NCBI RefSeq assembly: GCF_000403845.2
Contig: NZ_KE159567.1
Coordinates: 566,911-630,910 of the forward strand
Origin: Eubacterium sp. 14-2
GTDB lineage: Bacteria > Bacillota > Clostridia > Lachnospirales > Lachnospiraceae
Direction: 5' to 3'
Length of the DNA stretch: 64,000 nucleotides
Shown one piece after another: positions 1 to 64,000 of the stretch. Position 1 is the stretch's first letter; each line of letters opens with the position of its first letter. The notes beneath the pieces are model-generated. The model saw nothing but the letters and a program-made list of their open reading frames with translations. It made no database searches and was not told the origin of the DNA. The position numbers and the translations under genes were made by a program.

Positions 1-162
1 TGTACCTTGAAAAATCCATACAGAAACAGAAAAGACATCAACAAACAAACCGTAATCAAAACATCGGGATATTGTAGAAATATAATATCAGACTGTATCG
101 GAAGATACAGGGCATGGGAAACCATGCAGCTGTCTGAGCAACGCTATGCAACAGACAGAAGA
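1..162 (+). other. 16S-23S internal transcribed spacer (3' part)
   Basis: This stretch precedes the 23S 5' end and contains no tRNA gene. The motif CTGTCTG (130-136) pairs with CAGACAG (152-158), a short stem just before the mature 23S start that may belong to the pre-rRNA processing structure. The 16S gene must lie to the left of the window. Confidence 0.7.
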
Positions 163-3047
<2,885 letters not shown>

Positions 3048-3132
3048 TTCAGGAAGACGGGAAGGAAGAAGATGGATGGCTGTATACTGTATGGGTTTTT
3101 CAGGGTATAAGGAAGAAAAACTGAAAAGATAA

Positions 3133-3204
3133 TCCTCGATAGCTCAATGGTAGAGCACGCGGCTGTTAACCGCGGGGTTGTTGGTTCGAGCCCAACTCGG
3201 GGAG
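3133..3204 (+). tRNA. tRNA-Asn (GTT)
   Basis: Full cloverleaf: acceptor TCCTCGA/TCGGGGA, anticodon loop with GTT, T-loop GTTCGAG. It lies about 85 bp behind the 23S gene on the same strand, in the place where a 5S gene is often found, so it is probably part of the rRNA transcript. Confidence 0.96.
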
Positions 3205-3269
3205 GTAGGAATTCTGTAAGCAGCAATGTTTACAGGATTTTGTGTATCAAAGACCGGGAGGTTATAGAA

Positions 3270-3785
3270 ATGAAAATTTCACTAATTGAAACACAGCGCC
3301 TTATCCTTCGGGGATTTACAAAGGATGATGCCTTATGGGCATATCGTATCTGGAATGATCCTGAAATGGGGCAGTATCTGCCGGATGAGGCAAAAGAAGA
3401 GATTGATGTGGAATACCTGAAAATGCTGGAAGGGCTTGGCGATGATGACAAATGCTGCTATCTGATTCCGGTATTAAAAGATTCGATGCAGCCAGTTGGA
3501 ACCTGTAGTTTTATGATAAGCACAGATAAAAAGATTTATGATATTGCTTACTGCGTACATAAAAATTACTGGTGTCAGGGGTATGCAACAGAAATGGCAC
3601 AGGGAATGATTGATTATGCCAGAACACAGGGGGCGGAAAAAGTCACTGTCTTCGCAGGCCAGGAGAACCTTGCCTCCAATCGTGTTGCGGTAAAATGCGG
3701 CGGTAAAGTGGTAAGTGAAAGTACTTACAGGAAAAGAGGAACCGATGTAATCATGAAAGATTATAAATATGAGATTTTGCTTTGA
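3270..3785 (+). CDS. GNAT-family N-acetyltransferase (RimJ/RimL type)
   Basis: Predicted 171-residue acetyltransferase that would move an acetyl group from acetyl-CoA to an amine or protein N-terminus. The N-terminus (ETQRLILRGF) is the typical RimJ/RimL opening strand. The segment YWCQGYATEM near residues 97-106 is the acetyl-CoA pyrophosphate loop (Q/R-x-x-G-x-G/A). The C-terminal N-x-x-S-N-R-V-A-x-K-C-G pattern is also typical. The open frame continues upstream through the tRNA-Asn gene, but the ATG at 3270 has a GGGAGG ribosome site 9-14 bases before it and starts exactly at the family N-terminus, so I use it. Substrate unknown. Confidence 0.88.
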   Translation: MKISLIETQRLILRGFTKDDALWAYRIWNDPEMGQYLPDEAKEEIDVEYLKMLEGLGDDDKCCYLIPVLKDSMQPVGTCSFMISTDKKIYDIAYCVHKNYWCQGYATEMAQGMIDYARTQGAEKVTVFAGQENLASNRVAVKCGGKVVSESTYRKRGTDVIMKDYKYEILL

Positions 3786-3859
3786 AACTGTTTTATGAAA
3801 ATGATGAAAAAGAAAATCATTGTAAATGGATTTGAGAATCCAGGAAGGAGCAGCGTCAG

Positions 3860-4495
3860 ATGAAGAAAAGTACAGTGAAAAAAATGACTTTGTTATTATT
3901 ATTCAGTTTTTGCTGGATGATACTGTTAAACGGTTGTGGTTCCGGAGAGAAAAACAGTCCCCGGAATCAGTCTGCCTCAGAAGAGGATGGAAAGGAAGCG
4001 GATAATTCCGGAGAAAAAGCCGCATCTGAAACAGAGGAAACACTGGGAGAGTTCTCGGTAAAGGATATAGAAGGCAACACATACACACAGGAAATGTTTG
4101 CAGATTATGATCTGACTATGGTAAATGTATTTACAACCTGGTGTTCGCCATGTGTCAGTGAAATTCCGGATCTTGAGAAACTTCACAATGAGATGGAAGA
4201 ACAGGGAGTAAATGTGGTGGGAATTGTCCTGGATGCGGTAGACGCTTTTGGAAAAGCAGATGAGGAAGTTGTGGAAACAGCAAAACTTCTGGCTGAGAAA
4301 ACAGGTGCAGCCTATCCGTTTCTGATTCCGGATGAAGGTTATCTCAATGGCAGGCTTTTGGGAATTAATGCGGTTCCTGAGACGTTTTTTGTAGATAAGG
4401 AAGGAAATATTACAGGAGAGACTTATTCTGGCAGCCGTTCTCTGGAAGACTGGAAAACAATTGTGGAGACAGAGCTGAAAGGGGCTGTGAAATGA
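3860..4495 (+). CDS. TlpA-like thioredoxin-fold lipoprotein
   Basis: A 211-residue extracytoplasmic thiol-disulfide protein of the TlpA/ResA family. It begins with a lipoprotein signal peptide (hydrophobic stretch, lipobox LNGC, cysteine at about residue 26), then an acidic Ser/Glu-rich linker to about residue 60, then the thioredoxin fold with the active motif WCSPC near residue 93 and the cis-proline region AVPETFF near residue 175. It is the first gene of a three-gene operon; its stop overlaps the next start (ATGA). Co-occurrence with a CXXC mini-protein and a polyferredoxin suggests that these move electrons across the membrane to a thiol protein; the exact partner is unknown. Confidence 0.9.
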   Translation: MKKSTVKKMTLLLLFSFCWMILLNGCGSGEKNSPRNQSASEEDGKEADNSGEKAASETEETLGEFSVKDIEGNTYTQEMFADYDLTMVNVFTTWCSPCVSEIPDLEKLHNEMEEQGVNVVGIVLDAVDAFGKADEEVVETAKLLAEKTGAAYPFLIPDEGYLNGRLLGINAVPETFFVDKEGNITGETYSGSRSLEDWKTIVETELKGAVK

Positions 4496-4686
4496 GGGCC
4501 ATGCTGTCTGGCAGGAAAGAAACTGTTTCAGACGACAGGATGAACTGGCACCATGTTTCACGAAAAGGAATCTGTATGGCCGCAGCAGGGCTTTTTATGA
4601 TGGGGTTAGGAGTTTACCGGGGGGAAATGTCGGTGGTTCTGGAAAAGGCAATTAATATCTGTATGGAGTGTATTGGAATTGGATAA
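4492..4686 (+). CDS. CD1871A-like CXXC-motif membrane mini-protein
   Basis: A 64-residue protein with one membrane segment (about residues 28-42) and the C-terminal motif ICMECIGIG containing a CxxC pair. This matches what I know of the CD1871A family of small CXXC proteins of Clostridia, which sit between TlpA-like and 4Fe-4S genes. The start overlaps the upstream stop (ATGA at 4492), and the 3' end overlaps the next gene by 14 bases, so the three are translationally coupled. It may act as a small redox relay or membrane anchor in the same complex. Function not established. Confidence 0.8.
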   Translation: MRAMLSGRKETVSDDRMNWHHVSRKGICMAAAGLFMMGLGVYRGEMSVVLEKAINICMECIGIG

Positions 4687-5518
4687 GAGAAAAAACACAG
4701 GTGAATGGAAACGTCATGGAGTACAGGCATTTTGGGCGCTGCTCACCAACAGTTATCTGGCAGGTTTTGTTCAGGGAAAAATATATAAGGGAAAGCTGAA
4801 AAATCTCTGCGTTCCCGGACTGAACTGTTACTCCTGTCCGGGAGCGGTGGGCGCCTGTCCCATTGGAGCAATGCAGGCAGTAATCGGTAACCGGAATTTT
4901 AAATTTGCCTTTTATGTGGCAGGCTTTCTGATGTTTGTGGGAGCATTGACAGGAAGATTTGTCTGCGGCTGGCTGTGTCCCTTTGGGCTGATTCAGGAGA
5001 TGCTGCATAAAATCCCTTTCCTGAAAAAAATCGACACATTTCGGGGAGATAAGCTGCTTCGGAAAATGAAATATGTTATTTTTATTGTATTTGTCATACT
5101 TCTGCCCATGGTTCTGGTAGACGTACTGGGACAGGGAGCCCCTTACTTCTGCAAATTAATCTGCCCGGCAGGCACTCTGGAGGGCGGGCTGCCACTGGTT
5201 CTGCTGAATCAATCCATGCGAGGCGCCCTTGGATGGCTGTATGCATGGAAAAATGTTCTGCTCCTTGTGACGGTTATATTGTCGGTGATGATTTACAGGC
5301 CTTTCTGTAAATACATATGTCCCCTGGGAGCGGTATATTCTGTATTTAATTCCATAGCCGTATTCCGGTATCGGGTAGAAAAAGAAACCTGTACAGGCTG
5401 CGGTGTCTGTGCCAGAGTATGTAAAATGCAGGTTAATCCGGCAGAGCATCCAAATCATCCGGAATGTATACGGTGCGGGGTATGTAAGAAGTCCTGCCCG
5501 GTAAATGCAATACATTAA
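4673..5518 (+). CDS. NapH/YccM-type 4Fe-4S membrane polyferredoxin
   Basis: About 281 residues with several membrane helices (near residues 70-95, 125-145, 190-210) and two kinds of cysteine groups: CGWLCP, CKLICP and CKYICP motifs on membrane-proximal loops, and two classic ferredoxin clusters at the C-terminus (CTGCGVCARVC and CIRCGVCKKSC). This is the layout of NapH-like electron-transfer proteins that oxidise quinol or ferredoxin and pass electrons across the membrane. The start is a TTG (4673, or the TTG at 4679) within the end of the CXXC mini-protein gene. Last gene of the operon. With the TlpA-like lipoprotein it probably supplies reducing power outside the cell; this is inference from context. 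Confidence 0.88.
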   Translation: MELDKRKNTGEWKRHGVQAFWALLTNSYLAGFVQGKIYKGKLKNLCVPGLNCYSCPGAVGACPIGAMQAVIGNRNFKFAFYVAGFLMFVGALTGRFVCGWLCPFGLIQEMLHKIPFLKKIDTFRGDKLLRKMKYVIFIVFVILLPMVLVDVLGQGAPYFCKLICPAGTLEGGLPLVLLNQSMRGALGWLYAWKNVLLLVTVILSVMIYRPFCKYICPLGAVYSVFNSIAVFRYRVEKETCTGCGVCARVCKMQVNPAEHPNHPECIRCGVCKKSCPVNAIH

Positions 5519-5536
5519 ATATTATGAAAAAAGTGC

Positions 5537-5565
5537 TTGCATTTTGTGACAAACTGTGATAATAT
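5537..5565 (+). promoter_or_regulatory. Promoter of the first tRNA cluster
   Basis: TTGCAT at 5537-5542, 17-base spacer, TAATAT at 5560-5565. It lies about 35 bases before the tRNA-Glu gene and after the polyferredoxin stop. The stretch 5519-6416 holds only this promoter and seven tRNA genes. Confidence 0.75.
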
Positions 5566-5601
5566 TAATCCGTCGCTGAGATAGCGGCAGAAAAGACAGT
5601 T

Positions 5602-5673
5602 GGCTCCTTGGTCAAGCGGTTAAGACATCGCCCTTTCACGGCGGTAACACGGGTTCGATTCCCGTAGGAGTCA
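5602..5673 (+). tRNA. tRNA-Glu (TTC)
   Basis: Cloverleaf with acceptor GGCTCCT/AGGAGTC, anticodon TTC and T-loop GTTCGATT. First gene of the cluster. Confidence 0.96.
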
Positions 5674-5748
5674 TTCCATAGTTAATAATTTATGTCAGTA
5701 TCTGACAGACAGATCTTATTGAACATTGCTGCTCAATAGGCATAACAT

Positions 5749-5821
5749 GCCGATGTGGCTCAATTGGCAGAGCAGCTGATTTGTAATCAGCAGGTTATCG
5801 GTTCGAGTCCGATCATCGGCT
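5749..5821 (+). tRNA. tRNA-Thr (TGT)
   Basis: Acceptor GCCGATG/CATCGGC, anticodon TGT, T-loop GTTCGAGT. Confidence 0.96.
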
Positions 5822-5841
5822 TGTGTTGATTCAGTCAACTT

Positions 5842-5915
5842 GGACCTTTAGCTCAGTTGGTTAGAGCAACCGGCTCATAACCGGTCGGTCCTGGGTTCGA
5901 GTCCCCGAAGGTCCA
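5842..5915 (+). tRNA. tRNA-Met (CAT), elongator type
   Basis: Acceptor GGACCTT/AAGGTCC, anticodon CAT. The acceptor starts with a normal G-C pair, so it is not the initiator. A lysidine-modified tRNA-Ile2 also reads CAT, but the body resembles elongator Met. Confidence 0.9.
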
Positions 5916-5936
5916 CTATATTAGCTATGCGATTAT

Positions 5937-6010
5937 GGCCCAGTGGCTCAGTTGGTTAGAGCGCCGCCCTGTCACGGCGGAGGTCGAGGGTTCGAGTCCC
6001 TTCTGGGTCG
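5937..6010 (+). tRNA. tRNA-Asp (GTC)
   Basis: Acceptor GGCCCAG/CTGGGTC, anticodon GTC in loop CTGTCAC, T-loop GTTCGAGT. Confidence 0.96.
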
Positions 6011-6094
6011 CTGATACAGTTTTATACTGTATCGCGTTGAATATATATTCAATAAAGTGTGCTTGCCGGATGGATATTCGGTAAGAGATTAAAT

Positions 6095-6167
6095 GGGATC
6101 TTAGCTCAGCTGGGAGAGCATCTGCCTTACAAGCAGAGGGTCACAGGTTCGAGCCCTGTAGGTCCCA
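6095..6167 (+). tRNA. tRNA-Val (TAC)
   Basis: Acceptor GGGATCT/AGGTCCC, anticodon TAC, T-loop GTTCGAGC. Confidence 0.96.
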
Positions 6168-6172
6168 TTTGT

Positions 6173-6256
6173 GCCGGCGTGGCGGAACTGGCAGACGCGC
6201 AGGACTTAAAATCCTGTGGTGGCAACATCGTACCGGTTCGATTCCGGTCGCCGGCA
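6173..6256 (+). tRNA. tRNA-Leu (TAA)
   Basis: Class II tRNA (84 bases, long variable arm), acceptor GCCGGCG/CGCCGGC, anticodon TAA. Only five bases separate it from tRNA-Val. Confidence 0.96.
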
Positions 6257-6296
6257 TTGGATGAGGAAATTAAAAATATAATAAAGAGATTTTATT

Positions 6297-6367
6297 GCAG
6301 ATATGGTTCATCGGTAGAACGCTAGCTTCCCAAGCTGGAAAGGCGGGTTCGACTCCCGTTATCTGCT
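6297..6367 (+). tRNA. tRNA-Gly (CCC)
   Basis: Acceptor GCAGATA/TATCTGC, anticodon loop TTCCCAA giving CCC, T-loop GTTCGACT. Last gene of the first cluster; a T-run follows directly. Confidence 0.94.
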
Positions 6368-6416
6368 TTTTTTAATGTAACTTTTTAACCCGTGAATCAT
6401 ATATGGAGGAGATAAT

Positions 6417-6722
6417 ATGGTAAAACACATTGTAATGTTTAAGCTGAAGGAAGAATTTAATGGCAAAACTGCCAGGGAAAATGCTGAAGAAGCAAAGGCA
6501 AGGGCAGAGCAGCTGAAAGATCTGGTGCCTTCTGTAGAAAAAATGGAGGTTGTATGCAATGCTCCGGCGGCAGACGGAACCAATTATGAGCTGGCGCTGA
6601 TCTGTGATTTTCAGGATATGGCAGGGCTGGACGCGTATCAGAAACATCCGGAACATGTAAAGTTTGGAGCATTTATCAGTCAGATGCGGGAAAGCAGAGC
6701 ATGTATCGACTATGAATATTAA
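6417..6722 (+). CDS. Dabb-family stress-responsive alpha/beta barrel protein
   Basis: 101 residues matching the Dabb fold (dimeric ferredoxin-like barrel). The opening strand VKHIVMFKLKEE, the central MEVVCN...YELALICDF strands and the ending DAYQKHPEHVKF are the family hallmarks. GGAGGAGA sits about seven bases before the ATG. Members are small cytoplasmic proteins, sometimes linked to stress or to small-molecule cyclisation; no specific reaction can be assigned. An inverted repeat (CAGAGCATA 6756-6764 with TATGCTCTG 6793-6801) follows the gene and may end the transcript. Confidence 0.88.
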   Translation: MVKHIVMFKLKEEFNGKTARENAEEAKARAEQLKDLVPSVEKMEVVCNAPAADGTNYELALICDFQDMAGLDAYQKHPEHVKFGAFISQMRESRACIDYEY

Positions 6723-6803
6723 ATACCCGGAGATTAACGTTCGGGAGAAGGGGAACAGAGCATATCTGAACTGTCATTTTCTGACGTTCCGGTATGCTCT
6801 GAA

Positions 6804-6909
6804 ACCGTTCCGGGATTCTGCTGAATAGAAAAGGTGTCTGATAGCAGCAGTCAGTAACCGTTCCGGGATTCTACTGAATAGAAAAGGTGTCTGATAACAG
6901 CAGCCAGTT
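6804..6909. repeat. 53-bp tandem duplication at the 3' end of the spore hydrolase
   Basis: Two adjacent copies (6804-6856 and 6857-6909) begin ACCGTTCCGGGATTCT and differ at only a few positions. The right copy contains the stop codon and last codons of the GH18 gene fragment (read on the minus strand); the left copy is a non-coding duplicate behind the stop. Confidence 0.85.
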
Positions 6910-7295
6910 TGCCCGAAAGAGCTGCATTATCTGCCAGTAGCCCATGCCCCGGAGCTGATACTCTCTGACCAGATCGAATTTAGCGGACAGGCTTCGTACA
7001 TCTTCAAACCATACTTCATGGGTGAGTCCTTCTGAAACATAGCGAAAATAAGGAGACTGGGCAGTTTCATCGTACTGGATAAGGGCATTTTGGGCAATAG
7101 CAATCTGGACAGCCTGAATATTTCCGATGGTGACGGCTTTTGAGGTACCCTGTACGAAAGGGAGCGTCCAGTCATAACCGTAATTGGGAATGCCAAGGCT
7201 GATTTTGGAAGCCGGGATTTTGGTCAGGGCGTATTCTACGACCTGACGGACTTTGTTGAGGGGTGCCACCGCCATGGGAGGGCCATATGTGTATC
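6871..7295 (-). pseudogene. C-terminal part of split LysM-GH18 spore hydrolase
   Basis: This minus-strand fragment (about 137 residues, reading GPPMAVAPLNKVRQV onward) is the C-terminal third of a glycoside hydrolase family 18 chitinase-like domain of the YaaH/SleL group, which attacks cortex peptidoglycan during spore germination. It contains the family motifs ISLGIPNYGYDW and the late GMGYWQIMQ strand. The N-terminal two thirds, with LysM, lie at 27613-28347, also on the minus strand. The ATG at 7275 lies inside the domain and is not a real start. Joining the two through the 10-bp core at 7286-7295 restores the motif WGYTYGPPMAVAP without loss or gain of a codon, so the gene is split by the integrated element rather than decayed. 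Confidence 0.93.
7286..7295. repeat. Left attachment core of the integrated element
   Basis: TATGTGTATC here is identical to 27617-27626; flanking bases differ (A..A here, G..C there). The serine recombinase gene ends 16 bases to the right. The copy falls inside the codons for Y-T-Y of the split GH18 gene. Confidence 0.85.
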
Positions 7296-7311
7296 ACCAT
7301 ACAGGATTCCG

Positions 7312-8913
7312 TTAATGTTCCGGAAGTTTTGGATAAATAACAAGTTCAAAACTGGCATTGTCGCGGTGGAATTTCCGGCTTCGCTCTGTTTTGATATATT
7401 CTGCGTGGTGAATGATACTTTTTAGAATTTCATTTTTGATCTGAGCATTGTCTGTATGGGTATAAGCATCAAGAATGGGGCAATGGGCAGGAAGCCATGT
7501 ATTTTCGGCGGACACAGTCTGCTGTTCGGCTTCAATGGATTGCTGCAGACGGAAAATTTCGGTTCTGACGATCTGTATTTTATCTGAAACAGCAGTGAAA
7601 CGGGTCTGAAAAATTTCCGGAGTATAGATACCCTGTTCCAGTAGTTCACAGGTGCGTATCTGCTGCTTTTCTGCCAGTTCCAGCTCTTTTAAATAATTTT
7701 TCAGCATATGTTCTTTCATGTTCCATTCCTGAACACGGTCCGTATCTGTTTCCCATTCCAGCATGTAGCCATCCATCCATTCCTGCAGGGCTTCCAGAAG
7801 TTTTTGTTCTATAAGATACAACGGGGCGGAAATGTTGTCACAGTCACGATTGGGACAGCGGAGACTGTAATAACTGTCTCTGGTGTTGCTGGCAGTTCTG
7901 GTAAGGGCAGAGCCGCATTTTTTGCAGGTAATAATGCCGGACAGGGGGTTTTTCAGGATTTTGCTGTTTACAACAGGCGGCGCAGATTTTGCATGAATCA
8001 GTTTCTGAACTTTATAAAATATATCTTCCGAAATAACAGGGGGATGAAGTCCGCTGTACATTGGAAAGTCCGGGTTTTTTATACGGATTTTCCGGGTGGT
8101 TCCCTCCGCAATGGTTTTCTTTTCTTTTTTTCTGCCCCAGCAGATTTTTCCAATATAGACCGGGTTTTCCAGTATGTCTTTGATGGTGCTGACAGACCAT
8201 TTTTCCGCAGCCTTTGGTTTTATGCCCATTTCATCCAGTTTTCTGCAGATGCGCAGGCGTCCCAGAGGTTTCCAGGAACCATCCGGCTGTTTTTCTCCGA
8301 AAAGACAAAGGTGGAAAATCAGACGGACGACTTCTGCCTGCTCTGGCACAATCTCCAGGGTATAACCTTTTCCTCCAGGTATTTTTACCCGTTCGTAACC
8401 ATAGGGAGCGGTGCTGGCAATCCATTTGCCTTCCTGAAGGGAGGCCATACGTCCTCGCTGAATGCGGCGGTTTATGGTTTTATATTCCCTTCGGCTCATG
8501 AAAAGTCCGAATTCAAAGTATTCTTCGTCGTATTCGTCGGTGGGGTCATATATTTTCAGCGGAGTCAGAATCAGCGTGTCAGAAATCTGAAAATATCTGG
8601 CTATGGTTCCCTGGTCGCCGGTATCCCCCCTTGCCAGACGTTCCACTTCCGCCACCAGAACACCGTCGCAGCTTCCGTCACTGATGTCCTGCAGCAGTTT
8701 CCTGACAACGGGCCGGTCCTGAATGGTTTCTCCGGAAACAATTTCCCTGTAAAATTTTGAAATGGTAATGCCCAGATTTTCTGCAAAAGTTTTCAGCAGT
8801 TTTTCATGACGCAGCAGAGTTTCTCCTTCCCCATGGGCTTCGGCGTCACGATCTGCGCGGCTTTTTCGGAGGTATGCGTAATAAGTGCCCTGTGGATTTA
8901 AAGGTCTGTTCAT
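7312..8913 (-). CDS. Large serine recombinase (integrase)
   Basis: 533-residue site-specific recombinase. The N-terminal resolvase domain has the nucleophile Ser18 in YLRKSRAD and the following GETIQDRP and EVERLARGD motifs. A recombinase domain follows (about residues 165-290, with APYGYERVK), then a zinc ribbon (CKKCGSAL...CPNRDC, about residues 330-360) and a coiled-coil segment rich in Glu/Leu/Gln (about 400-470). This is the domain order of phage and TnpX-like integrases. GGGAGGTG precedes the ATG. It lies against the left attachment core and is read toward it, as expected for the enzyme that integrates and excises this element. It could also be the enzyme that restores the spore gene. 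Confidence 0.96.
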   Translation of the reverse strand: MNRPLNPQGTYYAYLRKSRADRDAEAHGEGETLLRHEKLLKTFAENLGITISKFYREIVSGETIQDRPVVRKLLQDISDGSCDGVLVAEVERLARGDTGDQGTIARYFQISDTLILTPLKIYDPTDEYDEEYFEFGLFMSRREYKTINRRIQRGRMASLQEGKWIASTAPYGYERVKIPGGKGYTLEIVPEQAEVVRLIFHLCLFGEKQPDGSWKPLGRLRICRKLDEMGIKPKAAEKWSVSTIKDILENPVYIGKICWGRKKEKKTIAEGTTRKIRIKNPDFPMYSGLHPPVISEDIFYKVQKLIHAKSAPPVVNSKILKNPLSGIITCKKCGSALTRTASNTRDSYYSLRCPNRDCDNISAPLYLIEQKLLEALQEWMDGYMLEWETDTDRVQEWNMKEHMLKNYLKELELAEKQQIRTCELLEQGIYTPEIFQTRFTAVSDKIQIVRTEIFRLQQSIEAEQQTVSAENTWLPAHCPILDAYTHTDNAQIKNEILKSIIHHAEYIKTERSRKFHRDNASFELVIYPKLPEH

Positions 8914-9021
8914 GGTTTCACCTCCCTTATCAGTCTATGAAAAAGGAGCATAAAAAAATGCACTGTCATTTCATGACGGTGCGGGCGGTACTGCTTGTGC
9001 AGGAAGGGTGCTGTCAGTAAT

Positions 9022-9044
9022 ACCCCGCAACAGAGCTGCGGGGT
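9022..9044. terminator. Hairpin between ImmA-like gene and recombinase
   Basis: ACCCCGCA (9022-9029) pairs with TGCGGGGT (9037-9044). The T-rich side (TTTATTTTC) lies to the right, so on the plus strand it resembles a terminator; on the minus strand it would sit in the repressor-ImmA-integrase transcript and could lower integrase expression. The rest of 8914-9138 shows no gene. Confidence 0.5.
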
Positions 9045-9138
9045 ACGGTTTATTTTCTTATTATATGATACAGGCAGATAATACGCCTTTATAATTATCA
9101 GGAAATAAAGAATTCAGACAAAACCTTCATATGGTGTG

Positions 9139-9594
9139 TTATAACATTTCAATTACAGCGAGATTTGGTTCAAAATAGATAATATAATTGTCCAGTGTGG
9201 TAAATACCCCATATTTGGAGCGGTATTTTTGGATGGATTCTGCCAGAAATTCCTGAGTTACCTCCAGGTATTCAGCCATTTCAGCCAGGCTGTGGCATCC
9301 GTGCCGGTAGGAATTTATAATTCCGTTTAATCCAATCAGACGGTTGTAGGACCAGAGGCGTGCCTTCTGTTCCTGTTTGCGGTTCTGAACATTGTTCTGG
9401 TTCAGAATATTTCCAACACTGGTATAATAATGGCCCAGTTCTTCTGCCAGTACGCATTTCTTTTCTGTTGTGGTCAGAGTGTCCTTAATAGCAATTCTGT
9501 TTCCCTTGATTCTCCCATCGCAGGATTTCAGAGGCTTCTCCTTTGTAATCAGATGGTTGCTGTCTGCCTCTATAAGCAATTCTGTGTAATCCAT
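9139..9594 (-). CDS. ImmA/IrrE-like metallopeptidase, degenerate zinc motif
   Basis: 151 residues, read in the same direction as the XRE repressor gene just upstream. The segment VLAEELGHYYTSVGN near residues 48-62 aligns with the ImmA/IrrE HExxH helix, but the first histidine is replaced (AEELGH). In ICEBs1-type elements ImmA cleaves the ImmR repressor and so switches on the element; the adjacent placement here supports the same role. The changed motif makes catalysis uncertain, although related genes of Clostridia share it in my recollection. AGGGGTGA lies before the ATG. Probably co-transcribed with the repressor (61-base gap). Confidence 0.78.
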   Translation of the reverse strand: MDYTELLIEADSNHLITKEKPLKSCDGRIKGNRIAIKDTLTTTEKKCVLAEELGHYYTSVGNILNQNNVQNRKQEQKARLWSYNRLIGLNGIINSYRHGCHSLAEMAEYLEVTQEFLAESIQKYRSKYGVFTTLDNYIIYFEPNLAVIEML

Positions 9595-9655
9595 AATATC
9601 ACCCCTGTCAGTTTCCCCATGTATGCTTCCGGCATTTTACTGCCGGGAATCATAA

Positions 9656-10156
9656 TCAGAAATTTTCATCATCCATAATGTCTTCATCATGCCGGATCAT
9701 TTCTTCCGTTATTTCCACATCCGTGCGTTCGTGAGCGGCGTTTAAAAGATACGGAGAAGTATCTTCCGTCACTTTGGAGGGACGGTGAGAACTGTTATAA
9801 GTATAAACAGCGGAAGACGTCTGTTCGATGGAACGCTCCCATTCCTTCGCCAGAGTGAAATCTACCATTTCCCGGCCATGGTCGTCAAGCACACGGTATT
9901 TTTTTATGATGTTTTCAAATTCTTCCGGAGTCGCCCTGTCTTTATACTGTTCTTCTGTTCCGTCCTGAAACAGATAATTGGCATCACAGTGCAGGATGTG
10001 AAACAAATCATATAAAAGGGCAGCACGGGGGGAATTTACATCTGTTTCCCAGTTTCCAATGGCCCCTTTGCTGACTCCCAGCATTTCAGCAAGCTGAGGC
10101 TGGGTAATTCTGAGGGATTCTCTTTTTTCCTTTAATCTTGTTCCAAAACTCACCAT
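9656..10156 (-). CDS. XRE-family repressor of the element
   Basis: 166-residue regulator with an N-terminal helix-turn-helix (TQPQLAEMLGVSKGAIGNWE, about residues 18-37) and a long acidic C-terminal region ending in DEDIMDDENF. It probably binds the ACTGAGA operators in the divergent promoter region to its right and holds the tail genes and its own gene in check. An upstream in-frame GTG (10162) overlaps the AGGAGG site, so the ATG at 10156, five bases after AGGAGG, is the better start. The neighbouring ImmA-like protease is the likely anti-repressor. Inferred from layout; the operators are visible in sequence. Confidence 0.88.
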   Translation of the reverse strand: MVSFGTRLKEKRESLRITQPQLAEMLGVSKGAIGNWETDVNSPRAALLYDLFHILHCDANYLFQDGTEEQYKDRATPEEFENIIKKYRVLDDHGREMVDFTLAKEWERSIEQTSSAVYTYNSSHRPSKVTEDTSPYLLNAAHERTDVEITEEMIRHDEDIMDDENF

Positions 10157-10177
10157 TGTCACCTCCTGTACGATAAA

Positions 10178-10290
10178 ATATTACTACATAAAACTGAGAG
10201 AATCAATACAAAGAACAAAAAAACTGAGAAATTTATTGACTTCTCAGAATAACTATGTTAATATCTGGAAAAGAAAAGAAAAACTGAGAA
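10178..10290. promoter_or_regulatory. Divergent promoters and ACTGAGA operators (lysogeny switch)
   Basis: Rightward promoter: TTGACT 10236-10241, 17-base spacer, TAATAT 10259-10264. Leftward promoter (minus strand): TTGATT at 10206-10201, 17-base spacer, TAATAT at 10183-10178. Operator half-sites: ACTGAGAG 10193-10200, ACTGAGAA 10223-10230, its inverse TTCTCAG 10241-10247, and ACTGAGAA 10283-10290. One half-site falls inside the spacer of each promoter, which fits repression of both directions by the XRE protein. Confidence 0.82.
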
Positions 10291-10311
10291 AAAGAAAAGG
10301 AGGATTATGGA

Positions 10312-10464
10312 GTGAAAACCGACTGTTCCAGAAAAGAGGTTTTGGCAGGAAAGAGACAACAGGTACAACCAGCAGTACATAAAATGTACAAAGGAGCAGG
10401 AGGAATTTATGGAACATGCAGCAAAACAGTTCAGGCTTGGGTCTGCTTCTGTAATAATCTGTGA
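10312..10464 (+). CDS. Possible 50-residue early protein (GTG start)
   Basis: First frame after the rightward promoter: GTG at 10312, nine bases after AGGAGG, encoding about 50 residues (MKTDCSRKEVLAGKRQ...). It overlaps the next small gene out of frame by 56 bases. Early regions of such elements commonly carry small basic DNA-binding proteins, but I do not recognise a family. Its ribosome site is convincing; coding status is uncertain. Confidence 0.4.
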   Translation: MKTDCSRKEVLAGKRQQVQPAVHKMYKGAGGIYGTCSKTVQAWVCFCNNL

Positions 10465-10591
10465 CGACCAATGTGTTTCCGAAGCGGAAGCAGAGGAAAT
10501 CATAAAGGATCTGGCTGAAAGGATAAAGCCTTATATGGTGAAAACAGCCATGAAGGATAAAGTTTTATATGATGAAAACAGCCATAGATGA
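10409..10591 (+). CDS. Small acidic hypothetical protein
   Basis: 60 residues beginning MEHAAKQFRLG with a helical Glu/Ala-rich middle (SEAEAEEIIKDLAERIKPY). CAGGAGG lies five bases before the ATG. It overlaps the preceding GTG frame and precedes the late regulator by about 80 bases, so it belongs to the early operon driven by the operator-controlled promoter. No family recognised. Confidence 0.55.
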   Translation: MEHAAKQFRLGSASVIICDDQCVSEAEAEEIIKDLAERIKPYMVKTAMKDKVLYDENSHR

Positions 10592-10674
10592 AATCATCTG
10601 AATGAAGCGGACAGACAGAGTATGGAAAGTGGAAAAGCGGAGCGGGAAATCAGAAAGAAACAGGAGGGATTACA

Positions 10675-11091
10675 TTGGATAAGGGAATATTATCGGAATA
10701 CATGGATGCCTGTGCAATGATAAAAGAAACGGAGCAGGAAATCAGAAAATTAAGAGCCAGGAAAACGGAAACGGTAGAAGATGTTGTGAGGGGAAGCAAT
10801 GGGAGTTTTCCCTACCAGCCCCGGAATTTTCATATATCAGGAACCGTTTCCGGAAGCGGAACGGAACGAAAGGTCCGCAGACAGGAACAGATTTTAGAGG
10901 AACGGAAGGAGCGGGCTGAGGAGATAAAAACAGAGACGGAATCCTAGATGAATACCATTCCCATGCGGATGCAGCGTATTATAAAATATAAGATTTTTGA
11001 AGGAATGTCATGGGAAGAGGCAGCGGTAAAAATTGGAAGAAGGGCCACAGGAGAAGGAATAAGGAAAGAATTTGAAAGGTTTTTTGCCTGA
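10675..11091 (+). pseudogene. Sigma-like late regulator interrupted by an in-frame TAG
   Basis: Starts at TTG 10675 after AGGAGGG. The first 90 codons give a helical protein of the sort found as small sigma-like/ArpU-type activators of Clostridial phages (ACAMIKETEQEIRKLRARK, then SFPYQPRNFHISG). A single TAG at 10945-10947 interrupts the frame, and the same frame continues through ATG 10948 for 47 more codons (NTIPMRMQRIIKYKIFEG, then MSWEEAAVKIGRRATGEG), which is the helix-turn-helix end of that family. Whole length would be about 138 residues, normal for such regulators. The two halves may be a broken gene, an amber read-through product, or two coupled proteins (TAG directly followed by ATG). 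Confidence 0.7.
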
Positions 11092-11096
11092 GAAGT

Positions 11097-11154
11097 CGGG
11101 TGTCGGAAGCTGGGACGGAAATGTCCGGCCAGTTACCGGCACCCGTCCTGTTTT
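11097..11154 (+). terminator. Terminator of the early operon
   Basis: CGGGTGTCGG (11097-11106) pairs, with one G-T wobble-type mismatch, with CCGGCACCCG (11136-11145), followed by TCCTGTTTT. It separates the regulatory genes from the tail operon. Confidence 0.6.
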
Positions 11155-11180
11155 CTCCTGCTCCATAAAAAATAAAAGTT

Positions 11181-11225
11181 TGTCCGCTCTGTCCTGATTG
11201 TCCATGTTTGGGGTGCTAATATGAT
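11181..11225 (+). promoter_or_regulatory. Candidate late promoter with phased TGTCC repeats
   Basis: TGTCC occurs at 11181, 11190 and 11199, exactly nine bases apart. The last copy is part of a possible -35 (TTGTCC 11198-11203), followed after 16 bases by TATGAT (11220-11225). The sigma-like regulator just upstream is the natural candidate to act here. The stretch up to 11362 contains no gene. Confidence 0.55.
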
Positions 11226-11362
11226 ACTAAGCCATGGAAGATACACATGGCAGTACCGTTCCTTAGCGGTATGTTACCGGGCGCGCCGGGCAGTGGAGGG
11301 AGGTGAACGGAAAAAGATATGAAACATGGAAAGCAGAAAGATGAAGTAAGAGGTGTGCAGTA

Positions 11363-11809
11363 ATGATTAATACCGTCATTGAGTCACTCAGCAGTTCCCT
11401 GAATGCTGAATTTGGCAGTAATTATGAAATATACAGGGAAATGACAGAACAGGAATTAAAGGAACGCAGTTTTCTGATATCCTGTCTGAGTTCCGGTTCC
11501 AGGCCCTTTCCGGGGAAACAGTATTTCCGGGAAAATCTCTTTGGTATCCGGTATGCTCCCAAACGGGAAGGACGGGAGAGGGAAGAATGCAGTGCAGTGG
11601 CAGAGCGTCTCTTTTCATGTCTGGAATACCTGACTGTGGAGGGCAGAACCATAAGGGGAACCGGAATGAAATACGAGATTACGGAAGGAATCCTGAATTT
11701 CATGGTAAATTATAACCTGTTTGTCTGCAGGAATGGTGAGGGAATTCCTGCAATGGAGGAGATTTCAGGAGAAATTTCAGCAAAAGAACAGGGGAAAAAT
11801 CAGGTGTGA
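11363..11809 (+). CDS. Phage tail terminator-like protein (DUF6838)
   Basis: 148 residues. The opening (MINTVIESLSSSLNAEFGSNYEIY...) and the central SFLISCLSSGSRPFPGKQYFR match the DUF6838 family, thought to be the tail terminator that caps the growing tube. In contractile phages this gene follows the head-tail connector genes and precedes the sheath; here it is the first gene of the late operon, which marks the point where head genes are missing. ATG 11363 is preceded by AAGAGGTG. Presence of the cap fits a particle that makes complete tails without heads. Confidence 0.8.
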   Translation: MINTVIESLSSSLNAEFGSNYEIYREMTEQELKERSFLISCLSSGSRPFPGKQYFRENLFGIRYAPKREGREREECSAVAERLFSCLEYLTVEGRTIRGTGMKYEITEGILNFMVNYNLFVCRNGEGIPAMEEISGEISAKEQGKNQV

Positions 11810-11854
11810 AGTATCATTCAGGAGAAATTTCAGCGAAAGGAAAGGTGAAGTACC

Positions 11855-12094
11855 ATGACAGGGAAGAACCGTTTACTGAAAAGATCGGACAACGGGAAAA
11901 TGAAATCAGAAGAAACAGAATCTGAGAAGCCTGAAAAGGCGGAAACCCTTTTCACAAAGGAGCAGCTGCTCCGGTCAGAACGGTTTCAGGACAGAAAGGA
12001 CCTGCTGAACGCCCTTCTGTCTCCGGAACAGCAGTATACCATGAAACAGGCAGAACAGAAAACAGAAGATTATATGAAAGGAAAGGTGAAATAA
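11855..12094 (+). CDS. Small conserved phage protein before the sheath gene
   Basis: 79 residues, charged, with the C-terminal pattern FTKEQLLRSERFQDRKDLL followed by NALLSPEQQYT and MKGKVK. I recall this small protein as a constant neighbour of the sheath gene in Clostridial contractile phages, of unknown function. Its stop is directly followed by the sheath ATG (one base gap), so translation is coupled. AGGTGAAG lies before its ATG. Confidence 0.65.
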   Translation: MTGKNRLLKRSDNGKMKSEETESEKPEKAETLFTKEQLLRSERFQDRKDLLNALLSPEQQYTMKQAEQKTEDYMKGKVK

Positions 12095-12095
12095 A

Positions 12096-13406
12096 ATGGC
12101 TTTAGGCGGAGGTACATTTATAACTCAGAACAGAGAACTTCCGGGAACTTATATCAATTTTGTTTCGGCAGCATCTGCAAATGCAGCTTTATCTGAGCGG
12201 GGAATTGCAACTATGCCGCTGGAACTGGACTGGGGGATTTCCGGTGAAGTATTTGAAGTGAGCAGCGAGGATTTCCGGGAGAACAGTATGGAGATTTTCG
12301 GTTATGACTACGGACATGATAAAATGAAAGGGCTGCGGGATCTGTTTTTGAATACCAGAATTCTGTATGGGTACAGGCTGAACGGAAACGGAACAAAGGC
12401 ATCCAATGATTATGGAGAAGCAGTCTGCAGCGGAGAGCGCGGAAATGACCTGAAAATTACGATTCAGGTAAATGCAGATGATGAATCTCTTTTTGATGTG
12501 AAGACCATACTGGGAATCGAAGTGGTGGATGAACAGACTGTTTCCGGGGCAGGAGAACTTGTTTCCAATGCGTATGTGAAATGGAAGCCGGAGGCAGCAC
12601 TGGCGCCGGCTGCGGCAGTGCCTCTCAAAGGAGGTACCAATGGTACGGTGGAAGGTGGTTCCTACCAGAACTATCTGGATAAAATTGAAGGTTATACCTA
12701 CAACACCATGGGAGCAGTCCTGGAGGATGAAGTCACAAAAGCCCTGTTTGTTTCTTTTGCGAAGCGTATGCGGGATGAAATGGGTGTGAAATTTCAGCTT
12801 GTTCTTCACGATTATGCAAAAGCAGATTACTGCGGTGTCATCAGTGTGAAAAATGAAACCACAGATGGAGAATGGAGTGGGGGAAGCCTTGTTTACTGGA
12901 CAACAGGGGCGCTGGCAGGATGTGAAGTGAACAGGAGCTGTCAGAACAGAATTTATGACGGAGAGTTTACGGTGAAGGCTGATTTTACACAGAACGATCT
13001 GAAAAAAGCCATTGGAACAGGTGAATTTGTATTCCACAAAGTGGGAGCAGATGTTCGGGTGTTAAAGGATATTAACACCATGGTTACTGTTTCTGATACT
13101 CAGGGTAATGTATTTAAGGAAAATCAGACTGTCCGGGTAATCGACCAGATTGGAAACGATATGGCTGTGCTGTTCAATACAAAATATCTGGGAGCTGTTC
13201 CAAACGACAATGCCGGACGGGTATCTCTTTGGTCCGATATTGTGTCCCATCACAGACAGCTGGAACAGATACGGGCAATTGAGAATTTTTCAGATGCGGA
13301 TGTGACTGTGCAGCAGGGTGCGGATAAAAAAAGCGTGGTAGTGTCCGACGCGGTGACCGTTGTAAATGCCATGGACAAATTATACATGGTCTGCACCATT
13401 ATGTAG
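12096..13406 (+). CDS. xkdK: Contractile tail sheath protein (XkdK-like)
   Basis: 436 residues. The N-terminal MALGGGTFITQNRELPGTYI and repeated beta-strand/Gly-rich composition are typical of XkdK-type sheath subunits, as is the C-terminal portion that includes VTVVNAMDKLYMVCTIM. Sheath subunits polymerise around the tube and contract to drive it through a target envelope. Slightly shorter than many phage sheaths but complete with family ends. Followed 17 bases later by the tube gene. The presence of a sheath makes this an R-type (contractile) particle. Confidence 0.93.
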   Translation: MALGGGTFITQNRELPGTYINFVSAASANAALSERGIATMPLELDWGISGEVFEVSSEDFRENSMEIFGYDYGHDKMKGLRDLFLNTRILYGYRLNGNGTKASNDYGEAVCSGERGNDLKITIQVNADDESLFDVKTILGIEVVDEQTVSGAGELVSNAYVKWKPEAALAPAAAVPLKGGTNGTVEGGSYQNYLDKIEGYTYNTMGAVLEDEVTKALFVSFAKRMRDEMGVKFQLVLHDYAKADYCGVISVKNETTDGEWSGGSLVYWTTGALAGCEVNRSCQNRIYDGEFTVKADFTQNDLKKAIGTGEFVFHKVGADVRVLKDINTMVTVSDTQGNVFKENQTVRVIDQIGNDMAVLFNTKYLGAVPNDNAGRVSLWSDIVSHHRQLEQIRAIENFSDADVTVQQGADKKSVVVSDAVTVVNAMDKLYMVCTIM

Positions 13407-13423
13407 GAAAGGAGTGTTGAAGT

Positions 13424-13894
13424 ATGGGAAATGCAGTTATGAGCGCAAATGACGCCATATATGGGGGCCTTGCGGAGTGTTATATTACCATTGGCGCCCG
13501 GCGTTATAATTTTATGAGCATGACAAATTTTGAGAGCAAATGGGAAGTAAATATCACGGATGTGGCAATTCTTGGAAAAGTGGGAATGGGTCATAAAGCA
13601 GCCGGCGGAAAGGGAACCTGGAGCGGAACTGCCCATTATAACCAGTCCATATTCCGAAAGATGGCAGATGAATACCAGAAAACCGGAAGAATGCCTTATT
13701 TTGAGATTCAGGTAAGTAATGAGGATCCCGGAAGCAGCGCCGGACGTCAGACCATTACCCATCATGACTGTCTGTGTGACAGTTTCATACTGGCCAAATT
13801 TGAAGCCGGAGAGGAAATCATGGATGAAGAAATTTCCGGAACGTTTGAAAGCTGGGATATGCCGGAACAGTTCAGTGAGCTGAACGGATATTAA
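13424..13894 (+). CDS. xkdM: Tail tube protein (XkdM-like)
   Basis: 156 residues. Motifs SANDAIYGGLAECYITIGAR, SMTNFESKWEVNI and VAILGKVGMGHKAAGGKGTW are characteristic of XkdM-family tube proteins, which stack into the inner rigid tube. The gene follows the sheath in the universal sheath-tube order, with GGAGTG before the ATG. In related phages the chaperone gene follows immediately; here a lipoprotein cassette is inserted between. Confidence 0.93.
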   Translation: MGNAVMSANDAIYGGLAECYITIGARRYNFMSMTNFESKWEVNITDVAILGKVGMGHKAAGGKGTWSGTAHYNQSIFRKMADEYQKTGRMPYFEIQVSNEDPGSSAGRQTITHHDCLCDSFILAKFEAGEEIMDEEISGTFESWDMPEQFSELNGY

Positions 13895-13910
13895 AGGGAA
13901 AATTATACAC

Positions 13911-13939
13911 GTGACAAATTCTCCTGTATATGATAAAAT
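13911..13939 (+). promoter_or_regulatory. Private promoter of the moron lipoprotein
   Basis: GTGACA 13911-13916, 17-base spacer, TAAAAT 13934-13939, immediately downstream of the tube gene and about 33 bases before the lipoprotein ATG. It would allow expression while the tail operon is repressed. Confidence 0.7.
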
Positions 13940-13971
13940 TCAACTATCAATACAAAGGAGGAAGTAAAACT

Positions 13972-14655
13972 ATGAAAAAGAAAATTGCTGCATTATTACT
14001 GGGCATGGCAATGTGCCTGTCAGTAACTGCCTGCGGCGGAGGAAATGACAAGTCAGATAAAACGGAGGATACCGTCAAAACAGAGCAGAGTGAAGATTCC
14101 GCTTCAGATGCAGAAGACAGTGAGGAGACAAAGGAAGATGCGGCGTCTGATGACAAAGATAAGTCAGAAGATCCGGAGCAGGCAGGGGATGCCGGAGAAC
14201 AGGAAACACCGGAGGAGCCTGAGGAAGAGGAAAAGATTTATAATATCGGAGAAACTGCTACCTTAAAAGACTGGGATATTTCTGTAACAGATGTTCAGAT
14301 TGTGGAATCCATTGCAGCAGATTATGGTTCTTTCAGTCCGGATGAAGAAGGAAACAGATATGTACAGGTATTTGCGACAATTACCAATAACGGAAAGCAG
14401 GCAGGAAGTTTCCTTCCCATGATTGGAATGGGAGATGATGTGTCTGTAAAAGTTCTGTTTGGGGACGGATATGAATTTGCTTCTGTAAATTTACTGGGAT
14501 ACAGCAACGATCTTCATGATTCCAAAGTAAATCCGTTATCTTCCCAGACAGGGGAAATAGCATTTGATGTTCCGGAAACTGTGGCTTCTTCAGAGGAAGA
14601 ACTGCTGATACAGTTCAATTCCGGTAATGATTCCGTGAAATTTAAACTCAGATAA
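13972..14655 (+). CDS. DUF4352-type lipoprotein, moron in the tail operon
   Basis: 227-residue predicted surface lipoprotein. Signal peptide with lipobox SVTAC (Cys about residue 22), then an extreme acidic linker rich in Glu/Asp/Ser (about residues 25-100), then a beta-rich domain (NIGETATLKDWDISVTDVQI, later YVQVFATITNNGK) typical of DUF4352/immunoglobulin-like lipoprotein domains. Start chosen at ATG 13972 after AAAGGAGG; 14 further codons upstream lack a ribosome site. It is not a tail protein: it has its own promoter and terminator and interrupts the tube-chaperone pair. Such morons usually change the lysogen surface, for example to protect the host from the same particle; that role here is inference. 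Confidence 0.85.
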   Translation: MKKKIAALLLGMAMCLSVTACGGGNDKSDKTEDTVKTEQSEDSASDAEDSEETKEDAASDDKDKSEDPEQAGDAGEQETPEEPEEEEKIYNIGETATLKDWDISVTDVQIVESIAADYGSFSPDEEGNRYVQVFATITNNGKQAGSFLPMIGMGDDVSVKVLFGDGYEFASVNLLGYSNDLHDSKVNPLSSQTGEIAFDVPETVASSEEELLIQFNSGNDSVKFKLR

Positions 14656-14691
14656 TCTGGTCACGTGGACAGAAAATTGCATAACAGCAGT

Positions 14692-14723
14692 AAGAAGAGA
14701 GCCTGTTTTCAGGCTCTCTTCTT
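14692..14723 (+). terminator. Strong terminator of the moron cassette
   Basis: A perfect 14-bp stem (AAGAAGAGAGCCTG 14692-14705 with CAGGCTCTCTTCTT 14710-14723) around a TTTT loop. It is symmetrical and followed by only a short T stretch, so some late transcripts must pass it to reach the downstream tail genes. Confidence 0.85.
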
Positions 14724-14782
14724 CTATGGAAAATTCTTCCGGATTTCATTTAAAGATATATTCAGAAAGAGAGGATAAATTT

Positions 14783-15214
14783 ATGTCAAAATTCAGCAGA
14801 TTTATGAAAGAAAACAAATTTAACAGAGAAAATGGAACTTATGCGCCTACTTCCAGCTTAACCGATGAGACGGGAAAGCCGCTGGAATGGGAATTCAGGC
14901 ACGTTTCCTCCAAAGAAAACGAAGATCTGAGAGATTCCTGCACCATAGAGGTACAGGTAACAGGAAAACCGAACCTGTTTCGTCCCAGAGTAAATTCTTC
15001 TCAGTACCTGGTAAGGCTTATAGCCACTTCCACAGTATTTCCGGATTTGTATGATGCGGGCCTGCAGGATTCCTATGGTGTGAAAACGCCGGAAGATCTT
15101 GTGTATGCCCTTGTGGATGATCCTGGGGAATACCAGAGACTTGGAAGCTGGATTCAGAAATTCCAGGGATTTGACAAGGCCCTGGAAGAAAAGGTGAATG
15201 AGGCAAAAAACTGA
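14783..15214 (+). CDS. xkdN: Tail assembly chaperone (XkdN-like), frameshift to 15405
   Basis: 143 residues in the zero frame (SKFSRFMKENKFNRENGTYA..., LVRLIATSTVFPDLYDAGLQ), matching XkdN. Start at ATG 14783 after AGAGAGGA. The stop is preceded by the perfect slippery heptamer A AAA AAC (15205-15211) in the correct phase. A -1 shift continues through CTG 15211 for 64 codons to TGA 15403-15405 (LIEGGDWEANYVYYALHKL, then AFVIAAINIKTEND and a basic tail), producing a 207-residue product. This mirrors the lambda gpG/gpGT pair: both products coat the tape measure during tail assembly. The extension ends six bases before the tape measure start. Confidence 0.9.
   Translation: MSKFSRFMKENKFNRENGTYAPTSSLTDETGKPLEWEFRHVSSKENEDLRDSCTIEVQVTGKPNLFRPRVNSSQYLVRLIATSTVFPDLYDAGLQDSYGVKTPEDLVYALVDDPGEYQRLGSWIQKFQGFDKALEEKVNEAKN
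15205..15211 (+). promoter_or_regulatory. Programmed -1 frameshift site AAAAAAC
   Basis: The zero-frame codons read GCA AAA AAC TGA, so the heptamer A AAA AAC is in shift phase. The -1 frame is open for 64 codons to 15405 and encodes the expected extension of tail chaperones. There is no other start signal for that extension. Confidence 0.87.
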
Positions 15215-15410
15215 TTGAGGGAGGGGACTGGGAAGCAAACTATGTGTATTATGCCCTCCATAAGCTGCATATCACACCCTCCCGGTGGCTTGCGATGGAG
15301 GGGCAGGAAAAAGCATTTGTCATAGCAGCAATCAATATAAAGACAGAAAATGATAAAAAAGAGAGGAAAAAGGCCAAATCTCAGGCCAGGAGAAAAGGAA
15401 GGTGAAATAG

Positions 15411-18020
15411 TTGCTTCAGGCAGGAATTGAATTTCAGAATTATTTTACAACTATGCTGTATGACATTATGGATGCTGTGAATCTGTCCACAGCATCCATT
15501 TATAATATGCAGCATGCACTTAACAGTGCAACCGTTACAATTAACCAGGCGGCGGCTGCCATACAGGGGCTGGAAAGAGGGGCGGGAACCACATCTGCCC
15601 GGCCTTCGGATACACCGCCGGGAACCTGGCAGGCAGATAATCAGCGGGTGTTTACCGGTTCCGGGGAAGAACGGTATCAAATGGAAACAGCAGAATTAAA
15701 TCAGATGCTGGAACAGCTGGGCGATACCCAGGATGCCATTGCAAGGCAGGCATTCCGCGATTTTACATTTCCGCCGGAGGCTTTTCAGGATCTGAACAGT
15801 CTGGCGGCCAGAATATCCATTATGCGGGAACGTGTGCAGCAGATAGAGGACAATCCCCTGAATTTCGGCACAGATACTGCAAATATGGAACTGGAACGTC
15901 TGCGCAGTCAGCTGAGTCTGGCGCTGCAGCAGCAGAACAGGTTAAATGAAGCCGTGGACAATGCAGATGTTTCTGCTGCAGGTGCGGCATATCTGGGCCT
16001 GTCCCGCATCATAGGAAATACAGAGCGTTATGTGAGAGACACCGCAGATGGACAGGGGGAACTCAATCGGGAGACGGAGCAGGGGAAAGCCAGTGCAAAT
16101 GGAATGCTTAAAGCCGTAAAAGAAACCGTATCTCAGTATGCAACCCTGGACAATCTTTCAGCAGTTATGGATTTGTCAGATCAGATGATGGCTGTTGCCG
16201 CCCGCCTGGATATGATGAATGACGGACAGCAGAGCACAGAGGACTTACAGAACATGATTTTTCAGGCAGCAGAACGGTCCGGCGGTTCTTATCAGGGAAC
16301 TATGGCAGCAGTTTCGGATCTGGGCATTACGGCCGGCGGCGCCTTTTCCGGAAATGAGGAAATCGTGGCCTTTATGGAGCAGGTGAACAGGCAGCTTGCA
16401 GTTTCGGGAACAGGAGAAAGCGGGAGTGATGCGGTTCTGTCCCAGATTACCCAGGCCATGAGCTCAGGGACTCTGGGAGAAGGAGGATTTGATACTATTC
16501 TGAGTCAGGCTCCCGGCATGATACAGGCCATTGCCAGTTACATGGGACTTCCTGCAGAACAGTTAAGAAACCTGGCAGCGGAGGGAAGGATTACGGCCGA
16601 TATTGTGAAATCGGCCATGTTTGCGGCTACAGATGAGACCAATACAAAATTTGCAAGTATGCCCATGACGTTTGCTCAGATGCAGACTTCTTTTCAGAAT
16701 CATGCCCAGATGGCTTTCCAGCCGGTTCTGGAGCGTATCAATGAGCTTGCAAACAGTGCGGAATTTCAGGAATTTATAAATGGAATTATCAGCGGATTCT
16801 ATATGGTTTCCGGAGTGGTGCTCTGGATTATGGATCTGATGGCGGCGGCAGGAGGATTTATCGGGGATAACTGGTCGATGATTTCTCCGATTATTTATGG
16901 CGTTGTGGCAGCTTTGTCAGTTTATCTGCTTGTTGCCGGGATTGTTGCAGTCATCAATGGTGTGATTGCCATATCAGAGAGAATAAAAGCAGCGGCTCAG
17001 GGAATAGCAGCCACTGCAACAGAGATAGAAACAGCTGCTCAGCATGGATTGAATGCAGCTCTGGCAGCATGTCCACTTACATGGATTGTCCTGATGATTA
17101 TTGTGCTGATTATGATTATTTATGCAGTAGTTGCGGCTATAAATCATTTTGCGGGAACTTCCATATCAGCTACAGGTATTATCTGCGGAGCATTTGCAGT
17201 TGCTGGTGCATTTATTGGAAATCTGATTATCGGCATGATTAATTTTGTAATCGGTGTGTTTTGCCTGTTCTGGAATTTTATCGCAATGTTCGCAAACTTT
17301 TTTGGAAATGTGTTCAGTGATCCGGTAAATTCCATTGCAAGGCTGTTTTTTGATATGGCTGACTTTGTTCTGCAGATTCTGGAGACACTGGCATCGGCCA
17401 TAGATACGGTGTTTGGCTCAGATCTGGCCGGTACGGTTTCCGGATGGCGCGGTTCCCTGGAAGGATGGGTTGATAAAGAATTCGGCAAAGGGAAAGAAGT
17501 CATGAAAGAAATGAATCCGGAGGACTATTATCTTGACCGTCTGAAGTATGGAGATGCCTGGGATAAAGGATATGGTTTTGGACAGGGAACAGAGGGTACG
17601 ATTTCAGATTTACTGAATTCCGGGGGTGGACTGCCGGGACTGGATAATTTTCCAACGGAAATTCCACCATATGAAAGCGGCCCTGGTGGCGGCCCCGGCG
17701 GCGGCCTGGGCGGATGTCCTGGAGATAGTGTGGCTGACGGTCTCAACAGCAGCGGAACAACGGGAAACCTCGATGCCATTTCCGCGAATACCGGAGACAT
17801 GGCAGAGTCCATGAACATCACTCAGGAGGACCTGAAATATCTGCGGGATATAGCAGAGCAGGAGACGGTGAACCGGTTTACCACAGCCCAGATTAATATT
17901 GACCAGTCCGGCATGAAAAATACGGTAACCGGAACCAATGACCTGGAGGGTTTTGTTTCAGGGCTTACCGAAGCAGTGAATGAAGCAGTAATAAGCATAG
18001 CGGAAGGAGTGCATAGCTGA
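15411..18020 (+). CDS. Tail tape measure protein
   Basis: 869 residues starting at TTG 15411 after GGAAGGTG. Helical, Gln/Ala/Met-rich N-terminal half, then several very hydrophobic segments (about residues 490-640: [59 protein letters not shown]), then a Gly/Pro-rich stretch (about 750-775) and a helical end. This is the normal tape measure architecture: it sets the length of the tail and helps the tube cross the membrane. By the usual rough ratio of 0.15 nm per residue the tail would be about 130 nm. Its length and integrity indicate a functional particle. Confidence 0.92.
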
Positions 18021-18721
18021 TGGCAAAAAGCGGATATGAATTCTATCTGGGGAAACGTCTGCTTCCGGTTCCGCCGGAGCAGCTTCAGATGACATTCAAT
18101 AATGCAAATAAAACAGTAACTTTAATGAACGGGGAACAGGTGAATCTTCTGAAAAAACCGGAGCTGACAGACATTGAATTTGAATGTCTTCTGCCTCAGG
18201 TACGTTACCCCTTTGCAGTCTATAAATCGAAATTCAGAAAGGCAGATTATTTTACAGAATATTTTGAAGAACTGAAAAACAGCCGGAAAATAGTTCGATT
18301 TAAGGTTTACCGGAACTTACCCAATGGGAAACCGCTGTCTGGCGTTAATATGAAGGTATCCCTGGAGGAGTACAAAATAACCGAGAATGCCAAAGAAGGA
18401 AATGACCTGAAGGTAAAAATCAAACTGAAGCAGTATCGGCAGTTCGGAACAAAGACAGTTAAAATTTATAAACCTGCAAAAGATAAAAAGAAACGGAAGG
18501 CAACAGAGGACAGAATTCCGCGGGAAACGGAAAATTCTCCGGCGCCTTCCGCACCGCAGACTTATACTGTGGTAAAGGGAGACTGTCTGTGGGCTCTGGC
18601 AAGGCGTTTTTATGGGAATGGTTCTCTCTATACGGTGATTTATGAGGCCAATCGTTCCGTAATCGGGGGAAATCCTGATCTCATTTACCCTGGTCAGGTA
18701 CTGGTCATTCCGCCGGTGTAG
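18020..18721 (+). CDS. xkdP: LysM baseplate protein (XkdP-like)
   Basis: 233 residues. The first 150 carry the XkdP-type fold ([17 protein letters not shown] start), and the last 50 are one LysM domain ([19 protein letters not shown] ... [11 protein letters not shown]). The protein is thought to connect the tape measure to the baseplate hub and to bind peptidoglycan. Its ATG overlaps the tape measure stop by one base. Order tape measure-XkdP-XkdQ is conserved with PBSX. Confidence 0.92.
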
Positions 18722-18733
18722 GAGGAAATGCAG

Positions 18734-19732
18734 ATGAAAGTAAATGCGGAACTTCTGATAGGAAATGAAAAAGGAACGAAACTGTACCGGCCGGCAGTAG
18801 AAGAAGGAATTGAATGGTCTACGGAGCGCAGAGGTACGCCTGGCAAACTCACATTTAAAGTGTTAGAGGATAAGAAGCTGAAATTTTCGGAGGGAAGCCC
18901 GGTAAGGTTTACCGTAAATGGAAAGAAGATTTTTTTTGGTTTCGTATTCAAACAGCAGAGTGCCAGAAAAGAAGGAAAAGTACGGGAGCTCACAGTTACC
19001 GCTTATGACCAGCTCCGGTATCTGAACAACAAGGACACCAGAGTCTACGAAAATAAAACGGCTGACCAGCTTATAAAAATGATTGCGGAGGATTACCGGC
19101 TGTCCGTGGGTACCCTGAAGAACAGCGGGTATGTGATACCTTCCAGAGTGGAGGACAATACCTCCCTGTTTGAAATGATAGAGAATGCCCTGGATCTGAC
19201 GCTGGAAAACAAAAAGGAGATGTATGTCCTGTATGATGATTTCGGGAAACTGACACTGAAAAATATTTCAGACATGTATGTGGAGAAAAAAGGAAAATAT
19301 CTTCTGATTGATGAAGAAACCGGAGAAAATTTTGATTATACATGCAGCATTGACCAAAATACTTACAACCGCATCAAGCTGGCGTACGACAATGAGGAAA
19401 CCGGGAAACGTGAAATCTACATTGCGCAGGACGGTTCTAATATGAACCGCTGGGGAATTCTGCAGTATTTTGATACATTGCAGAAAGGCGAGAATGGGAA
19501 AGCAAAGGCGGATGCCCTGCTGAAGCTGTATAACCAGAAAACCCGAAATCTGAAAATTACCGGTGCTGTGGGAGACAACCGAGTGAGAGCAGGAAGTCTG
19601 GTGGCGGTAAAACTGAATCTGGGAAGTAAAAAAGTGAGTAATTTCATGCTTGTGGAAAAATGCAAACATGTATATAAAGGGAGAGAACACTGGATGGATT
19701 TGACGCTCCGGGGAGGTGAATTTATTGTCTGA
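18734..19732 (+). CDS. xkdQ: Baseplate hub protein (XkdQ-like)
   Basis: 332 residues from ATG 18734, placed eight bases after AGGAGG; an ATG at 18728 is too close to the ribosome site. The sequence (WSTERRGTPGKLTFKVLED, VTAYDQLRYLNNKDTRVYEN, VEKCKHVYKGREHWMDLTL) matches XkdQ/gpD-type hub proteins, a gp27-like ring beneath the tube. The end overlaps the next gene by eight bases. Confidence 0.9.
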   Translation: MKVNAELLIGNEKGTKLYRPAVEEGIEWSTERRGTPGKLTFKVLEDKKLKFSEGSPVRFTVNGKKIFFGFVFKQQSARKEGKVRELTVTAYDQLRYLNNKDTRVYENKTADQLIKMIAEDYRLSVGTLKNSGYVIPSRVEDNTSLFEMIENALDLTLENKKEMYVLYDDFGKLTLKNISDMYVEKKGKYLLIDEETGENFDYTCSIDQNTYNRIKLAYDNEETGKREIYIAQDGSNMNRWGILQYFDTLQKGENGKAKADALLKLYNQKTRNLKITGAVGDNRVRAGSLVAVKLNLGSKKVSNFMLVEKCKHVYKGREHWMDLTLRGGEFIV

Positions 19733-20177
19733 TGCGGTAGAACTGGTAAAAATTATGAAAAAGGCAGCCCTTGAAGCGGTGGAGGCCTCAAAACCGGTAA
19801 ACCTGTGTTTTGGAACTGTGGAATCTGTTTCGCCTCTGAAAATTAATGTGGAGCAGAAAATGACGCTTGGAGAGGCCCAGCTGATTCTCACCGGAAATGT
19901 GATGGATTACCGTATAAAAATTGCAGTGGACATGGATACGGATACAGCTTCTGGCTCCCATGTCCATTCTGTGGAAGGAAAAACTTTGCCTGGTGCGATG
20001 GGGCATGACCACGAATTCCGGGGAACAACCGGCGAGGCCGGAGCTGCCCATAACCATCGTATTTCCGGGGAACAGGAAATTATCATTAAAAATGGGCTTG
20101 CAGCAGGAGAGAAAGTGCTGCTGCTCAGGCAGCAGGGCGGTCAGAAATATTTTGTATTGGAAAGGATTGGGATATGA
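19725..20177 (+). CDS. DUF2577 baseplate protein (XkdR-like position)
   Basis: About 150 residues. TTG 19725 lies eight bases after GGAGGTG; the GTG at 19716 overlaps that site and is less likely. The sequence has the DUF2577 pattern: an N-terminal helix (DAVELVKIMKKAALEAVEAS), an OB-like domain with LILTGNVMD and a His/Gly-rich middle (GSHVHSVEG, GHDHEFRG, GAAHNHR). It is part of the hub or spike region in PBSX-type baseplates. Overlaps the next gene by four bases. Confidence 0.83.
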   Translation: MSDAVELVKIMKKAALEAVEASKPVNLCFGTVESVSPLKINVEQKMTLGEAQLILTGNVMDYRIKIAVDMDTDTASGSHVHSVEGKTLPGAMGHDHEFRGTTGEAGAAHNHRISGEQEIIIKNGLAAGEKVLLLRQQGGQKYFVLERIGI

Positions 20178-20575
20178 TACCGGCAGAGACAGGTTTTTTG
20201 GAAGAGGATTTTGAAATAGAACAGGAACCCAGTAAAAATTACAGAATGGATATAAAAAAGCAGAGGGTACAGGGAAAAACAGATGGACTGGAGGCCATGA
20301 AGCAGGTGGTATTTAAGATTCTGAGCACGGAACGGTATCAGTATCTGATTTACTCCTGGGATTACGGGATTGAGCTTCTGGACTTATTTGGAGAACCGGT
20401 AAGCTATGTCTGCCCGGAACTGGAATACAGAATAACGGAGGCATTGCAGCAGGATGACCGGATTGAAGAAGTGGACGGATTTGAGTTTGAGGTAAATGGA
20501 AGTACAGTGAAGGCTTTGTTTACGGTACATACTGTTTTCGGAAACCTTAAGGCAGAAAGAGAGGTGGATATTTAA
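20174..20575 (+). CDS. xkdS: DUF2634 baseplate wedge protein (XkdS-like)
   Basis: 133 residues containing the gp25-like core: VQGKTDGLEAMKQVVFKIL, ERYQYLIYSWDYGIEL and the C-terminal strand EVNGSTVKALFTV. XkdS/gp25 proteins are conserved components of contractile injection baseplates and are needed for sheath attachment. Its start overlaps the previous stop (ATGATA) and its stop shares one base with the baseplate J start. Confidence 0.9.
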   Translation: MIPAETGFLEEDFEIEQEPSKNYRMDIKKQRVQGKTDGLEAMKQVVFKILSTERYQYLIYSWDYGIELLDLFGEPVSYVCPELEYRITEALQQDDRIEEVDGFEFEVNGSTVKALFTVHTVFGNLKAEREVDI

Positions 20576-21636
20576 TGTATGAAGATATTATTTATGAAGA
20601 CATACTGGAGAGAATGCTGGATCATGTTCCGGATGACATGGATAAACGGGAAGGTTCTGTGATATATGATGCGCTGGCTCCGGTTGCGATTGAACTTCAG
20701 CTGATGTATCTGGAACTGGACGTGATTTTAAAGGAAACTTTTGCAGACACAGCCTCCAGAGAATTTTTGCTCCGAAGGGCAAAAGAGCGTGGAATCGTGC
20801 CGAAAGCCGCAGCGAAGGCTGTGCTGAAAGGAGTTTTCACTCCGAATACTCTGAAGCTGGAGCCAGGGACACGTTTCAGCTGTGAGGAGCTGTATTATGA
20901 GGTACTGGAACAGCCGGAGGAAGGCATCTGCCATTTTCAGTGTGAGACAGAAGGAACTGTGGGCAACAGTACCTTTGGAAAGCTGATTCCGGTGGAGTAT
21001 ATTCCAGGTCTCGAAACCGTGGAACTGACAGAGCTTCTGATCCCTGGGGAAGATGAAGAAGATACGGAACTTTTCCGTAAAAGGTATTTTGATTCCTTTC
21101 ATTCTCAGGCGTTTGGCGGAAATAAAAAGGACTATACGGATAAAACGCTGGCTATTCCCGGTGTGGGAGCGGTAAAGGTAACACCGGTATGGAACGGCGG
21201 AGGTACTGTAAAACTGACTATTCTGGACGCAGGTTATGGGAAAGCAGATGAAACGCTGCTGAAGCGTGTACAACAGGAGCTGGACCCGCAGCAGGACGGT
21301 AAGGGAGAAGGGATTGCACCCATTGGCCATGTGGTAACAGTGGATACGCCTCAGGAATTTTCCATAGAGGTTTCCGTACAGGCAGTTTATGATACCGGAT
21401 ATGGATTTGAGGCACTGCATTCCCGGATGGTGCAGGCGGTGGAAAATTATCTGGGACAGCTGCGGGAACTCTGGGCGGAGCAGGATTCACTGGTGGTCAG
21501 AATTGCCCAGACAGAGGCAAGGCTCCTTGCAATTGACGGAATTATAGATATAACCTCAGTTGCGTTAAATGGAAAAACTGAAAATATTATTCTGGAAGAA
21601 GGGCAGCTTCCGGTATGCGGAGGTGTGGTATCATGA
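20575..21636 (+). CDS. xkdT: Baseplate J-like wedge protein (XkdT-like)
   Basis: 353 residues, baseplate J/gp47 family. Clear motifs are DDMDKREGSVIYDALAP near the N-terminus, RRAKERGIVPKAA, and the central ELLIPGEDEEDTELFRKRYF and KDYTDKTLAIPGVGAVKVTP. The protein forms the wedge of the contractile baseplate. Overlaps the following gene by four bases (ATGA), as usual for this pair. Confidence 0.93.
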   Translation: MYEDIIYEDILERMLDHVPDDMDKREGSVIYDALAPVAIELQLMYLELDVILKETFADTASREFLLRRAKERGIVPKAAAKAVLKGVFTPNTLKLEPGTRFSCEELYYEVLEQPEEGICHFQCETEGTVGNSTFGKLIPVEYIPGLETVELTELLIPGEDEEDTELFRKRYFDSFHSQAFGGNKKDYTDKTLAIPGVGAVKVTPVWNGGGTVKLTILDAGYGKADETLLKRVQQELDPQQDGKGEGIAPIGHVVTVDTPQEFSIEVSVQAVYDTGYGFEALHSRMVQAVENYLGQLRELWAEQDSLVVRIAQTEARLLAIDGIIDITSVALNGKTENIILEEGQLPVCGGVVS

Positions 21637-22190
21637 TTAGAGAAGCAGACCTGATTTCCTTTCTTCCGGAATTTATGTGCGGCTACCTGGAACTGAGAAA
21701 GCTGCTGAGTGCACAGCAGCGGGAAGTACAGGCACTGGAGGATATGACAGAAATTTTGAAGAATAATCAGTTTATTCTCTCAGCAGATGAACAGGGAATA
21801 GAAAAATTTGAGACTATGCTGGGGATTGCGGCGCTGGATGACGATTCTCTGGAAAACCGCAGATTTCGTGTCCTGTCTCGATGGAATAATGCCATTCCAT
21901 ATACGGAACAGGTATTGCGGAACAGGCTGGATACTCTCTGCGGTGCGGATGGTTATTCTCTGGAAATCCAGAATCAGGAATACCGGATAAAAATCCGTGT
22001 TGCCCTGAAAAGTAAAAAGAATTATAAAATGGTGGAAGAAATGCTGAAAGAGACAGTTCCGGCAAATATGGTGTTGGATCTGTCTTTACTTTATAACCAG
22101 CATAAAACATTGAAACAGTTTACTCACAGACAGCTTTCGGCATTTACCGGAAAGCAGATAAGGAATGAGGTGTTGATTTATGGCAAATGA
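21633..22190 (+). CDS. xkdU: DUF2313/YmfQ-type baseplate protein (XkdU-like)
   Basis: 185 residues from ATG 21633 (after GGAGGTG). IREADLISFLPEFMC, EQGIEKFETMLGIAALDDDS and ENRRFRVLSRWNNAIPYTE are the family signature; it links the baseplate wedge to the fibres. The upstream ATG at 21615 has no ribosome site and lies inside the baseplate J gene. Overlaps the fibre gene by 11 bases. Confidence 0.9.
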   Translation: MIREADLISFLPEFMCGYLELRKLLSAQQREVQALEDMTEILKNNQFILSADEQGIEKFETMLGIAALDDDSLENRRFRVLSRWNNAIPYTEQVLRNRLDTLCGADGYSLEIQNQEYRIKIRVALKSKKNYKMVEEMLKETVPANMVLDLSLLYNQHKTLKQFTHRQLSAFTGKQIRNEVLIYGK

Positions 22191-23100
22191 AACAGTAAAT
22201 TACGGTTATCCGAAACCGGAAGAAGATGATTTTTATGATATTAACCAGTTCAATCAGGCAATGGATATGATTGACGGTGATTTGAAAAAAACAGAGGAGA
22301 TGAAGCAGAACAAGCTGGATATCGGCGCTTTTACAGGGAACATTGACGTGCTGGGAGAAGGCGGACTGCCCCGGACTTCCAGTGTAAGCTGGTGCCGGTC
22401 AGAACTGGTGTCAGGAACTTTACCGGTATTATCTGATGCGGCATATTGCTTTTCGCTGGAAACCTGTGTGGCAGCAGAAAATGAAAGGGATTCCGCCAGA
22501 GTTCAGAGAGCTGTATTACATGAAACAGCAAATATCAGAATTCTGGAACGTATGTATGTGGACGGACAGTGGCATGAATGGAAGGAATTGCTTCAGAAAG
22601 ATGGAGATTTGAAAGATGCAACCGTTACTTTTGACAGTGGGGATAATGAGAGCCCTGCGGAATGGGCAGAGGTTGCGCCTGTGGAAGGCGGAGAGAAACA
22701 GGGCAGTCTGTGGCAGAAGGTTTCCCTGTTTGCCAGAAATCTGCGGTATCTCTGGAAACTGTGCGGGACGAATGATATTTCCGGGCTGGCAGACGGGACG
22801 CTGACGGGGGCGGTCAGTAAGTTAAACACGGATTTGTCAGAAAAAGCAAATCTGTCCGGGGAAAACCGTTACGATTCTACAAATCTGGTTTCCAAAATTG
22901 TAGGTGTGAACAAAGATTCTTTTGTACATGCCCAGTTTGTGGCAGAGTCACAAAACAAAGCGGATTCTACAAGCCGGGCAGGCTATGGATTTCACAATGA
23001 TGGTATCACAGGTGGATTCCTTTATCTTGATAATGACCACAAATTGAAATTTATTGATGCATTTGGCGGAGTCCACGTAATTATAATGGAATCGCCCTGA
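22180..23100 (+). CDS. Tail fibre with exchangeable C-terminus (expressed cassette A)
   Basis: 306 residues. The N-terminal part (MANETVNYGYPKPEEDDFYD, about residues 1-215) attaches to the baseplate and contains pyocin-knob-like repeats (GLPRTSSVSWCRSELVSG). At residues 217-220 comes LNTD, encoded by the shufflon site TAAACACGGAT (22823-22833). The remaining 85 residues are the exchangeable receptor-binding tip now in place (ending AFGGVHVIIMESP). Three other tips with the same LNTD entry lie silent to the right. Recombination at the site keeps the reading frame, so the particle can change its target range. Confidence 0.9.
   Translation: MANETVNYGYPKPEEDDFYDINQFNQAMDMIDGDLKKTEEMKQNKLDIGAFTGNIDVLGEGGLPRTSSVSWCRSELVSGTLPVLSDAAYCFSLETCVAAENERDSARVQRAVLHETANIRILERMYVDGQWHEWKELLQKDGDLKDATVTFDSGDNESPAEWAEVAPVEGGEKQGSLWQKVSLFARNLRYLWKLCGTNDISGLADGTLTGAVSKLNTDLSEKANLSGENRYDSTNLVSKIVGVNKDSFVHAQFVAESQNKADSTSRAGYGFHNDGITGGFLYLDNDHKLKFIDAFGGVHVIIMESP
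22823..22833 (+). repeat. Shufflon site 1 (plus orientation)
   Basis: TAAACACGGAT inside the expressed fibre gene; flanked by GT on the left and TTGTC on the right. The same 11 bp occur at 23434-23444 (minus), 25029-25039 (plus) and 25779-25789 (minus). Confidence 0.85.
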
Positions 23101-23130
23101 AATAGTGTTTCATATCAGTTTACACAAAAT

Positions 23131-23444
23131 TTAAAAGAATCTGATTCCATAATTACCAGAATTAAAATAAAACTGTGCCAGTCGTGTATCTCCTGCATAT
23201 GAAAAAGCAATTCCGGCTCCGTATGCTGCTCCATATATAAATGTCAGGGCACAGATGGAAGGGCCACCTGTGCTTCCCATGATACTCTCGAAAGTATTAA
23301 CAGAAGTCGGATTGATTTCTATTTTTGGAATAACTTTGGCATCAAGAAATCCTTCAATTCCTCCTTCAATAGTCACGCCTGTGCAGGCCTTAAAAGATAT
23401 TGTTGAATATTTCCAGTTTTTTGCAACTATCAAATCCGTGTTTA
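23131..23444 (-). CDS. Silent fibre cassette B (inverted)
   Basis: Minus-strand coding segment without its own start. It enters through LNTDLIVAKNWKYSTIS and runs about 100 residues to a stop at 23131, ending YFNSGNYGIRFF. The tip resembles cassette D (both contain an AFSYA/VFSYA stretch near the end), so they are related domains. Its tail faces the tail of cassette A with a 30-base gap. Inversion between site 1 and site 2 would place it in frame behind the constant fibre N-terminus. Confidence 0.82.
23434..23444 (-). repeat. Shufflon site 2 (minus orientation)
   Basis: ATCCGTGTTTA on the plus strand is the inverse of TAAACACGGAT. It begins silent cassette B and is the inverted partner of site 1; the invertible segment between them is about 0.6 kb. 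Confidence 0.85.
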
Positions 23445-23486
23445 GTGAACTGTGAAAAATGGAAGCTGAGAACCGGGAAGTTGTGT

Positions 23487-23515
23487 TTGCAAACAATATC
23501 AGGATATGGTATATT
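23487..23515 (+). promoter_or_regulatory. Promoter of the type I toxin
   Basis: TTGCAA 23487-23492, 17-base spacer, TATATT 23510-23515. It gives an mRNA with a leader of about 115 bases before the toxin ATG, a normal arrangement for type I toxins whose long leader keeps translation low. Confidence 0.72.
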
Positions 23516-23638
23516 CGATACAGGAGTAATCGCGTTACAGGGTGGACCAGCCTCCCGCCTTTCTGAAATGGCATTCGCCATTGTGTCGTTCGGCACGAAT
23601 CCCTTCATGGGAAATACGGAAAGAGGGAGGTGGTGGAT

Positions 23639-23734
23639 ATGAGTACATATGAAGTATTGAGCCTGCTTATTTTAGGCGGTACTTTTCTCGTTTCACTGCT
23701 TGCCTACATAGATAGGAATAACAGGCGCAAATAA
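23639..23734 (+). CDS. Type I toxin, holin-like small membrane peptide
   Basis: 31 residues: MSTYEVLSLLILGGTFLVSL followed by LAYIDRNNRRK. One hydrophobic helix followed by a short basic tail is the form of the TxpA/Fst-like holin-like toxins of Firmicutes. GGGAGGTGG precedes the ATG. Too short for ordinary gene calling. A convergent RNA with a strong promoter overlaps its 3' end, as expected for the antitoxin. Placed between silent cassette B and the recombinase, it may keep the element from being lost. The toxin family call is from memory of the peptide form. Confidence 0.82.
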   Translation: MSTYEVLSLLILGGTFLVSLLAYIDRNNRRK

Positions 23735-23735
23735 A

Positions 23736-23825
23736 AATAAGCCTACCTTGTTACTTAGCCGGTACAGGTAGGCTTATTGCCCATCCGGGAGGCTAACCAC
23801 TTTGTGGGCGGTTGCTCCTTTTGAT
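23736..23825 (-). ncRNA. Antitoxin RNA convergent with the type I toxin
   Basis: Minus-strand promoter: TTGCAA at 23860-23855, 17-base spacer, TATAGT at 23837-23832. The transcript would start near 23825 and end at the hairpin 23778-23736 (AATAAGCCTACC / GGTAGGCTTATT, perfect 12-bp stem) followed by TTTATTT. The terminator begins two bases past the toxin stop, so toxin and antitoxin share complementary 3' ends. A further hairpin (GGAGGCTAACCACTT region) lies within the RNA. Confidence 0.75.
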
Positions 23826-23907
23826 GTCTTTACTATAGCATACAGGCGAATTTATTGCAAGGATTTTGTTCCGTTATGATATGATTGTGCCGGAGGTGGT
23901 TACAGTT

Positions 23908-24906
23908 ATGGACATAAGAGAGCAGATAATTCATAAAGTCATGGAAGCTCTGGAAGGGCGTGTGGATACAGGCGTAACAGATACGGTTCAGGATATTCTT
24001 GTAATTGAACTGAATAATTATGAGGTTCAGGAACGGTGTACAGAAATAGCAACGGTGGATAACAGTGCTGAAAATATGCTGAAAAAATTTCTTGCCACAA
24101 AGCGCATTGAAGGGATTGCGGAATCTACCCTACACAGATACGCGGATGAGAACCGGAAGCTGATACAGTTTCTTGGAAAGCCCCTGTATGAGGTGACAGC
24201 TTACGATATTCGGTTTTATCTGTCATATCGCAGGGAAAAGACCGGTGTAAAAGTGAGTAACCGGACACTGGACGGTATGCGCAGGTGCTACTCCAGCTTT
24301 TTTGGCTGGCTGTCGGCAGAAGGGCTGATTGGCCGGAATCCATGCGCGGCTATTAAACAGATTAAGTATCGAAAAAAGGTAAAGAAGCCCTATTCGGCGG
24401 CGGAAATGGAAAAGTTAAGAATGGCCTGCGGGAATATCCGGGACCTGGCATTACTGGATTTCCTGTACTGTACGGGCTGCAGAGTATCAGAGGTGGCCAG
24501 GCTTAACATAGATGATATAGACTTTGAGCGGATGGAATGTACTGTGCTGGGGAAAGGGAATAAAGAGCGCACTGTTTACCTTTCCGAAGTAGCGGCCATG
24601 CACCTGAAAGATTATCTTTTCGCGAGAACAGATAAAGGAGAAGCCCTGTTTTCGGGAAAGGGGACGGAGAGGCTGGGGAAAAACGGGATAGAAGTGCTTC
24701 TGAAACGAATCGGAGGGAAAGCGGGGGTGTCCAATGTACATCCGCATCGATACCGCAGGACGCTGGCAACCAACCTTCTGGACCGCGGAATGAATATACA
24801 GGATGTGGCGGCGATACTTGGACATGCAGACCTGAAAACCACACAGGTATACTGTTATATATCTCAGAAGAATGTAAAGACAGCATACAACAAGTATGCA
24901 ATATAA
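23908..24906 (+). CDS. Tyrosine recombinase, probable shufflon invertase
   Basis: 332 residues. N-terminal SAM-like core-binding domain (about residues 50-140, LKKFLATKRIEGIAESTLHR) and C-terminal catalytic domain with the Arg of TGCRVSEVARL, HRYRRTLATNLL (H-x-x-R), LGHADLKTTQVY and the nucleophile Tyr in that final segment. ATG 23908 follows GGAGGTGG; the 14 upstream codons in frame lack a ribosome site. The element already has a serine integrase at its end, and this gene lies between the two pairs of inverted fibre sites, so its likely job is inversion at TAAACACGGAT (comparable to Rci of the R64 shufflon). It resembles XerC/XerD but is not in the dif context. Confidence 0.88.
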   Translation: MDIREQIIHKVMEALEGRVDTGVTDTVQDILVIELNNYEVQERCTEIATVDNSAENMLKKFLATKRIEGIAESTLHRYADENRKLIQFLGKPLYEVTAYDIRFYLSYRREKTGVKVSNRTLDGMRRCYSSFFGWLSAEGLIGRNPCAAIKQIKYRKKVKKPYSAAEMEKLRMACGNIRDLALLDFLYCTGCRVSEVARLNIDDIDFERMECTVLGKGNKERTVYLSEVAAMHLKDYLFARTDKGEALFSGKGTERLGKNGIEVLLKRIGGKAGVSNVHPHRYRRTLATNLLDRGMNIQDVAAILGHADLKTTQVYCYISQKNVKTAYNKYAI

Positions 24907-24936
24907 GGGATAAATACATCATATGAGAGCAGGAAG

Positions 24937-24962
24937 ACTCCGGGATACAGGCCGGAGTTTTT
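24937..24962 (+). terminator. Terminator of the shufflon recombinase gene
   Basis: ACTCCGG (24937-24943) pairs with CCGGAGT (24952-24958), followed by TTTTG. It isolates recombinase expression from silent cassette C. Confidence 0.82.
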
Positions 24963-25028
24963 GTTGTACCCGGAAATATCGGAAGGGGAGAAAACGGAAA
25001 AAATCGGAGAGAAAAAGCGGGAATCTGC

Positions 25029-25039
25029 TAAACACGGAT
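25029..25039 (+). repeat. Shufflon site 3 (plus orientation)
   Basis: TAAACACGGAT preceded by GC and followed by ATTG. It opens silent cassette C. Confidence 0.85.
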
Positions 25040-25486
25040 ATTGTGCCGGGATACATCTCCTGTTCTTATTCTTTTTGTGAACAGCATGGCTGGTATCGAA
25101 TAGCAAAGACAGAAGGTGTATATCACGACAATTCATGCCTGATAAGCGCAAAGCGATATTATAATAACATGCCTCCGGAGTATCAGAAAATACAATTTTT
25201 TGGTGTATACACTTTGAGAAAGTTTATAAGTATATCATCTGCTTCCCTTATGCATGCCTGGACAAAAATCAGAGAAACATGGGACGAAACAAATAATGTA
25301 TCTTACCTGGAGATTTATCAAAATACTGATAATGCTAATATGTGGCTGATTTCAATAGAAGATGCCCTTTCTCCTGAAGGTAACATTCAAAGCTGGAAAA
25401 CTATACCATCCGTTCTGACTCAGGAGACAATAAATGGTGTGAAAGTGCTTGCTTTGTTAGAACTTCCTGCAAATAATCCGGCATAA
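25029..25486 (+). CDS. Silent fibre cassette C
   Basis: Coding segment without a start of its own: LNTDIVPGYISCSYSFCEQH, then GWYRIAKTEGVYH, ending LLALELP-type residues and NNPA, about 150 residues. The frame continues upstream to 24923 but that part is only intergenic and terminator sequence. GWYRIAK is a common opening of phage-fibre tip domains. In plus orientation, like site 1, so it can be expressed only after another inversion turns it round relative to the constant region or moves the constant part. Unrelated to cassettes B and D. Confidence 0.8.
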
Positions 25487-25493
25487 AATTAGT

Positions 25494-25789
25494 TCAAACC
25501 ATCGTTTCTGTCCAGTCTGCAACATTTTTAAAAATGATACCACTGACTTTTCTGTAAAAAATGATTCCAGGAAAAGCGTAAGAAAATACAATAGCAGAAG
25601 CAAATTCCCAGATACCGTAAGACTGAACAATCATTTTTATGCTGCCGCCGGCGGTTACGTTTACAATATATGTTTCATTTCCAAGCGGAATCTTTAAAAA
25701 AATATCTTTTACAATATCATCAAGGTTTAAAGTAGGAGGGTATTCAAAAAATATTTTTCGCACTATGGTGTTTTGTAAATCCGTGTTTA
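25494..25789 (-). CDS. Silent fibre cassette D (inverted)
   Basis: Minus-strand segment entering with LNTDLQNTIVRKIFFEYPPT and ending KNVADWTETMV at 25494, about 97 residues, without a start of its own. Its tail faces the tail of cassette C (seven-base gap), just as A and B face each other. Contains VTAGGSIKMIVQSYG and VFSYAFPG, reminiscent of cassette B. Inversion between site 1 and site 4 (about 3 kb) would express it. Confidence 0.8.
25779..25789 (-). repeat. Shufflon site 4 (minus orientation)
   Basis: ATCCGTGTTTA on the plus strand, inverse of TAAACACGGAT. Together with site 3 it bounds the C/D pair; together with site 1 it bounds the whole 3-kb variable region. Confidence 0.85.
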
Positions 25790-25833
25790 GCAAACCAACC
25801 CACAACCCCACCATATTTTTGCCTGAACAAAAG

Positions 25834-25862
25834 CACTTAAAGGCCGACTTTAAGTGTTTTTC
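25834..25862 (+). terminator. Terminator at the right end of the shufflon
   Basis: CACTTAAA (25834-25841) pairs with TTTAAGTG (25849-25856), then TTTTTC. It closes the fibre region before the lysis genes. Confidence 0.8.
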
Positions 25863-25895
25863 TTATGCAAAAAAATAAAAAAAGGGGGTGAATCA

Positions 25896-26237
25896 ATGTA
25901 TGTGATATGGAATTTCATCCAGCAGAACTGGCTGGAATGGCTGTTTGGCATTGTAACATTCATTCTTGGTTGTCTTTACCGGGATGTGAAGAAACGTCTG
26001 AAAGATGAACAGCAGAAAAGCACAGCCACCGCAGAAGGGGTGAAGAGCCTGCTCCGGGAGAGCATTGTCCAGAATTACAACAAATACCAGGACAGGGAAT
26101 GCTGCCCGATTTATGCCAAAGAATCCGTGAAGAAGGTATATGAATCCTACCATAATCTCGGCGGCAATGATGTGGCGACCAAACTGTATAAAAAACTTCT
26201 GGATATGCCGGAAGAACCAAAAGAAAGAGAGGAATGA
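25896..26237 (+). CDS. Small one-helix phage protein before the holin
   Basis: 113 residues from ATG 25896 (after AGGGGGTGA). One membrane helix near the N-terminus (LEWLFGIVTFILGCLY) followed by a charged helical part and the conserved-looking YNKYQDRECCPIYAKESVKK. I recall similar proteins just before holin genes in Clostridial phages; function unknown, perhaps a holin partner. Its stop overlaps the next frame. Confidence 0.65.
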   Translation: MYVIWNFIQQNWLEWLFGIVTFILGCLYRDVKKRLKDEQQKSTATAEGVKSLLRESIVQNYNKYQDRECCPIYAKESVKKVYESYHNLGGNDVATKLYKKLLDMPEEPKEREE

Positions 26238-26239
26238 CT

Positions 26240-26467
26240 ATGAGCAAAAAAACAGAGAAATGGATGAAAGCCGCCGCAGTCCGGGCAGTAAAGACCATGG
26301 CACAGAGCGCAGTGGCCCTGATTCCCGCGGCGGCCGCCATAGGAGCGGTGGACTGGCAGGTGGTTCTGGGAACCGCAGCACTGGCCGGGGTGGTATCCCT
26401 GCTTACGTCTCTGGCAGGACTGCCGGAGGTACCGGAAGAAAATGAGAGAAACGAAAAACAGCATTGA
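26240..26467 (+). CDS. Holin (r1t-like)
   Basis: 75 residues from the ATG at 26240; an in-frame ATG lies six bases upstream (26234). Two hydrophobic helices (TMAQSAVALIPAAAAIGAV and VVLGTAALAGVVSLLTSLAG), a charged N-terminus and a charged C-terminus are the form of r1t-type phage holins. It should open the membrane so that the amidase next door can reach the wall and release the particles. Position between small membrane protein and endolysin supports this. Confidence 0.85.
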   Translation: MSKKTEKWMKAAAVRAVKTMAQSAVALIPAAAAIGAVDWQVVLGTAALAGVVSLLTSLAGLPEVPEENERNEKQH

Positions 26468-26490
26468 TTTTAAGAAAGGGAGGCAGAACT

Positions 26491-27561
26491 ATGAGCAACA
26501 TAACCATTAACAGAAACTTTGTTTCAACCAGAAATACCTATATCAGCCGGAATGTGCCGAAATATATTGTGATTCACGAAACAGATAATTATGCCGGAGG
26601 AGCCGGGGCCAGACGACACGCCGAAGCCCAGTTCCTGGGCCATCTTGGTACCTCGGTACAGTATTATTCCGGTTCTGACGGTATTTATCAGGCAGCGGAA
26701 CATACGGACGGGACGTATTCCATCGGAATCGAATATGGCGGTAATCATGCTGTCCGTGACGCAAATAACCGCAATACCATTAACATCGAAATCTGTGTAA
26801 ACAGCGACGGGGATTATGAAACAGCCCGTGCAAATGCCATTGCACTGGTGAAATATCTGATGGAGGAAACCGGGATTCCTGCAGACCGGGTCATCCGTCA
26901 TTTTGACGCAAAAGGGAAATACTGTCCCCGGAAGATGATGGACAGTCCGGATTTATGGGAAGATTTCAGAAAACAGATTTCCGGACAGGCCGGGGAGGAA
27001 CCGGTACAGCCGGAAAATGAGAAGCCGGAGAGACCTGCAGAAGATAATCAGAAAGAAATCTGGTATCGCGTGGGTTCCGGTTGGAAAGAGGGAATCTGTC
27101 AGAAGCAGACCGGGGCGTATCATAATAAAGATTTTGCCATTGCAGACTGTAAGCCGGGGCAGTATGTTTATGACGAAAAGGGGACCGTGATTTATTCCGG
27201 AGGAAAAGAGGAAGAAAGTGAGAAAGATAAGGATTCCGCCTGCGGCTACACACAGAAACAGTTTATCCTTGATGTGCAGAAAGCCACCGGATCCGCTGCG
27301 GATGGAATCGCTGGAGATGAGACGCTCGGAAATACGGTAACCGTGTCCGCTGTGAAAAACAGAAAACATACGGCAGTCATTTATATTCAGAAACGACTGA
27401 ATGCACTGGGGTATCACTGCGGAGAAGCAGATGGAATTGCCGGGCCGAAATTCACAGGGGCAGTCAACCGCTATCAGAAGGAGATATTGAATTATAAAAG
27501 TTCTGACGGAGAAGTTACAGCAGGAAAGAAGATGTGGAAATCTTTGCTGGGGATGATTTGA
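26491..27561 (+). CDS. Endolysin: N-acetylmuramoyl-L-alanine amidase
   Basis: 356 residues from ATG 26491 (after GGGAGG). N-terminal amidase_2/PGRP domain (about residues 1-165): VIHETDNYAGGAGARRHAEA with the first zinc His, HFDAKGKYCPRKM with later zinc ligands. After a charged linker come a wall-associated segment (about 190-240, YRVGSGWKEGICQKQTGAYH) and a peptidoglycan-binding domain (about 260-355, FILDVQKATGSAADGIAGDE and YHCGEADGIAGPKFTGAVNR). It cuts the amide between MurNAc and the stem peptide. Last gene of the late operon and of the element. Confidence 0.93.
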   Translation: MSNITINRNFVSTRNTYISRNVPKYIVIHETDNYAGGAGARRHAEAQFLGHLGTSVQYYSGSDGIYQAAEHTDGTYSIGIEYGGNHAVRDANNRNTINIEICVNSDGDYETARANAIALVKYLMEETGIPADRVIRHFDAKGKYCPRKMMDSPDLWEDFRKQISGQAGEEPVQPENEKPERPAEDNQKEIWYRVGSGWKEGICQKQTGAYHNKDFAIADCKPGQYVYDEKGTVIYSGGKEEESEKDKDSACGYTQKQFILDVQKATGSAADGIAGDETLGNTVTVSAVKNRKHTAVIYIQKRLNALGYHCGEADGIAGPKFTGAVNRYQKEILNYKSSDGEVTAGKKMWKSLLGMI

Positions 27562-27612
27562 CAGGCAGCGTTTAAAAGCGCTGCATGGAAGAGATAAAAT
27601 GCAGCCTGTATG

Positions 27613-28347
27613 TCAGTATGTGTATCCCCACTCATATGTCATAAGAAGAACAGAATCCGCAGCTTCTCCCAACAGCCCGTAATCTTTGCCTTCATACAGC
27701 AGCCCGGTCTGGTTGTCAGAAGTTTTCGGAGCCAGTGCCACGGAAACCGGATAACCCAGTTCATTTACTGCTGTCCGCACGTCGCGTACAAAATTCACGA
27801 AAGGGATTTTATCCTCCGGAAGAATGTATTCAAAATCAATGTCAACACCTTCAAAACCCCGCTCTGTGATCTGGGCACGCAGATTTGCAATCAGATTTTG
27901 TTTTGCAGTTTCATTGTTTACCACCTGAGAAATCAGGTAATTGCTGAACTGTCCCGAAGGGCCGAAAGGAGTCAGAGTCAGAACAGGAGAGGTACCGGAG
28001 GATTTTGCAGCCGAAATCATGAAAGTGTCATCCAGTGCAGGAGGAATCAGCTCGCCTTCCGTTGTAAATCCATAAGAGAAAACAAACAGTTCAGAGAGCC
28101 AGGGAAGAGTCTGTTCCAGGACCCATCTGCTGATAAAAGGGTAGGCATATCCTCCGGTAATTACTTCATAATTGCCGGCTGTCTCTGAATCAGGCGGGTT
28201 TTCCGTGGACAAAAGAAGGGCCTGCCCCACAGCCAGCGGATAAGGGTACGGGATCTGATTATTGTAAATCACAGACTGGGCAGAAATTCCGTGGGAGGCC
28301 GCAATGGTATCTACGGTATCACCGGGACGTACAATATAAATTTCCAT
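27613..28347 (-). pseudogene. N-terminal part of split LysM-GH18 spore hydrolase
   Basis: 244 residues: one LysM domain (IYIVRPGDTVDTIAASHGIS, about residues 1-46) followed by the first two thirds of a GH18 barrel. The catalytic motif is present as GVDIDFEYI (DxxDxxE), so the enzyme part is intact to the break. The frame ends at WGYTY plus a stop created by element sequence. The remaining third lies at 6871-7295 on the same strand. Together they would give about 381 residues, a normal size for a single-LysM SleL/YaaH-type protein that loosens cortex peptidoglycan in spores. The promoter side of the gene (28348 and beyond) is undisturbed. Confidence 0.93.
27617..27626. repeat. Right attachment core of the integrated element
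   Basis: TATGTGTATC, identical to 7286-7295. The element spans 20,331 bp from core to core. Excision by exchange at this core leaves one copy and the continuous codons W-G-Y-T-Y-G-P-P. Confidence 0.85.
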
Positions 28348-28488
28348 AAATGCAGAAAACCTTTTTCTTTAAAATATGAATCCGGCCGGGAAAAGTTCCC
28401 GGAGCATGTCTGAAAATTCTTTTCTTTTTCCGGAAATAATTTATAATAGAGAACAGGAAACAGATGCGGCAAAGGAAGGAGAACGGTT

Positions 28489-30600
28489 ATGGATAAATTG
28501 CTTTACGGAGCGGCATATTATGAAGAATATCTGCCTTATGACCGTCTGGAACAGGATGTGAAAATGATGGAAGAGGCAGGCATCAATACGGTGCGGATTG
28601 CAGAATCCACCTGGAGCACCTGCGAACCCAGGGAAGGCGTATTTGACTTTTCCCATGTGACGCGGGTGATTGATGCCATGGAGCAGGCGGGAATTGGCGT
28701 GATTGTGGGAACCCCTACCTATGCAGTGCCTGCCTGGATGGTGAAAAAACATCCGGAGGTGCTGGCAGTTACCAGAACAGGACGGAATCTGTACGGGCCA
28801 AGACAGAATATGGATATTACCAATCCGGATTATCTTTTCTATGGGGAACGGGTGATCCGCAGGCTGCTGGAATGCACAGCCCACAGGAAAAATGTGATTG
28901 GATTCCAGATTGACAACGAAACGAAATCCTATGGTACAGCAGGAGAGGGCGTACAGAAAAAATTTGTGGAATATCTGAAACAGGAATTTGAAGGAAATCT
29001 GGAAGCGCTGAATCGCAGATTCGGGCTGGATTACTGGAGTAACCGCATTAACTGCTGGGAAGAATTTCCCGATGTCCGCGGTACCATCAACGGCAGCCTG
29101 GGCGCTGAATTTCAGAAGTTTCAGAGGAAACTGGTGTCAGAATTTCTGGAATGGCAGGCGGAAATTATCAAAGAATATAAAAGGCCGGAACAGTTTATTA
29201 CCCACAATTTTGACTTTGAATGGCGGGGATATTCCTATGGCGTACAGCCGGAGGTAAACCAGTTTGAGGCGGCAGGCAGTGTGACCATTGCAGGAGCAGA
29301 TATTTACCATCCGTCTCAGGATTTGCTCACCGGGGAGGAAATTGCGTTTGGAGGGGATTTGATTCGTTCTGTAAAGAGGGGAAATTATCTGATACTGGAG
29401 ACAGAGGCACAGGGATTTCCGGCATGGACTCCCTATCCGGGGCAGCTTCGTCTGCAGGCCTACAGCCACATTGCTTCCGGGGCAAACAGCGTGATGTACT
29501 GGCACTGGCATTCTCTGCATAATGCAGTGGAAACATACTGGAAAGGACTTTTAAGTCACGATTTTGCGGAAAACGATACCTGGCGGGAGGCAAAAATTAT
29601 CGGCGGGGAATTTAAAAGGCTTGGAAGTCATCTGGTGAATCTGCAGAAACGAAACCAGGCGGCAATCCTGGTGAGTAATGAGGCTCTGACCGGACTGGAC
29701 TGGTTCCTGATAGACGCAGACCCGGCCAGTCCGGGGCAGACAGCTTATAATGACGTGGTGCGCTGGCTTTATAACCGGCTGTACCGCATGAATGTGGAAT
29801 GTGATTTTCTGTATCCGGAGTCGGAAGAACTGGAGCAATACAGCCTGATTTTTGTGCCCGCCCTTTATGCCGCGCCGGAAAAACTGCTGCGCCGGCTCAA
29901 TGAATATGTGAAACAGGGCGGCTGTTTGCTGGTGACTTTCAAATCTGCATTTGCCGATGAATATCTGAAAGTATATCATGATACCCAGCCAGCTGTGATT
30001 CGGGAATGCCTGGGAGTGGAATATCAGCAGTTTGCATTTCCCAGGAATGTTACGCTGCGAAGTGATTTTTATCAGGCGGATGCCTGTCAGGTTCACACTT
30101 TCATGGAATTGCTGGAAGCGAAAGAGGCAGAACCGCTGGCCTTTTATGAACATGAGAGCTGGGGCCCGCGTCCGGCTGTTACCCGCAGCCGCTATGGAAA
30201 AGGTACGGCCACTTACCTGGGCTGCATGGTGGAGGATGAAATGCTGGATCGGATCCTGGAGGATGTGCTGACACAGGCTGGAATTCCAGGAGAACCGGAA
30301 AGATTTCCGGTGATTGTCCGAAAGGGGAAAAATGATTTGGGAAAAGAAGTGGTATTTTATCTGAATTATTCTGCTCAGACCCAAAAAACGGTCTGGCGGG
30401 GAGAAAAGGCAGTGGAGCTTGTCAGGGGAGATGAAATCTGTCCGGGGGAGGAGCTGGAAATAGCGCCCTGGAACCTGTGTATTGTAGAAAAAACCATTCC
30501 TGACCCAGGAACCCTGTCCCGGCGAAAGGGTGCGGAGGAGTGGGAGAAAAGTAATGAAAAATGTGGAAATATGGTTGCAAATTGTGGGGAAAAAGAATAA
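28489..30600 (+). CDS. GH42 beta-galactosidase
   Basis: 703 residues, cytoplasmic (no signal peptide). Family 42 features: the opening YGAAYYEEYLPYDRLEQDV, the acid/base Glu144 in GFQIDNETKS and the likely nucleophile Glu304 in LETEAQGFPAW, followed by SVMYWHWHSLHNAVETYWKG. A trimerisation domain (about residues 390-600) and a short C-terminal beta domain follow. It would hydrolyse terminal beta-galactosides taken up by the cell. GGAGAACGG precedes the ATG. Single gene here; no sugar transporter adjoins it on the same strand. An inverted repeat CCGGGAA/TTCCCGG (28385-28401) upstream may be an operator or the terminator of a divergent leader. Confidence 0.93.
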   Translation: MDKLLYGAAYYEEYLPYDRLEQDVKMMEEAGINTVRIAESTWSTCEPREGVFDFSHVTRVIDAMEQAGIGVIVGTPTYAVPAWMVKKHPEVLAVTRTGRNLYGPRQNMDITNPDYLFYGERVIRRLLECTAHRKNVIGFQIDNETKSYGTAGEGVQKKFVEYLKQEFEGNLEALNRRFGLDYWSNRINCWEEFPDVRGTINGSLGAEFQKFQRKLVSEFLEWQAEIIKEYKRPEQFITHNFDFEWRGYSYGVQPEVNQFEAAGSVTIAGADIYHPSQDLLTGEEIAFGGDLIRSVKRGNYLILETEAQGFPAWTPYPGQLRLQAYSHIASGANSVMYWHWHSLHNAVETYWKGLLSHDFAENDTWREAKIIGGEFKRLGSHLVNLQKRNQAAILVSNEALTGLDWFLIDADPASPGQTAYNDVVRWLYNRLYRMNVECDFLYPESEELEQYSLIFVPALYAAPEKLLRRLNEYVKQGGCLLVTFKSAFADEYLKVYHDTQPAVIRECLGVEYQQFAFPRNVTLRSDFYQADACQVHTFMELLEAKEAEPLAFYEHESWGPRPAVTRSRYGKGTATYLGCMVEDEMLDRILEDVLTQAGIPGEPERFPVIVRKGKNDLGKEVVFYLNYSAQTQKTVWRGEKAVELVRGDEICPGEELEIAPWNLCIVEKTIPDPGTLSRRKGAEEWEKSNEKCGNMVANCGEKE

Positions 30601-30669
30601 AATCTAACTAAGATTTGTACAAAGGGCAGGAAATGTATAAAATAAGGAGTGGTATGGAGGGTTTGTATC

Positions 30670-32613
30670 ATGGAAATAGGTAAGTTGAATTCAGGGCTGG
30701 TTTATACCAATGAAGAATGCATTGGATGTAATCACTGTATTTCGGTCTGTCCGGTTTTTGAGGCGAATTATTCTCTGACCAAAGACGGAAAAGATCTGAT
30801 TTATGTCAACGGAGACGCCTGTATCCATTGCGGTGCGTGTATTGATGCCTGTCACCATCATGCAAGGGATTTTCGGGATGATACGGAACAGTTTCTGGAG
30901 GATCTGAAGAAGGGAGAGTCCATCAGCCTTCTGGTGGCGCCTGCGTTTATAGCAAATTATCCCGGACAGTATGGAAAAGTGCTTGGATATCTGAAAAGCC
31001 TTGGGGCAAAACATGTAATCAGTGTGAGTTTCGGGGCGGATATTACCACCTGGGGATATCTGAATTATATTGCAGAAAAGAATTTTACCGGAGGAATTTC
31101 ACAGCCCTGTCCCGCAATTGTGGACTATATCGAGAAATATGTACCTGATCTGATTTCCAGAATAGTTCCGGTGCACAGTCCCATGATGTGTGCGGCAATT
31201 TATGCGAAAAAATACATGAATATTACAGATAAACTGGCTTTTATCGGTCCCTGTATTGCGAAGAAATCAGAAATCATGCGTCCGGACAACCGCCCGTATG
31301 TTTCTTATAATGTGACCTTTCATCATCTGATGAATGCGCTGAAAGGAGTAAACCTGTCTTCTTACAGTGCGGTGGACGAGCTGGAGTACGGACTGGGCAG
31401 CGTATATCCTCAGCCAGGAGGATTAAAGGAAAATGTGGAACATTTTCTGGGGAAAGATGTGATGGTCCGTCAGATTGAAGGGGAAAGCCATGCCTATCAT
31501 TTTCTGAAAGGATATGCAAAACGTGTAAAGAGCGGCAGACAGCTTCCCTTTATGGTAGATGCGCTGAACTGCGCCAACGGGTGCCTGCACGGAACAGGGG
31601 TGGAGCCGGAAACCCTGGAAAATGACGATGTGCTGTTTGAGATTAACAACCAGAGAAATAAGGCCAAATCCGGCAAACAGGATAAGAAAAAGGATAAAAA
31701 CAATCCATGGGGAAAAGGGCTTACATACGAAAAGCGACTTGCGAATTTTAACGCACAGTTTGCAGAACTGAAACTGGAAGATTTTATATGCAGATATGAA
31801 AATAAACATATGGCAGCTTCTGTAAATGAACATCAGGTGGAAGCCGGTTTTGAAGATATGAAGAAAGACACCAGGGAAAAGAGGGAGATTGACTGCGGCG
31901 CCTGCGGATATGAAAGCTGCCGTCAGATGGCGGAGGCTGTTGCCCTGGGACTGAACCGGAAAGAAAACTGTATGCATTATGAGAAGAATGCGCTGCAGGA
32001 AGAACAGGAACGTATGCGCGAAATTACGGAACAGCTTCGGGAATCCCAGAAAAGGAAACAGATTCTGTACCAGGAAATTATGAATGATTTTCAGCAGATA
32101 AAAACTGCCATGGGAGAACTGGCTGAGGGAAATCAGTGTTCTGCTGAGGATGCCACCAGAATTGCTCAGGCAGTGGGCGGAATGTCTTCTTTTACGGAAA
32201 TGCTGCGGGGCTCCATGCAGCAGGTGGTGGATGCGGTGCAGGGATATGATGTCATGAATGAATCCATTATTAAAATATCCAACCAGACCGGTATGCTGGC
32301 GCTGAATGCGGGGATTGAGGCTGCAAGAAGCGGGGAAGCCGGGAAAGGATTTGCAGTGATTGCAAACCGCGTCCGGGATTTGTCAGAACAGACCAAGGCA
32401 GCAGTTGCCACGGGAAAGGAGCAGAGTACCATTCTGATTCCGGCCATACAGAAACTGGATGATGAAACAGTGCAGTTTGTACAGAATATTGAAAACATCA
32501 ACGATGGGACTTCCGCACTTGCGGCCAGCAGCCAGGAGATCGCTGCACAGACGGAAATGATTGACGAGGTAGTGAACCGCATGGCAGAAAAAATGAAAGA
32601 AGTGGTGGACTGA
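30670..32613 (+). CDS. Soluble [FeFe]-hydrogenase-like sensor fused to MCP domain
   Basis: 647 residues. N-terminal 2x[4Fe-4S] ferredoxin ([14 protein letters not shown] and [14 protein letters not shown]), then an H-cluster-like domain with the three motifs [17 protein letters not shown] and [12 protein letters not shown], then a CxxC Fe-S domain (CGACGYESC...C, about residues 405-440), a coiled coil, and a methyl-accepting chemotaxis signalling hairpin ([22 protein letters not shown] core, about 530-560). No membrane segment. The cluster-binding cysteines are kept, but the proton-transfer cysteine of TSCCP is replaced (QPCP), as in sensory hydrogenases. It probably senses H2 or redox state and signals through the MCP tip. 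ATG 30670 follows GGAGG; the earlier GTG-type start at 30649 is less likely. Confidence 0.88.
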
Positions 32614-32649
32614 CAGTATTTCGGAAAAGAGATTCTGGCAGAAGAAAAG

Positions 32650-32697
32650 AATCCGCAGCATACGAATGGGATGTGAATCACTGGTATGCTGCGGATT
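32650..32697 (+). terminator. Terminator behind the hydrogenase-like sensor
   Basis: AATCCGCAGCATAC (32650-32663) pairs with GTATGCTGCGGATT (32684-32697), then TTCTTTTT. The loop is 20 bases. Confidence 0.85.
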
Positions 32698-32700
32698 TTC

Positions 32701-32848
32701 TTTTTATCTTACCGGAAATATCTTGTCATGCTAACGTGTGAAAGTATTTCCGGTAAGATAAAAAACAATTATGCGCAGCTCGCGGGGTCGATGTTTATTG
32801 CTGCGCAATCCGCTCGCGCGCGGAGAATGCGCATAGCGCATTCTTTTA
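32701..32848. repeat. Three-hairpin intergenic repeat, copy 1
   Basis: First hairpin: perfect 20-bp inverted repeat (32701-32720 with 32745-32764; core TACCGGAAATA / TATTTCCGGTA). Second: GCGCAGC...GCTGCGC, 7-bp stem. Third: AGAATGCGC (32824-32832), loop ATA, GCGCATTCT (32836-32844), then TTT. A second copy with the same plan but different stem sequences lies at 52234-52362. No protein is encoded. The paired changes suggest that structure is kept. Confidence 0.7.
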
Positions 32849-32861
32849 ACAATAAAAACTT

Positions 32862-33641
32862 TTACCGGAAATCAGGGTTTTGCCGGAGCAGGAACAGGGC
32901 CAGGAGGCAGAGTGCCAGAAAAGAGAAACATCCTGTCAGACTCTGGTAGTAGTTTATCAGAACAGGGCAGTCCCGGAAACGGAAGATGATTTCAAACTGC
33001 AGGCCCATGTTTTTCCATAAGGTTCCCCAGCCCTCCAGATCTGACCATGTTCCGGGCAGAACCCACAGGGGAAATTCTGCTGTTTCAGAAAACAGTTCCA
33101 TCTTTAAAAATCCAAGGTACACCAAAAGGCAGAGAAGAAAGGGCCATCCGGCACGGAAATGGAGAGAGGATTTTTTTAATTTTAAAAGAAAGAACAGAGC
33201 CATACCGGTAAAGAACAGAGCTGTTATTACATAAACCATCCATTTCAGCAGGTTTACGTCAATTTTTTCATCGTAGCCTGAAAAAAGGGATTCCGTTTCC
33301 TGGAAGTTCCGGGAATGACAGCTTTGGATTGTTACAATGGAAAGTTCATGGGAGGAATTCCATGTGTGGAACCCGGCAGAATTTTTGACGGAACTGGCGG
33401 TGTTCTGTTTTCGGAAAGATTCCTCTCTGTTTACGGGAAAGATTTCATGGCTGATATGCTGTGTTTCACATGTCTCCATCAGCCCCCGGAGAGAAACAGA
33501 ATCCTGATAAAACAGATATGTAAAATTTTCTTCCCGGCTGTTCAGTTCCCGAAAGTGAATGTGAAACTGCAGGAAACTGAAAAGAAACAGGGCTGCGGAC
33601 AGAAATATTTTCAGATGCAGGAAAAATCTGTGTGTGGTCAG
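32862..33641 (-). CDS. Membrane protein, probable CTG start
   Basis: 259 residues if started at CTG 33641, where CTGA overlaps the stop of the HlyD-like gene. That start gives an N-terminal membrane helix (FLHLKIFLSAALFLFSFLQF), about 100 extracellular residues, then three more helices (WMVYVITALFFTGMALFFLL, FLLCLLVYLGFLKM, FLALCLLALFLLR). The first ATG in frame (33479) would remove the first helix and leave a 160-base untranslated gap inside an otherwise gapless operon, so I prefer CTG. No ATG, GTG or TTG lies in between. Last gene of an ABC importer/HlyD operon. Function unknown; no family recognised. Confidence 0.65.
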   Translation of the reverse strand: MTTHRFFLHLKIFLSAALFLFSFLQFHIHFRELNSREENFTYLFYQDSVSLRGLMETCETQHISHEIFPVNREESFRKQNTASSVKNSAGFHTWNSSHELSIVTIQSCHSRNFQETESLFSGYDEKIDVNLLKWMVYVITALFFTGMALFFLLKLKKSSLHFRAGWPFLLCLLVYLGFLKMELFSETAEFPLWVLPGTWSDLEGWGTLWKNMGLQFEIIFRFRDCPVLINYYQSLTGCFSFLALCLLALFLLRQNPDFR

Positions 33642-35209
33642 TCTTCGATTATCCGTATGCGATCACCTTCCTTTACAGCCTTGCTGGCATTTACGATAAT
33701 CTGGTCTGTGGGGGAAAGAGAGCCTTCCACTGCTGCGTACTGGCTGTTTTTTTCCAGAATGGTGACCGGCACATATTCGGCGGTGGAACAAAGGCCCAGA
33801 ATAGTGGGGCTTTCTGTGACTCTTATGACAAAATCCCCGGATTCCCCGCTGTGCAGAGCCGACAGAGGAATGCAGCAGGGCCAGATTTTGCTTTCGCTGG
33901 TTAAATCCAGAACTGCTTCCCCAGGCCGGGAAAATTCCTGGTCATTCAGGTCAGCGGTAATCCGGCAGGAGTTGTTTTCATCCTTTGAAACATTTGTGAT
34001 TTTTACGGTTTTCTCAGGGGTACTGTCATTCTGCATTCGAAGAATGCCTTCCATGTTTTCTTCCAGGCAAATCATTCCGGTGCTGTCGGCAGGACGTCTG
34101 GCCCAACTGCTGCCATATGACATATCTTCCTCCGGGACGGTTTCATCCAGTATGCCTTCAAACCGGAAAGACTGGCTGAAATCTCCGAGAATTATGACGG
34201 GTTCCGGGGAGGTAATGCTTCCGGTGGAAATGGAGCATTCCAGAATCTGGCCGTCGTATTCAGAGTAAACTTTGCCTTCTGCCTCCCTCAGTTCCTTTAA
34301 TTCCTGTAAAGTATGAATCAGATTTTCCTGATCTGACCGGAGCAGCTGGGCAGAGTGGTCCTGCGTCAGAGGGAGGCTGGCATCCTCAATCTGACGGGCG
34401 GCAGCTTTCAGAGATGTGTTTTGGGCAGCCACAGCTTCTTCATAGTGTTTCTGTTTTTCCTGACAGATCTGTTCTAACTCTTCCCGTTTCCTGTTCCAGG
34501 CAGAAAGAGGATTTTCTTCTCCAGTCCGGCTGATTTTCTGAGAATCCTGGTTTTCATCTGTAAGACCAGGCTCCTGAGGATCCTGGCTTTCATCAGTAAG
34601 ACCGGGCTCCTGAGAATCGGGACCGCCTGTTTCCGTATCTGATTTTTGAGAATTCAGGGTTTCCTCCGGTTTTTGACTTTCATGCACAGCCAGATCATTT
34701 CTGGCCTGTTCCAGTTCATGACGGGCGGCAGTTACAGCCGATTCGGCCTCTGCTGATGTATGATTATAATCCTCCCTGGCCCGGTTTAAATTAAGCTCAT
34801 GCTGCCGGGCCTGGCTGTTTTGGGAGGATTCCAGATCTCTGATCTGAAGTTCCAGCTTTTTAAGTTCCTGCTCTGTTTTTCGGATATTGTCACTGAGGTC
34901 TTTGGGGTCTGCGGAAAACAAAAGGTCTCCCTTTGCCACAATATCGTTTTTCTGCACCTGTACCTGCCCGATTCTGAGATTCTCAGGACAGTAAACAGCC
35001 CGTTGCTGTTTGGGAACAATATTTCCCTGGATTTCCAGCGGATACTGCAGTGCCATGGTCTCCGTGGAGGTTACCTGAACCTGGGGAAGCATAAAGGAAT
35101 CAGCAGCCCTGGATATGACAGTCATGACAGCCATTCCCACAAGAAAAACGGATATGGCATGAAACTGCCGGTTCTGGAAAAATGTTCTGGGGTATGATTT
35201 TAATTTCAT
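33638..35209 (-). CDS. HlyD/RND-adaptor-like membrane protein
   Basis: 523 residues. One N-terminal membrane helix (HAISVFLVGMAVMTVISRAA), a lipoyl-like strand region (IQGNIVPKQQRAVYCPENLR, VQKNDIVAKGDLLFSA), a long coiled coil (about residues 100-310) interrupted by an acidic Gln/Pro repeat (SQEPGLTDESQDPQEPGLTD), then the second lipoyl half and barrel. These are the features of HlyD-type periplasmic adaptors, which in Firmicutes work with ABC exporters. Here it is placed behind importer permeases, with a five-base gap, which is unusual. It may serve as an extracytoplasmic scaffold or belong to an unseen exporter. Confidence 0.8.
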   Translation of the reverse strand: MKLKSYPRTFFQNRQFHAISVFLVGMAVMTVISRAADSFMLPQVQVTSTETMALQYPLEIQGNIVPKQQRAVYCPENLRIGQVQVQKNDIVAKGDLLFSADPKDLSDNIRKTEQELKKLELQIRDLESSQNSQARQHELNLNRAREDYNHTSAEAESAVTAARHELEQARNDLAVHESQKPEETLNSQKSDTETGGPDSQEPGLTDESQDPQEPGLTDENQDSQKISRTGEENPLSAWNRKREELEQICQEKQKHYEEAVAAQNTSLKAAARQIEDASLPLTQDHSAQLLRSDQENLIHTLQELKELREAEGKVYSEYDGQILECSISTGSITSPEPVIILGDFSQSFRFEGILDETVPEEDMSYGSSWARRPADSTGMICLEENMEGILRMQNDSTPEKTVKITNVSKDENNSCRITADLNDQEFSRPGEAVLDLTSESKIWPCCIPLSALHSGESGDFVIRVTESPTILGLCSTAEYVPVTILEKNSQYAAVEGSLSPTDQIIVNASKAVKEGDRIRIIED

Positions 35210-35214
35210 GTAAT

Positions 35215-36066
35215 TCAGCTCCTTTCCGGATGTTTCAGAACCATTGTGCCAATGCCTTTTTCCAGTTCCTCTCTTCCCTGAAAGGTAATCAGAACCATGG
35301 GAAGAAGCACAAGAAAGGAAAAGACAAAGGTGTACTGGATGCTGTTCTGGCTGATATTCGGAATATAAAGAGAAAAGGGCCAGAGGGATGGATTTTTCAG
35401 GAAAATCAGCGGCTGCTCCAGCAGATTCCAGTATTCCAGAATGCCCAGCAGCAGAGCAGCTTTCACACCCGGCATGGCCAGAGGCAGGCCCATGTGCAGG
35501 AACATCCGGAAATGGCTGCTGCTGTCCAGGGAAAATGCTTCAAAAATTTCTTCCGGTATTCCGATAAAATACCGGTAAATCAGGAATACCGGGAAGGTGG
35601 AAAATACAGCCGGCAGAATAACGGCGCTGTGGCTGTCCATCATGCCCAGACGGTCAATGACGATATAGCCGGACACCATGGTAACCTGGAAGGGCAGCAG
35701 CATTAAAATAGTATACAGATAAAACAGCAGGCTGCTCAGCGTTCCATGCCAGCGGGAAAATCCCCAGGCAGCGGGAACGGAGCAGAATAACTGGCCTGCC
35801 ATAATGCAGAAGGTCAGTTTGACAGAGTTCCAGAATACGCGGTAGAATTCCGGCGTGTCCAGCAGCACTTCCAGATATCCTCTCAGAGAAGGGAAGGAGG
35901 GGAACAGGGGAAAAAAGCTCTGTCCTGGTCCTTCAAAAATGCCTTTCAGGTAAAAGGCAAGTTCATGTCTGCCGGTGATGGAGCCGATAAACAGAAGGAA
36001 TATGGGAAGACAGGACAGACCGCACAGCAGAAGCAGAACCAGGGCCTTAAGTGTTGAGCGAATCAA
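35215..36066 (-). CDS. Carbohydrate ABC permease, MalG type
   Basis: 283 residues from TTG 36066, eight bases after AAGGAGG; the frame upstream to 36123 lies within the previous permease gene and has no ribosome site. Six hydrophobic helices, ending with FVFSFLVLLPMVLITFQGRE. The EAA-loop region (EEIFEAFSLDSSSHFRMFLH, then GLPLAMPGVKAAL) matches MalG-like inner-membrane subunits. Pairs with the MalF-type subunit encoded immediately upstream (20-base overlap). Sugar specificity cannot be told. No ATPase is in the operon, so a shared MsmK-like ATPase encoded elsewhere is likely. Confidence 0.88.
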   Translation of the reverse strand: MIRSTLKALVLLLLCGLSCLPIFLLFIGSITGRHELAFYLKGIFEGPGQSFFPLFPSFPSLRGYLEVLLDTPEFYRVFWNSVKLTFCIMAGQLFCSVPAAWGFSRWHGTLSSLLFYLYTILMLLPFQVTMVSGYIVIDRLGMMDSHSAVILPAVFSTFPVFLIYRYFIGIPEEIFEAFSLDSSSHFRMFLHMGLPLAMPGVKAALLLGILEYWNLLEQPLIFLKNPSLWPFSLYIPNISQNSIQYTFVFSFLVLLPMVLITFQGREELEKGIGTMVLKHPERS

Positions 36067-36898
36067 AATTCCCACCTCCTTTTTTGCGGAACGGATATAC
36101 CAGTACCGCGAAAATACATACAATGACCACTGCGGCCGCTGACATCTTTTCCATGGCCATGTCCCGAAACCAGTTGTGGAACATATGCTGTATCATGTAA
36201 ATACTTTTGTTCGGATACTCCCCGGACAGAAGATAGATTTCACGGTAGGATCTGAAGGCACCGGTAAGAGCCAGAATCAGTACAGCAGAGGCCATGGGTT
36301 TCAGCCCCGGAAGAGTTATATAACGGAACCGGGCCAGGGGGCCGGCCCCGTCCAGAGCAGCCGCTTCGTACAGGCTTTTGGGAATACCCTGGAGGCCTGT
36401 GAGCCATAAAATCACATAATATCCCGTGTTTTTCCAGAGAAAGCTGAGGGTAAGCACTGCAAATGCCAGGGAGGAATGGAGCCAGTCAGTGGAAAGGTTC
36501 AGAATACTGTTCAGGATTCCGAAACGGTGAAACAGCATGTTCCACACAAAGACCAGGGAGGCAGTGGGAACCGCCATGGGCAGCAGACAGAATTTTTTAT
36601 ACCATGTGCAGATACTGTGGCGGCCAAAATGCACCATATTTGCCAGCAGAAGGGAGACAGCCAGCAAAAGAGGAATGGAAATACTCAGAAATTTCAGGGT
36701 GTTTCCCATGGCCAGCCGAAAAGCGGTGTTGTCCCATATGGCTCTGTAATTTTCAAATCCGGTGAACCGGCTGGCGTCCAGGCTGGTAAAGGATCTTCGT
36801 ACCACATCCCCGAAGGGAAGGAATACAAAGACGGAAACGCCCAGCAGGCTGGGCAGAAGGAACAGGAAGTCCTTCTGCAGGGCGAATGTTTTTTTCAT
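36047..36898 (-). CDS. Carbohydrate ABC permease, MalF type
   Basis: 283 residues from ATG 36898 (GGAG seven bases before). Six hydrophobic segments, beginning FLFLLPSLLGVSVFVFLPFG, and the EAA loop GIPKSLYEAAALDGAGPLAR, followed by FRYITLPGLKPM, are the signature of MalF/UgpA-type permeases. It forms the channel with the MalG-type protein and receives substrate from the large lipoprotein encoded upstream. Confidence 0.9.
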   Translation of the reverse strand: MKKTFALQKDFLFLLPSLLGVSVFVFLPFGDVVRRSFTSLDASRFTGFENYRAIWDNTAFRLAMGNTLKFLSISIPLLLAVSLLLANMVHFGRHSICTWYKKFCLLPMAVPTASLVFVWNMLFHRFGILNSILNLSTDWLHSSLAFAVLTLSFLWKNTGYYVILWLTGLQGIPKSLYEAAALDGAGPLARFRYITLPGLKPMASAVLILALTGAFRSYREIYLLSGEYPNKSIYMIQHMFHNWFRDMAMEKMSAAAVVIVCIFAVLVYPFRKKGGGNFDSLNT

Positions 36899-36935
36899 AG
36901 GGTACTCCATTTCTTAAGACGAACCATGGGCAGCA

Positions 36936-39254
36936 TTACTCTGAAATACCTGATTCTGCCAGGTACAGTTCCAGTGTCTGGATAATTTCATTTACCGTTT
37001 CTTCCAGAGACCTGCCTCCGGATAAGTACATCCGGCCTTTTTCTGTAATGGCAGCCAGAACCAGAGCGTCTTCCATGGCCGGGGTGTCCAGTTCGGAAAT
37101 CTGCTGTTCCAGTCTGTCAAATTCCTCCGAGGAAGGCCAGTGGAACGTGCCGCCCATTTTCCGGAAAATTTGTTCGTATTCTTCCAGTTTTTCCGGGGCA
37201 GGTTCTGCTGCCATGGTCTGCCAGACTTTTTCATGGACCGGAAATGCAGGGAAGACAGGCAGGGAACCGTCAATAAACCGCATCTGTTCTTCTTCACTGA
37301 GTATAAATTCCAGAAATTCACCGGCTAAATCTGTCTGTGGAGATTTTCCGTTGATTCCTGCCAGCAGAGAAGTAAATACATGCGCCGGAAAAGTTTTCCA
37401 GCCCGGAGCCTGTCCTGGGATGTGGTCGGAAATGGCGGTGAAATCCTTAACAGAGCCCAGATAACCTGTGGATGCAGCGGTATTTCCGTATAAAATATTC
37501 CAGACGTTCACATTGGACCAGGAGGGATCGTAAGCAGGAAGGCCTTCTTCTTCGGGCCTTACTGAAAGGAAGGGAGCCCAGGGGTCCTGGTCTTCAGGCG
37601 CCAACAGGTCGTTCAGCTCTTTGCTGCATTGCAGCAGCTTTTTCACCTCTTCTTCGGAAATGGAACCGTCTTCTTTTTGGATATTCTGCCAGAAAATACT
37701 GAAGGTATAAGGCAGGAAGTTTTCGGCTTCCAGAGGAGGCAGAGCGTCCGTTTCTCTGACCATTTCCAGTAAATCTTCCGGAGAATCCACCTGGGAAATC
37801 CGGCTTTCTTCTCCGGCCAGTATGGGGATGGAAAAGCAGACGGGCACCGCATACTGTCTGCCTTCTTTTTCAAATGAAGTAAAAAGGTTTCGGATCACCT
37901 GATTTTCCTGCATGAATGCCAGGCTGTTCAAATCCAGAAGGATATCCTGTCTGGCATAGGAGTTCCAGGGAAGGCCGTTCAGAAACAGAACATCCGGTCC
38001 TTTTCCGGCCATGATTTCCGTGTTCAGAATGCTGATGGCATCGGATTCACTTTTCGTACCGGAAGATTCCATGCCAGCTTCATAAGTCACCAGTACATTC
38101 GGGTGGGTGGAATGGAAGTCGGAAACCAGTCTTTGCAAATTGTAGTTGCTGTACAAAGAGTAAATTTTCAGCTCATGCTCCGGCTGGGTGGGTAAATCCG
38201 GGTCGTATTGGTACCGCAGCAGTTTCAGTCCGTCAGAGTCGGTAGTTTCCAGAAATACCAGAAATATGGTTTCGTCCATCTGGCAAAAATACCGTAAGGT
38301 GGAAGTGATGTCGGAAAAACTGCTTAAATTGCCGTCCACCAGAAGTTCTGTCAGGGACATGGTATGATCGGAGCTGTAAATTCCCGTTTCATTACAGTAA
38401 TAAAATTTCTGATTTTCAGGCTCTGAATCCATCAGATTTAAGAACCTGGTTCCGGAGGGGAGTACCGTTTCCGACAGGTCCGACCCATTTGCGGAATCCA
38501 GAATTTTGATGGTTCCGTCGTATTCATTCAGATAGAGGATGTTTTCCTGGAGTTTAAGTTCAGCGTTGCCTGTATCACGCTTCCAGTTTATGACGCCGTT
38601 GTCTGAATTAAAGTTCATAATCTGAGAAGTCTGTGTCTCTCCGGAACCAAGCTGCAGGATTCCTGTGAGTGTTCCGTCTTCTGAACAGACCATGTTCCGC
38701 AGTCCATAGCCTGCTTTCAGGTATTCTTCCCTGGGTTTTGGAAGTTCCGGAGAAAAGGGTTCTGTCTGAAGCCCTTCCGGGGTTTCTTTTAGTCTGATAT
38801 ATTCGTATGCCCCTGTTGCATGCTGTTCATCCAGGGGGTCTTCTGATATTTTTCCGAAAGAAACGAAAATGGTGTTTTCCGGGGCAAAGCAGGCGGATAC
38901 CACCCGGTAATGTTCTGGCAGCCATGAGGTATCCCAGGATTCCTGCTGCCAGGTGGCGCCTGCATCCTGGCTTTTGCAGCAGCAGAAATTGCCCGGTTTC
39001 TGTTCCAGAAGAATACGAACGGTGTCTCCTTCTTTTTCAATGTCGAATATGGACCGGGCAGGTACCGGAAATGCAATGGTTTCTTCCCGGTAGCGGCCCA
39101 TGGCCTGTTCCTTTGGCTGGCCAAAATCTTCCTTTTGCGAGGCCGGCCCAGGCTGATTTTTCCGGTTATTGCTTCCGGAAATACTGCAGCCTGCAGTGAG
39201 GCAGGACATGAAAATCAGTAATCCTGCAAGTAAAAATGAAAATTTCTGTTTCAT
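36936..39254 (-). CDS. Large solute-binding lipoprotein with propeller-like N-terminus
   Basis: 772 residues. Lipoprotein signal with lipobox LTAGC (Cys at about residue 23). Residues about 60-370 are beta-rich with repeated short strands (KEGDTVRILLEQKPGNFCCC, DGTIKILDSANGSDL), resembling a beta-propeller. Residues about 370-760 form a family 1 extracellular solute-binding domain (LLRYQYDPDLP..., LNTEIMAGKGPDVLFLNGLP, FFILSEEEQMRFIDGSLPVF-type end). Such two-part binding proteins occur in Lachnospiraceae next to two permeases. Probably collects a carbohydrate. First gene of the minus-strand operon; promoter region shared with the two-component system. Confidence 0.85.
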   Translation of the reverse strand: MKQKFSFLLAGLLIFMSCLTAGCSISGSNNRKNQPGPASQKEDFGQPKEQAMGRYREETIAFPVPARSIFDIEKEGDTVRILLEQKPGNFCCCKSQDAGATWQQESWDTSWLPEHYRVVSACFAPENTIFVSFGKISEDPLDEQHATGAYEYIRLKETPEGLQTEPFSPELPKPREEYLKAGYGLRNMVCSEDGTLTGILQLGSGETQTSQIMNFNSDNGVINWKRDTGNAELKLQENILYLNEYDGTIKILDSANGSDLSETVLPSGTRFLNLMDSEPENQKFYYCNETGIYSSDHTMSLTELLVDGNLSSFSDITSTLRYFCQMDETIFLVFLETTDSDGLKLLRYQYDPDLPTQPEHELKIYSLYSNYNLQRLVSDFHSTHPNVLVTYEAGMESSGTKSESDAISILNTEIMAGKGPDVLFLNGLPWNSYARQDILLDLNSLAFMQENQVIRNLFTSFEKEGRQYAVPVCFSIPILAGEESRISQVDSPEDLLEMVRETDALPPLEAENFLPYTFSIFWQNIQKEDGSISEEEVKKLLQCSKELNDLLAPEDQDPWAPFLSVRPEEEGLPAYDPSWSNVNVWNILYGNTAASTGYLGSVKDFTAISDHIPGQAPGWKTFPAHVFTSLLAGINGKSPQTDLAGEFLEFILSEEEQMRFIDGSLPVFPAFPVHEKVWQTMAAEPAPEKLEEYEQIFRKMGGTFHWPSSEEFDRLEQQISELDTPAMEDALVLAAITEKGRMYLSGGRSLEETVNEIIQTLELYLAESGISE

Positions 39255-39320
39255 ACATGTTCTCCTTTCCTGAGGTTTGTCTGACTTGCTGTTATCTTAT
39301 CACGGGAGGGTGAGAAAGTC

Positions 39321-39337
39321 CTCTAAGAATTCTCTAA
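39321..39337. promoter_or_regulatory. Direct repeat, candidate OmpR-type response regulator box
   Basis: CTCTAA at 39321-39326 and again at 39332-39337, an 11-bp period that fits a response regulator dimer of the OmpR/PhoB family. On the minus strand it reads TTAGAG twice and lies about 20 bases before a -10-like TAAGAT, so binding here would activate the transporter operon. Confidence 0.6.
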
Positions 39338-39385
39338 AGGCTTTCAGGAGCTGGGCAGAGGATGGAAAAAGAGGAGAAAAATTTA

Positions 39386-39414
39386 TTGTTGCAGATAATT
39401 TTGTATGATATACT
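39386..39414 (+). promoter_or_regulatory. Promoter of the two-component system
   Basis: TTGTTG 39386-39391, 17-base spacer, TATACT 39409-39414, 38 bases before the response regulator ATG. Confidence 0.68.
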
Positions 39415-39452
39415 GACTGAAACTGCCAGTGCTTAGAAAGAGGAGGTACGTC

Positions 39453-40136
39453 ATGAGAATACTGATGATTGAAGATGACAGAGGGTTAGCGGAACTGCTG
39501 CTGTATGGCCTGGAGGATGAAGGATTTTCTGTGGATATCTGTCATGACGGATATGAGGGACTGCTGCTGGCTCTGCAGGAAGCCCATGATATTGTGCTGC
39601 TGGACCGGATGCTTCCGGGTATGATGGGGGAAGATATTCTCAGGCGTATGCGCCGGGACGGAATCAGCACGCCGGTGATATTTATTACAGCCCTTGGAGA
39701 ATCTGCGGAGAAAATCAACGGGCTGGATTCAGGGGCGGACGATTATCTGGTAAAGCCCTTTGACCTGGGGGAACTGCTGGCCCGGATTCGCAGCGTAATG
39801 CGAAGGACCTTGGCCCAGCCCTCGCCTTTTGTACTTCGGTTCGGAGATATCTGCTTTTCTGAAAAAGAGTCAAAATTAATCCACAATGACCATATCTGTA
39901 TTCTGCCCGGACGGGAAGGGCAGCTGCTGTCCTATTTTCTGCGGAATCCCAGGCAGGTTCTCACACGCCTGCAGATTATCGGAAATGTCTGGGGGCCGGA
40001 GGCGGAAATCGAGGATGGGAATCTGGACAATTACATATATCTGCTCCGAAAAAAGCTGAACAGCCTGGATACTGCAGTGCAGATTGTGACGGTGCACCGG
40101 CAGGGGTACTGTCTGACCACAAAGCAGGTGGTCTGA
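39453..40136 (+). CDS. OmpR/PhoB-family response regulator
   Basis: 227 residues from ATG 39453 (after GAGGAGGT; the frame is open eight codons earlier). Receiver domain with acidic pair IEDD, phosphorylation Asp in VLLDRMLPG (about residue 51) and Lys of VKPFDLGE; C-terminal winged helix with LLSYFLRNPRQVLTR and YIYLLRKKL. The kinase gene follows after a one-base gap. Together they probably read an extracellular signal and control the divergent transporter operon through the CTCTAA repeat. Confidence 0.94.
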   Translation: MRILMIEDDRGLAELLLYGLEDEGFSVDICHDGYEGLLLALQEAHDIVLLDRMLPGMMGEDILRRMRRDGISTPVIFITALGESAEKINGLDSGADDYLVKPFDLGELLARIRSVMRRTLAQPSPFVLRFGDICFSEKESKLIHNDHICILPGREGQLLSYFLRNPRQVLTRLQIIGNVWGPEAEIEDGNLDNYIYLLRKKLNSLDTAVQIVTVHRQGYCLTTKQVV

Positions 40137-40137
40137 G

Positions 40138-41421
40138 ATGCTGAAAAAAATCCGGATCCGGCTTTCCCTTGTCTGCTGTTTTACCACGGAACTTCTGGTG
40201 CTTGCAGTGGTTCTGTGCTGTCTTAAAATTTCAGAAAAAAACATGTATGGACAGGAAGAAGCCTATTTCCTTCTGAAGGCCGGTAACATTTCTCATGAGC
40301 TGCACAACGAAACACCCATCAGTATCAACTGGTATATGCGCAATGTAAGTCCTGAAAAAAATATCCTGTATCTGGAGGCGGACGGCGTAACCGCCACCCT
40401 TTCCCAGGTGGTTCTGACGGAGCCGGAGCGCAGGCTGGCCGGGGAAGTACAGTTGTATGTGCAGGAAAAGGGAATTACCCCGGTTATGGATAAATTTACT
40501 TCTGAAATGGAGTATTTCCGATATGAAAAAGAAAAATCAGATTATCTGGTCTGGTATGGAACAGTTTCAGAGCCGGTTACACCAGTTACCTGGATGTATC
40601 TGTACAGTCTGGATCCATTCTGTCACAGAGTAAACAGGCAGCGTCTGTGGTTTCTGGCAGTCTGGCTTATGTCAGTCCCGCTGGTCTATGGTTTTTCCTG
40701 CAGGTTTACGTCCCGCGTGCTGAAACCGGTGGAACAGAATCAGGAACAGCAGAAGGACTTTATTGCCTTTGCCTCCCATGAACTCCGTTCGCCCCTGGCA
40801 GTATTTAAAACAGGGCTGTCCATGCTGAGAAAAAACCATGACATGGAAAAGCAGGAGCGGATTTTTGCTCTGATGAACAGCGAAATGTCCAGAATGGAGC
40901 ATCTGATACAGGATCTTCTGTGTCTGGTAAAAGTGGAACGGGCAGAGATGACCTTTCAGTTTGAACCGGTCAGTCTGGCGGAACTTGTGGAAACTGTATA
41001 TGAGAAATATAAGGAGGCTGCAGAAAAGAAGGAAATCGGCTTTTCCTGCACCTTTAAAGAAGGACAGGATTATCAATGTGTCTGCGATTGCCGGCGGATG
41101 GAGCAGGTGCTGGTTATCCTGGTGGAAAACGCTTTGCATTATACCCCTTCCGGGCAGAAAGTGTCACTGTATCTGTACCGCCAGAGGGGCAGATATTGTA
41201 TTCAGGTGGCCGATACCGGAAAAGGAATTGCCGATGAGGAGAAAGAGAAGATATTCGATAAATTTTATCAGGTCAGCGATTCCCGTAGCGATAAGGAACA
41301 TTTTGGACTCGGACTGTCCATAGCCAGGGAAATCTGCAGCAGCCACGGCGGGAAAATATCCGTAAGCGATACAAAGGGCGGCGGCAGTACCTTTACGGTG
41401 AAACTGCCGGTGAAGCGGTAA
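40138..41421 (+). CDS. Membrane sensor histidine kinase
   Basis: 427 residues. Two membrane helices (about residues 9-28 and 177-195) enclose an extracellular sensing domain of about 145 residues. The dimerisation helix carries the phospho-His in FASHELRSPLA (about residue 221); the catalytic domain has N (LVENALHYTP), G1 (VADTGKGIAD), F and G2 (HFGLGLSIA) boxes. No HAMP is obvious. Partner of the response regulator just upstream. Confidence 0.94.
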   Translation: MLKKIRIRLSLVCCFTTELLVLAVVLCCLKISEKNMYGQEEAYFLLKAGNISHELHNETPISINWYMRNVSPEKNILYLEADGVTATLSQVVLTEPERRLAGEVQLYVQEKGITPVMDKFTSEMEYFRYEKEKSDYLVWYGTVSEPVTPVTWMYLYSLDPFCHRVNRQRLWFLAVWLMSVPLVYGFSCRFTSRVLKPVEQNQEQQKDFIAFASHELRSPLAVFKTGLSMLRKNHDMEKQERIFALMNSEMSRMEHLIQDLLCLVKVERAEMTFQFEPVSLAELVETVYEKYKEAAEKKEIGFSCTFKEGQDYQCVCDCRRMEQVLVILVENALHYTPSGQKVSLYLYRQRGRYCIQVADTGKGIADEEKEKIFDKFYQVSDSRSDKEHFGLGLSIAREICSSHGGKISVSDTKGGGSTFTVKLPVKR

Positions 41422-41443
41422 AAATATTGTTTTCCTGCAAGAT

Positions 41444-41490
41444 AAAAAGAGGTGGAAAGACCCCCCAGGGGGCTTCCGCCTTCTTTTTTT
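41444..41490 (+). terminator. Terminator behind the two-component system
   Basis: AAAGAGGTGGAA pairs with TTCCGCCTTCTTT around an inner CCCCC/GGGGG stem, followed by a T-run. Confidence 0.82.
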
Positions 41491-41545
41491 CTGTGGTAGC
41501 ATAAACCATGTCTGAATTATGAGTTTAAGTACAGGAGGAAAATAT

Positions 41546-43159
41546 ATGAAAAGGAAAAGACTGCTTCTGCTTTGCTGGCTGGTTCTGCTGCTGGCAGGCT
41601 GCGGAGGGGAACAGAAACCGGAAGAAAAAGGGAATACAGCAGGCGATGAAAATGCCATTGTCTGCTATGTGGGCCATGGATTCTGGGATGGTTCCCTGGA
41701 CCCGGTAAAGGGCGGATTTGCTTATGGATATGATTTTATCAACAATGGCCTGGTACGGGTAAATGCTGATTCGGAATATGAGGGAGATCTGGCTGAAAGC
41801 TGGGAGATTTCCGAGGATTCCCTGGTCTATACCTACAGGCTGAAAGAAGGAATCCGGTTTCAGGACGGTACGGATTTTACAGCAGAGGACGTGGTATTTA
41901 CCTATGAAACAGTAATGGCAAATCAGGGACAGAATGAAAAAGTGGATCTTTCCAGGCTGAAAGAAGTAAAAGCCCTGGATGACACTACGGTGCAGTTTAC
42001 CCTGAAAGAGCCTTTTTCACCATTTCTGGACACTACCGCCCAGCTTGGAATTGTGCCTTCCGACGGGTATGACAGTGAAACCTATGACAGGATGCCTGTG
42101 GGAACCGGGCCCTGGAAAGTGATCCAGTACGATACGGAGCAGCAGCTGATTGTGGAGGCCAACGAAAGTTATTTTGAGGGAGCGCCGGAAATTGGCCGTG
42201 TGACCTTTGTGGATATGGACAACGAAGCGGCCTTTTCCAATGCCAGATCCGGGCAGCTGGATGTGGTAATGGTACAGCCTGCCTGGGCAGGAGAAACCCT
42301 GGAAGGCATGCATGTGGAAAAGCTGGAAACCATGGACGTGCGGAATATCAGCCTTCCCTGCCGGGAACCGGACGTGATTACCACTGCCGACGGGAAGCAG
42401 GAAGAAGTGGGAAATAAAGTCACGTCGGACCTGGCAGTGAGAAAGGCCCTGTCCATCGGCATTAACCGGCAGGAAGTGATTGACCATGCATTTAACGGGA
42501 TTGGAAAGCCTGCCCAGGGCTGGACAGACAACCTGGTCTGGGGAAATACGAAAATGTATGAGGACTCTCAGGTGGAGGAAGCCAGGAAGCTGCTGGAAGA
42601 AGCAGGATGGCGGGATCAGGACGGAGACGGAATCCGGGAAAAAGACGGGGTGCCCTGTCAGTTTGAGGTCTATACCCCCTCTGACGAACAGGACCGCTAT
42701 ATGCTGGCCGCGGCCGTGGCGGAGAACGTAAAACAGCTTGGAATTTCCATAGAGGTAAAACAGACCACCTGGGATGAAATTACAAAAAAGGCGTACAGCC
42801 AGGGCGTGGTCTGGGGCTATGGACAGTACAGCCCCATGGTAATCGACAGCCTGTTTCGGTCGGAACATTTCACCAGGCAGGCTTACAGCAATACCAACGG
42901 GTACCGGAATGAAGAGGTGGACAGGCTGATGACGGAGGCTGTTTCTGCCGGAAGTCAGGAAGAAGCGGTATCGCTCTGGAAAGAAGCCCAGGCAGCTTAC
43001 GCAAAAGATTACCCCTGGCTGTTTCTGGTAAATATCGAACATTGCTATTTTGTCAGCGACCGGCTGGATATTTCCAAAGACACCCAGATTCCCCATCCTC
43101 ATGGACACGGAATTCCCATAATCTGTAACATGAAAGATTGGAAAATCAGAAAAGGATAA
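41546..43159 (+). CDS. Family 5 solute-binding lipoprotein (peptide/nickel type)
   Basis: 537 residues from ATG 41546 after AGGAGGA. Lipobox LLAGC (Cys about residue 18). SBP family 5 motifs: LVYTYRLKEGIRFQDGTDFT, VPSDGYD...PVGTGPWKV and VRKALSIGINRQEVI. A His-rich end (IPHPHGHGIPI) suggests metal binding and resembles nickel-type members as I recall them, but peptide or opine ligands are not excluded. First of five genes for a complete Dpp/Nik-type importer. Confidence 0.88.
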   Translation: MKRKRLLLLCWLVLLLAGCGGEQKPEEKGNTAGDENAIVCYVGHGFWDGSLDPVKGGFAYGYDFINNGLVRVNADSEYEGDLAESWEISEDSLVYTYRLKEGIRFQDGTDFTAEDVVFTYETVMANQGQNEKVDLSRLKEVKALDDTTVQFTLKEPFSPFLDTTAQLGIVPSDGYDSETYDRMPVGTGPWKVIQYDTEQQLIVEANESYFEGAPEIGRVTFVDMDNEAAFSNARSGQLDVVMVQPAWAGETLEGMHVEKLETMDVRNISLPCREPDVITTADGKQEEVGNKVTSDLAVRKALSIGINRQEVIDHAFNGIGKPAQGWTDNLVWGNTKMYEDSQVEEARKLLEEAGWRDQDGDGIREKDGVPCQFEVYTPSDEQDRYMLAAAVAENVKQLGISIEVKQTTWDEITKKAYSQGVVWGYGQYSPMVIDSLFRSEHFTRQAYSNTNGYRNEEVDRLMTEAVSAGSQEEAVSLWKEAQAAYAKDYPWLFLVNIEHCYFVSDRLDISKDTQIPHPHGHGIPIICNMKDWKIRKG

Positions 43160-43163
43160 AAAC

Positions 43164-44147
43164 ATGAAAAAATTATGTATGACAATGCTGCGCATGATAA
43201 CATTGCTGATTGCCATAAGTATCATTGCATTTCTCATGGTTTCTCATGCACCCATGGACCCGCTGACTGCTTACATAGGAACCAGTTCCACCATATCGGA
43301 GGAAGCAAAAGAGGAGATTGCAGAATACTGGGGCCTGAACGACCCGCCCATGGAGCGGTTTTTCACCTGGGCAGACAATGTGCTCCATGGAGATTTCGGA
43401 GAATCCATTGTATACAAACAGCCGGTGTTGACTGTGATAAAGGAGCGGTTTCAGTATTCTCTGGCGCTGATTCTGATTGCCTGGAGCTGTTCCGGCATTC
43501 TGGGATTTGGGCTGGGCATTCTGGCAGCAGTCCTGAAAGGAAAACTGCCGGATAAAATCATAAAAACATGCTGTCTGGTGTTTCAGTCTGCGCCCACCTT
43601 TTGGGTGGGCCTTCTCATGCTCAGTGTTTTTGCTGTAAATCTGGGCTGGTTTCCCATTGGGCTTGCGGCGCCCATGGGAAAAGCAGCCCCGGAGGTGACG
43701 CTGGGAGATCGGCTGCACCATCTTGTTCTGCCGGCAGTTACCCTGAGTATTCTGGGCATCGGGAAAATCACATTGTATACCAGACAGAAATTACTGGAAC
43801 TTTTTGACAGTGAGTTTATACTCTATGCAAGGACAAGAGGGGAAAATACCTGGCAGATTTTAAAGCGTCATGGAATGAGGAATATTGCCATTCCCGCAGT
43901 TACGGTACAGTTTGCTTCCTTCAGCGAGCTGTTCGGCGGAATTGCACTGGCAGAGTCCGTATTTTCCTATCCGGGAATTGGAAGCGCTGTGACAGCGGCG
44001 GGGCTTGGCGGGGATGTGCCGCTGCTGCTGGGCATTGCCATATTCAGCGCGGTTTTTGTATTTGCCGGGAACCTTATTGCAAATGTGCTGTATGGAATCC
44101 TGGACCCCAGAATCAGGGAGGGTGTTTCACATGAACAGAAAAACTGA
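43164..44147 (+). CDS. ABC permease, DppB/NikB type
   Basis: 327 residues with an N-terminal helix (MLRMITLLIAISIIAFLMVS), the DppB-specific NDPPMERFFTWADNVLHGDFG segment and five more helices. The coupling loop (YARTRGENTWQILKRHGMRN) is near residues 222-241. Gap of only four bases from the binding protein gene; overlaps the next permease gene by 17 bases. Confidence 0.92.
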   Translation: MKKLCMTMLRMITLLIAISIIAFLMVSHAPMDPLTAYIGTSSTISEEAKEEIAEYWGLNDPPMERFFTWADNVLHGDFGESIVYKQPVLTVIKERFQYSLALILIAWSCSGILGFGLGILAAVLKGKLPDKIIKTCCLVFQSAPTFWVGLLMLSVFAVNLGWFPIGLAAPMGKAAPEVTLGDRLHHLVLPAVTLSILGIGKITLYTRQKLLELFDSEFILYARTRGENTWQILKRHGMRNIAIPAVTVQFASFSELFGGIALAESVFSYPGIGSAVTAAGLGGDVPLLLGIAIFSAVFVFAGNLIANVLYGILDPRIREGVSHEQKN

Positions 44148-44970
44148 AAAATTCTGGAACCGGAGAAGAAAAACACTGTGGGCTGTAACAGGAGCCTTTC
44201 TGTATCTGGCAGTCTGTCTTGCGGCGGGACTGTGTATCAGCCCGGAAAGCTATGGCGTGGACTATCAGGCAAAATTCATCTCTCCCTGTCCGGAACATCT
44301 TTTTGGTACTGACCATATGGGAAGGGATATGTTTTTCCGGAGTGTCAGAGGGCTGTCTAACAGTATTGTTATCGGGATTCTGGCCTCGGCGGTCAGCTCT
44401 CTGCTTGCTCTGGTATTCGGGGTGGCAGCAGCGCTGAGAGGGGGCTGGACAGACAGGTTTGTGAACTGGTGCGTGGATCTGTGTATGGGGATTCCCCATC
44501 TGATTCTGCTGATTCTGATTTCTTTTATGATGGGCAGAGGAGGAACGGGAGTGACAGCAGCCGTTGCCCTGACCCATTGGCCGGAGCTGACAAGACTGGT
44601 GCGGGGAGAAGTGCTTCAGGTTCGAAACGCACAGTATGTACAGGCTTCTTACCGCATGGGGAAAACCTGGCTGCAGGTGGCACGAGAACATATGGTACCG
44701 CAGGTGCTGCCGGTATATCTGATTGGAGTGGTGCTGCTGTTCCCTCATGCCATTATGCATGAGGCGGCCATTACTTTCCTGGGATTCGGGTTTTCTCCGG
44801 AAGTGCCCGCCATCGGTGTGATTCTGTCAGAGTCCATGCAGCATATTGCTGCCGGAAAATGGTGGATGGCCGTATTTCCGGGACTGATGCTTTTGTTTGC
44901 GGTAATACTGTTTGATATGGCAGGAGAAAATCTGAAACGCCTGCTGAATCCAAACAGCGGAAATGAATAG
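44131..44970 (+). CDS. ABC permease, DppC/NikC type
   Basis: 279 residues from ATG 44131 (after GGGAGGG). The longer frame from 44005 lies within the previous gene and has no ribosome site. DppC features: N-terminal helix, HLFGTDHMGRDMFFR, coupling loop QASYRMGKTWLQVAREHMVP, and five more helices ending before LLNPNSGNE. Forms the channel with the DppB-type subunit. Confidence 0.92.
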   Translation: MNRKTEKFWNRRRKTLWAVTGAFLYLAVCLAAGLCISPESYGVDYQAKFISPCPEHLFGTDHMGRDMFFRSVRGLSNSIVIGILASAVSSLLALVFGVAAALRGGWTDRFVNWCVDLCMGIPHLILLILISFMMGRGGTGVTAAVALTHWPELTRLVRGEVLQVRNAQYVQASYRMGKTWLQVAREHMVPQVLPVYLIGVVLLFPHAIMHEAAITFLGFGFSPEVPAIGVILSESMQHIAAGKWWMAVFPGLMLLFAVILFDMAGENLKRLLNPNSGNE

Positions 44971-44979
44971 GAGGATTGC

Positions 44980-45924
44980 ATGGAAAACAGAGAAAAACAA
45001 CCTGTGTTAAAAGTGGAAAATCTGAGCATTTCCTTTGACAGGTATGACCGGGGGATGAAGCGCCGGGAACTGGAGCTGGTCCATGACCTTTCCCTGACAG
45101 TTTCCGCCGGAGAGATTGTGGCAGTAGCGGGAGCCAGCGGGTCCGGCAAAAGTTTGCTGGCTCACGGGATACTGGGAATTCTCCCTGGAAACGCCAGAGT
45201 GTCAGGCAGGATGGAATTCTGCGGTCAGAGTCTTTATGCCTCCTTACAGAAAAAGCTGCGGGGCCGGGAGATTTCCTTTATTCCCCAGTCTGTAGAGTAT
45301 CTGGATCCCCTGATGAAAGTGGGAAAACAGGTGGCCGGGGTCTGTCCCCGAAAAGAAAAGCAGCAGGTAAGAGAGAAAGTGTATCAGGTTTTTGAGCGGT
45401 ATCATCTGGAGCGGGAGGCAGCAGACCGGTATCCACATCAGCTGTCCGGGGGCATGGCCCGGCGGGTGCTGATTGCAGGAGCAGTCATGCACCGGGCCAG
45501 ACTGATTGTGGCAGATGAGCCCACACCGGGGCTGCAGGAAGAACTGGCCAGAGAAACCTTTCAGAATTTCCGGGAACTGGCGGAAGAAGGATGTGCAATA
45601 CTGCTGATAACCCATGATCTGGATCTGGCCCTGCAGGCGGCAGACCGGGTGGCCATGTTTTATGCGGGAACCATACTGGAAATTGCCCCGGCCGGGGATT
45701 TCAGGAAAAAAGGAGCTTTGCGTCATCCCTACAGTCAGGCATTTTTGCAGGCAATGCCTGGGAATGAGTTTAAGCCCATAGCGGGAACACAGCCTTGGGG
45801 AGGAAATCTTCCGGAAGGCTGTCTGTTTGCAGAACGCTGCCCGGAACGGAGGGAGGACTGTAAGGGAAGAATAGAAATGCGCCCTCTGCGGGGCGGGGAA
45901 GTGAGGTGTATCCATGCAGAATAA
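44980..45924 (+). CDS. ABC ATPase, DppD/NikD type
   Basis: 314 residues. Walker A GASGSGKSL (about residue 53), signature LSGGMARRVLIAGA, Walker B LIVADEPTPGL, H-loop THD. C-terminal oligopeptide-transporter extension with a cysteine motif (C-x-FAERCPERREDC) that can bind an Fe-S cluster. The family usually reads LSGGM(R/S)QR; here GGMARR. Overlaps the second ATPase gene by 11 bases. Confidence 0.92.
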   Translation: MENREKQPVLKVENLSISFDRYDRGMKRRELELVHDLSLTVSAGEIVAVAGASGSGKSLLAHGILGILPGNARVSGRMEFCGQSLYASLQKKLRGREISFIPQSVEYLDPLMKVGKQVAGVCPRKEKQQVREKVYQVFERYHLEREAADRYPHQLSGGMARRVLIAGAVMHRARLIVADEPTPGLQEELARETFQNFRELAEEGCAILLITHDLDLALQAADRVAMFYAGTILEIAPAGDFRKKGALRHPYSQAFLQAMPGNEFKPIAGTQPWGGNLPEGCLFAERCPERREDCKGRIEMRPLRGGEVRCIHAE

Positions 45925-46588
45925 TACAGATGGTACCACAGAAAAAGACAGTTCCGCAGCAGGACAGATTCTGCTGGAGGCCAGGAATATCAGCTTCCGG
46001 TATCACCGGAATTCTCCCTGGATTCTTAAGAATATAAATCTTAAGGTGGCAGCGGGAGAGCGGGCAGGTCTGGTGGGGCCTTCCGGCCATGGAAAGACCA
46101 CCCTGTCAAAAATACTGGCGGGTTACTTAAAACCGGAACAGGGAGAGGTGCTGTGGAAAGGGAAGCCTCTGCCCCTGTCCGGTTACTGTCCGGTTCAGAT
46201 GATTTCCCAGCACCCGGAGCAGGCGGTGAATCCCCGGTGGAAAATGAAGAAAATCCTCCGGGAATGTCAGGAGCCCGAAGAGGAACTGTTAAAACGTATG
46301 GGTATGGAAGAAGGATGGATGGAGCGGTGGCCCATTGAGCTGTCCGGCGGAGAGTTACAGCGTTTCTGCATTGCGCGGGTTCTTGGGCCGGAAACTGAAT
46401 TTCTGATTTGTGATGAAATCAGTACCATGCTGGATGCCATTACCCAGGCACAAATCTGGGAAGTGCTTCTTACGGAGGCTGAAAAACGGAATCTGGGTAT
46501 GCTGGTCATTACCCATAATCCGGCTCTGGCGGAAAAAGTCTGTACCAGAATTATAAAATTACCGGAAGCAGATGGAATGTTTGGATGA
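45914..46588 (+). CDS. ABC ATPase, DppF/NikE type
   Basis: 224 residues, short for DppF because it lacks the C-terminal extension, as in NikE. Walker A GPSGHGKTTL, Q-loop MISQHPEQAV, signature ELSGGELQRFCIAR, Walker B FLICDEISTMLD, H-loop THN. Last gene of the importer operon. The short form supports a nickel-type rather than oligopeptide transporter; inference only. Confidence 0.92.
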   Translation: MQNNTDGTTEKDSSAAGQILLEARNISFRYHRNSPWILKNINLKVAAGERAGLVGPSGHGKTTLSKILAGYLKPEQGEVLWKGKPLPLSGYCPVQMISQHPEQAVNPRWKMKKILRECQEPEEELLKRMGMEEGWMERWPIELSGGELQRFCIARVLGPETEFLICDEISTMLDAITQAQIWEVLLTEAEKRNLGMLVITHNPALAEKVCTRIIKLPEADGMFG

Positions 46589-46622
46589 TGTTATTATTCC
46601 GGGGCGGAAAGCAAAGAAATCA

Positions 46623-46644
46623 TTTAACATGATATCATGTTAAA
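46623..46644. promoter_or_regulatory. 22-bp perfect palindrome, operator-like
   Basis: Half-site TTTAACATGAT (46623-46633) followed directly by its inverse ATCATGTTAAA. No loop and no T-run, so it is a protein-binding site rather than a terminator. It lies behind the importer operon and about 110 bases before the diguanylate cyclase gene. Confidence 0.6.
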
Positions 46645-46755
46645 AACTGATACTGTTTTGTGAAAAAATGAAACTTTTTTCAGCATAATATAAGTTATAA
46701 TTAGAAGGAATAAGTTAAAATGCAACCATTGACTGCGCAGGCAGGAGGGACTTAC

Positions 46756-48681
46756 ATGCAGAAAACTTTTATCAAATATACCTTTGCGATTATGACAGCA
46801 GCTGTGTTTCTGATTTTATCCATAAATACACTGTATACGCTGCACAGCCTGAAATCTCAGCAGCTGAATGCTTTTCGTGCCAAGATGGAACAGGTAATTC
46901 ATATTCTGGAAAATAATCAGTCAGAGCTGGAAATTATGAATAAAAACCTGGATCTGGATTATCTTACCAGGGTCAGGGCTGCCGCCTATATCTTTGACAG
47001 GCAGGAGGAAGTAGCAAAAAATGTTTCCGAAATGCAGTATCTGGCTAAACTGCTCAATGTGGATGAGCTGCATATTATAGATGAAAATGGAATTATCGTG
47101 TCTGCCTCGGTAGCCGCCTATGTGGGCATGGATATGGCCGACCATAAGCAGACCAGGGAATTTCTGCAGATTCTGGAAAGCGATGATGAGGATGCTTATC
47201 TGATTCAGGAAATGCAGCCCAATGCAGCCATTGGGAAAATGATGAAATATGTGGGAATTGCCAGGAAAGGCCAGAAAGGCATTGTGCAGGTGGGATTTGA
47301 GCCGGTTCGCCAGATAGAGGCCCGGTCCAGGAATACCTGTGAGTATATTTTTTCAAGGTTTCCCACAGATGAAGGAGAGGAAATTTTTGCCATAGATACT
47401 GTTACCGGAGAGATTGCAGGCCATTCCGGCGGAATGGAACAGGAATTTGATGCACCCTGTTATCAGCTGCAGGAAGTGGAGGAATGCGCCCAGGGTGCAT
47501 ATAAGGAAGGAAAAGACGGGGAGATCATGTTTGTGGCTTCCAGGACCTATGAAGGTATGCTGCTCTGTGCGGCGCTGCCAGGATCGGTGCTGTATCGGAA
47601 ACTCATGGAAAGCATGTTCAACACCCTGGCATATCTGATCTTGATAGAAGCAGTGGTTATTTTTCTTCTGAATTATCTGGTTAAAGATAAAGTGGTGAAT
47701 GGAATCCATGCTATCATTGGAGGATTGTCCGTGATTACCAACGGAAATCTGGATACCACCGTGGAAGTAGGAGGAAATCAGGAATTTGAAAAACTGAGCC
47801 AGGGAATCAATACCATGGTAAAAAGTATTATAAACAGTTCTGACCGTATTTCTGCTATCATTGAAATCAGCGGCGTACCCCTGGCAGCTTTTGAATATGA
47901 AAAAGAAATTAATCACGTATTTGTAACGTCAGGCCTGCGGGAACTGTTGGATATTCCGGCCCAGAGCGCCGGGGAGCTTTATGGAAATTCCGCACTGTTT
48001 GAGCGGTATATTCATAACATAACGGAACATCCTCTGGAGGGAGAACAGAATGTGTTTCAGATTAACAGTCTGAAATATATCCGGATACACAGAAAAGAAT
48101 CGGAACAGAGATGCCTGGGAGTAGTTACTGATGTGACCGGATACATCATGGAAAAGAAACAGATGCAGTATGAAAATACCCATGACGCCCTGACTGGTCT
48201 GTATAAATATTCTTATTTCAAACAGCGGGCCGCAGAAATTCTGGAGAAAATGCAGGAGGGAGAAATCTGTGCTGTGGTTATGCTGGATCTGGATTATTTT
48301 AAGGGTATCAATGACAACTTCGGCCATGCTGCCGGAGATAAATACCTGCAGAGCTTTGCCTCTGTTATGCAGTCCATGCCTTCCAGGCATGTGATGCCAT
48401 CCAGGCGTTCCGGAGATGAATTCTGCATGATGATTTTTGGCTGCCAGGACAAAGAGGAAATTGTGAAACTGCTGAACAGTTTTTATCATATACTGAAAAG
48501 ATACCGGGTTACCATGTCAGCAGGAAAATCACTGACCATAGGAGCTTCCGCCGGTTTTGCCTGTACAGCAGATCCCAATCTCAATGTGGAGGAGCTGCTG
48601 AACCGGGCAGACGAGGCCCTTTATGAGGTGAAACGCGATACAAAGGGATGTTATACGGAATATAAGGGTTCCGGTACTTAA
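46756..48681 (+). CDS. Membrane-bound diguanylate cyclase with extracellular sensor
   Basis: 641 residues from ATG 46756 (after AGGAGGG). Membrane helix near residues 8-28, an extracytoplasmic sensing domain (about 30-280, Cache-like), second helix (about 289-310, LAYLILIEAVVIFLLNYLV), HAMP-like segment, a PAS-like segment (SAIIEISGVPLAAFEYEKEI), and a GGDEF domain (about 475-640) with DALTGLYKYSYF, LDYFKGINDNFGHAAGD and the active motif RSGDEF. The first Gly of GGDEF is Ser, a change seen in active enzymes. It should make c-di-GMP from two GTP. No I-site (RxxD) is obvious just before the motif. The window also holds an HD-GYP protein that could destroy the same messenger. Confidence 0.9.
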   Translation: MQKTFIKYTFAIMTAAVFLILSINTLYTLHSLKSQQLNAFRAKMEQVIHILENNQSELEIMNKNLDLDYLTRVRAAAYIFDRQEEVAKNVSEMQYLAKLLNVDELHIIDENGIIVSASVAAYVGMDMADHKQTREFLQILESDDEDAYLIQEMQPNAAIGKMMKYVGIARKGQKGIVQVGFEPVRQIEARSRNTCEYIFSRFPTDEGEEIFAIDTVTGEIAGHSGGMEQEFDAPCYQLQEVEECAQGAYKEGKDGEIMFVASRTYEGMLLCAALPGSVLYRKLMESMFNTLAYLILIEAVVIFLLNYLVKDKVVNGIHAIIGGLSVITNGNLDTTVEVGGNQEFEKLSQGINTMVKSIINSSDRISAIIEISGVPLAAFEYEKEINHVFVTSGLRELLDIPAQSAGELYGNSALFERYIHNITEHPLEGEQNVFQINSLKYIRIHRKESEQRCLGVVTDVTGYIMEKKQMQYENTHDALTGLYKYSYFKQRAAEILEKMQEGEICAVVMLDLDYFKGINDNFGHAAGDKYLQSFASVMQSMPSRHVMPSRRSGDEFCMMIFGCQDKEEIVKLLNSFYHILKRYRVTMSAGKSLTIGASAGFACTADPNLNVEELLNRADEALYEVKRDTKGCYTEYKGSGT

Positions 48682-48711
48682 CGGAACAGATTCCACGAGT
48701 GCGCATATTAT

Positions 48712-48787
48712 TTATTATTCTATCAGGAAGGCATTTTCACACTTTAGCGTGAAAATGCCTTCCTGATCCTTCCTGATAGAATAATAA
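48712..48787 (+). terminator. Double-alternative hairpin behind the diguanylate cyclase
   Basis: One left arm can pair with either of two right arms. Inner: ATCAGGAAGGCATTTTCAC (48722-48740) with 48749-48767, 19 bp, 8-base loop. Outer: 48712-48731 with 48768-48787, a perfect 20 bp. CCTTCCTGAT occurs twice in tandem on the right, so the two folds exclude each other in the shared part. Confidence 0.7.
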
Positions 48788-48820
48788 AAAACCCATGAGA
48801 TGATTCTCATGAGTTTTTTC
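48786..48820 (-). terminator. Terminator of tRNA-Arg
   Basis: On the minus strand ACTCATGAG (48814-48806) pairs with CTCATGGGT (48799-48791), followed by TTTTT. The T-run on the plus side (48815-48819) makes it usable in both directions. Confidence 0.8.
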
Positions 48821-48821
48821 A

Positions 48822-48895
48822 CGTGCGTGAGAAGATTCGAACTCCCGACACCTTGGTCCGTAGCCAAGTGCTCTATCCAGCTGAGCTACACACAC
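48822..48895 (-). tRNA. tRNA-Arg (ACG)
   Basis: Acceptor GTGTGTG/CACGCAC, anticodon ACG (read as ICG after deamination), T-loop TTCGAAT. A single gene on the minus strand. Confidence 0.96.
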
Positions 48896-49074
48896 ATATT
48901 GTAAATATTCGATTGAACGTTTTATATCTTACTCCAGTTTCGGGAATTTGTCAATAGATTTTTTGAAAAAAATTTGGGAAAAATGGTGAAAAAAAAAGTA
49001 TAGTGTGATAGAATGATAAATAGTTGATAAAAATATTGAATGGAGTGTACAAACAGGAAAACAGGAGAGCTTTC

Positions 49075-49557
49075 ATGACAAAACAGGAATTTTTACATGA
49101 ATTGCAGATTGCCCTGCAGGGAGAGCTGGATCAGGCGGCAATCAACGAAAACATAACATATTATGATAATTACATCAGGGAGGAAGCCAGGAAAGGACAG
49201 AGTGAGGAAGAAGTAACTGCCCGTCTCGGCAATCCAAGGCTGATTGCCAAAACATTGATTGATACCACCGGGAAATTTGGAGCCGGGGAGGGAAGCCAGT
49301 ATTATTCAGAGGATTACGGACAGCGGAAGGAACAGTCCGGCCGGGGATTTCGAGCGGATTATTCTGAACAGGGCGGATGGGATGTACGGTTCGGCGGACT
49401 GAAACTGAACAGCTGGTACGGAAAACTGCTGCTGGTTCTGGCGGCGGTTCTTATCATTGTAATTGTAGCAAATGTGGTGGCGTTCCTGCTTCCGATTCTG
49501 GTGCCCGTTATATTATTGCTTCTGCTTTATTCCCTGTTTTTCGGGGGCAGGCGTTAG
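49075..49557 (+). CDS. DUF1700 membrane protein
   Basis: 160 residues from ATG 49075 (after AGGAGAG); the frame upstream lacks a ribosome site. N-terminal helical DUF1700 segment (TKQEFLHELQIALQGELDQA, YYDNYIREEARKGQSEEEV), a Gly/Tyr-rich linker and one or two C-terminal membrane helices (LLLVLAAVLIIVIVANVVAF, LPILVPVILLLLLYSLFF). DUF1700 proteins usually pair with PadR regulators in Firmicutes; none is here. Function unknown, perhaps envelope stress related. Confidence 0.85.
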   Translation: MTKQEFLHELQIALQGELDQAAINENITYYDNYIREEARKGQSEEEVTARLGNPRLIAKTLIDTTGKFGAGEGSQYYSEDYGQRKEQSGRGFRADYSEQGGWDVRFGGLKLNSWYGKLLLVLAAVLIIVIVANVVAFLLPILVPVILLLLLYSLFFGGRR

Positions 49558-49582
49558 TGGATTTGAAATACAGGAGGAGTAC

Positions 49583-51856
49583 ATGGAAACAGTAAAAGTT
49601 AGCAGAGGAAAACATTTTTTGAAAAAAGGAGACAGGCTGAAAGGTTTGTATATCATTTTACAGGGAAGCGTTCGGGCTGTCTTGGAGAATGACGAATTTG
49701 ATATGGAGGCCGGAAGTATTATCGGTATGCTGGAAAGCCTTAGCGGAACGTATATGTGCAATTATGTGGCCAATACAGACTGTGTTTTGTATGCATTTCC
49801 GTATAATTCCACAGAAGATTATAAAAAAATATTTGCAGAAGAAGAAAAATATGTGGCGGTATTTGCCATGGGGGCCATGCACCAGACGTCCATGCTGATG
49901 CGCAGGTATATGCTCAGCGGCAGGAAATGTCAGGAGTATTACAGGTTTCTGATGGGAAGTTACCGGGCGTATCAGAAGCTGTGCAAAGATATGGAATTGC
50001 CGGAGAAGCAGTTTCCGGCCATGGATTCTGTGGGGCCGGTGTCGCTGCCGGAACAGATTGCGCCCTGGACCAGAGAATATTACGAGCGGATGTCCGGCCT
50101 GTCTCTGAAAGCCATGGATCAGCATCTGGCAAGGGATTATGTGCTGGGAACCGGAGCTGTTTTTAACGCAGTGGTCTGGATGCGAAAAACCATGGAGTTA
50201 ATCTCTGTGCTGAAGGGGTATCTGAAAACGAATAAAGAGCTGCTTCTGTCCGCTGAGGGTACGAATCTGTTCCAGATGTATTTTGAACTGGCGAAAAAGG
50301 CTGCGGCATTCGGACGGGATATTGAACCCATACAGGGAAAAATTTCCGAACTGATGGATTTTGCCGCAAAGAGCGGCCTGTTTTCCGAACAGATGATGAA
50401 TGCCGGCTTTGCGGAGTATAAAGGATTCGATTTCAGCCAGCTGGTACGGAGCAGTTCCGGAGAGTCAGAGGATGAAGCAGTGGAGCCCTACGAGGAAGGC
50501 ATAGATTATCTGACTCAGATTCTGGAATATTCCGGCTGCGAAGAAAAGAGGAAGGAAAGTTTTCGGAATTCTCTTAATGAGTACAAAAATCTGCCGGATA
50601 TTCTGGCTACCACCGATGATGTGCGCAAACTGCGCCGAAAGATTACAGATGACTTTTACCACATATATGAACTGGTATTTTTCCGTTCCCTGGAAGGGGG
50701 ATATATGCCGACTTCCGTGAAGATGTTTCTGAATTTTGGCTTTATGGACGAGGAGCTTGCCGGAACGGACAATACCCGCAGCCTCTTTGAAATAGCCGGA
50801 AGAATCCGCCGCTGCAGGGCGGAGAATGTGTTTACGATCTATGAATGGCTGCTGAGTGTGTACCGGGGAGAGAATGAACCTTCCAGAAATGAATTTGACA
50901 TGGATTACACCGGTCATCTCAATGAACAGAAGAAGACCGGAAATATTACAGCCGATCAGGTACCGCTGCTGGCAAAGGACAACAAAGCCAAAGTGCGGTT
51001 TGAGCTGCAGAATATGTTCGTATCCACCAACCGGGCAACCTACGGCAAGATTTCCACATTCTGTCCCATTCTGTATAAGGACGATATTATCGGTACCCCG
51101 GAAAACATGCTGGTTACAGCAGAAAAAGCAAATGGCGCCATGGATGAAATACGAAAAATTGATTTTTCTCTGTTTTTCCGGGAAGTGGGGTTCTCGGATC
51201 CGGAACACGAAGTCAATATGGAGATGATACAGAAAGAAGTGCTGCCCAATATTATTCTTATGCCTAATGCAGGAAGCAAGGCCATGATGTGGCAGGAGAC
51301 AGCAGGCATCAAGAAGGATACTCGGGCAAGGTTTATTTTCCCCATTCTCACCGTTGCAGACGTGGGCGAGCTGATGGTGGAAGTCTGCGGGCGGTTCCGC
51401 TGGGAGATGTGCAGGAAGATTCAGGGCGTGCGCTGGAACGACATTACAGAGGCTTCTCTTACTTCAGAATACAACGATTATATCCAGTATTACCGGAAGA
51501 ACCATGACCTGTCTGCAGATGCCAAGGAAAAGGTGAAAAATGCCCTGTATAAGTCCAAAAATAATTTCCGTGAAGTGTTTGTCAAGGATTACCAGAGCTG
51601 GATTCGCTATGAGTCCAAAGGAAGTTTCCGTCTGAATAAAGTGTCCAGGGATATTATTTTCCGGTACTGTCCTTTTAATAAAACCATTCGGGCAGAACTG
51701 AAGGTGAACCCCATGTACCGTGAGATGTTTGAAAAGTACGAAATTCTCAAAGACCGGAAAGCCCGTCATATGATACTGTGGTATGACCGTTACCAGAAAA
51801 AAGGCGGCGTGATTACGGAGGAACTGCAGGCGAATAAGGACTTTTATGATATGTAG
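49583..51856 (+). CDS. Large cyclic nucleotide-binding-domain protein
   Basis: 757 residues from ATG 49583 (after AGGAGGA). Residues about 1-115 form a CRP-like cNMP fold (HFLKKGDRLKGLYIILQGSV, SIIGMLESLSGTYMCNYVAN). The other 640 residues are mainly helical and charged, with no membrane segment or catalytic motif I recognise; no helix-turn-helix is seen, so it is not a normal CRP regulator. Similar long proteins exist in Lachnospiraceae as far as I recall, without known function. It follows the DUF1700 gene by 25 bases and precedes a truncated nucleotidyltransferase. Confidence 0.75.
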   Translation: METVKVSRGKHFLKKGDRLKGLYIILQGSVRAVLENDEFDMEAGSIIGMLESLSGTYMCNYVANTDCVLYAFPYNSTEDYKKIFAEEEKYVAVFAMGAMHQTSMLMRRYMLSGRKCQEYYRFLMGSYRAYQKLCKDMELPEKQFPAMDSVGPVSLPEQIAPWTREYYERMSGLSLKAMDQHLARDYVLGTGAVFNAVVWMRKTMELISVLKGYLKTNKELLLSAEGTNLFQMYFELAKKAAAFGRDIEPIQGKISELMDFAAKSGLFSEQMMNAGFAEYKGFDFSQLVRSSSGESEDEAVEPYEEGIDYLTQILEYSGCEEKRKESFRNSLNEYKNLPDILATTDDVRKLRRKITDDFYHIYELVFFRSLEGGYMPTSVKMFLNFGFMDEELAGTDNTRSLFEIAGRIRRCRAENVFTIYEWLLSVYRGENEPSRNEFDMDYTGHLNEQKKTGNITADQVPLLAKDNKAKVRFELQNMFVSTNRATYGKISTFCPILYKDDIIGTPENMLVTAEKANGAMDEIRKIDFSLFFREVGFSDPEHEVNMEMIQKEVLPNIILMPNAGSKAMMWQETAGIKKDTRARFIFPILTVADVGELMVEVCGRFRWEMCRKIQGVRWNDITEASLTSEYNDYIQYYRKNHDLSADAKEKVKNALYKSKNNFREVFVKDYQSWIRYESKGSFRLNKVSRDIIFRYCPFNKTIRAELKVNPMYREMFEKYEILKDRKARHMILWYDRYQKKGGVITEELQANKDFYDM

Positions 51857-51872
51857 GCGATGAACAGGAAAG

Positions 51873-52244
51873 ATGTCGGATAAAAGAGAAGAAATGTGGG
51901 AACAGAAGGAAACAGGTTCTGAACGCTGCCAGCGTCAGAAAGCCATAAATAAGATGACCCATGAAATCCACAGCATTTTGTCAGACTGTGAACCGTCAGT
52001 TTATTTGTATGGCTCTCTGGTGCTGGATGATTTCAGACCAGGATGGAGCGATATTGATATTCTGGTCTTAACTGACAGGCAGATATCGGAAGAACAGGCG
52101 CAAAAGCTGGTAAATCTTCGTCAGACAATGTCTGAAAAAGAGCCGGGTAATTCATATTATCGGTTATTTGAGGGTGGTATGCTGACGCTGGATGCTGGAT
52201 ATTGCCCGATGCCTGTACACCCTGCCCACTTTGTTCTCTTATAG
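51873..52244 (+). pseudogene. Nucleotidyltransferase-domain protein, 3' truncated by repeat
   Basis: 123 residues. The nucleotidyltransferase core is clear: YLYGSLVLDDFRPGWSDIDI with the Gly-Ser and the DxD metal site (about residues 50-69), as in aminoglycoside adenylyltransferases and MNT-type antitoxins. Family members are usually longer. The frame runs directly into the structured repeat at 52234, which supplies the last codons (HFVLL) and the stop, so the 3' part is lost. AGGAAAG precedes the ATG. Possibly no longer functional. Confidence 0.75.
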
Positions 52245-52362
52245 GAAATTCCGTTGGATTTCCTATAAGAGAAAATAATTATCGCACTGCGGCGGAAAAG
52301 AAATATGTTGCGAAAGCGACCCGCCGCAGGCGGAGAATCCTGCAATGCAGGATTCTTTTTTA
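52234..52362. repeat. Three-hairpin intergenic repeat, copy 2
   Basis: Hairpin 1: TTCTCTTATAGGAAAT (52234-52249) with its inverse (52258-52273). Hairpin 2: CTGCGGCGG (52287-52295) with CCGCCGCAG (52321-52329), capped by GTTGC-GAAA-GCGAC, a GNRA-type tetraloop stem. Hairpin 3: AGAATCCTGC (52334-52343), loop AAT, GCAGGATTCT (52347-52356), then a T-run. Same three-part plan as 32701-32848, with different stem sequences. Confidence 0.72.
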
Positions 52363-52373
52363 TAATATTAATA

Positions 52374-52487
52374 CAAAAAGAAAAGACCAGCGGGGGAGCC
52401 ACTGGCCTCTTCTATGAGGGGAGTATAAATAATTAATAAGGGGTATAACTTATAAAAAGAATTCCTGAAGGTGAAATCCTTCTTACA
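52374..52487 (-). ncRNA. Candidate small RNA with C-rich motifs
   Basis: Minus-strand promoter of near-consensus quality: TTGCAT at 52522-52517, exact 17-base spacer, TATAAT at 52499-52494. The transcript would start near 52487 and end at a hairpin (AGGCCAG 52408-52402 with CTGGTCT 52390-52384) followed by TTTCTTTTT. It contains C-rich stretches ACCCCTT, CTCCCCTC and CTCCCCCG, the last in the terminator loop, the form of Firmicute sRNAs that pair with Shine-Dalgarno sequences. A 63-codon frame exists across it but starts upstream of the promoter, so I treat it as non-coding. Confidence 0.6.
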
Positions 52488-52617
52488 AATAGGATTATAA
52501 TACAATCTGTCGTAAAATGCAAGATAAAATTTAAAAAAATTCAAAAAAATTTTCTGCATAAAAAATCGGCCTTTATCAGATACTATGAAAGCAGTAAATG
52601 ATTAGGAGGAAAATATA

Positions 52618-52830
52618 ATGGCAAAAAACAGTGATATGCAGAACAAAAGCACAAATGGAACCAATGAATCCGGAAACATGAAGAACAGCACCAAAAATGC
52701 ATATTCTCAGAACAGTACAAAGAATTCTTCTTCCCAGAACAGCACGAAGAATTCTTCTTCTCAGAATAAGTCTTCCAACAAGGCTTCCGATGCCAGCGGA
52801 TCTGACTGCCGGGACACCTACGGAAAGTAG
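52618..52830 (+). CDS. Small Asn/Ser-rich low-complexity protein
   Basis: 70 residues, almost entirely Asn, Ser, Lys, Thr and Gln, with a repeated SQNSTKNS unit (three imperfect copies, about residues 29-52) and one Cys near the end (SGSDCRDTYGK). AGGAGGA precedes the ATG. No signal peptide or helix. I recognise no family; such hydrophilic proteins are often spore or desiccation related, but that is only a guess. Confidence 0.6.
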   Translation: MAKNSDMQNKSTNGTNESGNMKNSTKNAYSQNSTKNSSSQNSTKNSSSQNKSSNKASDASGSDCRDTYGK

Positions 52831-52970
52831 TCGGTACAAAAAGCGAAAAACTGCATAGTATAATAATGTAAAACAGATTATCGGAAATGGTTCCGGTAAT
52901 CTGTTTTTATCTTTTTCTTTCTACAGGAAAGGGCATGTTTGTTCTGGTTATATTCTGAAGGGGTGAAGTT

Positions 52971-53267
52971 ATGGAATTTCAGACAATCAATATACGGCAG
53001 TTTAATGAATACCGCAAACGCCCCGACACCTGGGTGATTGATTTGCGCAGTAAAGAGGAATTTGAAGAGGTTCATGTGGAAGGAGCCAGAAATATTCCTT
53101 ATGAAGAACTGGAAATGTACCGAAAATATCTGCCAAAAGATAAACTGTACGTTCTTTACTGCGACAGAGGCTCCAGCAGCCTGATGGCAGCCAGGGAGAT
53201 GAGCAGGGACGGTTACCGGACTGCCACTTTAGTGGGCGGCATCCAGGCGGTATTGCAAAAACCATAA
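52971..53267 (+). CDS. Rhodanese-domain protein
   Basis: 98 residues, a single rhodanese domain. Opening WVIDLRSKEEFEEVHVEGAR and NIPYEELEMY, active Cys in LYCDRGSSSLMAA (about residue 61), end TATLVGGIQAVLQ. It would carry a persulfide and pass sulfur to an acceptor. GGGGTGAAG precedes the ATG. An inverted repeat (GCCGGAAGG 53279-53287 with CCTTCCGGC 53312-53320) follows but lacks a T-run. Confidence 0.92.
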   Translation: MEFQTINIRQFNEYRKRPDTWVIDLRSKEEFEEVHVEGARNIPYEELEMYRKYLPKDKLYVLYCDRGSSSLMAAREMSRDGYRTATLVGGIQAVLQKP

Positions 53268-53361
53268 AATGATTGACAGCCGGAAGGTGAGAAGATAATA
53301 TAGTCTTAGGCCCTTCCGGCATATTTATGGAATACAGTCAGGGCCGGTCTGGAGAAAAAGA

Positions 53362-54531
53362 ATGAAAACATACGAATTAATCGCCCCCTGTCATTTTGGA
53401 CTGGAGGCAGTTCTGAAAAAAGAGATATATGACCTGGGGTATGAAATCCTGAAAGTCGAAGATGGACGGGTGACTTTTGAAGGGGACGGAGAAGCTGTCT
53501 GCCGCGCAAATATTTTTCTGCGCACCAGTGAGCGGGTTCTTCTGAAAACAGGGCAGTTCCATGCAGAGACCTTTGAAGAATTATTTCAGGGAATCCGGAG
53601 TATTCCCTGGGAAGATTATATACCGGAAGATGGAAAGTTCTGGGCAGCGAAAGCGTCCTCCATCAAAAGTAAACTGTTCAGCCCTTCGGATATTCAGTCT
53701 GTTGTAAAAAAGGCCATGGTGGAACGCCTGAAACAGAAATACCATACCGAGTGGTTTCCGGAGACGGGAGCGGAGTATCCATTGCGGCTGTTTCTGATGA
53801 AAGATGAAGTAACGGTGGCCATTGACACCTCCGGGGATTCCCTGCATAAGCGGGGGTATCGCACGCTGGTCAGCAAAGCTCCTGTTACGGAGACTCTGGC
53901 GGCAGCGCTGCTGCTGCTGACGCCCTGGAAAGGCGACCGGATTCTGGTGGATCCTTTCTGCGGAAGCGGGACTTTTCCCATAGAAGCCGCCATGATGGCC
54001 GCGAACATTGCACCGGGGATGAACCGCAGATTTACGGCCCAGACCTGGACAAATCTGATAGAGCCTGAATTATGGCAGGAAAGTGTGGAAGAGGCAAATG
54101 ACCTGATAAACCGGGAAGTTGCAACGGATATTCAGGGATATGATATTGACGGAGAAATTATAAGGGCGGCCAGAGACAATGCCAGACGGGCAGGCGTGGA
54201 TCACCTGATTCATTTTCAGCAGCGTCCGGTCAGAGAACTGAGCCATCCGAAAAAGTATGGATTTCTCATTGCAAATCCCCCTTACGGAGAACGCATGAAA
54301 GAGGAAGTGCTGCCGGCTCTTTATAAAGAAATCGGTCAGGCCATGAACCGCCTGGATTGCTGGTCTGCATATCTGCTCACGGGCTACGAGGATGCGGAGC
54401 GTTACATCGGGAAAAAGGCTGACAGAAACCGAAAAATTTACAATGGAATGCTGAAAACATATTTTTACCAGTTCCAGGGGCCGAAACCACCCAGACGGAA
54501 CCGCAGCCACAGGGAAGAGGTATCTGAGTGA
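53362..54531 (+). CDS. THUMP-domain rRNA guanine-N2 methyltransferase (RlmL-N/YpsC-like)
   Basis: 389 residues. N-terminal ferredoxin-like and THUMP RNA-binding part (about residues 1-160, CHFGLEAVLKKEIYDLGYEI), then a Rossmann SAM-dependent domain with DPFCGSGTFPIEAAMMAANI (SAM loop) and the catalytic NPPYGERM (about residue 308). Length and motifs match the YpsC/RlmL-N group that methylates G2445 of 23S rRNA in other bacteria. GAGAAAAAGA is a weak ribosome site before the ATG. The stop overlaps the next gene by four bases. Confidence 0.92.
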   Translation: MKTYELIAPCHFGLEAVLKKEIYDLGYEILKVEDGRVTFEGDGEAVCRANIFLRTSERVLLKTGQFHAETFEELFQGIRSIPWEDYIPEDGKFWAAKASSIKSKLFSPSDIQSVVKKAMVERLKQKYHTEWFPETGAEYPLRLFLMKDEVTVAIDTSGDSLHKRGYRTLVSKAPVTETLAAALLLLTPWKGDRILVDPFCGSGTFPIEAAMMAANIAPGMNRRFTAQTWTNLIEPELWQESVEEANDLINREVATDIQGYDIDGEIIRAARDNARRAGVDHLIHFQQRPVRELSHPKKYGFLIANPPYGERMKEEVLPALYKEIGQAMNRLDCWSAYLLTGYEDAERYIGKKADRNRKIYNGMLKTYFYQFQGPKPPRRNRSHREEVSE

Positions 54532-56228
54532 GACAGTCAGGAAAATATCTGGTGATGGCCGTAATACTTTTGCTTGCGGTGCTGTTTAAATTTGCCGGTG
54601 ACGGCGGAAAAAATGAAAAAGTGGAGCCTTTTCGGGGCGCCCGTCTGAAACAGGAGGTATGGAATCCGCTGATTGCAGAAAGCGTCAACGAGAAGCATCT
54701 TACGGTTCTGGTGGATAACCGGGAGCTGACCAGTAAGGATCACGGAATTTATATGGATGAAAATCTGAATATTATGATTCCGTTTTCAGAGCTGAGGGAC
54801 AGCTTTAACTGCAGCGCTCATCTGTATGAGGGGGAAAAACTCGTACTGGAAAAACGCTCTGATGTGGTAAAGTTTCAGTTAGACCAGGAAACAGTGGAGG
54901 TCAACAGCAAAAAAGAAAAAATTTCCTCACCTATGACGTACAGAGACGGAGAATACTATGTAGCAGCGAAAACAGTTGCAGAAAAGTTGAATTTTAATTA
55001 TAATTGGAATATTGAGGAAAATCAGGCCATTGCGGTTAATACCGCAGAAGAGGGGGGAAACCTGCCTCTGGCCTATGATTTACGGGAAAGGCATCGGGCC
55101 CCGGAAGTAAAAGACCAGGGCCATTACGGAACCTGCTGGGCCTTTGCCGCGCTGTCGGCCATGGAATCCACCCTGCTGCCGGAAGAAGAATTTGAATTTT
55201 CTCCGGATCATATGTCCATTCAGAACAGTTTCGTGCTGGAACAGGCAGACGGAGGAGAATATACCATGGGCATGGCCTATCTCACCGCCTGGCAGGGACC
55301 GGTAAATGAAAAAGACGACCCATACGGAGACGGAGTTTCCGCAGAGGGGCTGGAGCCTGTGAAACACGTGCAGGAGGTACAGCTTCCGGATGGAAAAGAT
55401 TTTGAAAAAATCAAAGAATCTGTGTTTAAATACGGAGGGGTGCAGACAGCCATTTACAGCGCACTGGACGGTTCCGATTCTGATTATTACAATGAAGAAC
55501 ATCACGCATACTGTTATATGGGGGCGGAGAAGCCTAATCATGAAATTATGATAATCGGCTGGGATGACAGTTATCCCGGAGAAAATTTCAATCTGGAAGT
55601 GGAAGGCGATGGAGCTTTTCTGTGTCAGAACAGCTGGGGAAAAGCATTTGGAGATGAAGGTGTATTTTACGTTTCCTATTATGATGTGAATATCGGGCTG
55701 CACAGCGTTGTCTATACGGGAATTCAGGAAGCAGATAATTATGACAGCATTTACCAGTCTGATCTTTGCGGCTGGGTGGGACAGCTCGGTTATGAGAAAG
55801 ACAGCGTTTACGGGGCAAATGTATACACTGCCCGGTCAGATGAAATACTGAAAGCAGCAGGATTTTATGCCACCGGAAAAGAAACCTCCTATGAGCTGTA
55901 TGTGGTAAAGGAATTTGAAAATAAGGATTCTCTGGAAAAGCGTGTGAAAGTGGCGGAAGGAAGCCTGACCAACGCCGGATATTATACCATAGAATTTGAG
56001 AAAGAATGCAGGGTGAAAAAGGGGCAGAAATATGCCGTAGTGCTTTTTATCACAACACCGGGCTCCGTACATCCCATGGCAGTGGAATACAGGGCAGATG
56101 AAATGACCGCTGATGTGGACCTCACAGACGGGGAGGGATATATCAGTTCCAATGGAAAAAAATGGGAGAGTGCAGAGGAAAATCAGGACTGCAATCTGTG
56201 CCTGAAAGTATACAGTGACCGTCAATAG
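54528..56228 (+). CDS. Exported papain-family cysteine protease
   Basis: 566 residues from GTG 54528. N-terminal helix (YLVMAVILLLAVLFKFAG) as signal or anchor; residues about 50-170 resemble copper amine oxidase N-terminal-like wall domains (LTVLVDNRELTSKDHGIYMD, YYVAAKTVAEKLNFNYNW). The C1 peptidase domain follows with the catalytic triad Cys203 (GTCWAF), His338 (NHEIMIIGWDD) and Asn368 (CQNSWGKAFG). The last 150 residues form a beta-rich domain. Probably works at the cell surface. Upstream gene overlap suggests an operon with the methyltransferase and the amidase (18 bases downstream). Confidence 0.9.
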   Translation: MRQSGKYLVMAVILLLAVLFKFAGDGGKNEKVEPFRGARLKQEVWNPLIAESVNEKHLTVLVDNRELTSKDHGIYMDENLNIMIPFSELRDSFNCSAHLYEGEKLVLEKRSDVVKFQLDQETVEVNSKKEKISSPMTYRDGEYYVAAKTVAEKLNFNYNWNIEENQAIAVNTAEEGGNLPLAYDLRERHRAPEVKDQGHYGTCWAFAALSAMESTLLPEEEFEFSPDHMSIQNSFVLEQADGGEYTMGMAYLTAWQGPVNEKDDPYGDGVSAEGLEPVKHVQEVQLPDGKDFEKIKESVFKYGGVQTAIYSALDGSDSDYYNEEHHAYCYMGAEKPNHEIMIIGWDDSYPGENFNLEVEGDGAFLCQNSWGKAFGDEGVFYVSYYDVNIGLHSVVYTGIQEADNYDSIYQSDLCGWVGQLGYEKDSVYGANVYTARSDEILKAAGFYATGKETSYELYVVKEFENKDSLEKRVKVAEGSLTNAGYYTIEFEKECRVKKGQKYAVVLFITTPGSVHPMAVEYRADEMTADVDLTDGEGYISSNGKKWESAEENQDCNLCLKVYSDRQ

Positions 56229-56246
56229 AAAAACAGAAGAGGCAAT

Positions 56247-57275
56247 ATGGAAGAAAAAATACTGAAAATATCATCGCTGACCCTGGCAGTTCTGATTGTC
56301 ACGGCTCTGGTGGCTCTGAGGCCTTTTTCCGAAATCAACAAGCGGGAGGAAAAGCGGGAACAGATGTCAGAGCTTCAGATGCTTGCCTATTATACCGAGC
56401 AGGCAGAGGAGGAAGAGGACATCAATTTCCGCCAGCAGCTTCGCGTGGAAATTCCGTCTGGTATGACAGAGCAGGATATTTCCATAGAAAATAATTATGT
56501 CAGACAGTTAATTACCATTGAAATTCCGGGAGTGGAAAAAGATTATTTTACCAGTCATCCCCTGCTGGGAAGAAGCAATCACATCAATGATTTGTATATG
56601 GAAAGCGGTGTGATCGAGATTACCATGGACGCGGTTTATGAAGTAAAAACCACAGTGACAGGAAGTTACCTTTATGTGGACTTTCTGACGCCTCAGCAGG
56701 TGTACGACAAAGTTGTTGTGATTGACGCAGGCCACGGAGGCGGCGCTCCGGGAGCTATCAAACAGGAAATCATGGAAAAAGACATCAATCTTGCCATTGT
56801 ACTGCAGTTAAAAGAACTGCTGGACAAAAATGACAGAAATATTGGTGTGTATTATACCAGAACAGAAGATACAAACCCCACATTTGAGCAGAGGGCACAG
56901 CTTGGCGGAAAGTCAGAGGCCAATCTCTATATCAGTGTGCACAGCAATTCCACTACAGACGGCCAGATGTCGTCCTATAATGGAACAGAGGTTATGTATG
57001 ATGAACTGAAAGAAGAAGAGGGGCTGAGCAGCAAACATCTTGCCCAGATTTGCCTGGAGGAAATCACCGGCGCCATGGGCAGTAAAAACAATGGCCTGAC
57101 GCATGGAAATGGTATTTATATCATAAGAAATAATGAAGTGCCCACAGCATTGATAGAAGTGGGCTTTATGACCAACCAGGAAGAACTGAACAAACTGAAT
57201 TCCCCGGAATATCAGAAACAGGCAGCCCAGGGGATTTACAACGCCATTATGCGCGCACTGGATGAGGGTTACTGA
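56247..57275 (+). CDS. N-acetylmuramoyl-L-alanine amidase (amidase_3)
   Basis: 342 residues. N-terminal helix (ISSLTLAVLIVTALVALRPF) as signal anchor, a beta-rich segment (about 60-150), then the amidase_3 domain: VVIDAGHGGGAPGA with the first zinc His, Glu in KDINLAIVLQL, YISVHSNS with the second His, and a final Glu in ALIEVGFMTN. CwlD/LytC-type activity on peptidoglycan. Whether it acts in vegetative wall turnover or in spore cortex (CwlD) cannot be told. Confidence 0.93.
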   Translation: MEEKILKISSLTLAVLIVTALVALRPFSEINKREEKREQMSELQMLAYYTEQAEEEEDINFRQQLRVEIPSGMTEQDISIENNYVRQLITIEIPGVEKDYFTSHPLLGRSNHINDLYMESGVIEITMDAVYEVKTTVTGSYLYVDFLTPQQVYDKVVVIDAGHGGGAPGAIKQEIMEKDINLAIVLQLKELLDKNDRNIGVYYTRTEDTNPTFEQRAQLGGKSEANLYISVHSNSTTDGQMSSYNGTEVMYDELKEEEGLSSKHLAQICLEEITGAMGSKNNGLTHGNGIYIIRNNEVPTALIEVGFMTNQEELNKLNSPEYQKQAAQGIYNAIMRALDEGY

Positions 57276-57348
57276 AATACAGGGGAACGCAGGTGATACG
57301 TCTGTGAGTTTAAATTTGCTGATACAGCACAGGAGGACAGGATTCAGT

Positions 57349-57954
57349 ATGAAAAAAATTATATTTGCAACGGGAAATCAGGGGAAAATAAAAGAAATCC
57401 GTGAGATTTTGTCAGATTTGGGCGTGGAAATTCTGTCCATGAAAGAGGCGGGAATCCAGGCTGATATTGTGGAGGACGGAAAAACATTCGAGGAAAATGC
57501 CCTGATTAAAGCCGCTGCAGCAGCGGCGGAGGTTCAGGAGGAGGACACGGTGGTACTGGCAGATGATTCCGGGCTGGAAGTGGATTATCTGAATAAAGAG
57601 CCGGGAATTTATTCCGCAAGGTATCTGGGAGAAGATACTTCCTACGAGATTAAGAATCAGAATATCATAGACCGTCTGGAGGGGGTACCGAAAGAGCAGC
57701 GGACTGCCCGGTTTGTATGCACGATAGCGGCAGTTTTCCCCGATGGCTCCACCTGTGTTACCAGAGGGACCATTGAAGGCTATATTGGATGGGAGCCGGC
57801 AGGAGAGAACGGATTCGGCTACGATCCGATTTTTTATGTGGATGAATTTCAGTGTTCTACTGCTCAGCTTTCCATGGAAGCAAAAAATAAGCTGAGCCAC
57901 AGGGGAAAGGCGCTTCGTGCCATGAAGGAAAAGTTATTGGACAGACAGGGATGA
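57349..57954 (+). CDS. rdgB: XTP/dITP diphosphatase
   Basis: 201 residues from ATG 57349 (AGGAGGAC about 14 bases upstream). RdgB/HAM1 signature: IFATGNQGKIKEIREIL at the start, ADDSGLEVDYLNKEPGIYSA in the middle and GENGFGYDPIFYVDEF near the end. It removes deaminated purine triphosphates (XTP, ITP) from the nucleotide pool. The longer frame from 57262 has no ribosome site. Four-base gap to the phosphodiesterase gene, a pair that is common in Firmicutes. Confidence 0.95.
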   Translation: MKKIIFATGNQGKIKEIREILSDLGVEILSMKEAGIQADIVEDGKTFEENALIKAAAAAAEVQEEDTVVLADDSGLEVDYLNKEPGIYSARYLGEDTSYEIKNQNIIDRLEGVPKEQRTARFVCTIAAVFPDGSTCVTRGTIEGYIGWEPAGENGFGYDPIFYVDEFQCSTAQLSMEAKNKLSHRGKALRAMKEKLLDRQG

Positions 57955-57958
57955 GTTT

Positions 57959-58441
57959 ATGAAAATTTTGATTGTCAGTGATACACATAAAAAGCATGAG
58001 AATCTGGTGCAAGTTCTGAGGAAGCTGAAACCCATTGATATGATGATACATCTGGGAGATGCGGAGGGATATGAGGATTACATAGCAGAACTGGCCGGAT
58101 GCCCTCTGGAAATCGTTTCCGGCAACAATGATTTTTTTTCTGACCTGGAGAGGGAAAAAGAACTGCAGATTGGAAAATATAAAGTGCTGATTACCCACGG
58201 ACATTACTACTATGTTGCCATGGGAATTGAGGATCTGAAAAAAGAGGCTGTGGGAAGAGGCATGGACGTTGTGATGTTCGGCCATATCCATCGGCCTGTG
58301 CTGGATTACAGCAGAGGGATTGTCACGCTGAATCCCGGCAGTATTTCATATCCCAGACAGGAGGGGCGGAAGCCTTCTTATGCTGTAATGGAACTTGATG
58401 AGGCGGGTGAGGCTCATTTTCGTATCGAATATCTGACCTGA
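57959..58441 (+). CDS. yfcE: YfcE/MJ0936-type metallophosphoesterase
   Basis: 160 residues, calcineurin-like fold. Metal motifs: VSDTHKKHENL, HLGDAEGYEDY, SGNNDFF, ITHGHYYYV and MFGHIHRP. Two-metal phosphodiesterase of unknown natural substrate. ATG at 57959 directly follows the rdgB stop. Confidence 0.93.
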   Translation: MKILIVSDTHKKHENLVQVLRKLKPIDMMIHLGDAEGYEDYIAELAGCPLEIVSGNNDFFSDLEREKELQIGKYKVLITHGHYYYVAMGIEDLKKEAVGRGMDVVMFGHIHRPVLDYSRGIVTLNPGSISYPRQEGRKPSYAVMELDEAGEAHFRIEYLT

Positions 58442-58516
58442 CAGACCTGTTTTGGAAGAATGCAGTACCATGGTTTCGGACTGTTACAGGAAAAATGTAA
58501 AAAAAAGAAAAAAGTT

Positions 58517-58545
58517 ATTGACATTTCATTCCATCTCGCATATAA
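58517..58545 (+). promoter_or_regulatory. Promoter of the second tRNA cluster
   Basis: TTGACA 58517-58522, 17-base spacer, TATAAT 58540-58545, a full consensus promoter about 40 bases before tRNA-Pro. Confidence 0.88.
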
Positions 58546-58582
58546 TATATCTTGCGTTATGACGACACAGAGAGGTTGTCGT

Positions 58583-58657
58583 CGGGGTGTGGCTCAGCTT
58601 GGCTAGAGCGCCTGGTTTGGGACCAGGAGGCCGCAGGTTCGAATCCTGTCACCCCGA
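58583..58657 (+). tRNA. tRNA-Pro (TGG)
   Basis: Acceptor CGGGGTG/CACCCCG, anticodon TGG, T-loop GTTCGAAT. Confidence 0.96.
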
Positions 58658-58664
58658 TTTATAC

Positions 58665-58735
58665 GCGGGTGTAGTTCAATGGTAGAACACCAGCCTTCCA
58701 AGCTGGATACGTGGGTTCGATTCCCATCACCCGCT
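58665..58735 (+). tRNA. tRNA-Gly (TCC)
   Basis: Acceptor GCGGGTG/CACCCGC, anticodon loop CTTCCAA giving TCC. Second glycine tRNA of the window; the first reads CCC. Confidence 0.95.
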
Positions 58736-58738
58736 TAT

Positions 58739-58812
<74 letters not shown>

Positions 58813-58819
58813 TTTATAT

Positions 58820-58894
58820 GGTGGGTATAGCGCAGTTGGTTAGCGCGCCAGATTGTGGCTCTGGAGGCCCAGGGTTCGAATCCCTGTATCCACC
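58820..58894 (+). tRNA. tRNA-His (GTG)
   Basis: Acceptor GTGGGTA/TATCCAC, with the extra G (-1) at 58820 facing C73; anticodon GTG. Confidence 0.95.
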
Positions 58895-58939
58895 TTTTAT
58901 GAAATTAATGGGCTGTTTGCAGAGTACAGGTAGAATTGA

Positions 58940-59011
58940 TGGGCTATCGCCAAGCGGTAAGGCACAGGACTTTGACTCCTGCATTCGCTGGTTCAAATCC
59001 AGCTAGCCCAG
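58940..59011 (+). tRNA. tRNA-Gln (TTG)
   Basis: Acceptor TGGGCTA/TAGCCCA, anticodon TTG. Confidence 0.95.
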
Positions 59012-59028
59012 TTTTGTCATATATGTAT

Positions 59029-59101
59029 GGGATATTAGCTCAGTTGGTAGAGCACTTGACTTTTAATCAAGTTGTCCGGGGTTCGAATCCCCGATGTCTC
59101 A
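59029..59101 (+). tRNA. tRNA-Lys (TTT)
   Basis: Acceptor GGGATAT/ATGTCTC, anticodon TTT. Last of six genes; a terminator follows. Confidence 0.95.
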
Positions 59102-59109
59102 TTTTTGGA

Positions 59110-59167
59110 AGCCCGCAAAGCGGGCGTTTCGGAAAAGAAAGCACTCCATGCCGGGGTGTTTTTTTAT
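59110..59167 (+). terminator. Terminator of the second tRNA cluster
   Basis: GCCCGC/GCGGGC hairpin (59111-59125), then CACTCC paired with GGGGTG (about 59142-59158) and a long T-run. Confidence 0.8.
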
Positions 59168-59175
59168 TTTCAGGG

Positions 59176-59204
59176 TTGATAAATCCCTGTATCTGAGATA
59201 TAAT
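59176..59204 (+). promoter_or_regulatory. Promoter of a type I antitoxin RNA
   Basis: TTGATA 59176-59181, 17-base spacer, TATAAT 59199-59204. Confidence 0.8.
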
Positions 59205-59210
59205 ATGCTT

Positions 59211-59321
59211 AGCAAGACAGCCGACAGATAGCCAGCACCTATCTGCCCCGGCGAATTAAAGTTAATAAATTACAAAGATAACCGCCTAACTTTTGCCAGA
59301 GCCAGGGCGGTTATTTTTTTT
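59211..59321 (+). ncRNA. Candidate type I antitoxin RNA
   Basis: About 110 bases from the strong promoter to the terminator ATAACCGCC (59278-59286) / GGCGGTTAT (59306-59314) with eight T's. The last 52 bases are complementary to the end of the convergent toxin gene, so the RNA can pair with the toxin message. A hairpin around AGATAGCCAGCACCTATCT (59226-59245) lies near its 5' end. Confidence 0.72.
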
Positions 59322-59401
59322 CGCTTGAAATTACCAACGAAGGTAGCAACAGCGCATAACATAATTACGAAAGTAAATAAATCACTGTATGTAACCATCA
59401 T
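59270..59401 (-). CDS. Candidate type I toxin peptide
   Basis: 43 residues read leftward: MMVTYSDLFTFVIMLCAVAT, then FVGNFKRKKITALALAKVRR and a short end. One hydrophobic helix and a basic tail, preceded by AAAGGA. The 3' part of the frame runs through the terminator of the convergent RNA, so the functional peptide may be defined mainly by its first 28 residues. It resembles type I toxins of Firmicutes in form; no exact family is claimed. Too short for ordinary gene calling. Confidence 0.68.
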   Translation of the reverse strand: MMVTYSDLFTFVIMLCAVATFVGNFKRKKITALALAKVRRLSL

Positions 59402-59571
59402 ATATCCCATTCCTTTCCGCAAGACTCGGAGCAGATGGGGAACCGTCCTTCGGCTGCCTGGGTAAGCATATTACATTGTCATAGTGCAGCAGTTCTTCCG
59501 GTATTCAGACATATTGGATAAGTCAGATGTATGATTTTCGCAGTTTTTATTGGTCAATATTGCCTGAGATT

Positions 59572-60069
59572 TCAAAAAAAGCCAGGCATGGCATGTGCCA
59601 TATCTGTAAGTGTCTGAAGATTTTCTCGGATTTCCTGAATGCTTTCCCTGGTCATTTGAGGATTTTCATTTAAGTACCCGTCAACTGTTTTTGTGAGAAT
59701 TTTTATGCTCTTGCTAAGATTATCGTAAGATTCTCTTATTTGTTCAATGTAATCAAAAACTTTTTGAGATTCTTCTTTTGTAATTTTTTCACCGGTTGCC
59801 TGCTTTATGAATAGTTTTTCTGTTTCTTCATTCGCCTTTTTTCTTTGGGAGGTTTGATTAACCCGGATACTGCCATCAAATCCCAGTAATTCATAATGAG
59901 GTACATTTAGAGCATCTGCTATTTTTCGTATGGTTTCTATCTTGGGGTTTGATTTTCCATTTTCCCATTGTCCTATCATCTGTTGAGAAACACCTATCTT
60001 TTCTCCGAGTTCTCTTTGTAACAGACCTTTTTCCTGTCTGATTTTTTTTATTCGTTCTCCTGTTGTCAT
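59572..60069 (-). CDS. XRE-family transcriptional regulator
   Basis: 165 residues. N-terminal helix-turn-helix (LLQRELGEKIGVSQQMIGQW, about residues 16-35; GKSNPKIETIRKIADALNVP follows). The C-terminal 100 residues are helical and charged with no sensor or peptidase motif. A single gene on the minus strand between the toxin module and tRNA-Leu, with the look of a regulator from a lost or small mobile element. ATG preceded by a weak GAGGTAA. Confidence 0.85.
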   Translation of the reverse strand: MTTGERIKKIRQEKGLLQRELGEKIGVSQQMIGQWENGKSNPKIETIRKIADALNVPHYELLGFDGSIRVNQTSQRKKANEETEKLFIKQATGEKITKEESQKVFDYIEQIRESYDNLSKSIKILTKTVDGYLNENPQMTRESIQEIRENLQTLTDMAHAMPGFF

Positions 60070-60218
60070 TTTTTACCTCAATTAAGAACATAACATATAA
60101 AAATGGTATATAAAAGAAAACCGCTTCGTGCCAAAAGAATTGCCATAAGATATTGACATTCCGAATCTGCAATATTATAATCAAAAATGTTCTGGAAATG
60201 TTCCCAGTGAAATTACAG

Positions 60219-60298
60219 GCGGATGTGGCGGAACTGGCAGACGCGCCAGACTTAGGATCTGGTGGGAGACCGTGCAGGTTCGATTCCTGTCATCCGCA
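60219..60298 (+). tRNA. tRNA-Leu (TAG)
   Basis: Class II tRNA with acceptor GCGGATG/CATCCGC, anticodon TAG, long variable arm. Separate from the cluster at 58583-59101 by the toxin-antitoxin and XRE genes. Confidence 0.94.
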
Positions 60299-60333
60299 TT
60301 GGTATATGGTAAGGCAGATATGGAGGAAAAGGG

Positions 60334-60768
60334 ATGAAGACGTTTTGTGGTGTCGACTGTACGGAATGTGAACTGTACGGAACCTGTAATGGATGTTCGG
60401 AAACAGACGGTCAGCCTTTTGGAGAAAAATGTATGGTTGCAGAATACTGCCGGAAAGGTAATACGGCCTTTTGTGAATTAAAAGCAAAACTGATAGAAGC
60501 ATTTAACGGGATCGATATTCAGGACATGGAGAAAGTGACAGACTTACATCCGCTGAAAGGTTCCTTTATCAATCTGGAATACAGCCTGCCAGGAGGAAAG
60601 AATGTAAAGTTCTGGAATGACAACAAAATTTATCTGGGAAACCAGTTACATAAAAAAGGCGGCGACAGGTGTTATGGAATTGCTGCTGATGACAGATATC
60701 TTATGGTATCGGAATACGGAGCGTACGGTGCCGACGCTGAAATCGTAGTATTGAAACGATGGAATTGA
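60334..60768 (+). CDS. DUF3795 cysteine-rich protein
   Basis: 144 residues. N-terminal Cys cluster (CGVDCTECELYGTCNGC, later C-x-VAEYCRKG) typical of DUF3795, which may bind zinc or an Fe-S cluster. The remaining part is a small alpha/beta domain. GAGGAAAAGGG lies before the ATG. Function unknown. Confidence 0.8.
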   Translation: MKTFCGVDCTECELYGTCNGCSETDGQPFGEKCMVAEYCRKGNTAFCELKAKLIEAFNGIDIQDMEKVTDLHPLKGSFINLEYSLPGGKNVKFWNDNKIYLGNQLHKKGGDRCYGIAADDRYLMVSEYGAYGADAEIVVLKRWN

Positions 60769-60785
60769 AAGAGGCTGAAAAAGAG

Positions 60786-60843
60786 AAAAAATGGAATCCG
60801 CAGGAATGTGTACAGATGTATCTGACTGCGGATTCCATTTTTT
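60786..60843 (+). terminator. Terminator behind the DUF3795 gene
   Basis: ATGGAATCCGCAG pairs with CTGCGGATTCCAT, followed by a T-run. The stem shares AATCCGCAG with the terminator at 32650, and both are followed by a TCTTAC-GGAAATA-like sequence. The rest of 60844-60982 shows no gene. Confidence 0.85.
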
Positions 60844-60982
60844 CTTCTTACAGGAAATACTTTGTCGCTGTGAAATATTAAAATACATGGATTTATTTAT
60901 GAAAATAAAGATTTCCGGGCGGGATGCCCACTTTGCACATAACGTTAGAATTAGGCAGGAAGTACGCTTTTTTACTTTTATC

Positions 60983-61011
60983 TTGACACAAAATTTCGAA
61001 AAAAGTATACT
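60983..61011 (+). promoter_or_regulatory. Promoter of the histidine kinase / HD-GYP operon
   Basis: TTGACA 60983-60988, 17-base spacer, TATACT 61006-61011. Confidence 0.82.
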
Positions 61012-61085
61012 AAAAATAATGGATGTAATGATATGACAGCAAAGGAATACAGGCGGAAAATACCATGCAGGAAGGGGCGGAAATT

Positions 61086-62534
61086 ATGGAGCAGGAACAG
61101 GAAATATTTCAGGGGGAGGATTTTTACCGGTTTGCAGATGCGGCGCTGGAGATTATCATAAGATTTGACAGGCTGGGGAGGATACAGTATGGCAACAGTC
61201 AGGCCAAAGAGGATCTTGGTTACGGAGAGGAACTGACTGATATCAATCTTTTTACCTTGTTTCAGGCAGATCTGCAGCAGGAGAAAATGAGGGACAAAAA
61301 TCTTCTGGAAGTGATGGCAGCCATGAAAGAAGGAATGATGTACCGGAAAAACGGAACCTGTTTTCCGGTTCGCATGACTGTAATGGCAGAGGGAGGACAG
61401 AATCTGATTTTTGCCATTAACGTGGCCAAGCGGATTGAGACGGAACGAAAGCTGGTCCGCATGAAGGAAGAAATGGAAGAAACCATTAAGGTGAGAAATG
61501 AGTTTGTGGCAAATGTGACCCATGAGCTGCGTACTCCGGTAAATGGTGTGAAAGGCCATGTAACCAATATGCTGGAGGCGGGGGTGACTCCGGAGCAGAA
61601 ACGTACACTGGATATTATTACCCGGTGCTGCGAGAATATGTCTGCAATTATCAACAATATTCTGGACTTTTCAAAGCTGGAAGCAGGGAAATTTACGCTG
61701 GAACAGAAAGAATTTGATTTCTACCAGATGGTAAACCATGCAGTGGAGACAAACATTACAGCCATAAATTCCAAAGGGCTGCATATTATGGTAAATATTG
61801 ATAAGACCATTCCCTCATATCTGATCGGTGATGAGCTGCGTCTGACGCAGATTCTGAATAATCTGCTGTCCAATGCGGTAAAATTTACCAGTGTGGGATA
61901 CATTAATATAGAAGTAACCAAAACGGTGCAGTTTGATGATGAGATTGAACTGTTTTTTGTGGTATCTGACACAGGAATCGGAGTTTCACAGGAAGAAAAA
62001 GATAAATTATTCAAAAGTTTTTCTCAGGTGGACGCTTCCATCACCAGGAAATACGGAGGAACCGGACTGGGGCTTGCCATTACAAGGCAGCTGGTGGAAC
62101 TTATGCACGGCAGTATCCATCTGGAAAGTGAAAAGGGAAAGGGAAGCAGCTTTTCCTACTCTGTAAGGCTTCATGTGGCACAGAACAAAAAAGAAGAAAA
62201 CAGTGTCCGGGAGCAGTTTGAATTTATCAATCAGAATCAGGATATGTCAAAATTCGACAATATAGGGGAAATCTTTCATTTCGGCACTGAAGAAAACCAT
62301 CAGGAAATCCGAAACAAAATGGAGAAACTGATTATCTGTATGGAGGTGGGAGCCTGGGATAAGGCGGAAACATTTTCACATAATATCAAGGAACTGGTGG
62401 AAGAAGGACCTCAGGATCTGAAAAAAACTGCGTTTCGTCTGGAAATGAATGTGCGCAAAGAGAAATATGAAAAAGCCCTGGAACAATATAACAGTTTAAA
62501 AGAATTACTGGAAGAAAACATCGGAGGAATATAA
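61086..62534 (+). CDS. PAS-domain soluble hybrid-type histidine kinase
   Basis: 482 residues from ATG 61086 (after GGAAGGGGCGG); seven codons upstream are also open. No membrane segment. PAS domain (about residues 20-125, ALEIIIRFDRLGRIQYGNSQ), dimerisation helix with phospho-His in NVTHELRTPVN (about residue 146), catalytic domain with N (LLSNAVKFTS), G1 (VSDTGIGVSQ), F and G2 (GTGLGLAITRQL) boxes, then a 110-residue helical tail (about 370-482) that could be an HPt-like or docking domain without a clear His. Next gene is two bases downstream. Confidence 0.9.
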   Translation: MEQEQEIFQGEDFYRFADAALEIIIRFDRLGRIQYGNSQAKEDLGYGEELTDINLFTLFQADLQQEKMRDKNLLEVMAAMKEGMMYRKNGTCFPVRMTVMAEGGQNLIFAINVAKRIETERKLVRMKEEMEETIKVRNEFVANVTHELRTPVNGVKGHVTNMLEAGVTPEQKRTLDIITRCCENMSAIINNILDFSKLEAGKFTLEQKEFDFYQMVNHAVETNITAINSKGLHIMVNIDKTIPSYLIGDELRLTQILNNLLSNAVKFTSVGYINIEVTKTVQFDDEIELFFVVSDTGIGVSQEEKDKLFKSFSQVDASITRKYGGTGLGLAITRQLVELMHGSIHLESEKGKGSSFSYSVRLHVAQNKKEENSVREQFEFINQNQDMSKFDNIGEIFHFGTEENHQEIRNKMEKLIICMEVGAWDKAETFSHNIKELVEEGPQDLKKTAFRLEMNVRKEKYEKALEQYNSLKELLEENIGGI

Positions 62535-62535
62535 T

Positions 62536-63621
62536 ATGGAAAATATGGAAAGGCCCGGCAGTGTACCTCAGATTCTGATTGTGGATGATGTGGACGCCAA
62601 CCTGATGATTTTGGAAAATATTATTCTGGAAATGGGTTATACGCCCAGATGTGCTGCCAGTGCCGGCGAGGCCACGAAGCTGATTGCAGAAAGTCTGCCT
62701 CAGTTAATTCTTCTGGATGTGTTTATGCCGGAAATGGATGGATATGAATTCTGTGAAAGACTGAAAGAAAATCCTATTACCAGAGATATTCCCATTATTT
62801 TTATTTCGGCGGCAGATTCCAGCGAAGATAAAGTCAGGGGATTTAAACTGGGCGCTGTGGACTATATCGGAAAACCTTTTGAGGTGACGGAAGTTACCAT
62901 GCGTGTAAAAAATCACCTGAAGATTTACGAGATGCAGCAGGAACTTGAACTGAGCAACCGCCGCCTGCACAGCGTAATCAGCAGTCAGGCCAGACGGATT
63001 GAGGAAGAACAGAAGAATATTCTGTATGCGCTGGCCACTCTGACAGAAGGGAAAGATACGGATACCAGATTCCATCTGGACAATGTGGCTTATAACTGTC
63101 GGCTGCTGGCTCAGAGCCTTCAGTTCAGTCCGGAATTTTCTGAAGAAGTGTCGGAAAGTTTTATTGATACCATAGGAGTGGCCTCCAGACTTCATGATAT
63201 TGGAAAAATTCAGACGCCCTGTAACATTCTGGCAAAACCAGGTCCTCTGGAGCAGAAGGAAATGGAAATTGTAAAGCGCCATGTGGAACAGGGAGCGGCA
63301 ATTCTGGAACGGATCTATGACAGCACACCGGAAAACAGTTTTCTGCCCATGGCCATTGAAATTGCCCGTTACCACCATGCCAGATGGGATGGAACCGGGT
63401 ATCCGGAGCGGCTTTGCAGGAAAGATATCCCATTGTCGGCAAGAATTACCATTGTTGTGGATATTTTTGATACGCTGCTGGGAGAGCGGTGTTACAAAAA
63501 GGCTTACAGTAAGGAAGAAAGCCTGAAAATCATTGAAGAAGGAAGCGGCACGTTTTTTGACCCGGAGATCGTAGATGTATTTCTGAAGGTGCAGAAACAG
63601 CTTCATCATGAAGAAGGATAA
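62536..63621 (+). CDS. Receiver-HD-GYP response regulator (c-di-GMP phosphodiesterase)
   Basis: 361 residues. Receiver domain (about 1-130) with DDVD, phospho-Asp in LILLDVFMPEMDG and Lys in GKPFEVTE; linker helix; HD-GYP domain (about 165-355) with RLHDIGKIQTPC, HVEQGAAIL and the signature RYHHARWDGTGYPERL. It should hydrolyse c-di-GMP when phosphorylated by the adjacent kinase, opposite to the diguanylate cyclase at 46756. GYP is complete (GTGYP). Confidence 0.92.
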   Translation: MENMERPGSVPQILIVDDVDANLMILENIILEMGYTPRCAASAGEATKLIAESLPQLILLDVFMPEMDGYEFCERLKENPITRDIPIIFISAADSSEDKVRGFKLGAVDYIGKPFEVTEVTMRVKNHLKIYEMQQELELSNRRLHSVISSQARRIEEEQKNILYALATLTEGKDTDTRFHLDNVAYNCRLLAQSLQFSPEFSEEVSESFIDTIGVASRLHDIGKIQTPCNILAKPGPLEQKEMEIVKRHVEQGAAILERIYDSTPENSFLPMAIEIARYHHARWDGTGYPERLCRKDIPLSARITIVVDIFDTLLGERCYKKAYSKEESLKIIEEGSGTFFDPEIVDVFLKVQKQLHHEEG

Positions 63622-63722
63622 CAGCAACGGAATTGACAAATAAAGATGAATATAGTACCATAGAAGATATGGTACAGTAGTGTGAAATCTGATAGAAGTT
63701 TATGTGACAGGAGTTAGGAGTT

Positions 63723-64000
63723 ATGATTACGGAACAGGAATTTCATCGGATTGTAGTGTACGTGAAGCAGAAGTATGGCATAGATCTCAATGGAAAACAG
63801 ATACTGGTAAATGGGAGAATGGAAAATTATCTTCTGCGGAATGGCTACAGTGGATATGATGAGTACATGACAAAGGTTGAAAAGAATCCCAAAGGAGAAG
63901 AAGCGCGAAATCTGATTAACGTATTGACTACCAATCATACATATTTTATGAGAGAATTTGAGCATATGGATTTTATGAGGAAGGTGGTGCTTCCTCAGAT
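63723..64000 (+). CDS. cheR: CheR-type protein methyltransferase, N-terminal part
   Basis: Starts at ATG 63723 (after AGGAGTTAGGAG) and runs off the window after about 92 residues. The N-terminal helical domain ends in INVLTTNHTYFMREFEHMDF, which matches the CheR signature LTTN-x-T-x-F-x-R-E. CheR methylates chemoreceptor glutamates using SAM. It follows a kinase and a c-di-GMP hydrolase, so it may serve a chemosensory-like pathway rather than swimming; the sensor MCP at 30670 is a possible but distant substrate. A small inverted repeat (TACCATA/TATGGTA near 63656-63674) lies before it. Confidence 0.85.
   Translation, partial: MITEQEFHRIVVYVKQKYGIDLNGKQILVNGRMENYLLRNGYSGYDEYMTKVEKNPKGEEARNLINVLTTNHTYFMREFEHMDFMRKVVLPQ

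What the first reader, a model, noticed from the sequence alone, without database searches (positions are those of the whole stretch)
6871..28347. Element interrupts a spore cortex hydrolase and its excision would restore the gene exactly
The minus-strand LysM-GH18 gene is broken after the codons for W-G-Y-T-Y at 27617 and continues with G-P-P-M-A-V-A-P at 7286. Both junctions share the 10-bp core TATGTGTATC. Joining them gives an uninterrupted 381-residue protein with the family motif intact. The element carries a large serine recombinase next to the left core. This is the plan of skin-type elements that leave sporulation genes in the mother cell, but here the passenger is a tailocin. If excision is developmentally controlled, the particle locus and germination would be linked.
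Basis: partly seen in the sequence, partly recalled or inferred. Interest (0 to 1): 0.93.

Follow-up and report, generated by a model that had tools for sequence, protein, structure and literature searches.

The report
Removable DNA inside spore-coat genes
A gut bacterium keeps a 20,000-letter mobile element inside a gene for its spore, at a spot where cutting the element out would restore the gene exactly, and relatives carry stripped-down versions of the same element, which suggests a widespread case of DNA removal during spore formation that still has to be tested.

Summary
A SleL/YaaH-type LysM-GH18 gene is split by a 20.3 kb element with a 10-bp core at both ends; all 23 same-genus genomes with an uninterrupted gene show the predicted join. 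Five of 28 genomes with the gene are interrupted there, and exactly those five hold the recombinase orthologue. In two species the element is reduced to the recombinase plus one ~50-residue protein; between them dS is 0.90, 0.97 and 0.67 for split gene, recombinase and small protein, with dN far lower, so the split gene stayed under selection. In a family sample, related recombinases lie in this gene or in or beside the coat gene cotJC at 24 of 32 places. The split gene has a SigK-like promoter in 23 of 28 copies. One related assembly breaks at the core as if integrated and excised DNA coexisted. Excision during sporulation is not shown. Best reading: a skin/SPbeta-type element with new targets and a natural two-gene form. 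The tailocin recurs in one sister species, partly in another genus, but is dispensable.

The parts
27616..28347 (-). 5' part of the SleL/YaaH-like LysM-GH18 gene (codons 1-244, ends WGYTY)
   Evidence: Pfam LysM and GH18; intact relative L002 best PDB match 4s3k Spore germination protein YaaH, E 4.3e-85
28371..28396 (-). SigK-like promoter of the split gene (AC-N15-17-CATANNNT)
   Evidence: pattern in 23 of 28 same-genus upstream regions, 0.6 expected from shuffles
27617..27626 (.). right core TATGTGTATC (attR)
7286..7295 (.). left core TATGTGTATC (attL)
6871..7284 (-). 3' part of the LysM-GH18 gene (137 codons from GPPMAVAP, plus stop)
   Evidence: Pfam GH18 profile positions 205-314; contiguous with the 5' part in 23 of 23 genomes with an uninterrupted gene
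7312..8913 (-). large serine recombinase, 533 aa
   Evidence: Pfam PF00239, PF07508, PF13408; nearest solved structure SPbeta integrase YokA/SprA, E 2.1e-49
9139..9594 (-). ImmA-like metallopeptidase (PF06114)
   Evidence: the name ImmA is by analogy
9656..10162 (-). ImmR-like HTH repressor (PF01381)
   Evidence: the name ImmR is by analogy
10365..10385 (+). promoter-like motif ACAACC-N7-CATAAAAT upstream of the small ORF
   Evidence: pattern in 10 of 23 small-ORF upstream regions, shuffle mean 0.01; overlaps an apparently eroded coding stretch
10409..10591 (+). candidate recombination directionality factor, 60 aa
   Evidence: member of a small-protein family found once each in 23 of 41 element loci, none at E below 0.5 in 80 control loci
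12096..27561 (+). tailocin-like cargo: sheath, tube, XkdN-like, tape measure, baseplate genes, fibre, holin, amidase
   Evidence: homologous cluster in G006

Best explanation
This is a gene-intervening element of the skin/SPbeta kind inserted in a sleL/yaaH-type spore gene. A large serine recombinase bound to attL and attR is switched to excision by a small directionality factor encoded in the element; recombination within the 10-bp core removes the element as a circle and restores the 381-codon gene. The inferred order is: the directionality factor is made in the mother cell, the element leaves in that terminal cell, and SigK then transcribes the restored gene, while the forespore keeps the element. 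Shown by sequence: gene split, exact join in relatives, att structure, recombinase, conserved small protein, and selection on split gene, recombinase and small protein in two species. Inferred: identity of the small protein as directionality factor, its mother-cell expression, and excision during sporulation. The tailocin is cargo shared with a sister species and may be induced separately through the repressor/metallopeptidase switch.
For: Exact join in 23 of 23 genomes with an uninterrupted gene. Recombinase orthologue (63-100%) in exactly the 5 interrupted of 29 genomes, best other match 40%. Natural minimal elements of 2.2 and 2.5 kb with recombinase plus small ORF. The pair G015-G011, both interrupted: GH18 dN 0.057 dS 0.90, recombinase dN 0.154 dS 0.97, small ORF dN 0.108 dS 0.67. 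dN/dS medians 0.065 for intact pairs and 0.067 for doubly interrupted pairs. Element arms match their own partner better than permuted partners: sum 115 against a mean of 78.6, 4 of 20000 permutations as high. SigK-like promoter in 23 of 28. G161 contigs end exactly at N-side+core and at recombinase-side+core, while a third contig crosses attL. Recombinase homologous to SprA of SPbeta, for which SprA plus SprB suffice for sporulation excision (PMC4191935, passages).
Against: No reads, no expression data, no excision observed in this organism; the predicted circle junction was not found in viral contigs (0 matches). The small protein has no family match that passes a curated cutoff (Pfam) or E 0.01 (PHROGs) and no significant structural match. 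The promoter-like motif is absent in both minimal elements, and where present it overlaps a stretch that looks like the 3' end of an upstream gene; held-out check 1 of 3 independent viral loci. Interruption is patchy on the gene tree (4 changes, 147 of 500 shuffles as low), so many lineages do without it. One related locus, G277, has a truncated recombinase. Upstream regions and genes of one genus are related, so the 23 of 28 are not independent.
Confidence: 0.8

Rival explanations
1. An ordinary prophage-derived element that chose a conserved spore gene as attB; the gene is dispensable and simply lost while the element is present, with occasional random excision.
For: Patchy presence; repressor/metallopeptidase control region; phages with related integrases exist, e.g. 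41% in phiIBB_P123 and 40% in DO134P1; in the family sample two copies (G301, G232) look frameshifted without any element.
Against: Two species share the same minimal element and still show dN/dS about 0.06 over both halves at dS 0.9; cargo was lost while recombinase, small ORF and att sites stayed; 24 of 32 recombinase relatives lie in or beside one of two spore-coat genes.
Confidence: 0.13
2. The two halves are expressed apart and act as a split enzyme, so no excision is needed.
For: Both halves stay open and under selection; the C-part has an internal ATG and lies downstream of the recombinase on the same strand.
Against: The break cuts the GH18 domain between profile positions 182 and 205; att arms and the recombinase/small-ORF pair would not need to be kept.
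Confidence: 0.04
3. Excision is controlled by DNA damage together with tailocin release, not by sporulation.
For: In the window the small ORF lies just after a repressor/metallopeptidase pair and a SigA-like promoter pattern; G006 keeps the tailocin together with that control region.
Against: Minimal elements lack tailocin and repressor yet persist; SPbeta's factor answers both to DNA damage and to sporulation (PMC4191935, passages), so both may hold.
Confidence: 0.15

Closest known systems
SPbeta prophage in spsM of Bacillus subtilis (SprA/SprB)
   Same: Homologous large serine recombinase (29.8% identity; PDB E 2e-49); small partner protein; restores a mother-cell gene; published mini-SPbeta with only sprA and sprB excises (PMC4191935, passages), which resembles the natural 2.2-2.5 kb elements here.
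   Different: Target is a SleL-type gene (and cotJC for related recombinases); host is Lachnospiraceae; the small protein is not detectably related to SprB by profile.
skin elements in sigK (B. subtilis, C. difficile)
   Same: Element inside a mother-cell spore gene, large serine recombinase, directionality factor in C. difficile (PMC5025042, passages).
   Different: sigK is in one piece in this genome (one open frame of 213 codons that covers model positions 19-226 of 227); target is a structural/lytic spore gene, so excision would not gate the whole late programme.
gin element in gerE of Bacillus cereus (GirC/GirX)
   Same: Excision module not tied to phage genes; candidate ImmR/ImmA homologues; needs recombinase plus extra factor (PMC5595907, sections 3 and 11).
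   Different: gin is 28.6 kb with three recombinases; here the smallest forms hold two genes.
yin element in yabG of Clostridium botulinum
   Same: Prophage-like insertion in a SigK-controlled spore gene, candidate factor (PMC10747680, passages).
   Different: yin was described as unique; this kind recurs in several species and genera.

Membership tests
sporulation gene-intervening (skin-type) elements | splits a sporulation-specific gene of the mother cell | tested here: met
   SleL/YaaH homologue by PDB search of the intact relative; SigK-like promoter pattern 23 of 28; expression itself not measured
sporulation gene-intervening (skin-type) elements | excision restores the reading frame exactly | tested here: met
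   23 of 23 genomes with an uninterrupted gene are contiguous at the site
sporulation gene-intervening (skin-type) elements | site-specific recombinase encoded in the element, near one end | tested here: met
sporulation gene-intervening (skin-type) elements | att sites with a shared core and inverted-repeat arms | tested here: met
   perfect arms in G006, G299, G185; weaker in the window's own element (score 9, others' arms mean 6.0, maximum 8)
sporulation gene-intervening (skin-type) elements | recombination directionality factor | tested here: inconclusive
   conserved small ORF in 23 of 41 element loci, rank 1 of its locus in 23 of 23 leave-one-out runs; no homology to SprB, Foldseek hits to the SPbeta factor only at E 7.9 and 9.7
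sporulation gene-intervening (skin-type) elements | excision timed to sporulation and confined to the mother cell | not testable with these tools
   only promoter-like sequence and an assembly signature in G161
SleL/YaaH spore glycosidases | LysM plus GH18 domains, full-length match to solved SleL/YaaH | tested here: met
   (4s3k E 4.3e-85, 4s3j E 4.2e-76)
tailocins (contractile, PBSX-like) | sheath, tube, tape measure and baseplate genes present | tested here: met
tailocins (contractile, PBSX-like) | no head or packaging genes | tested here: inconclusive
   none among the element proteins scanned (one weak match of the amidase to an endolysin family filed under head and packaging); ORFs at 10675-12094, 13930-14655 and the fibre ORFs at 23131-23574 and 24923-25814 were not scanned

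The most novel reading that the evidence does not exclude
Gut Lachnospiraceae carry an old, partly domesticated system of programmed DNA removal: one lineage of recombinase plus small factor has specialised on mother-cell spore-coat genes (sleL-type and cotJC), has been stripped down to two genes in some species, and in the window's own genome two spore genes (this one and, by another element, cotJC) are split at once, so that the mother cell may edit its chromosome at two or more loci before finishing the spore.
Probability: 0.5. Interest if true: 0.92.

Novelty: new variant of a known kind. Interest (0 to 1): 0.84.

Why it matters
Genes named as interrupted by such elements in the papers seen here are sigK, spsM, spoVFB, gerE and yabG. 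This adds a SleL-type gene and cotJC, in gut anaerobes, and shows repeated use of the same site in different species. The natural two-gene elements are small enough to test directly whether recombinase plus factor is sufficient, and the many cases let one ask whether splitting a spore gene benefits the host or only shelters the element.

Tried and rejected
A search of viral contigs for the predicted circle junction gave 0 matches. Pfam gave no match over its cutoffs and PHROGs none below E 0.01 for the small proteins. A SigE-type pattern at the split gene: 0 of 28. The SigK-like pattern upstream of the small ORF (7 of 23) and the tighter box (10 of 23) are not taken as proof, because the peptide read there (QVQPAVHKMYKG in the window, QVQPVVHNLYKG in L259) recurs, as if it were the 3' end of an eroded gene; in L214, L233 and L229 that frame has no start codon before the motif. 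In SPbeta the stretch before sprB holds ACAAAC-N9-CATATAAT and yotM ends two bases before sprB. The 72 kb cotJC interruption in the window's genome uses another core and has no recombinase of this clade beside it; it is kept as a side observation. Of five ORFs scanned in each, G298 gave ABC transporter and histidine kinase matches and G082 Cas6 and radical SAM matches, not tail genes. Rows dropped: second copy in G018 left out of promoter counts; dN/dS medians use only pairs with defined dS (92 of 253, 44 of 115, 7 of 10). Caps: at most 50 first-look candidates per genome were scored, at most 3, so places are lower bounds; one search listed 25 of 50 papers.

Full report
What is there. On the minus strand a LysM-GH18 gene starts at 28347 and is cut after W-G-Y-T-Y; its remainder starts G-P-P-M-A-V-A-P at 7284. 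The 10-mer TATGTGTATC marks both cuts (7286-7295, 27617-27626); alone it is not rare, 12 copies in the genome. The 20.3 kb between holds a large serine recombinase beside the left core, a repressor/metallopeptidase pair, a 60-residue ORF at 10409-10591, a contractile-tail cluster, a tyrosine recombinase amid fibre genes, and lysis genes. The full-length product in a relative is SleL/YaaH-like (PDB 4s3k, E 4.3e-85). No other copy of the gene was found in the genome.

The join is real. Among 29 same-genus genomes the N-half was found in 28. In 23 the N and C matches are contiguous; in 5 (the window, G006, G027, G015, G011) the frame leaves the gene at or just after WGYT. The recombinase orthologue (63-100%) occurs in exactly these 5, beside the C-half; the next best matches are 40% and 38% in G023 and G007, where they sit at cotJC instead.

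Cargo. In G015 and G011 the whole element is 2.2 and 2.5 kb, and holds the recombinase and one small divergent ORF; in G027 it is 3.0 kb with a 282-codon ORF that matches the window's amidase over 111 residues. G006's element is on two contigs, at least 38 kb, and holds homologues of the window's sheath, tube, tape measure, baseplate and fibre genes (37-86%) plus the repressor/metallopeptidase pair and the small ORF. In another genus G185 has XkdQ-to-YmfQ homologues (44-73%) on the contig with its N-half. The fetched stretches of the other GH18 elements showed no such tail cluster; several of these are broken over contigs. So the tailocin looks like an older cargo that was lost in some lineages and exchanged in others.

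The small ORF. It belongs to a family with an I-x-I-x-D-D motif followed by a helix. An iterated profile found 23 members in 41 element loci (one per locus), with the next score at E 0.54, and nothing better than E 0.52 in 80 control loci of 508 kb. Leaving each locus out, its member ranked first in 23 of 23, with E below 0.001 in 22 of 23. Viral contigs not used for the profile also hold members (L259, L260/L261, L262; the 7.5 kb taken from Dorea phage DO134P1 shows none). The predicted fold is a beta-hairpin and a long helix at modest confidence (pLDDT 70). Foldseek gave 19 PDB hits at E up to 10, two of them the SPbeta directionality factor chains, at E 7.9 and 9.7, not significant; profile comparison with SprB gave nothing. 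I call it a candidate directionality factor.

Selection. G015 and G011 share the minimal element (88% over 124 bp of its non-coding DNA) and differ by dS 0.90 in the split gene, 0.97 in the recombinase and 0.67 in the small ORF, with dN 0.057, 0.154 and 0.108. The element therefore most likely predates their split, and all three genes stayed under purifying selection. Over the genus, dN/dS medians are 0.065 (no member interrupted, 92 of 253 pairs with defined dS), 0.064 (one, 44 of 115) and 0.067 (both, 7 of 10). No half has a stop in 28 genomes. On the gene tree the interrupted state needs 4 changes, no fewer than chance placement often gives (147 of 500 shuffles as low). By eye, the unrooted order of the five recombinases equals that of their host genes, which has a 1 in 15 chance.

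Beyond the genus. In 397 genomes of the family sample, 29 (the window's included) have a recombinase at E up to 1e-60, at 32 places, with at most 3 candidates scored per genome. By halves found next to it, 10 places are in the GH18 gene, 14 in or beside cotJC, 8 elsewhere or unresolved. The GH18 gene itself was found in 129 of the 397. Two short copies, G301 and G232, look frameshifted without an element. In the recombinase tree the 14 GH18 rows (5 from the genus, 9 others) fall in one group (support 94/94) with a single other row, G206, inside; the cotJC rows do not form one group. Both att types show inverted-repeat arms; for 11 GH18 elements own-arm scores sum to 115 against a permuted mean of 78.6, reached in 4 of 20000 permutations, driven by perfect arms in G006, G299 and G185.

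Signs of excision and timing. In G161 one contig ends at the last base of N-half+core, another (4323 bp, with the recombinase) at the last base of recombinase-side+core, and a third begins 326 bp before that point and continues into the C-half. A 14-bp repeat should not break an assembly; a mixture of integrated and excised DNA would. G079 has one contig that ends at the same point, but neither its C-half nor a recombinase at the cut-off used was found. This is indirect. The split gene has a SigK-like promoter in 23 of 28 upstream regions (0.6 expected). Upstream of the small ORF, ACAA[ACT]C-N6-8-CATANNNT occurs in 10 of 23 (shuffle mean 0.01), including the window (10365-10385). SPbeta's sprB has ACAAAC-N9-CATATAAT just upstream, where a mother-cell promoter was mapped (PMC4191935, passages). 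Against this: both minimal elements lack the motif, it overlaps apparent coding remnants, and only 1 of 3 independent held-out viral loci has it.

Comparison with the literature. Papers seen name sigK, spsM, spoVFB, gerE and yabG as interrupted genes (PMC5595907 sections 3 and 11; PMC10747680 passages; PMC4191935 passages, which also names vrin; PMC5025042 passages). In the listings of six searches I saw no report of an element in a SleL-type gene or cotJC; one search listed 25 of 50. The one paper, on Epulopiscium, lists cotJC as a SigE-controlled coat gene and, in the passages seen, mentions only skin as intervening element (PMC3416734, passages). Subscription papers and preprints are not held. 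That skin of B. subtilis also carries PBSX-like tail genes is recalled, from no call.

Verdict. The insertion, its exact reversibility in sequence and its recurrence are well supported. That it acts as a developmental switch is likely but untested. The tailocin is an older, shared but dispensable cargo.

Noticed in passing
window genome G000:C1:1753865-1826373 (L265-L269): cotJC, a manganese-catalase-like spore coat gene, is also split in the window's own genome, its parts about 72 kb apart on one strand, with inverted-repeat arms around a GGTAC core; no recombinase of the clade described here lies beside it.
   Followed up: partly
genus genomes: cotJC matches are in two separate parts in 15 of 29 genomes (5 of these on one contig, about 18 to 80 kb apart; 10 on different contigs), in one piece in 9, and undetermined in 5.
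   Followed up: partly
22812-25800: Copies related to AAATCCGTGTTTAG at 22812 (inverted), 23432 and 25777 surround a tyrosine recombinase (23866-24906) and fibre-like ORFs on both strands: a possible tail-fibre switching cassette.
   Followed up: partly
L222 (G277): A 1.4 kb element at the same GH18 site with a truncated, reversed recombinase: possibly a locked, decaying case.
   Followed up: partly
L235 (G160) and L236 (G280): Two related recombinases both lie next to similar membrane-protein genes, a possible third insertion site outside spore genes.
   Followed up: no
L223 (G110): A recombinase beside the C-part of cotJC lies next to an uninterrupted GH18 gene on the other strand, so both target genes are neighbours there.
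   Followed up: no
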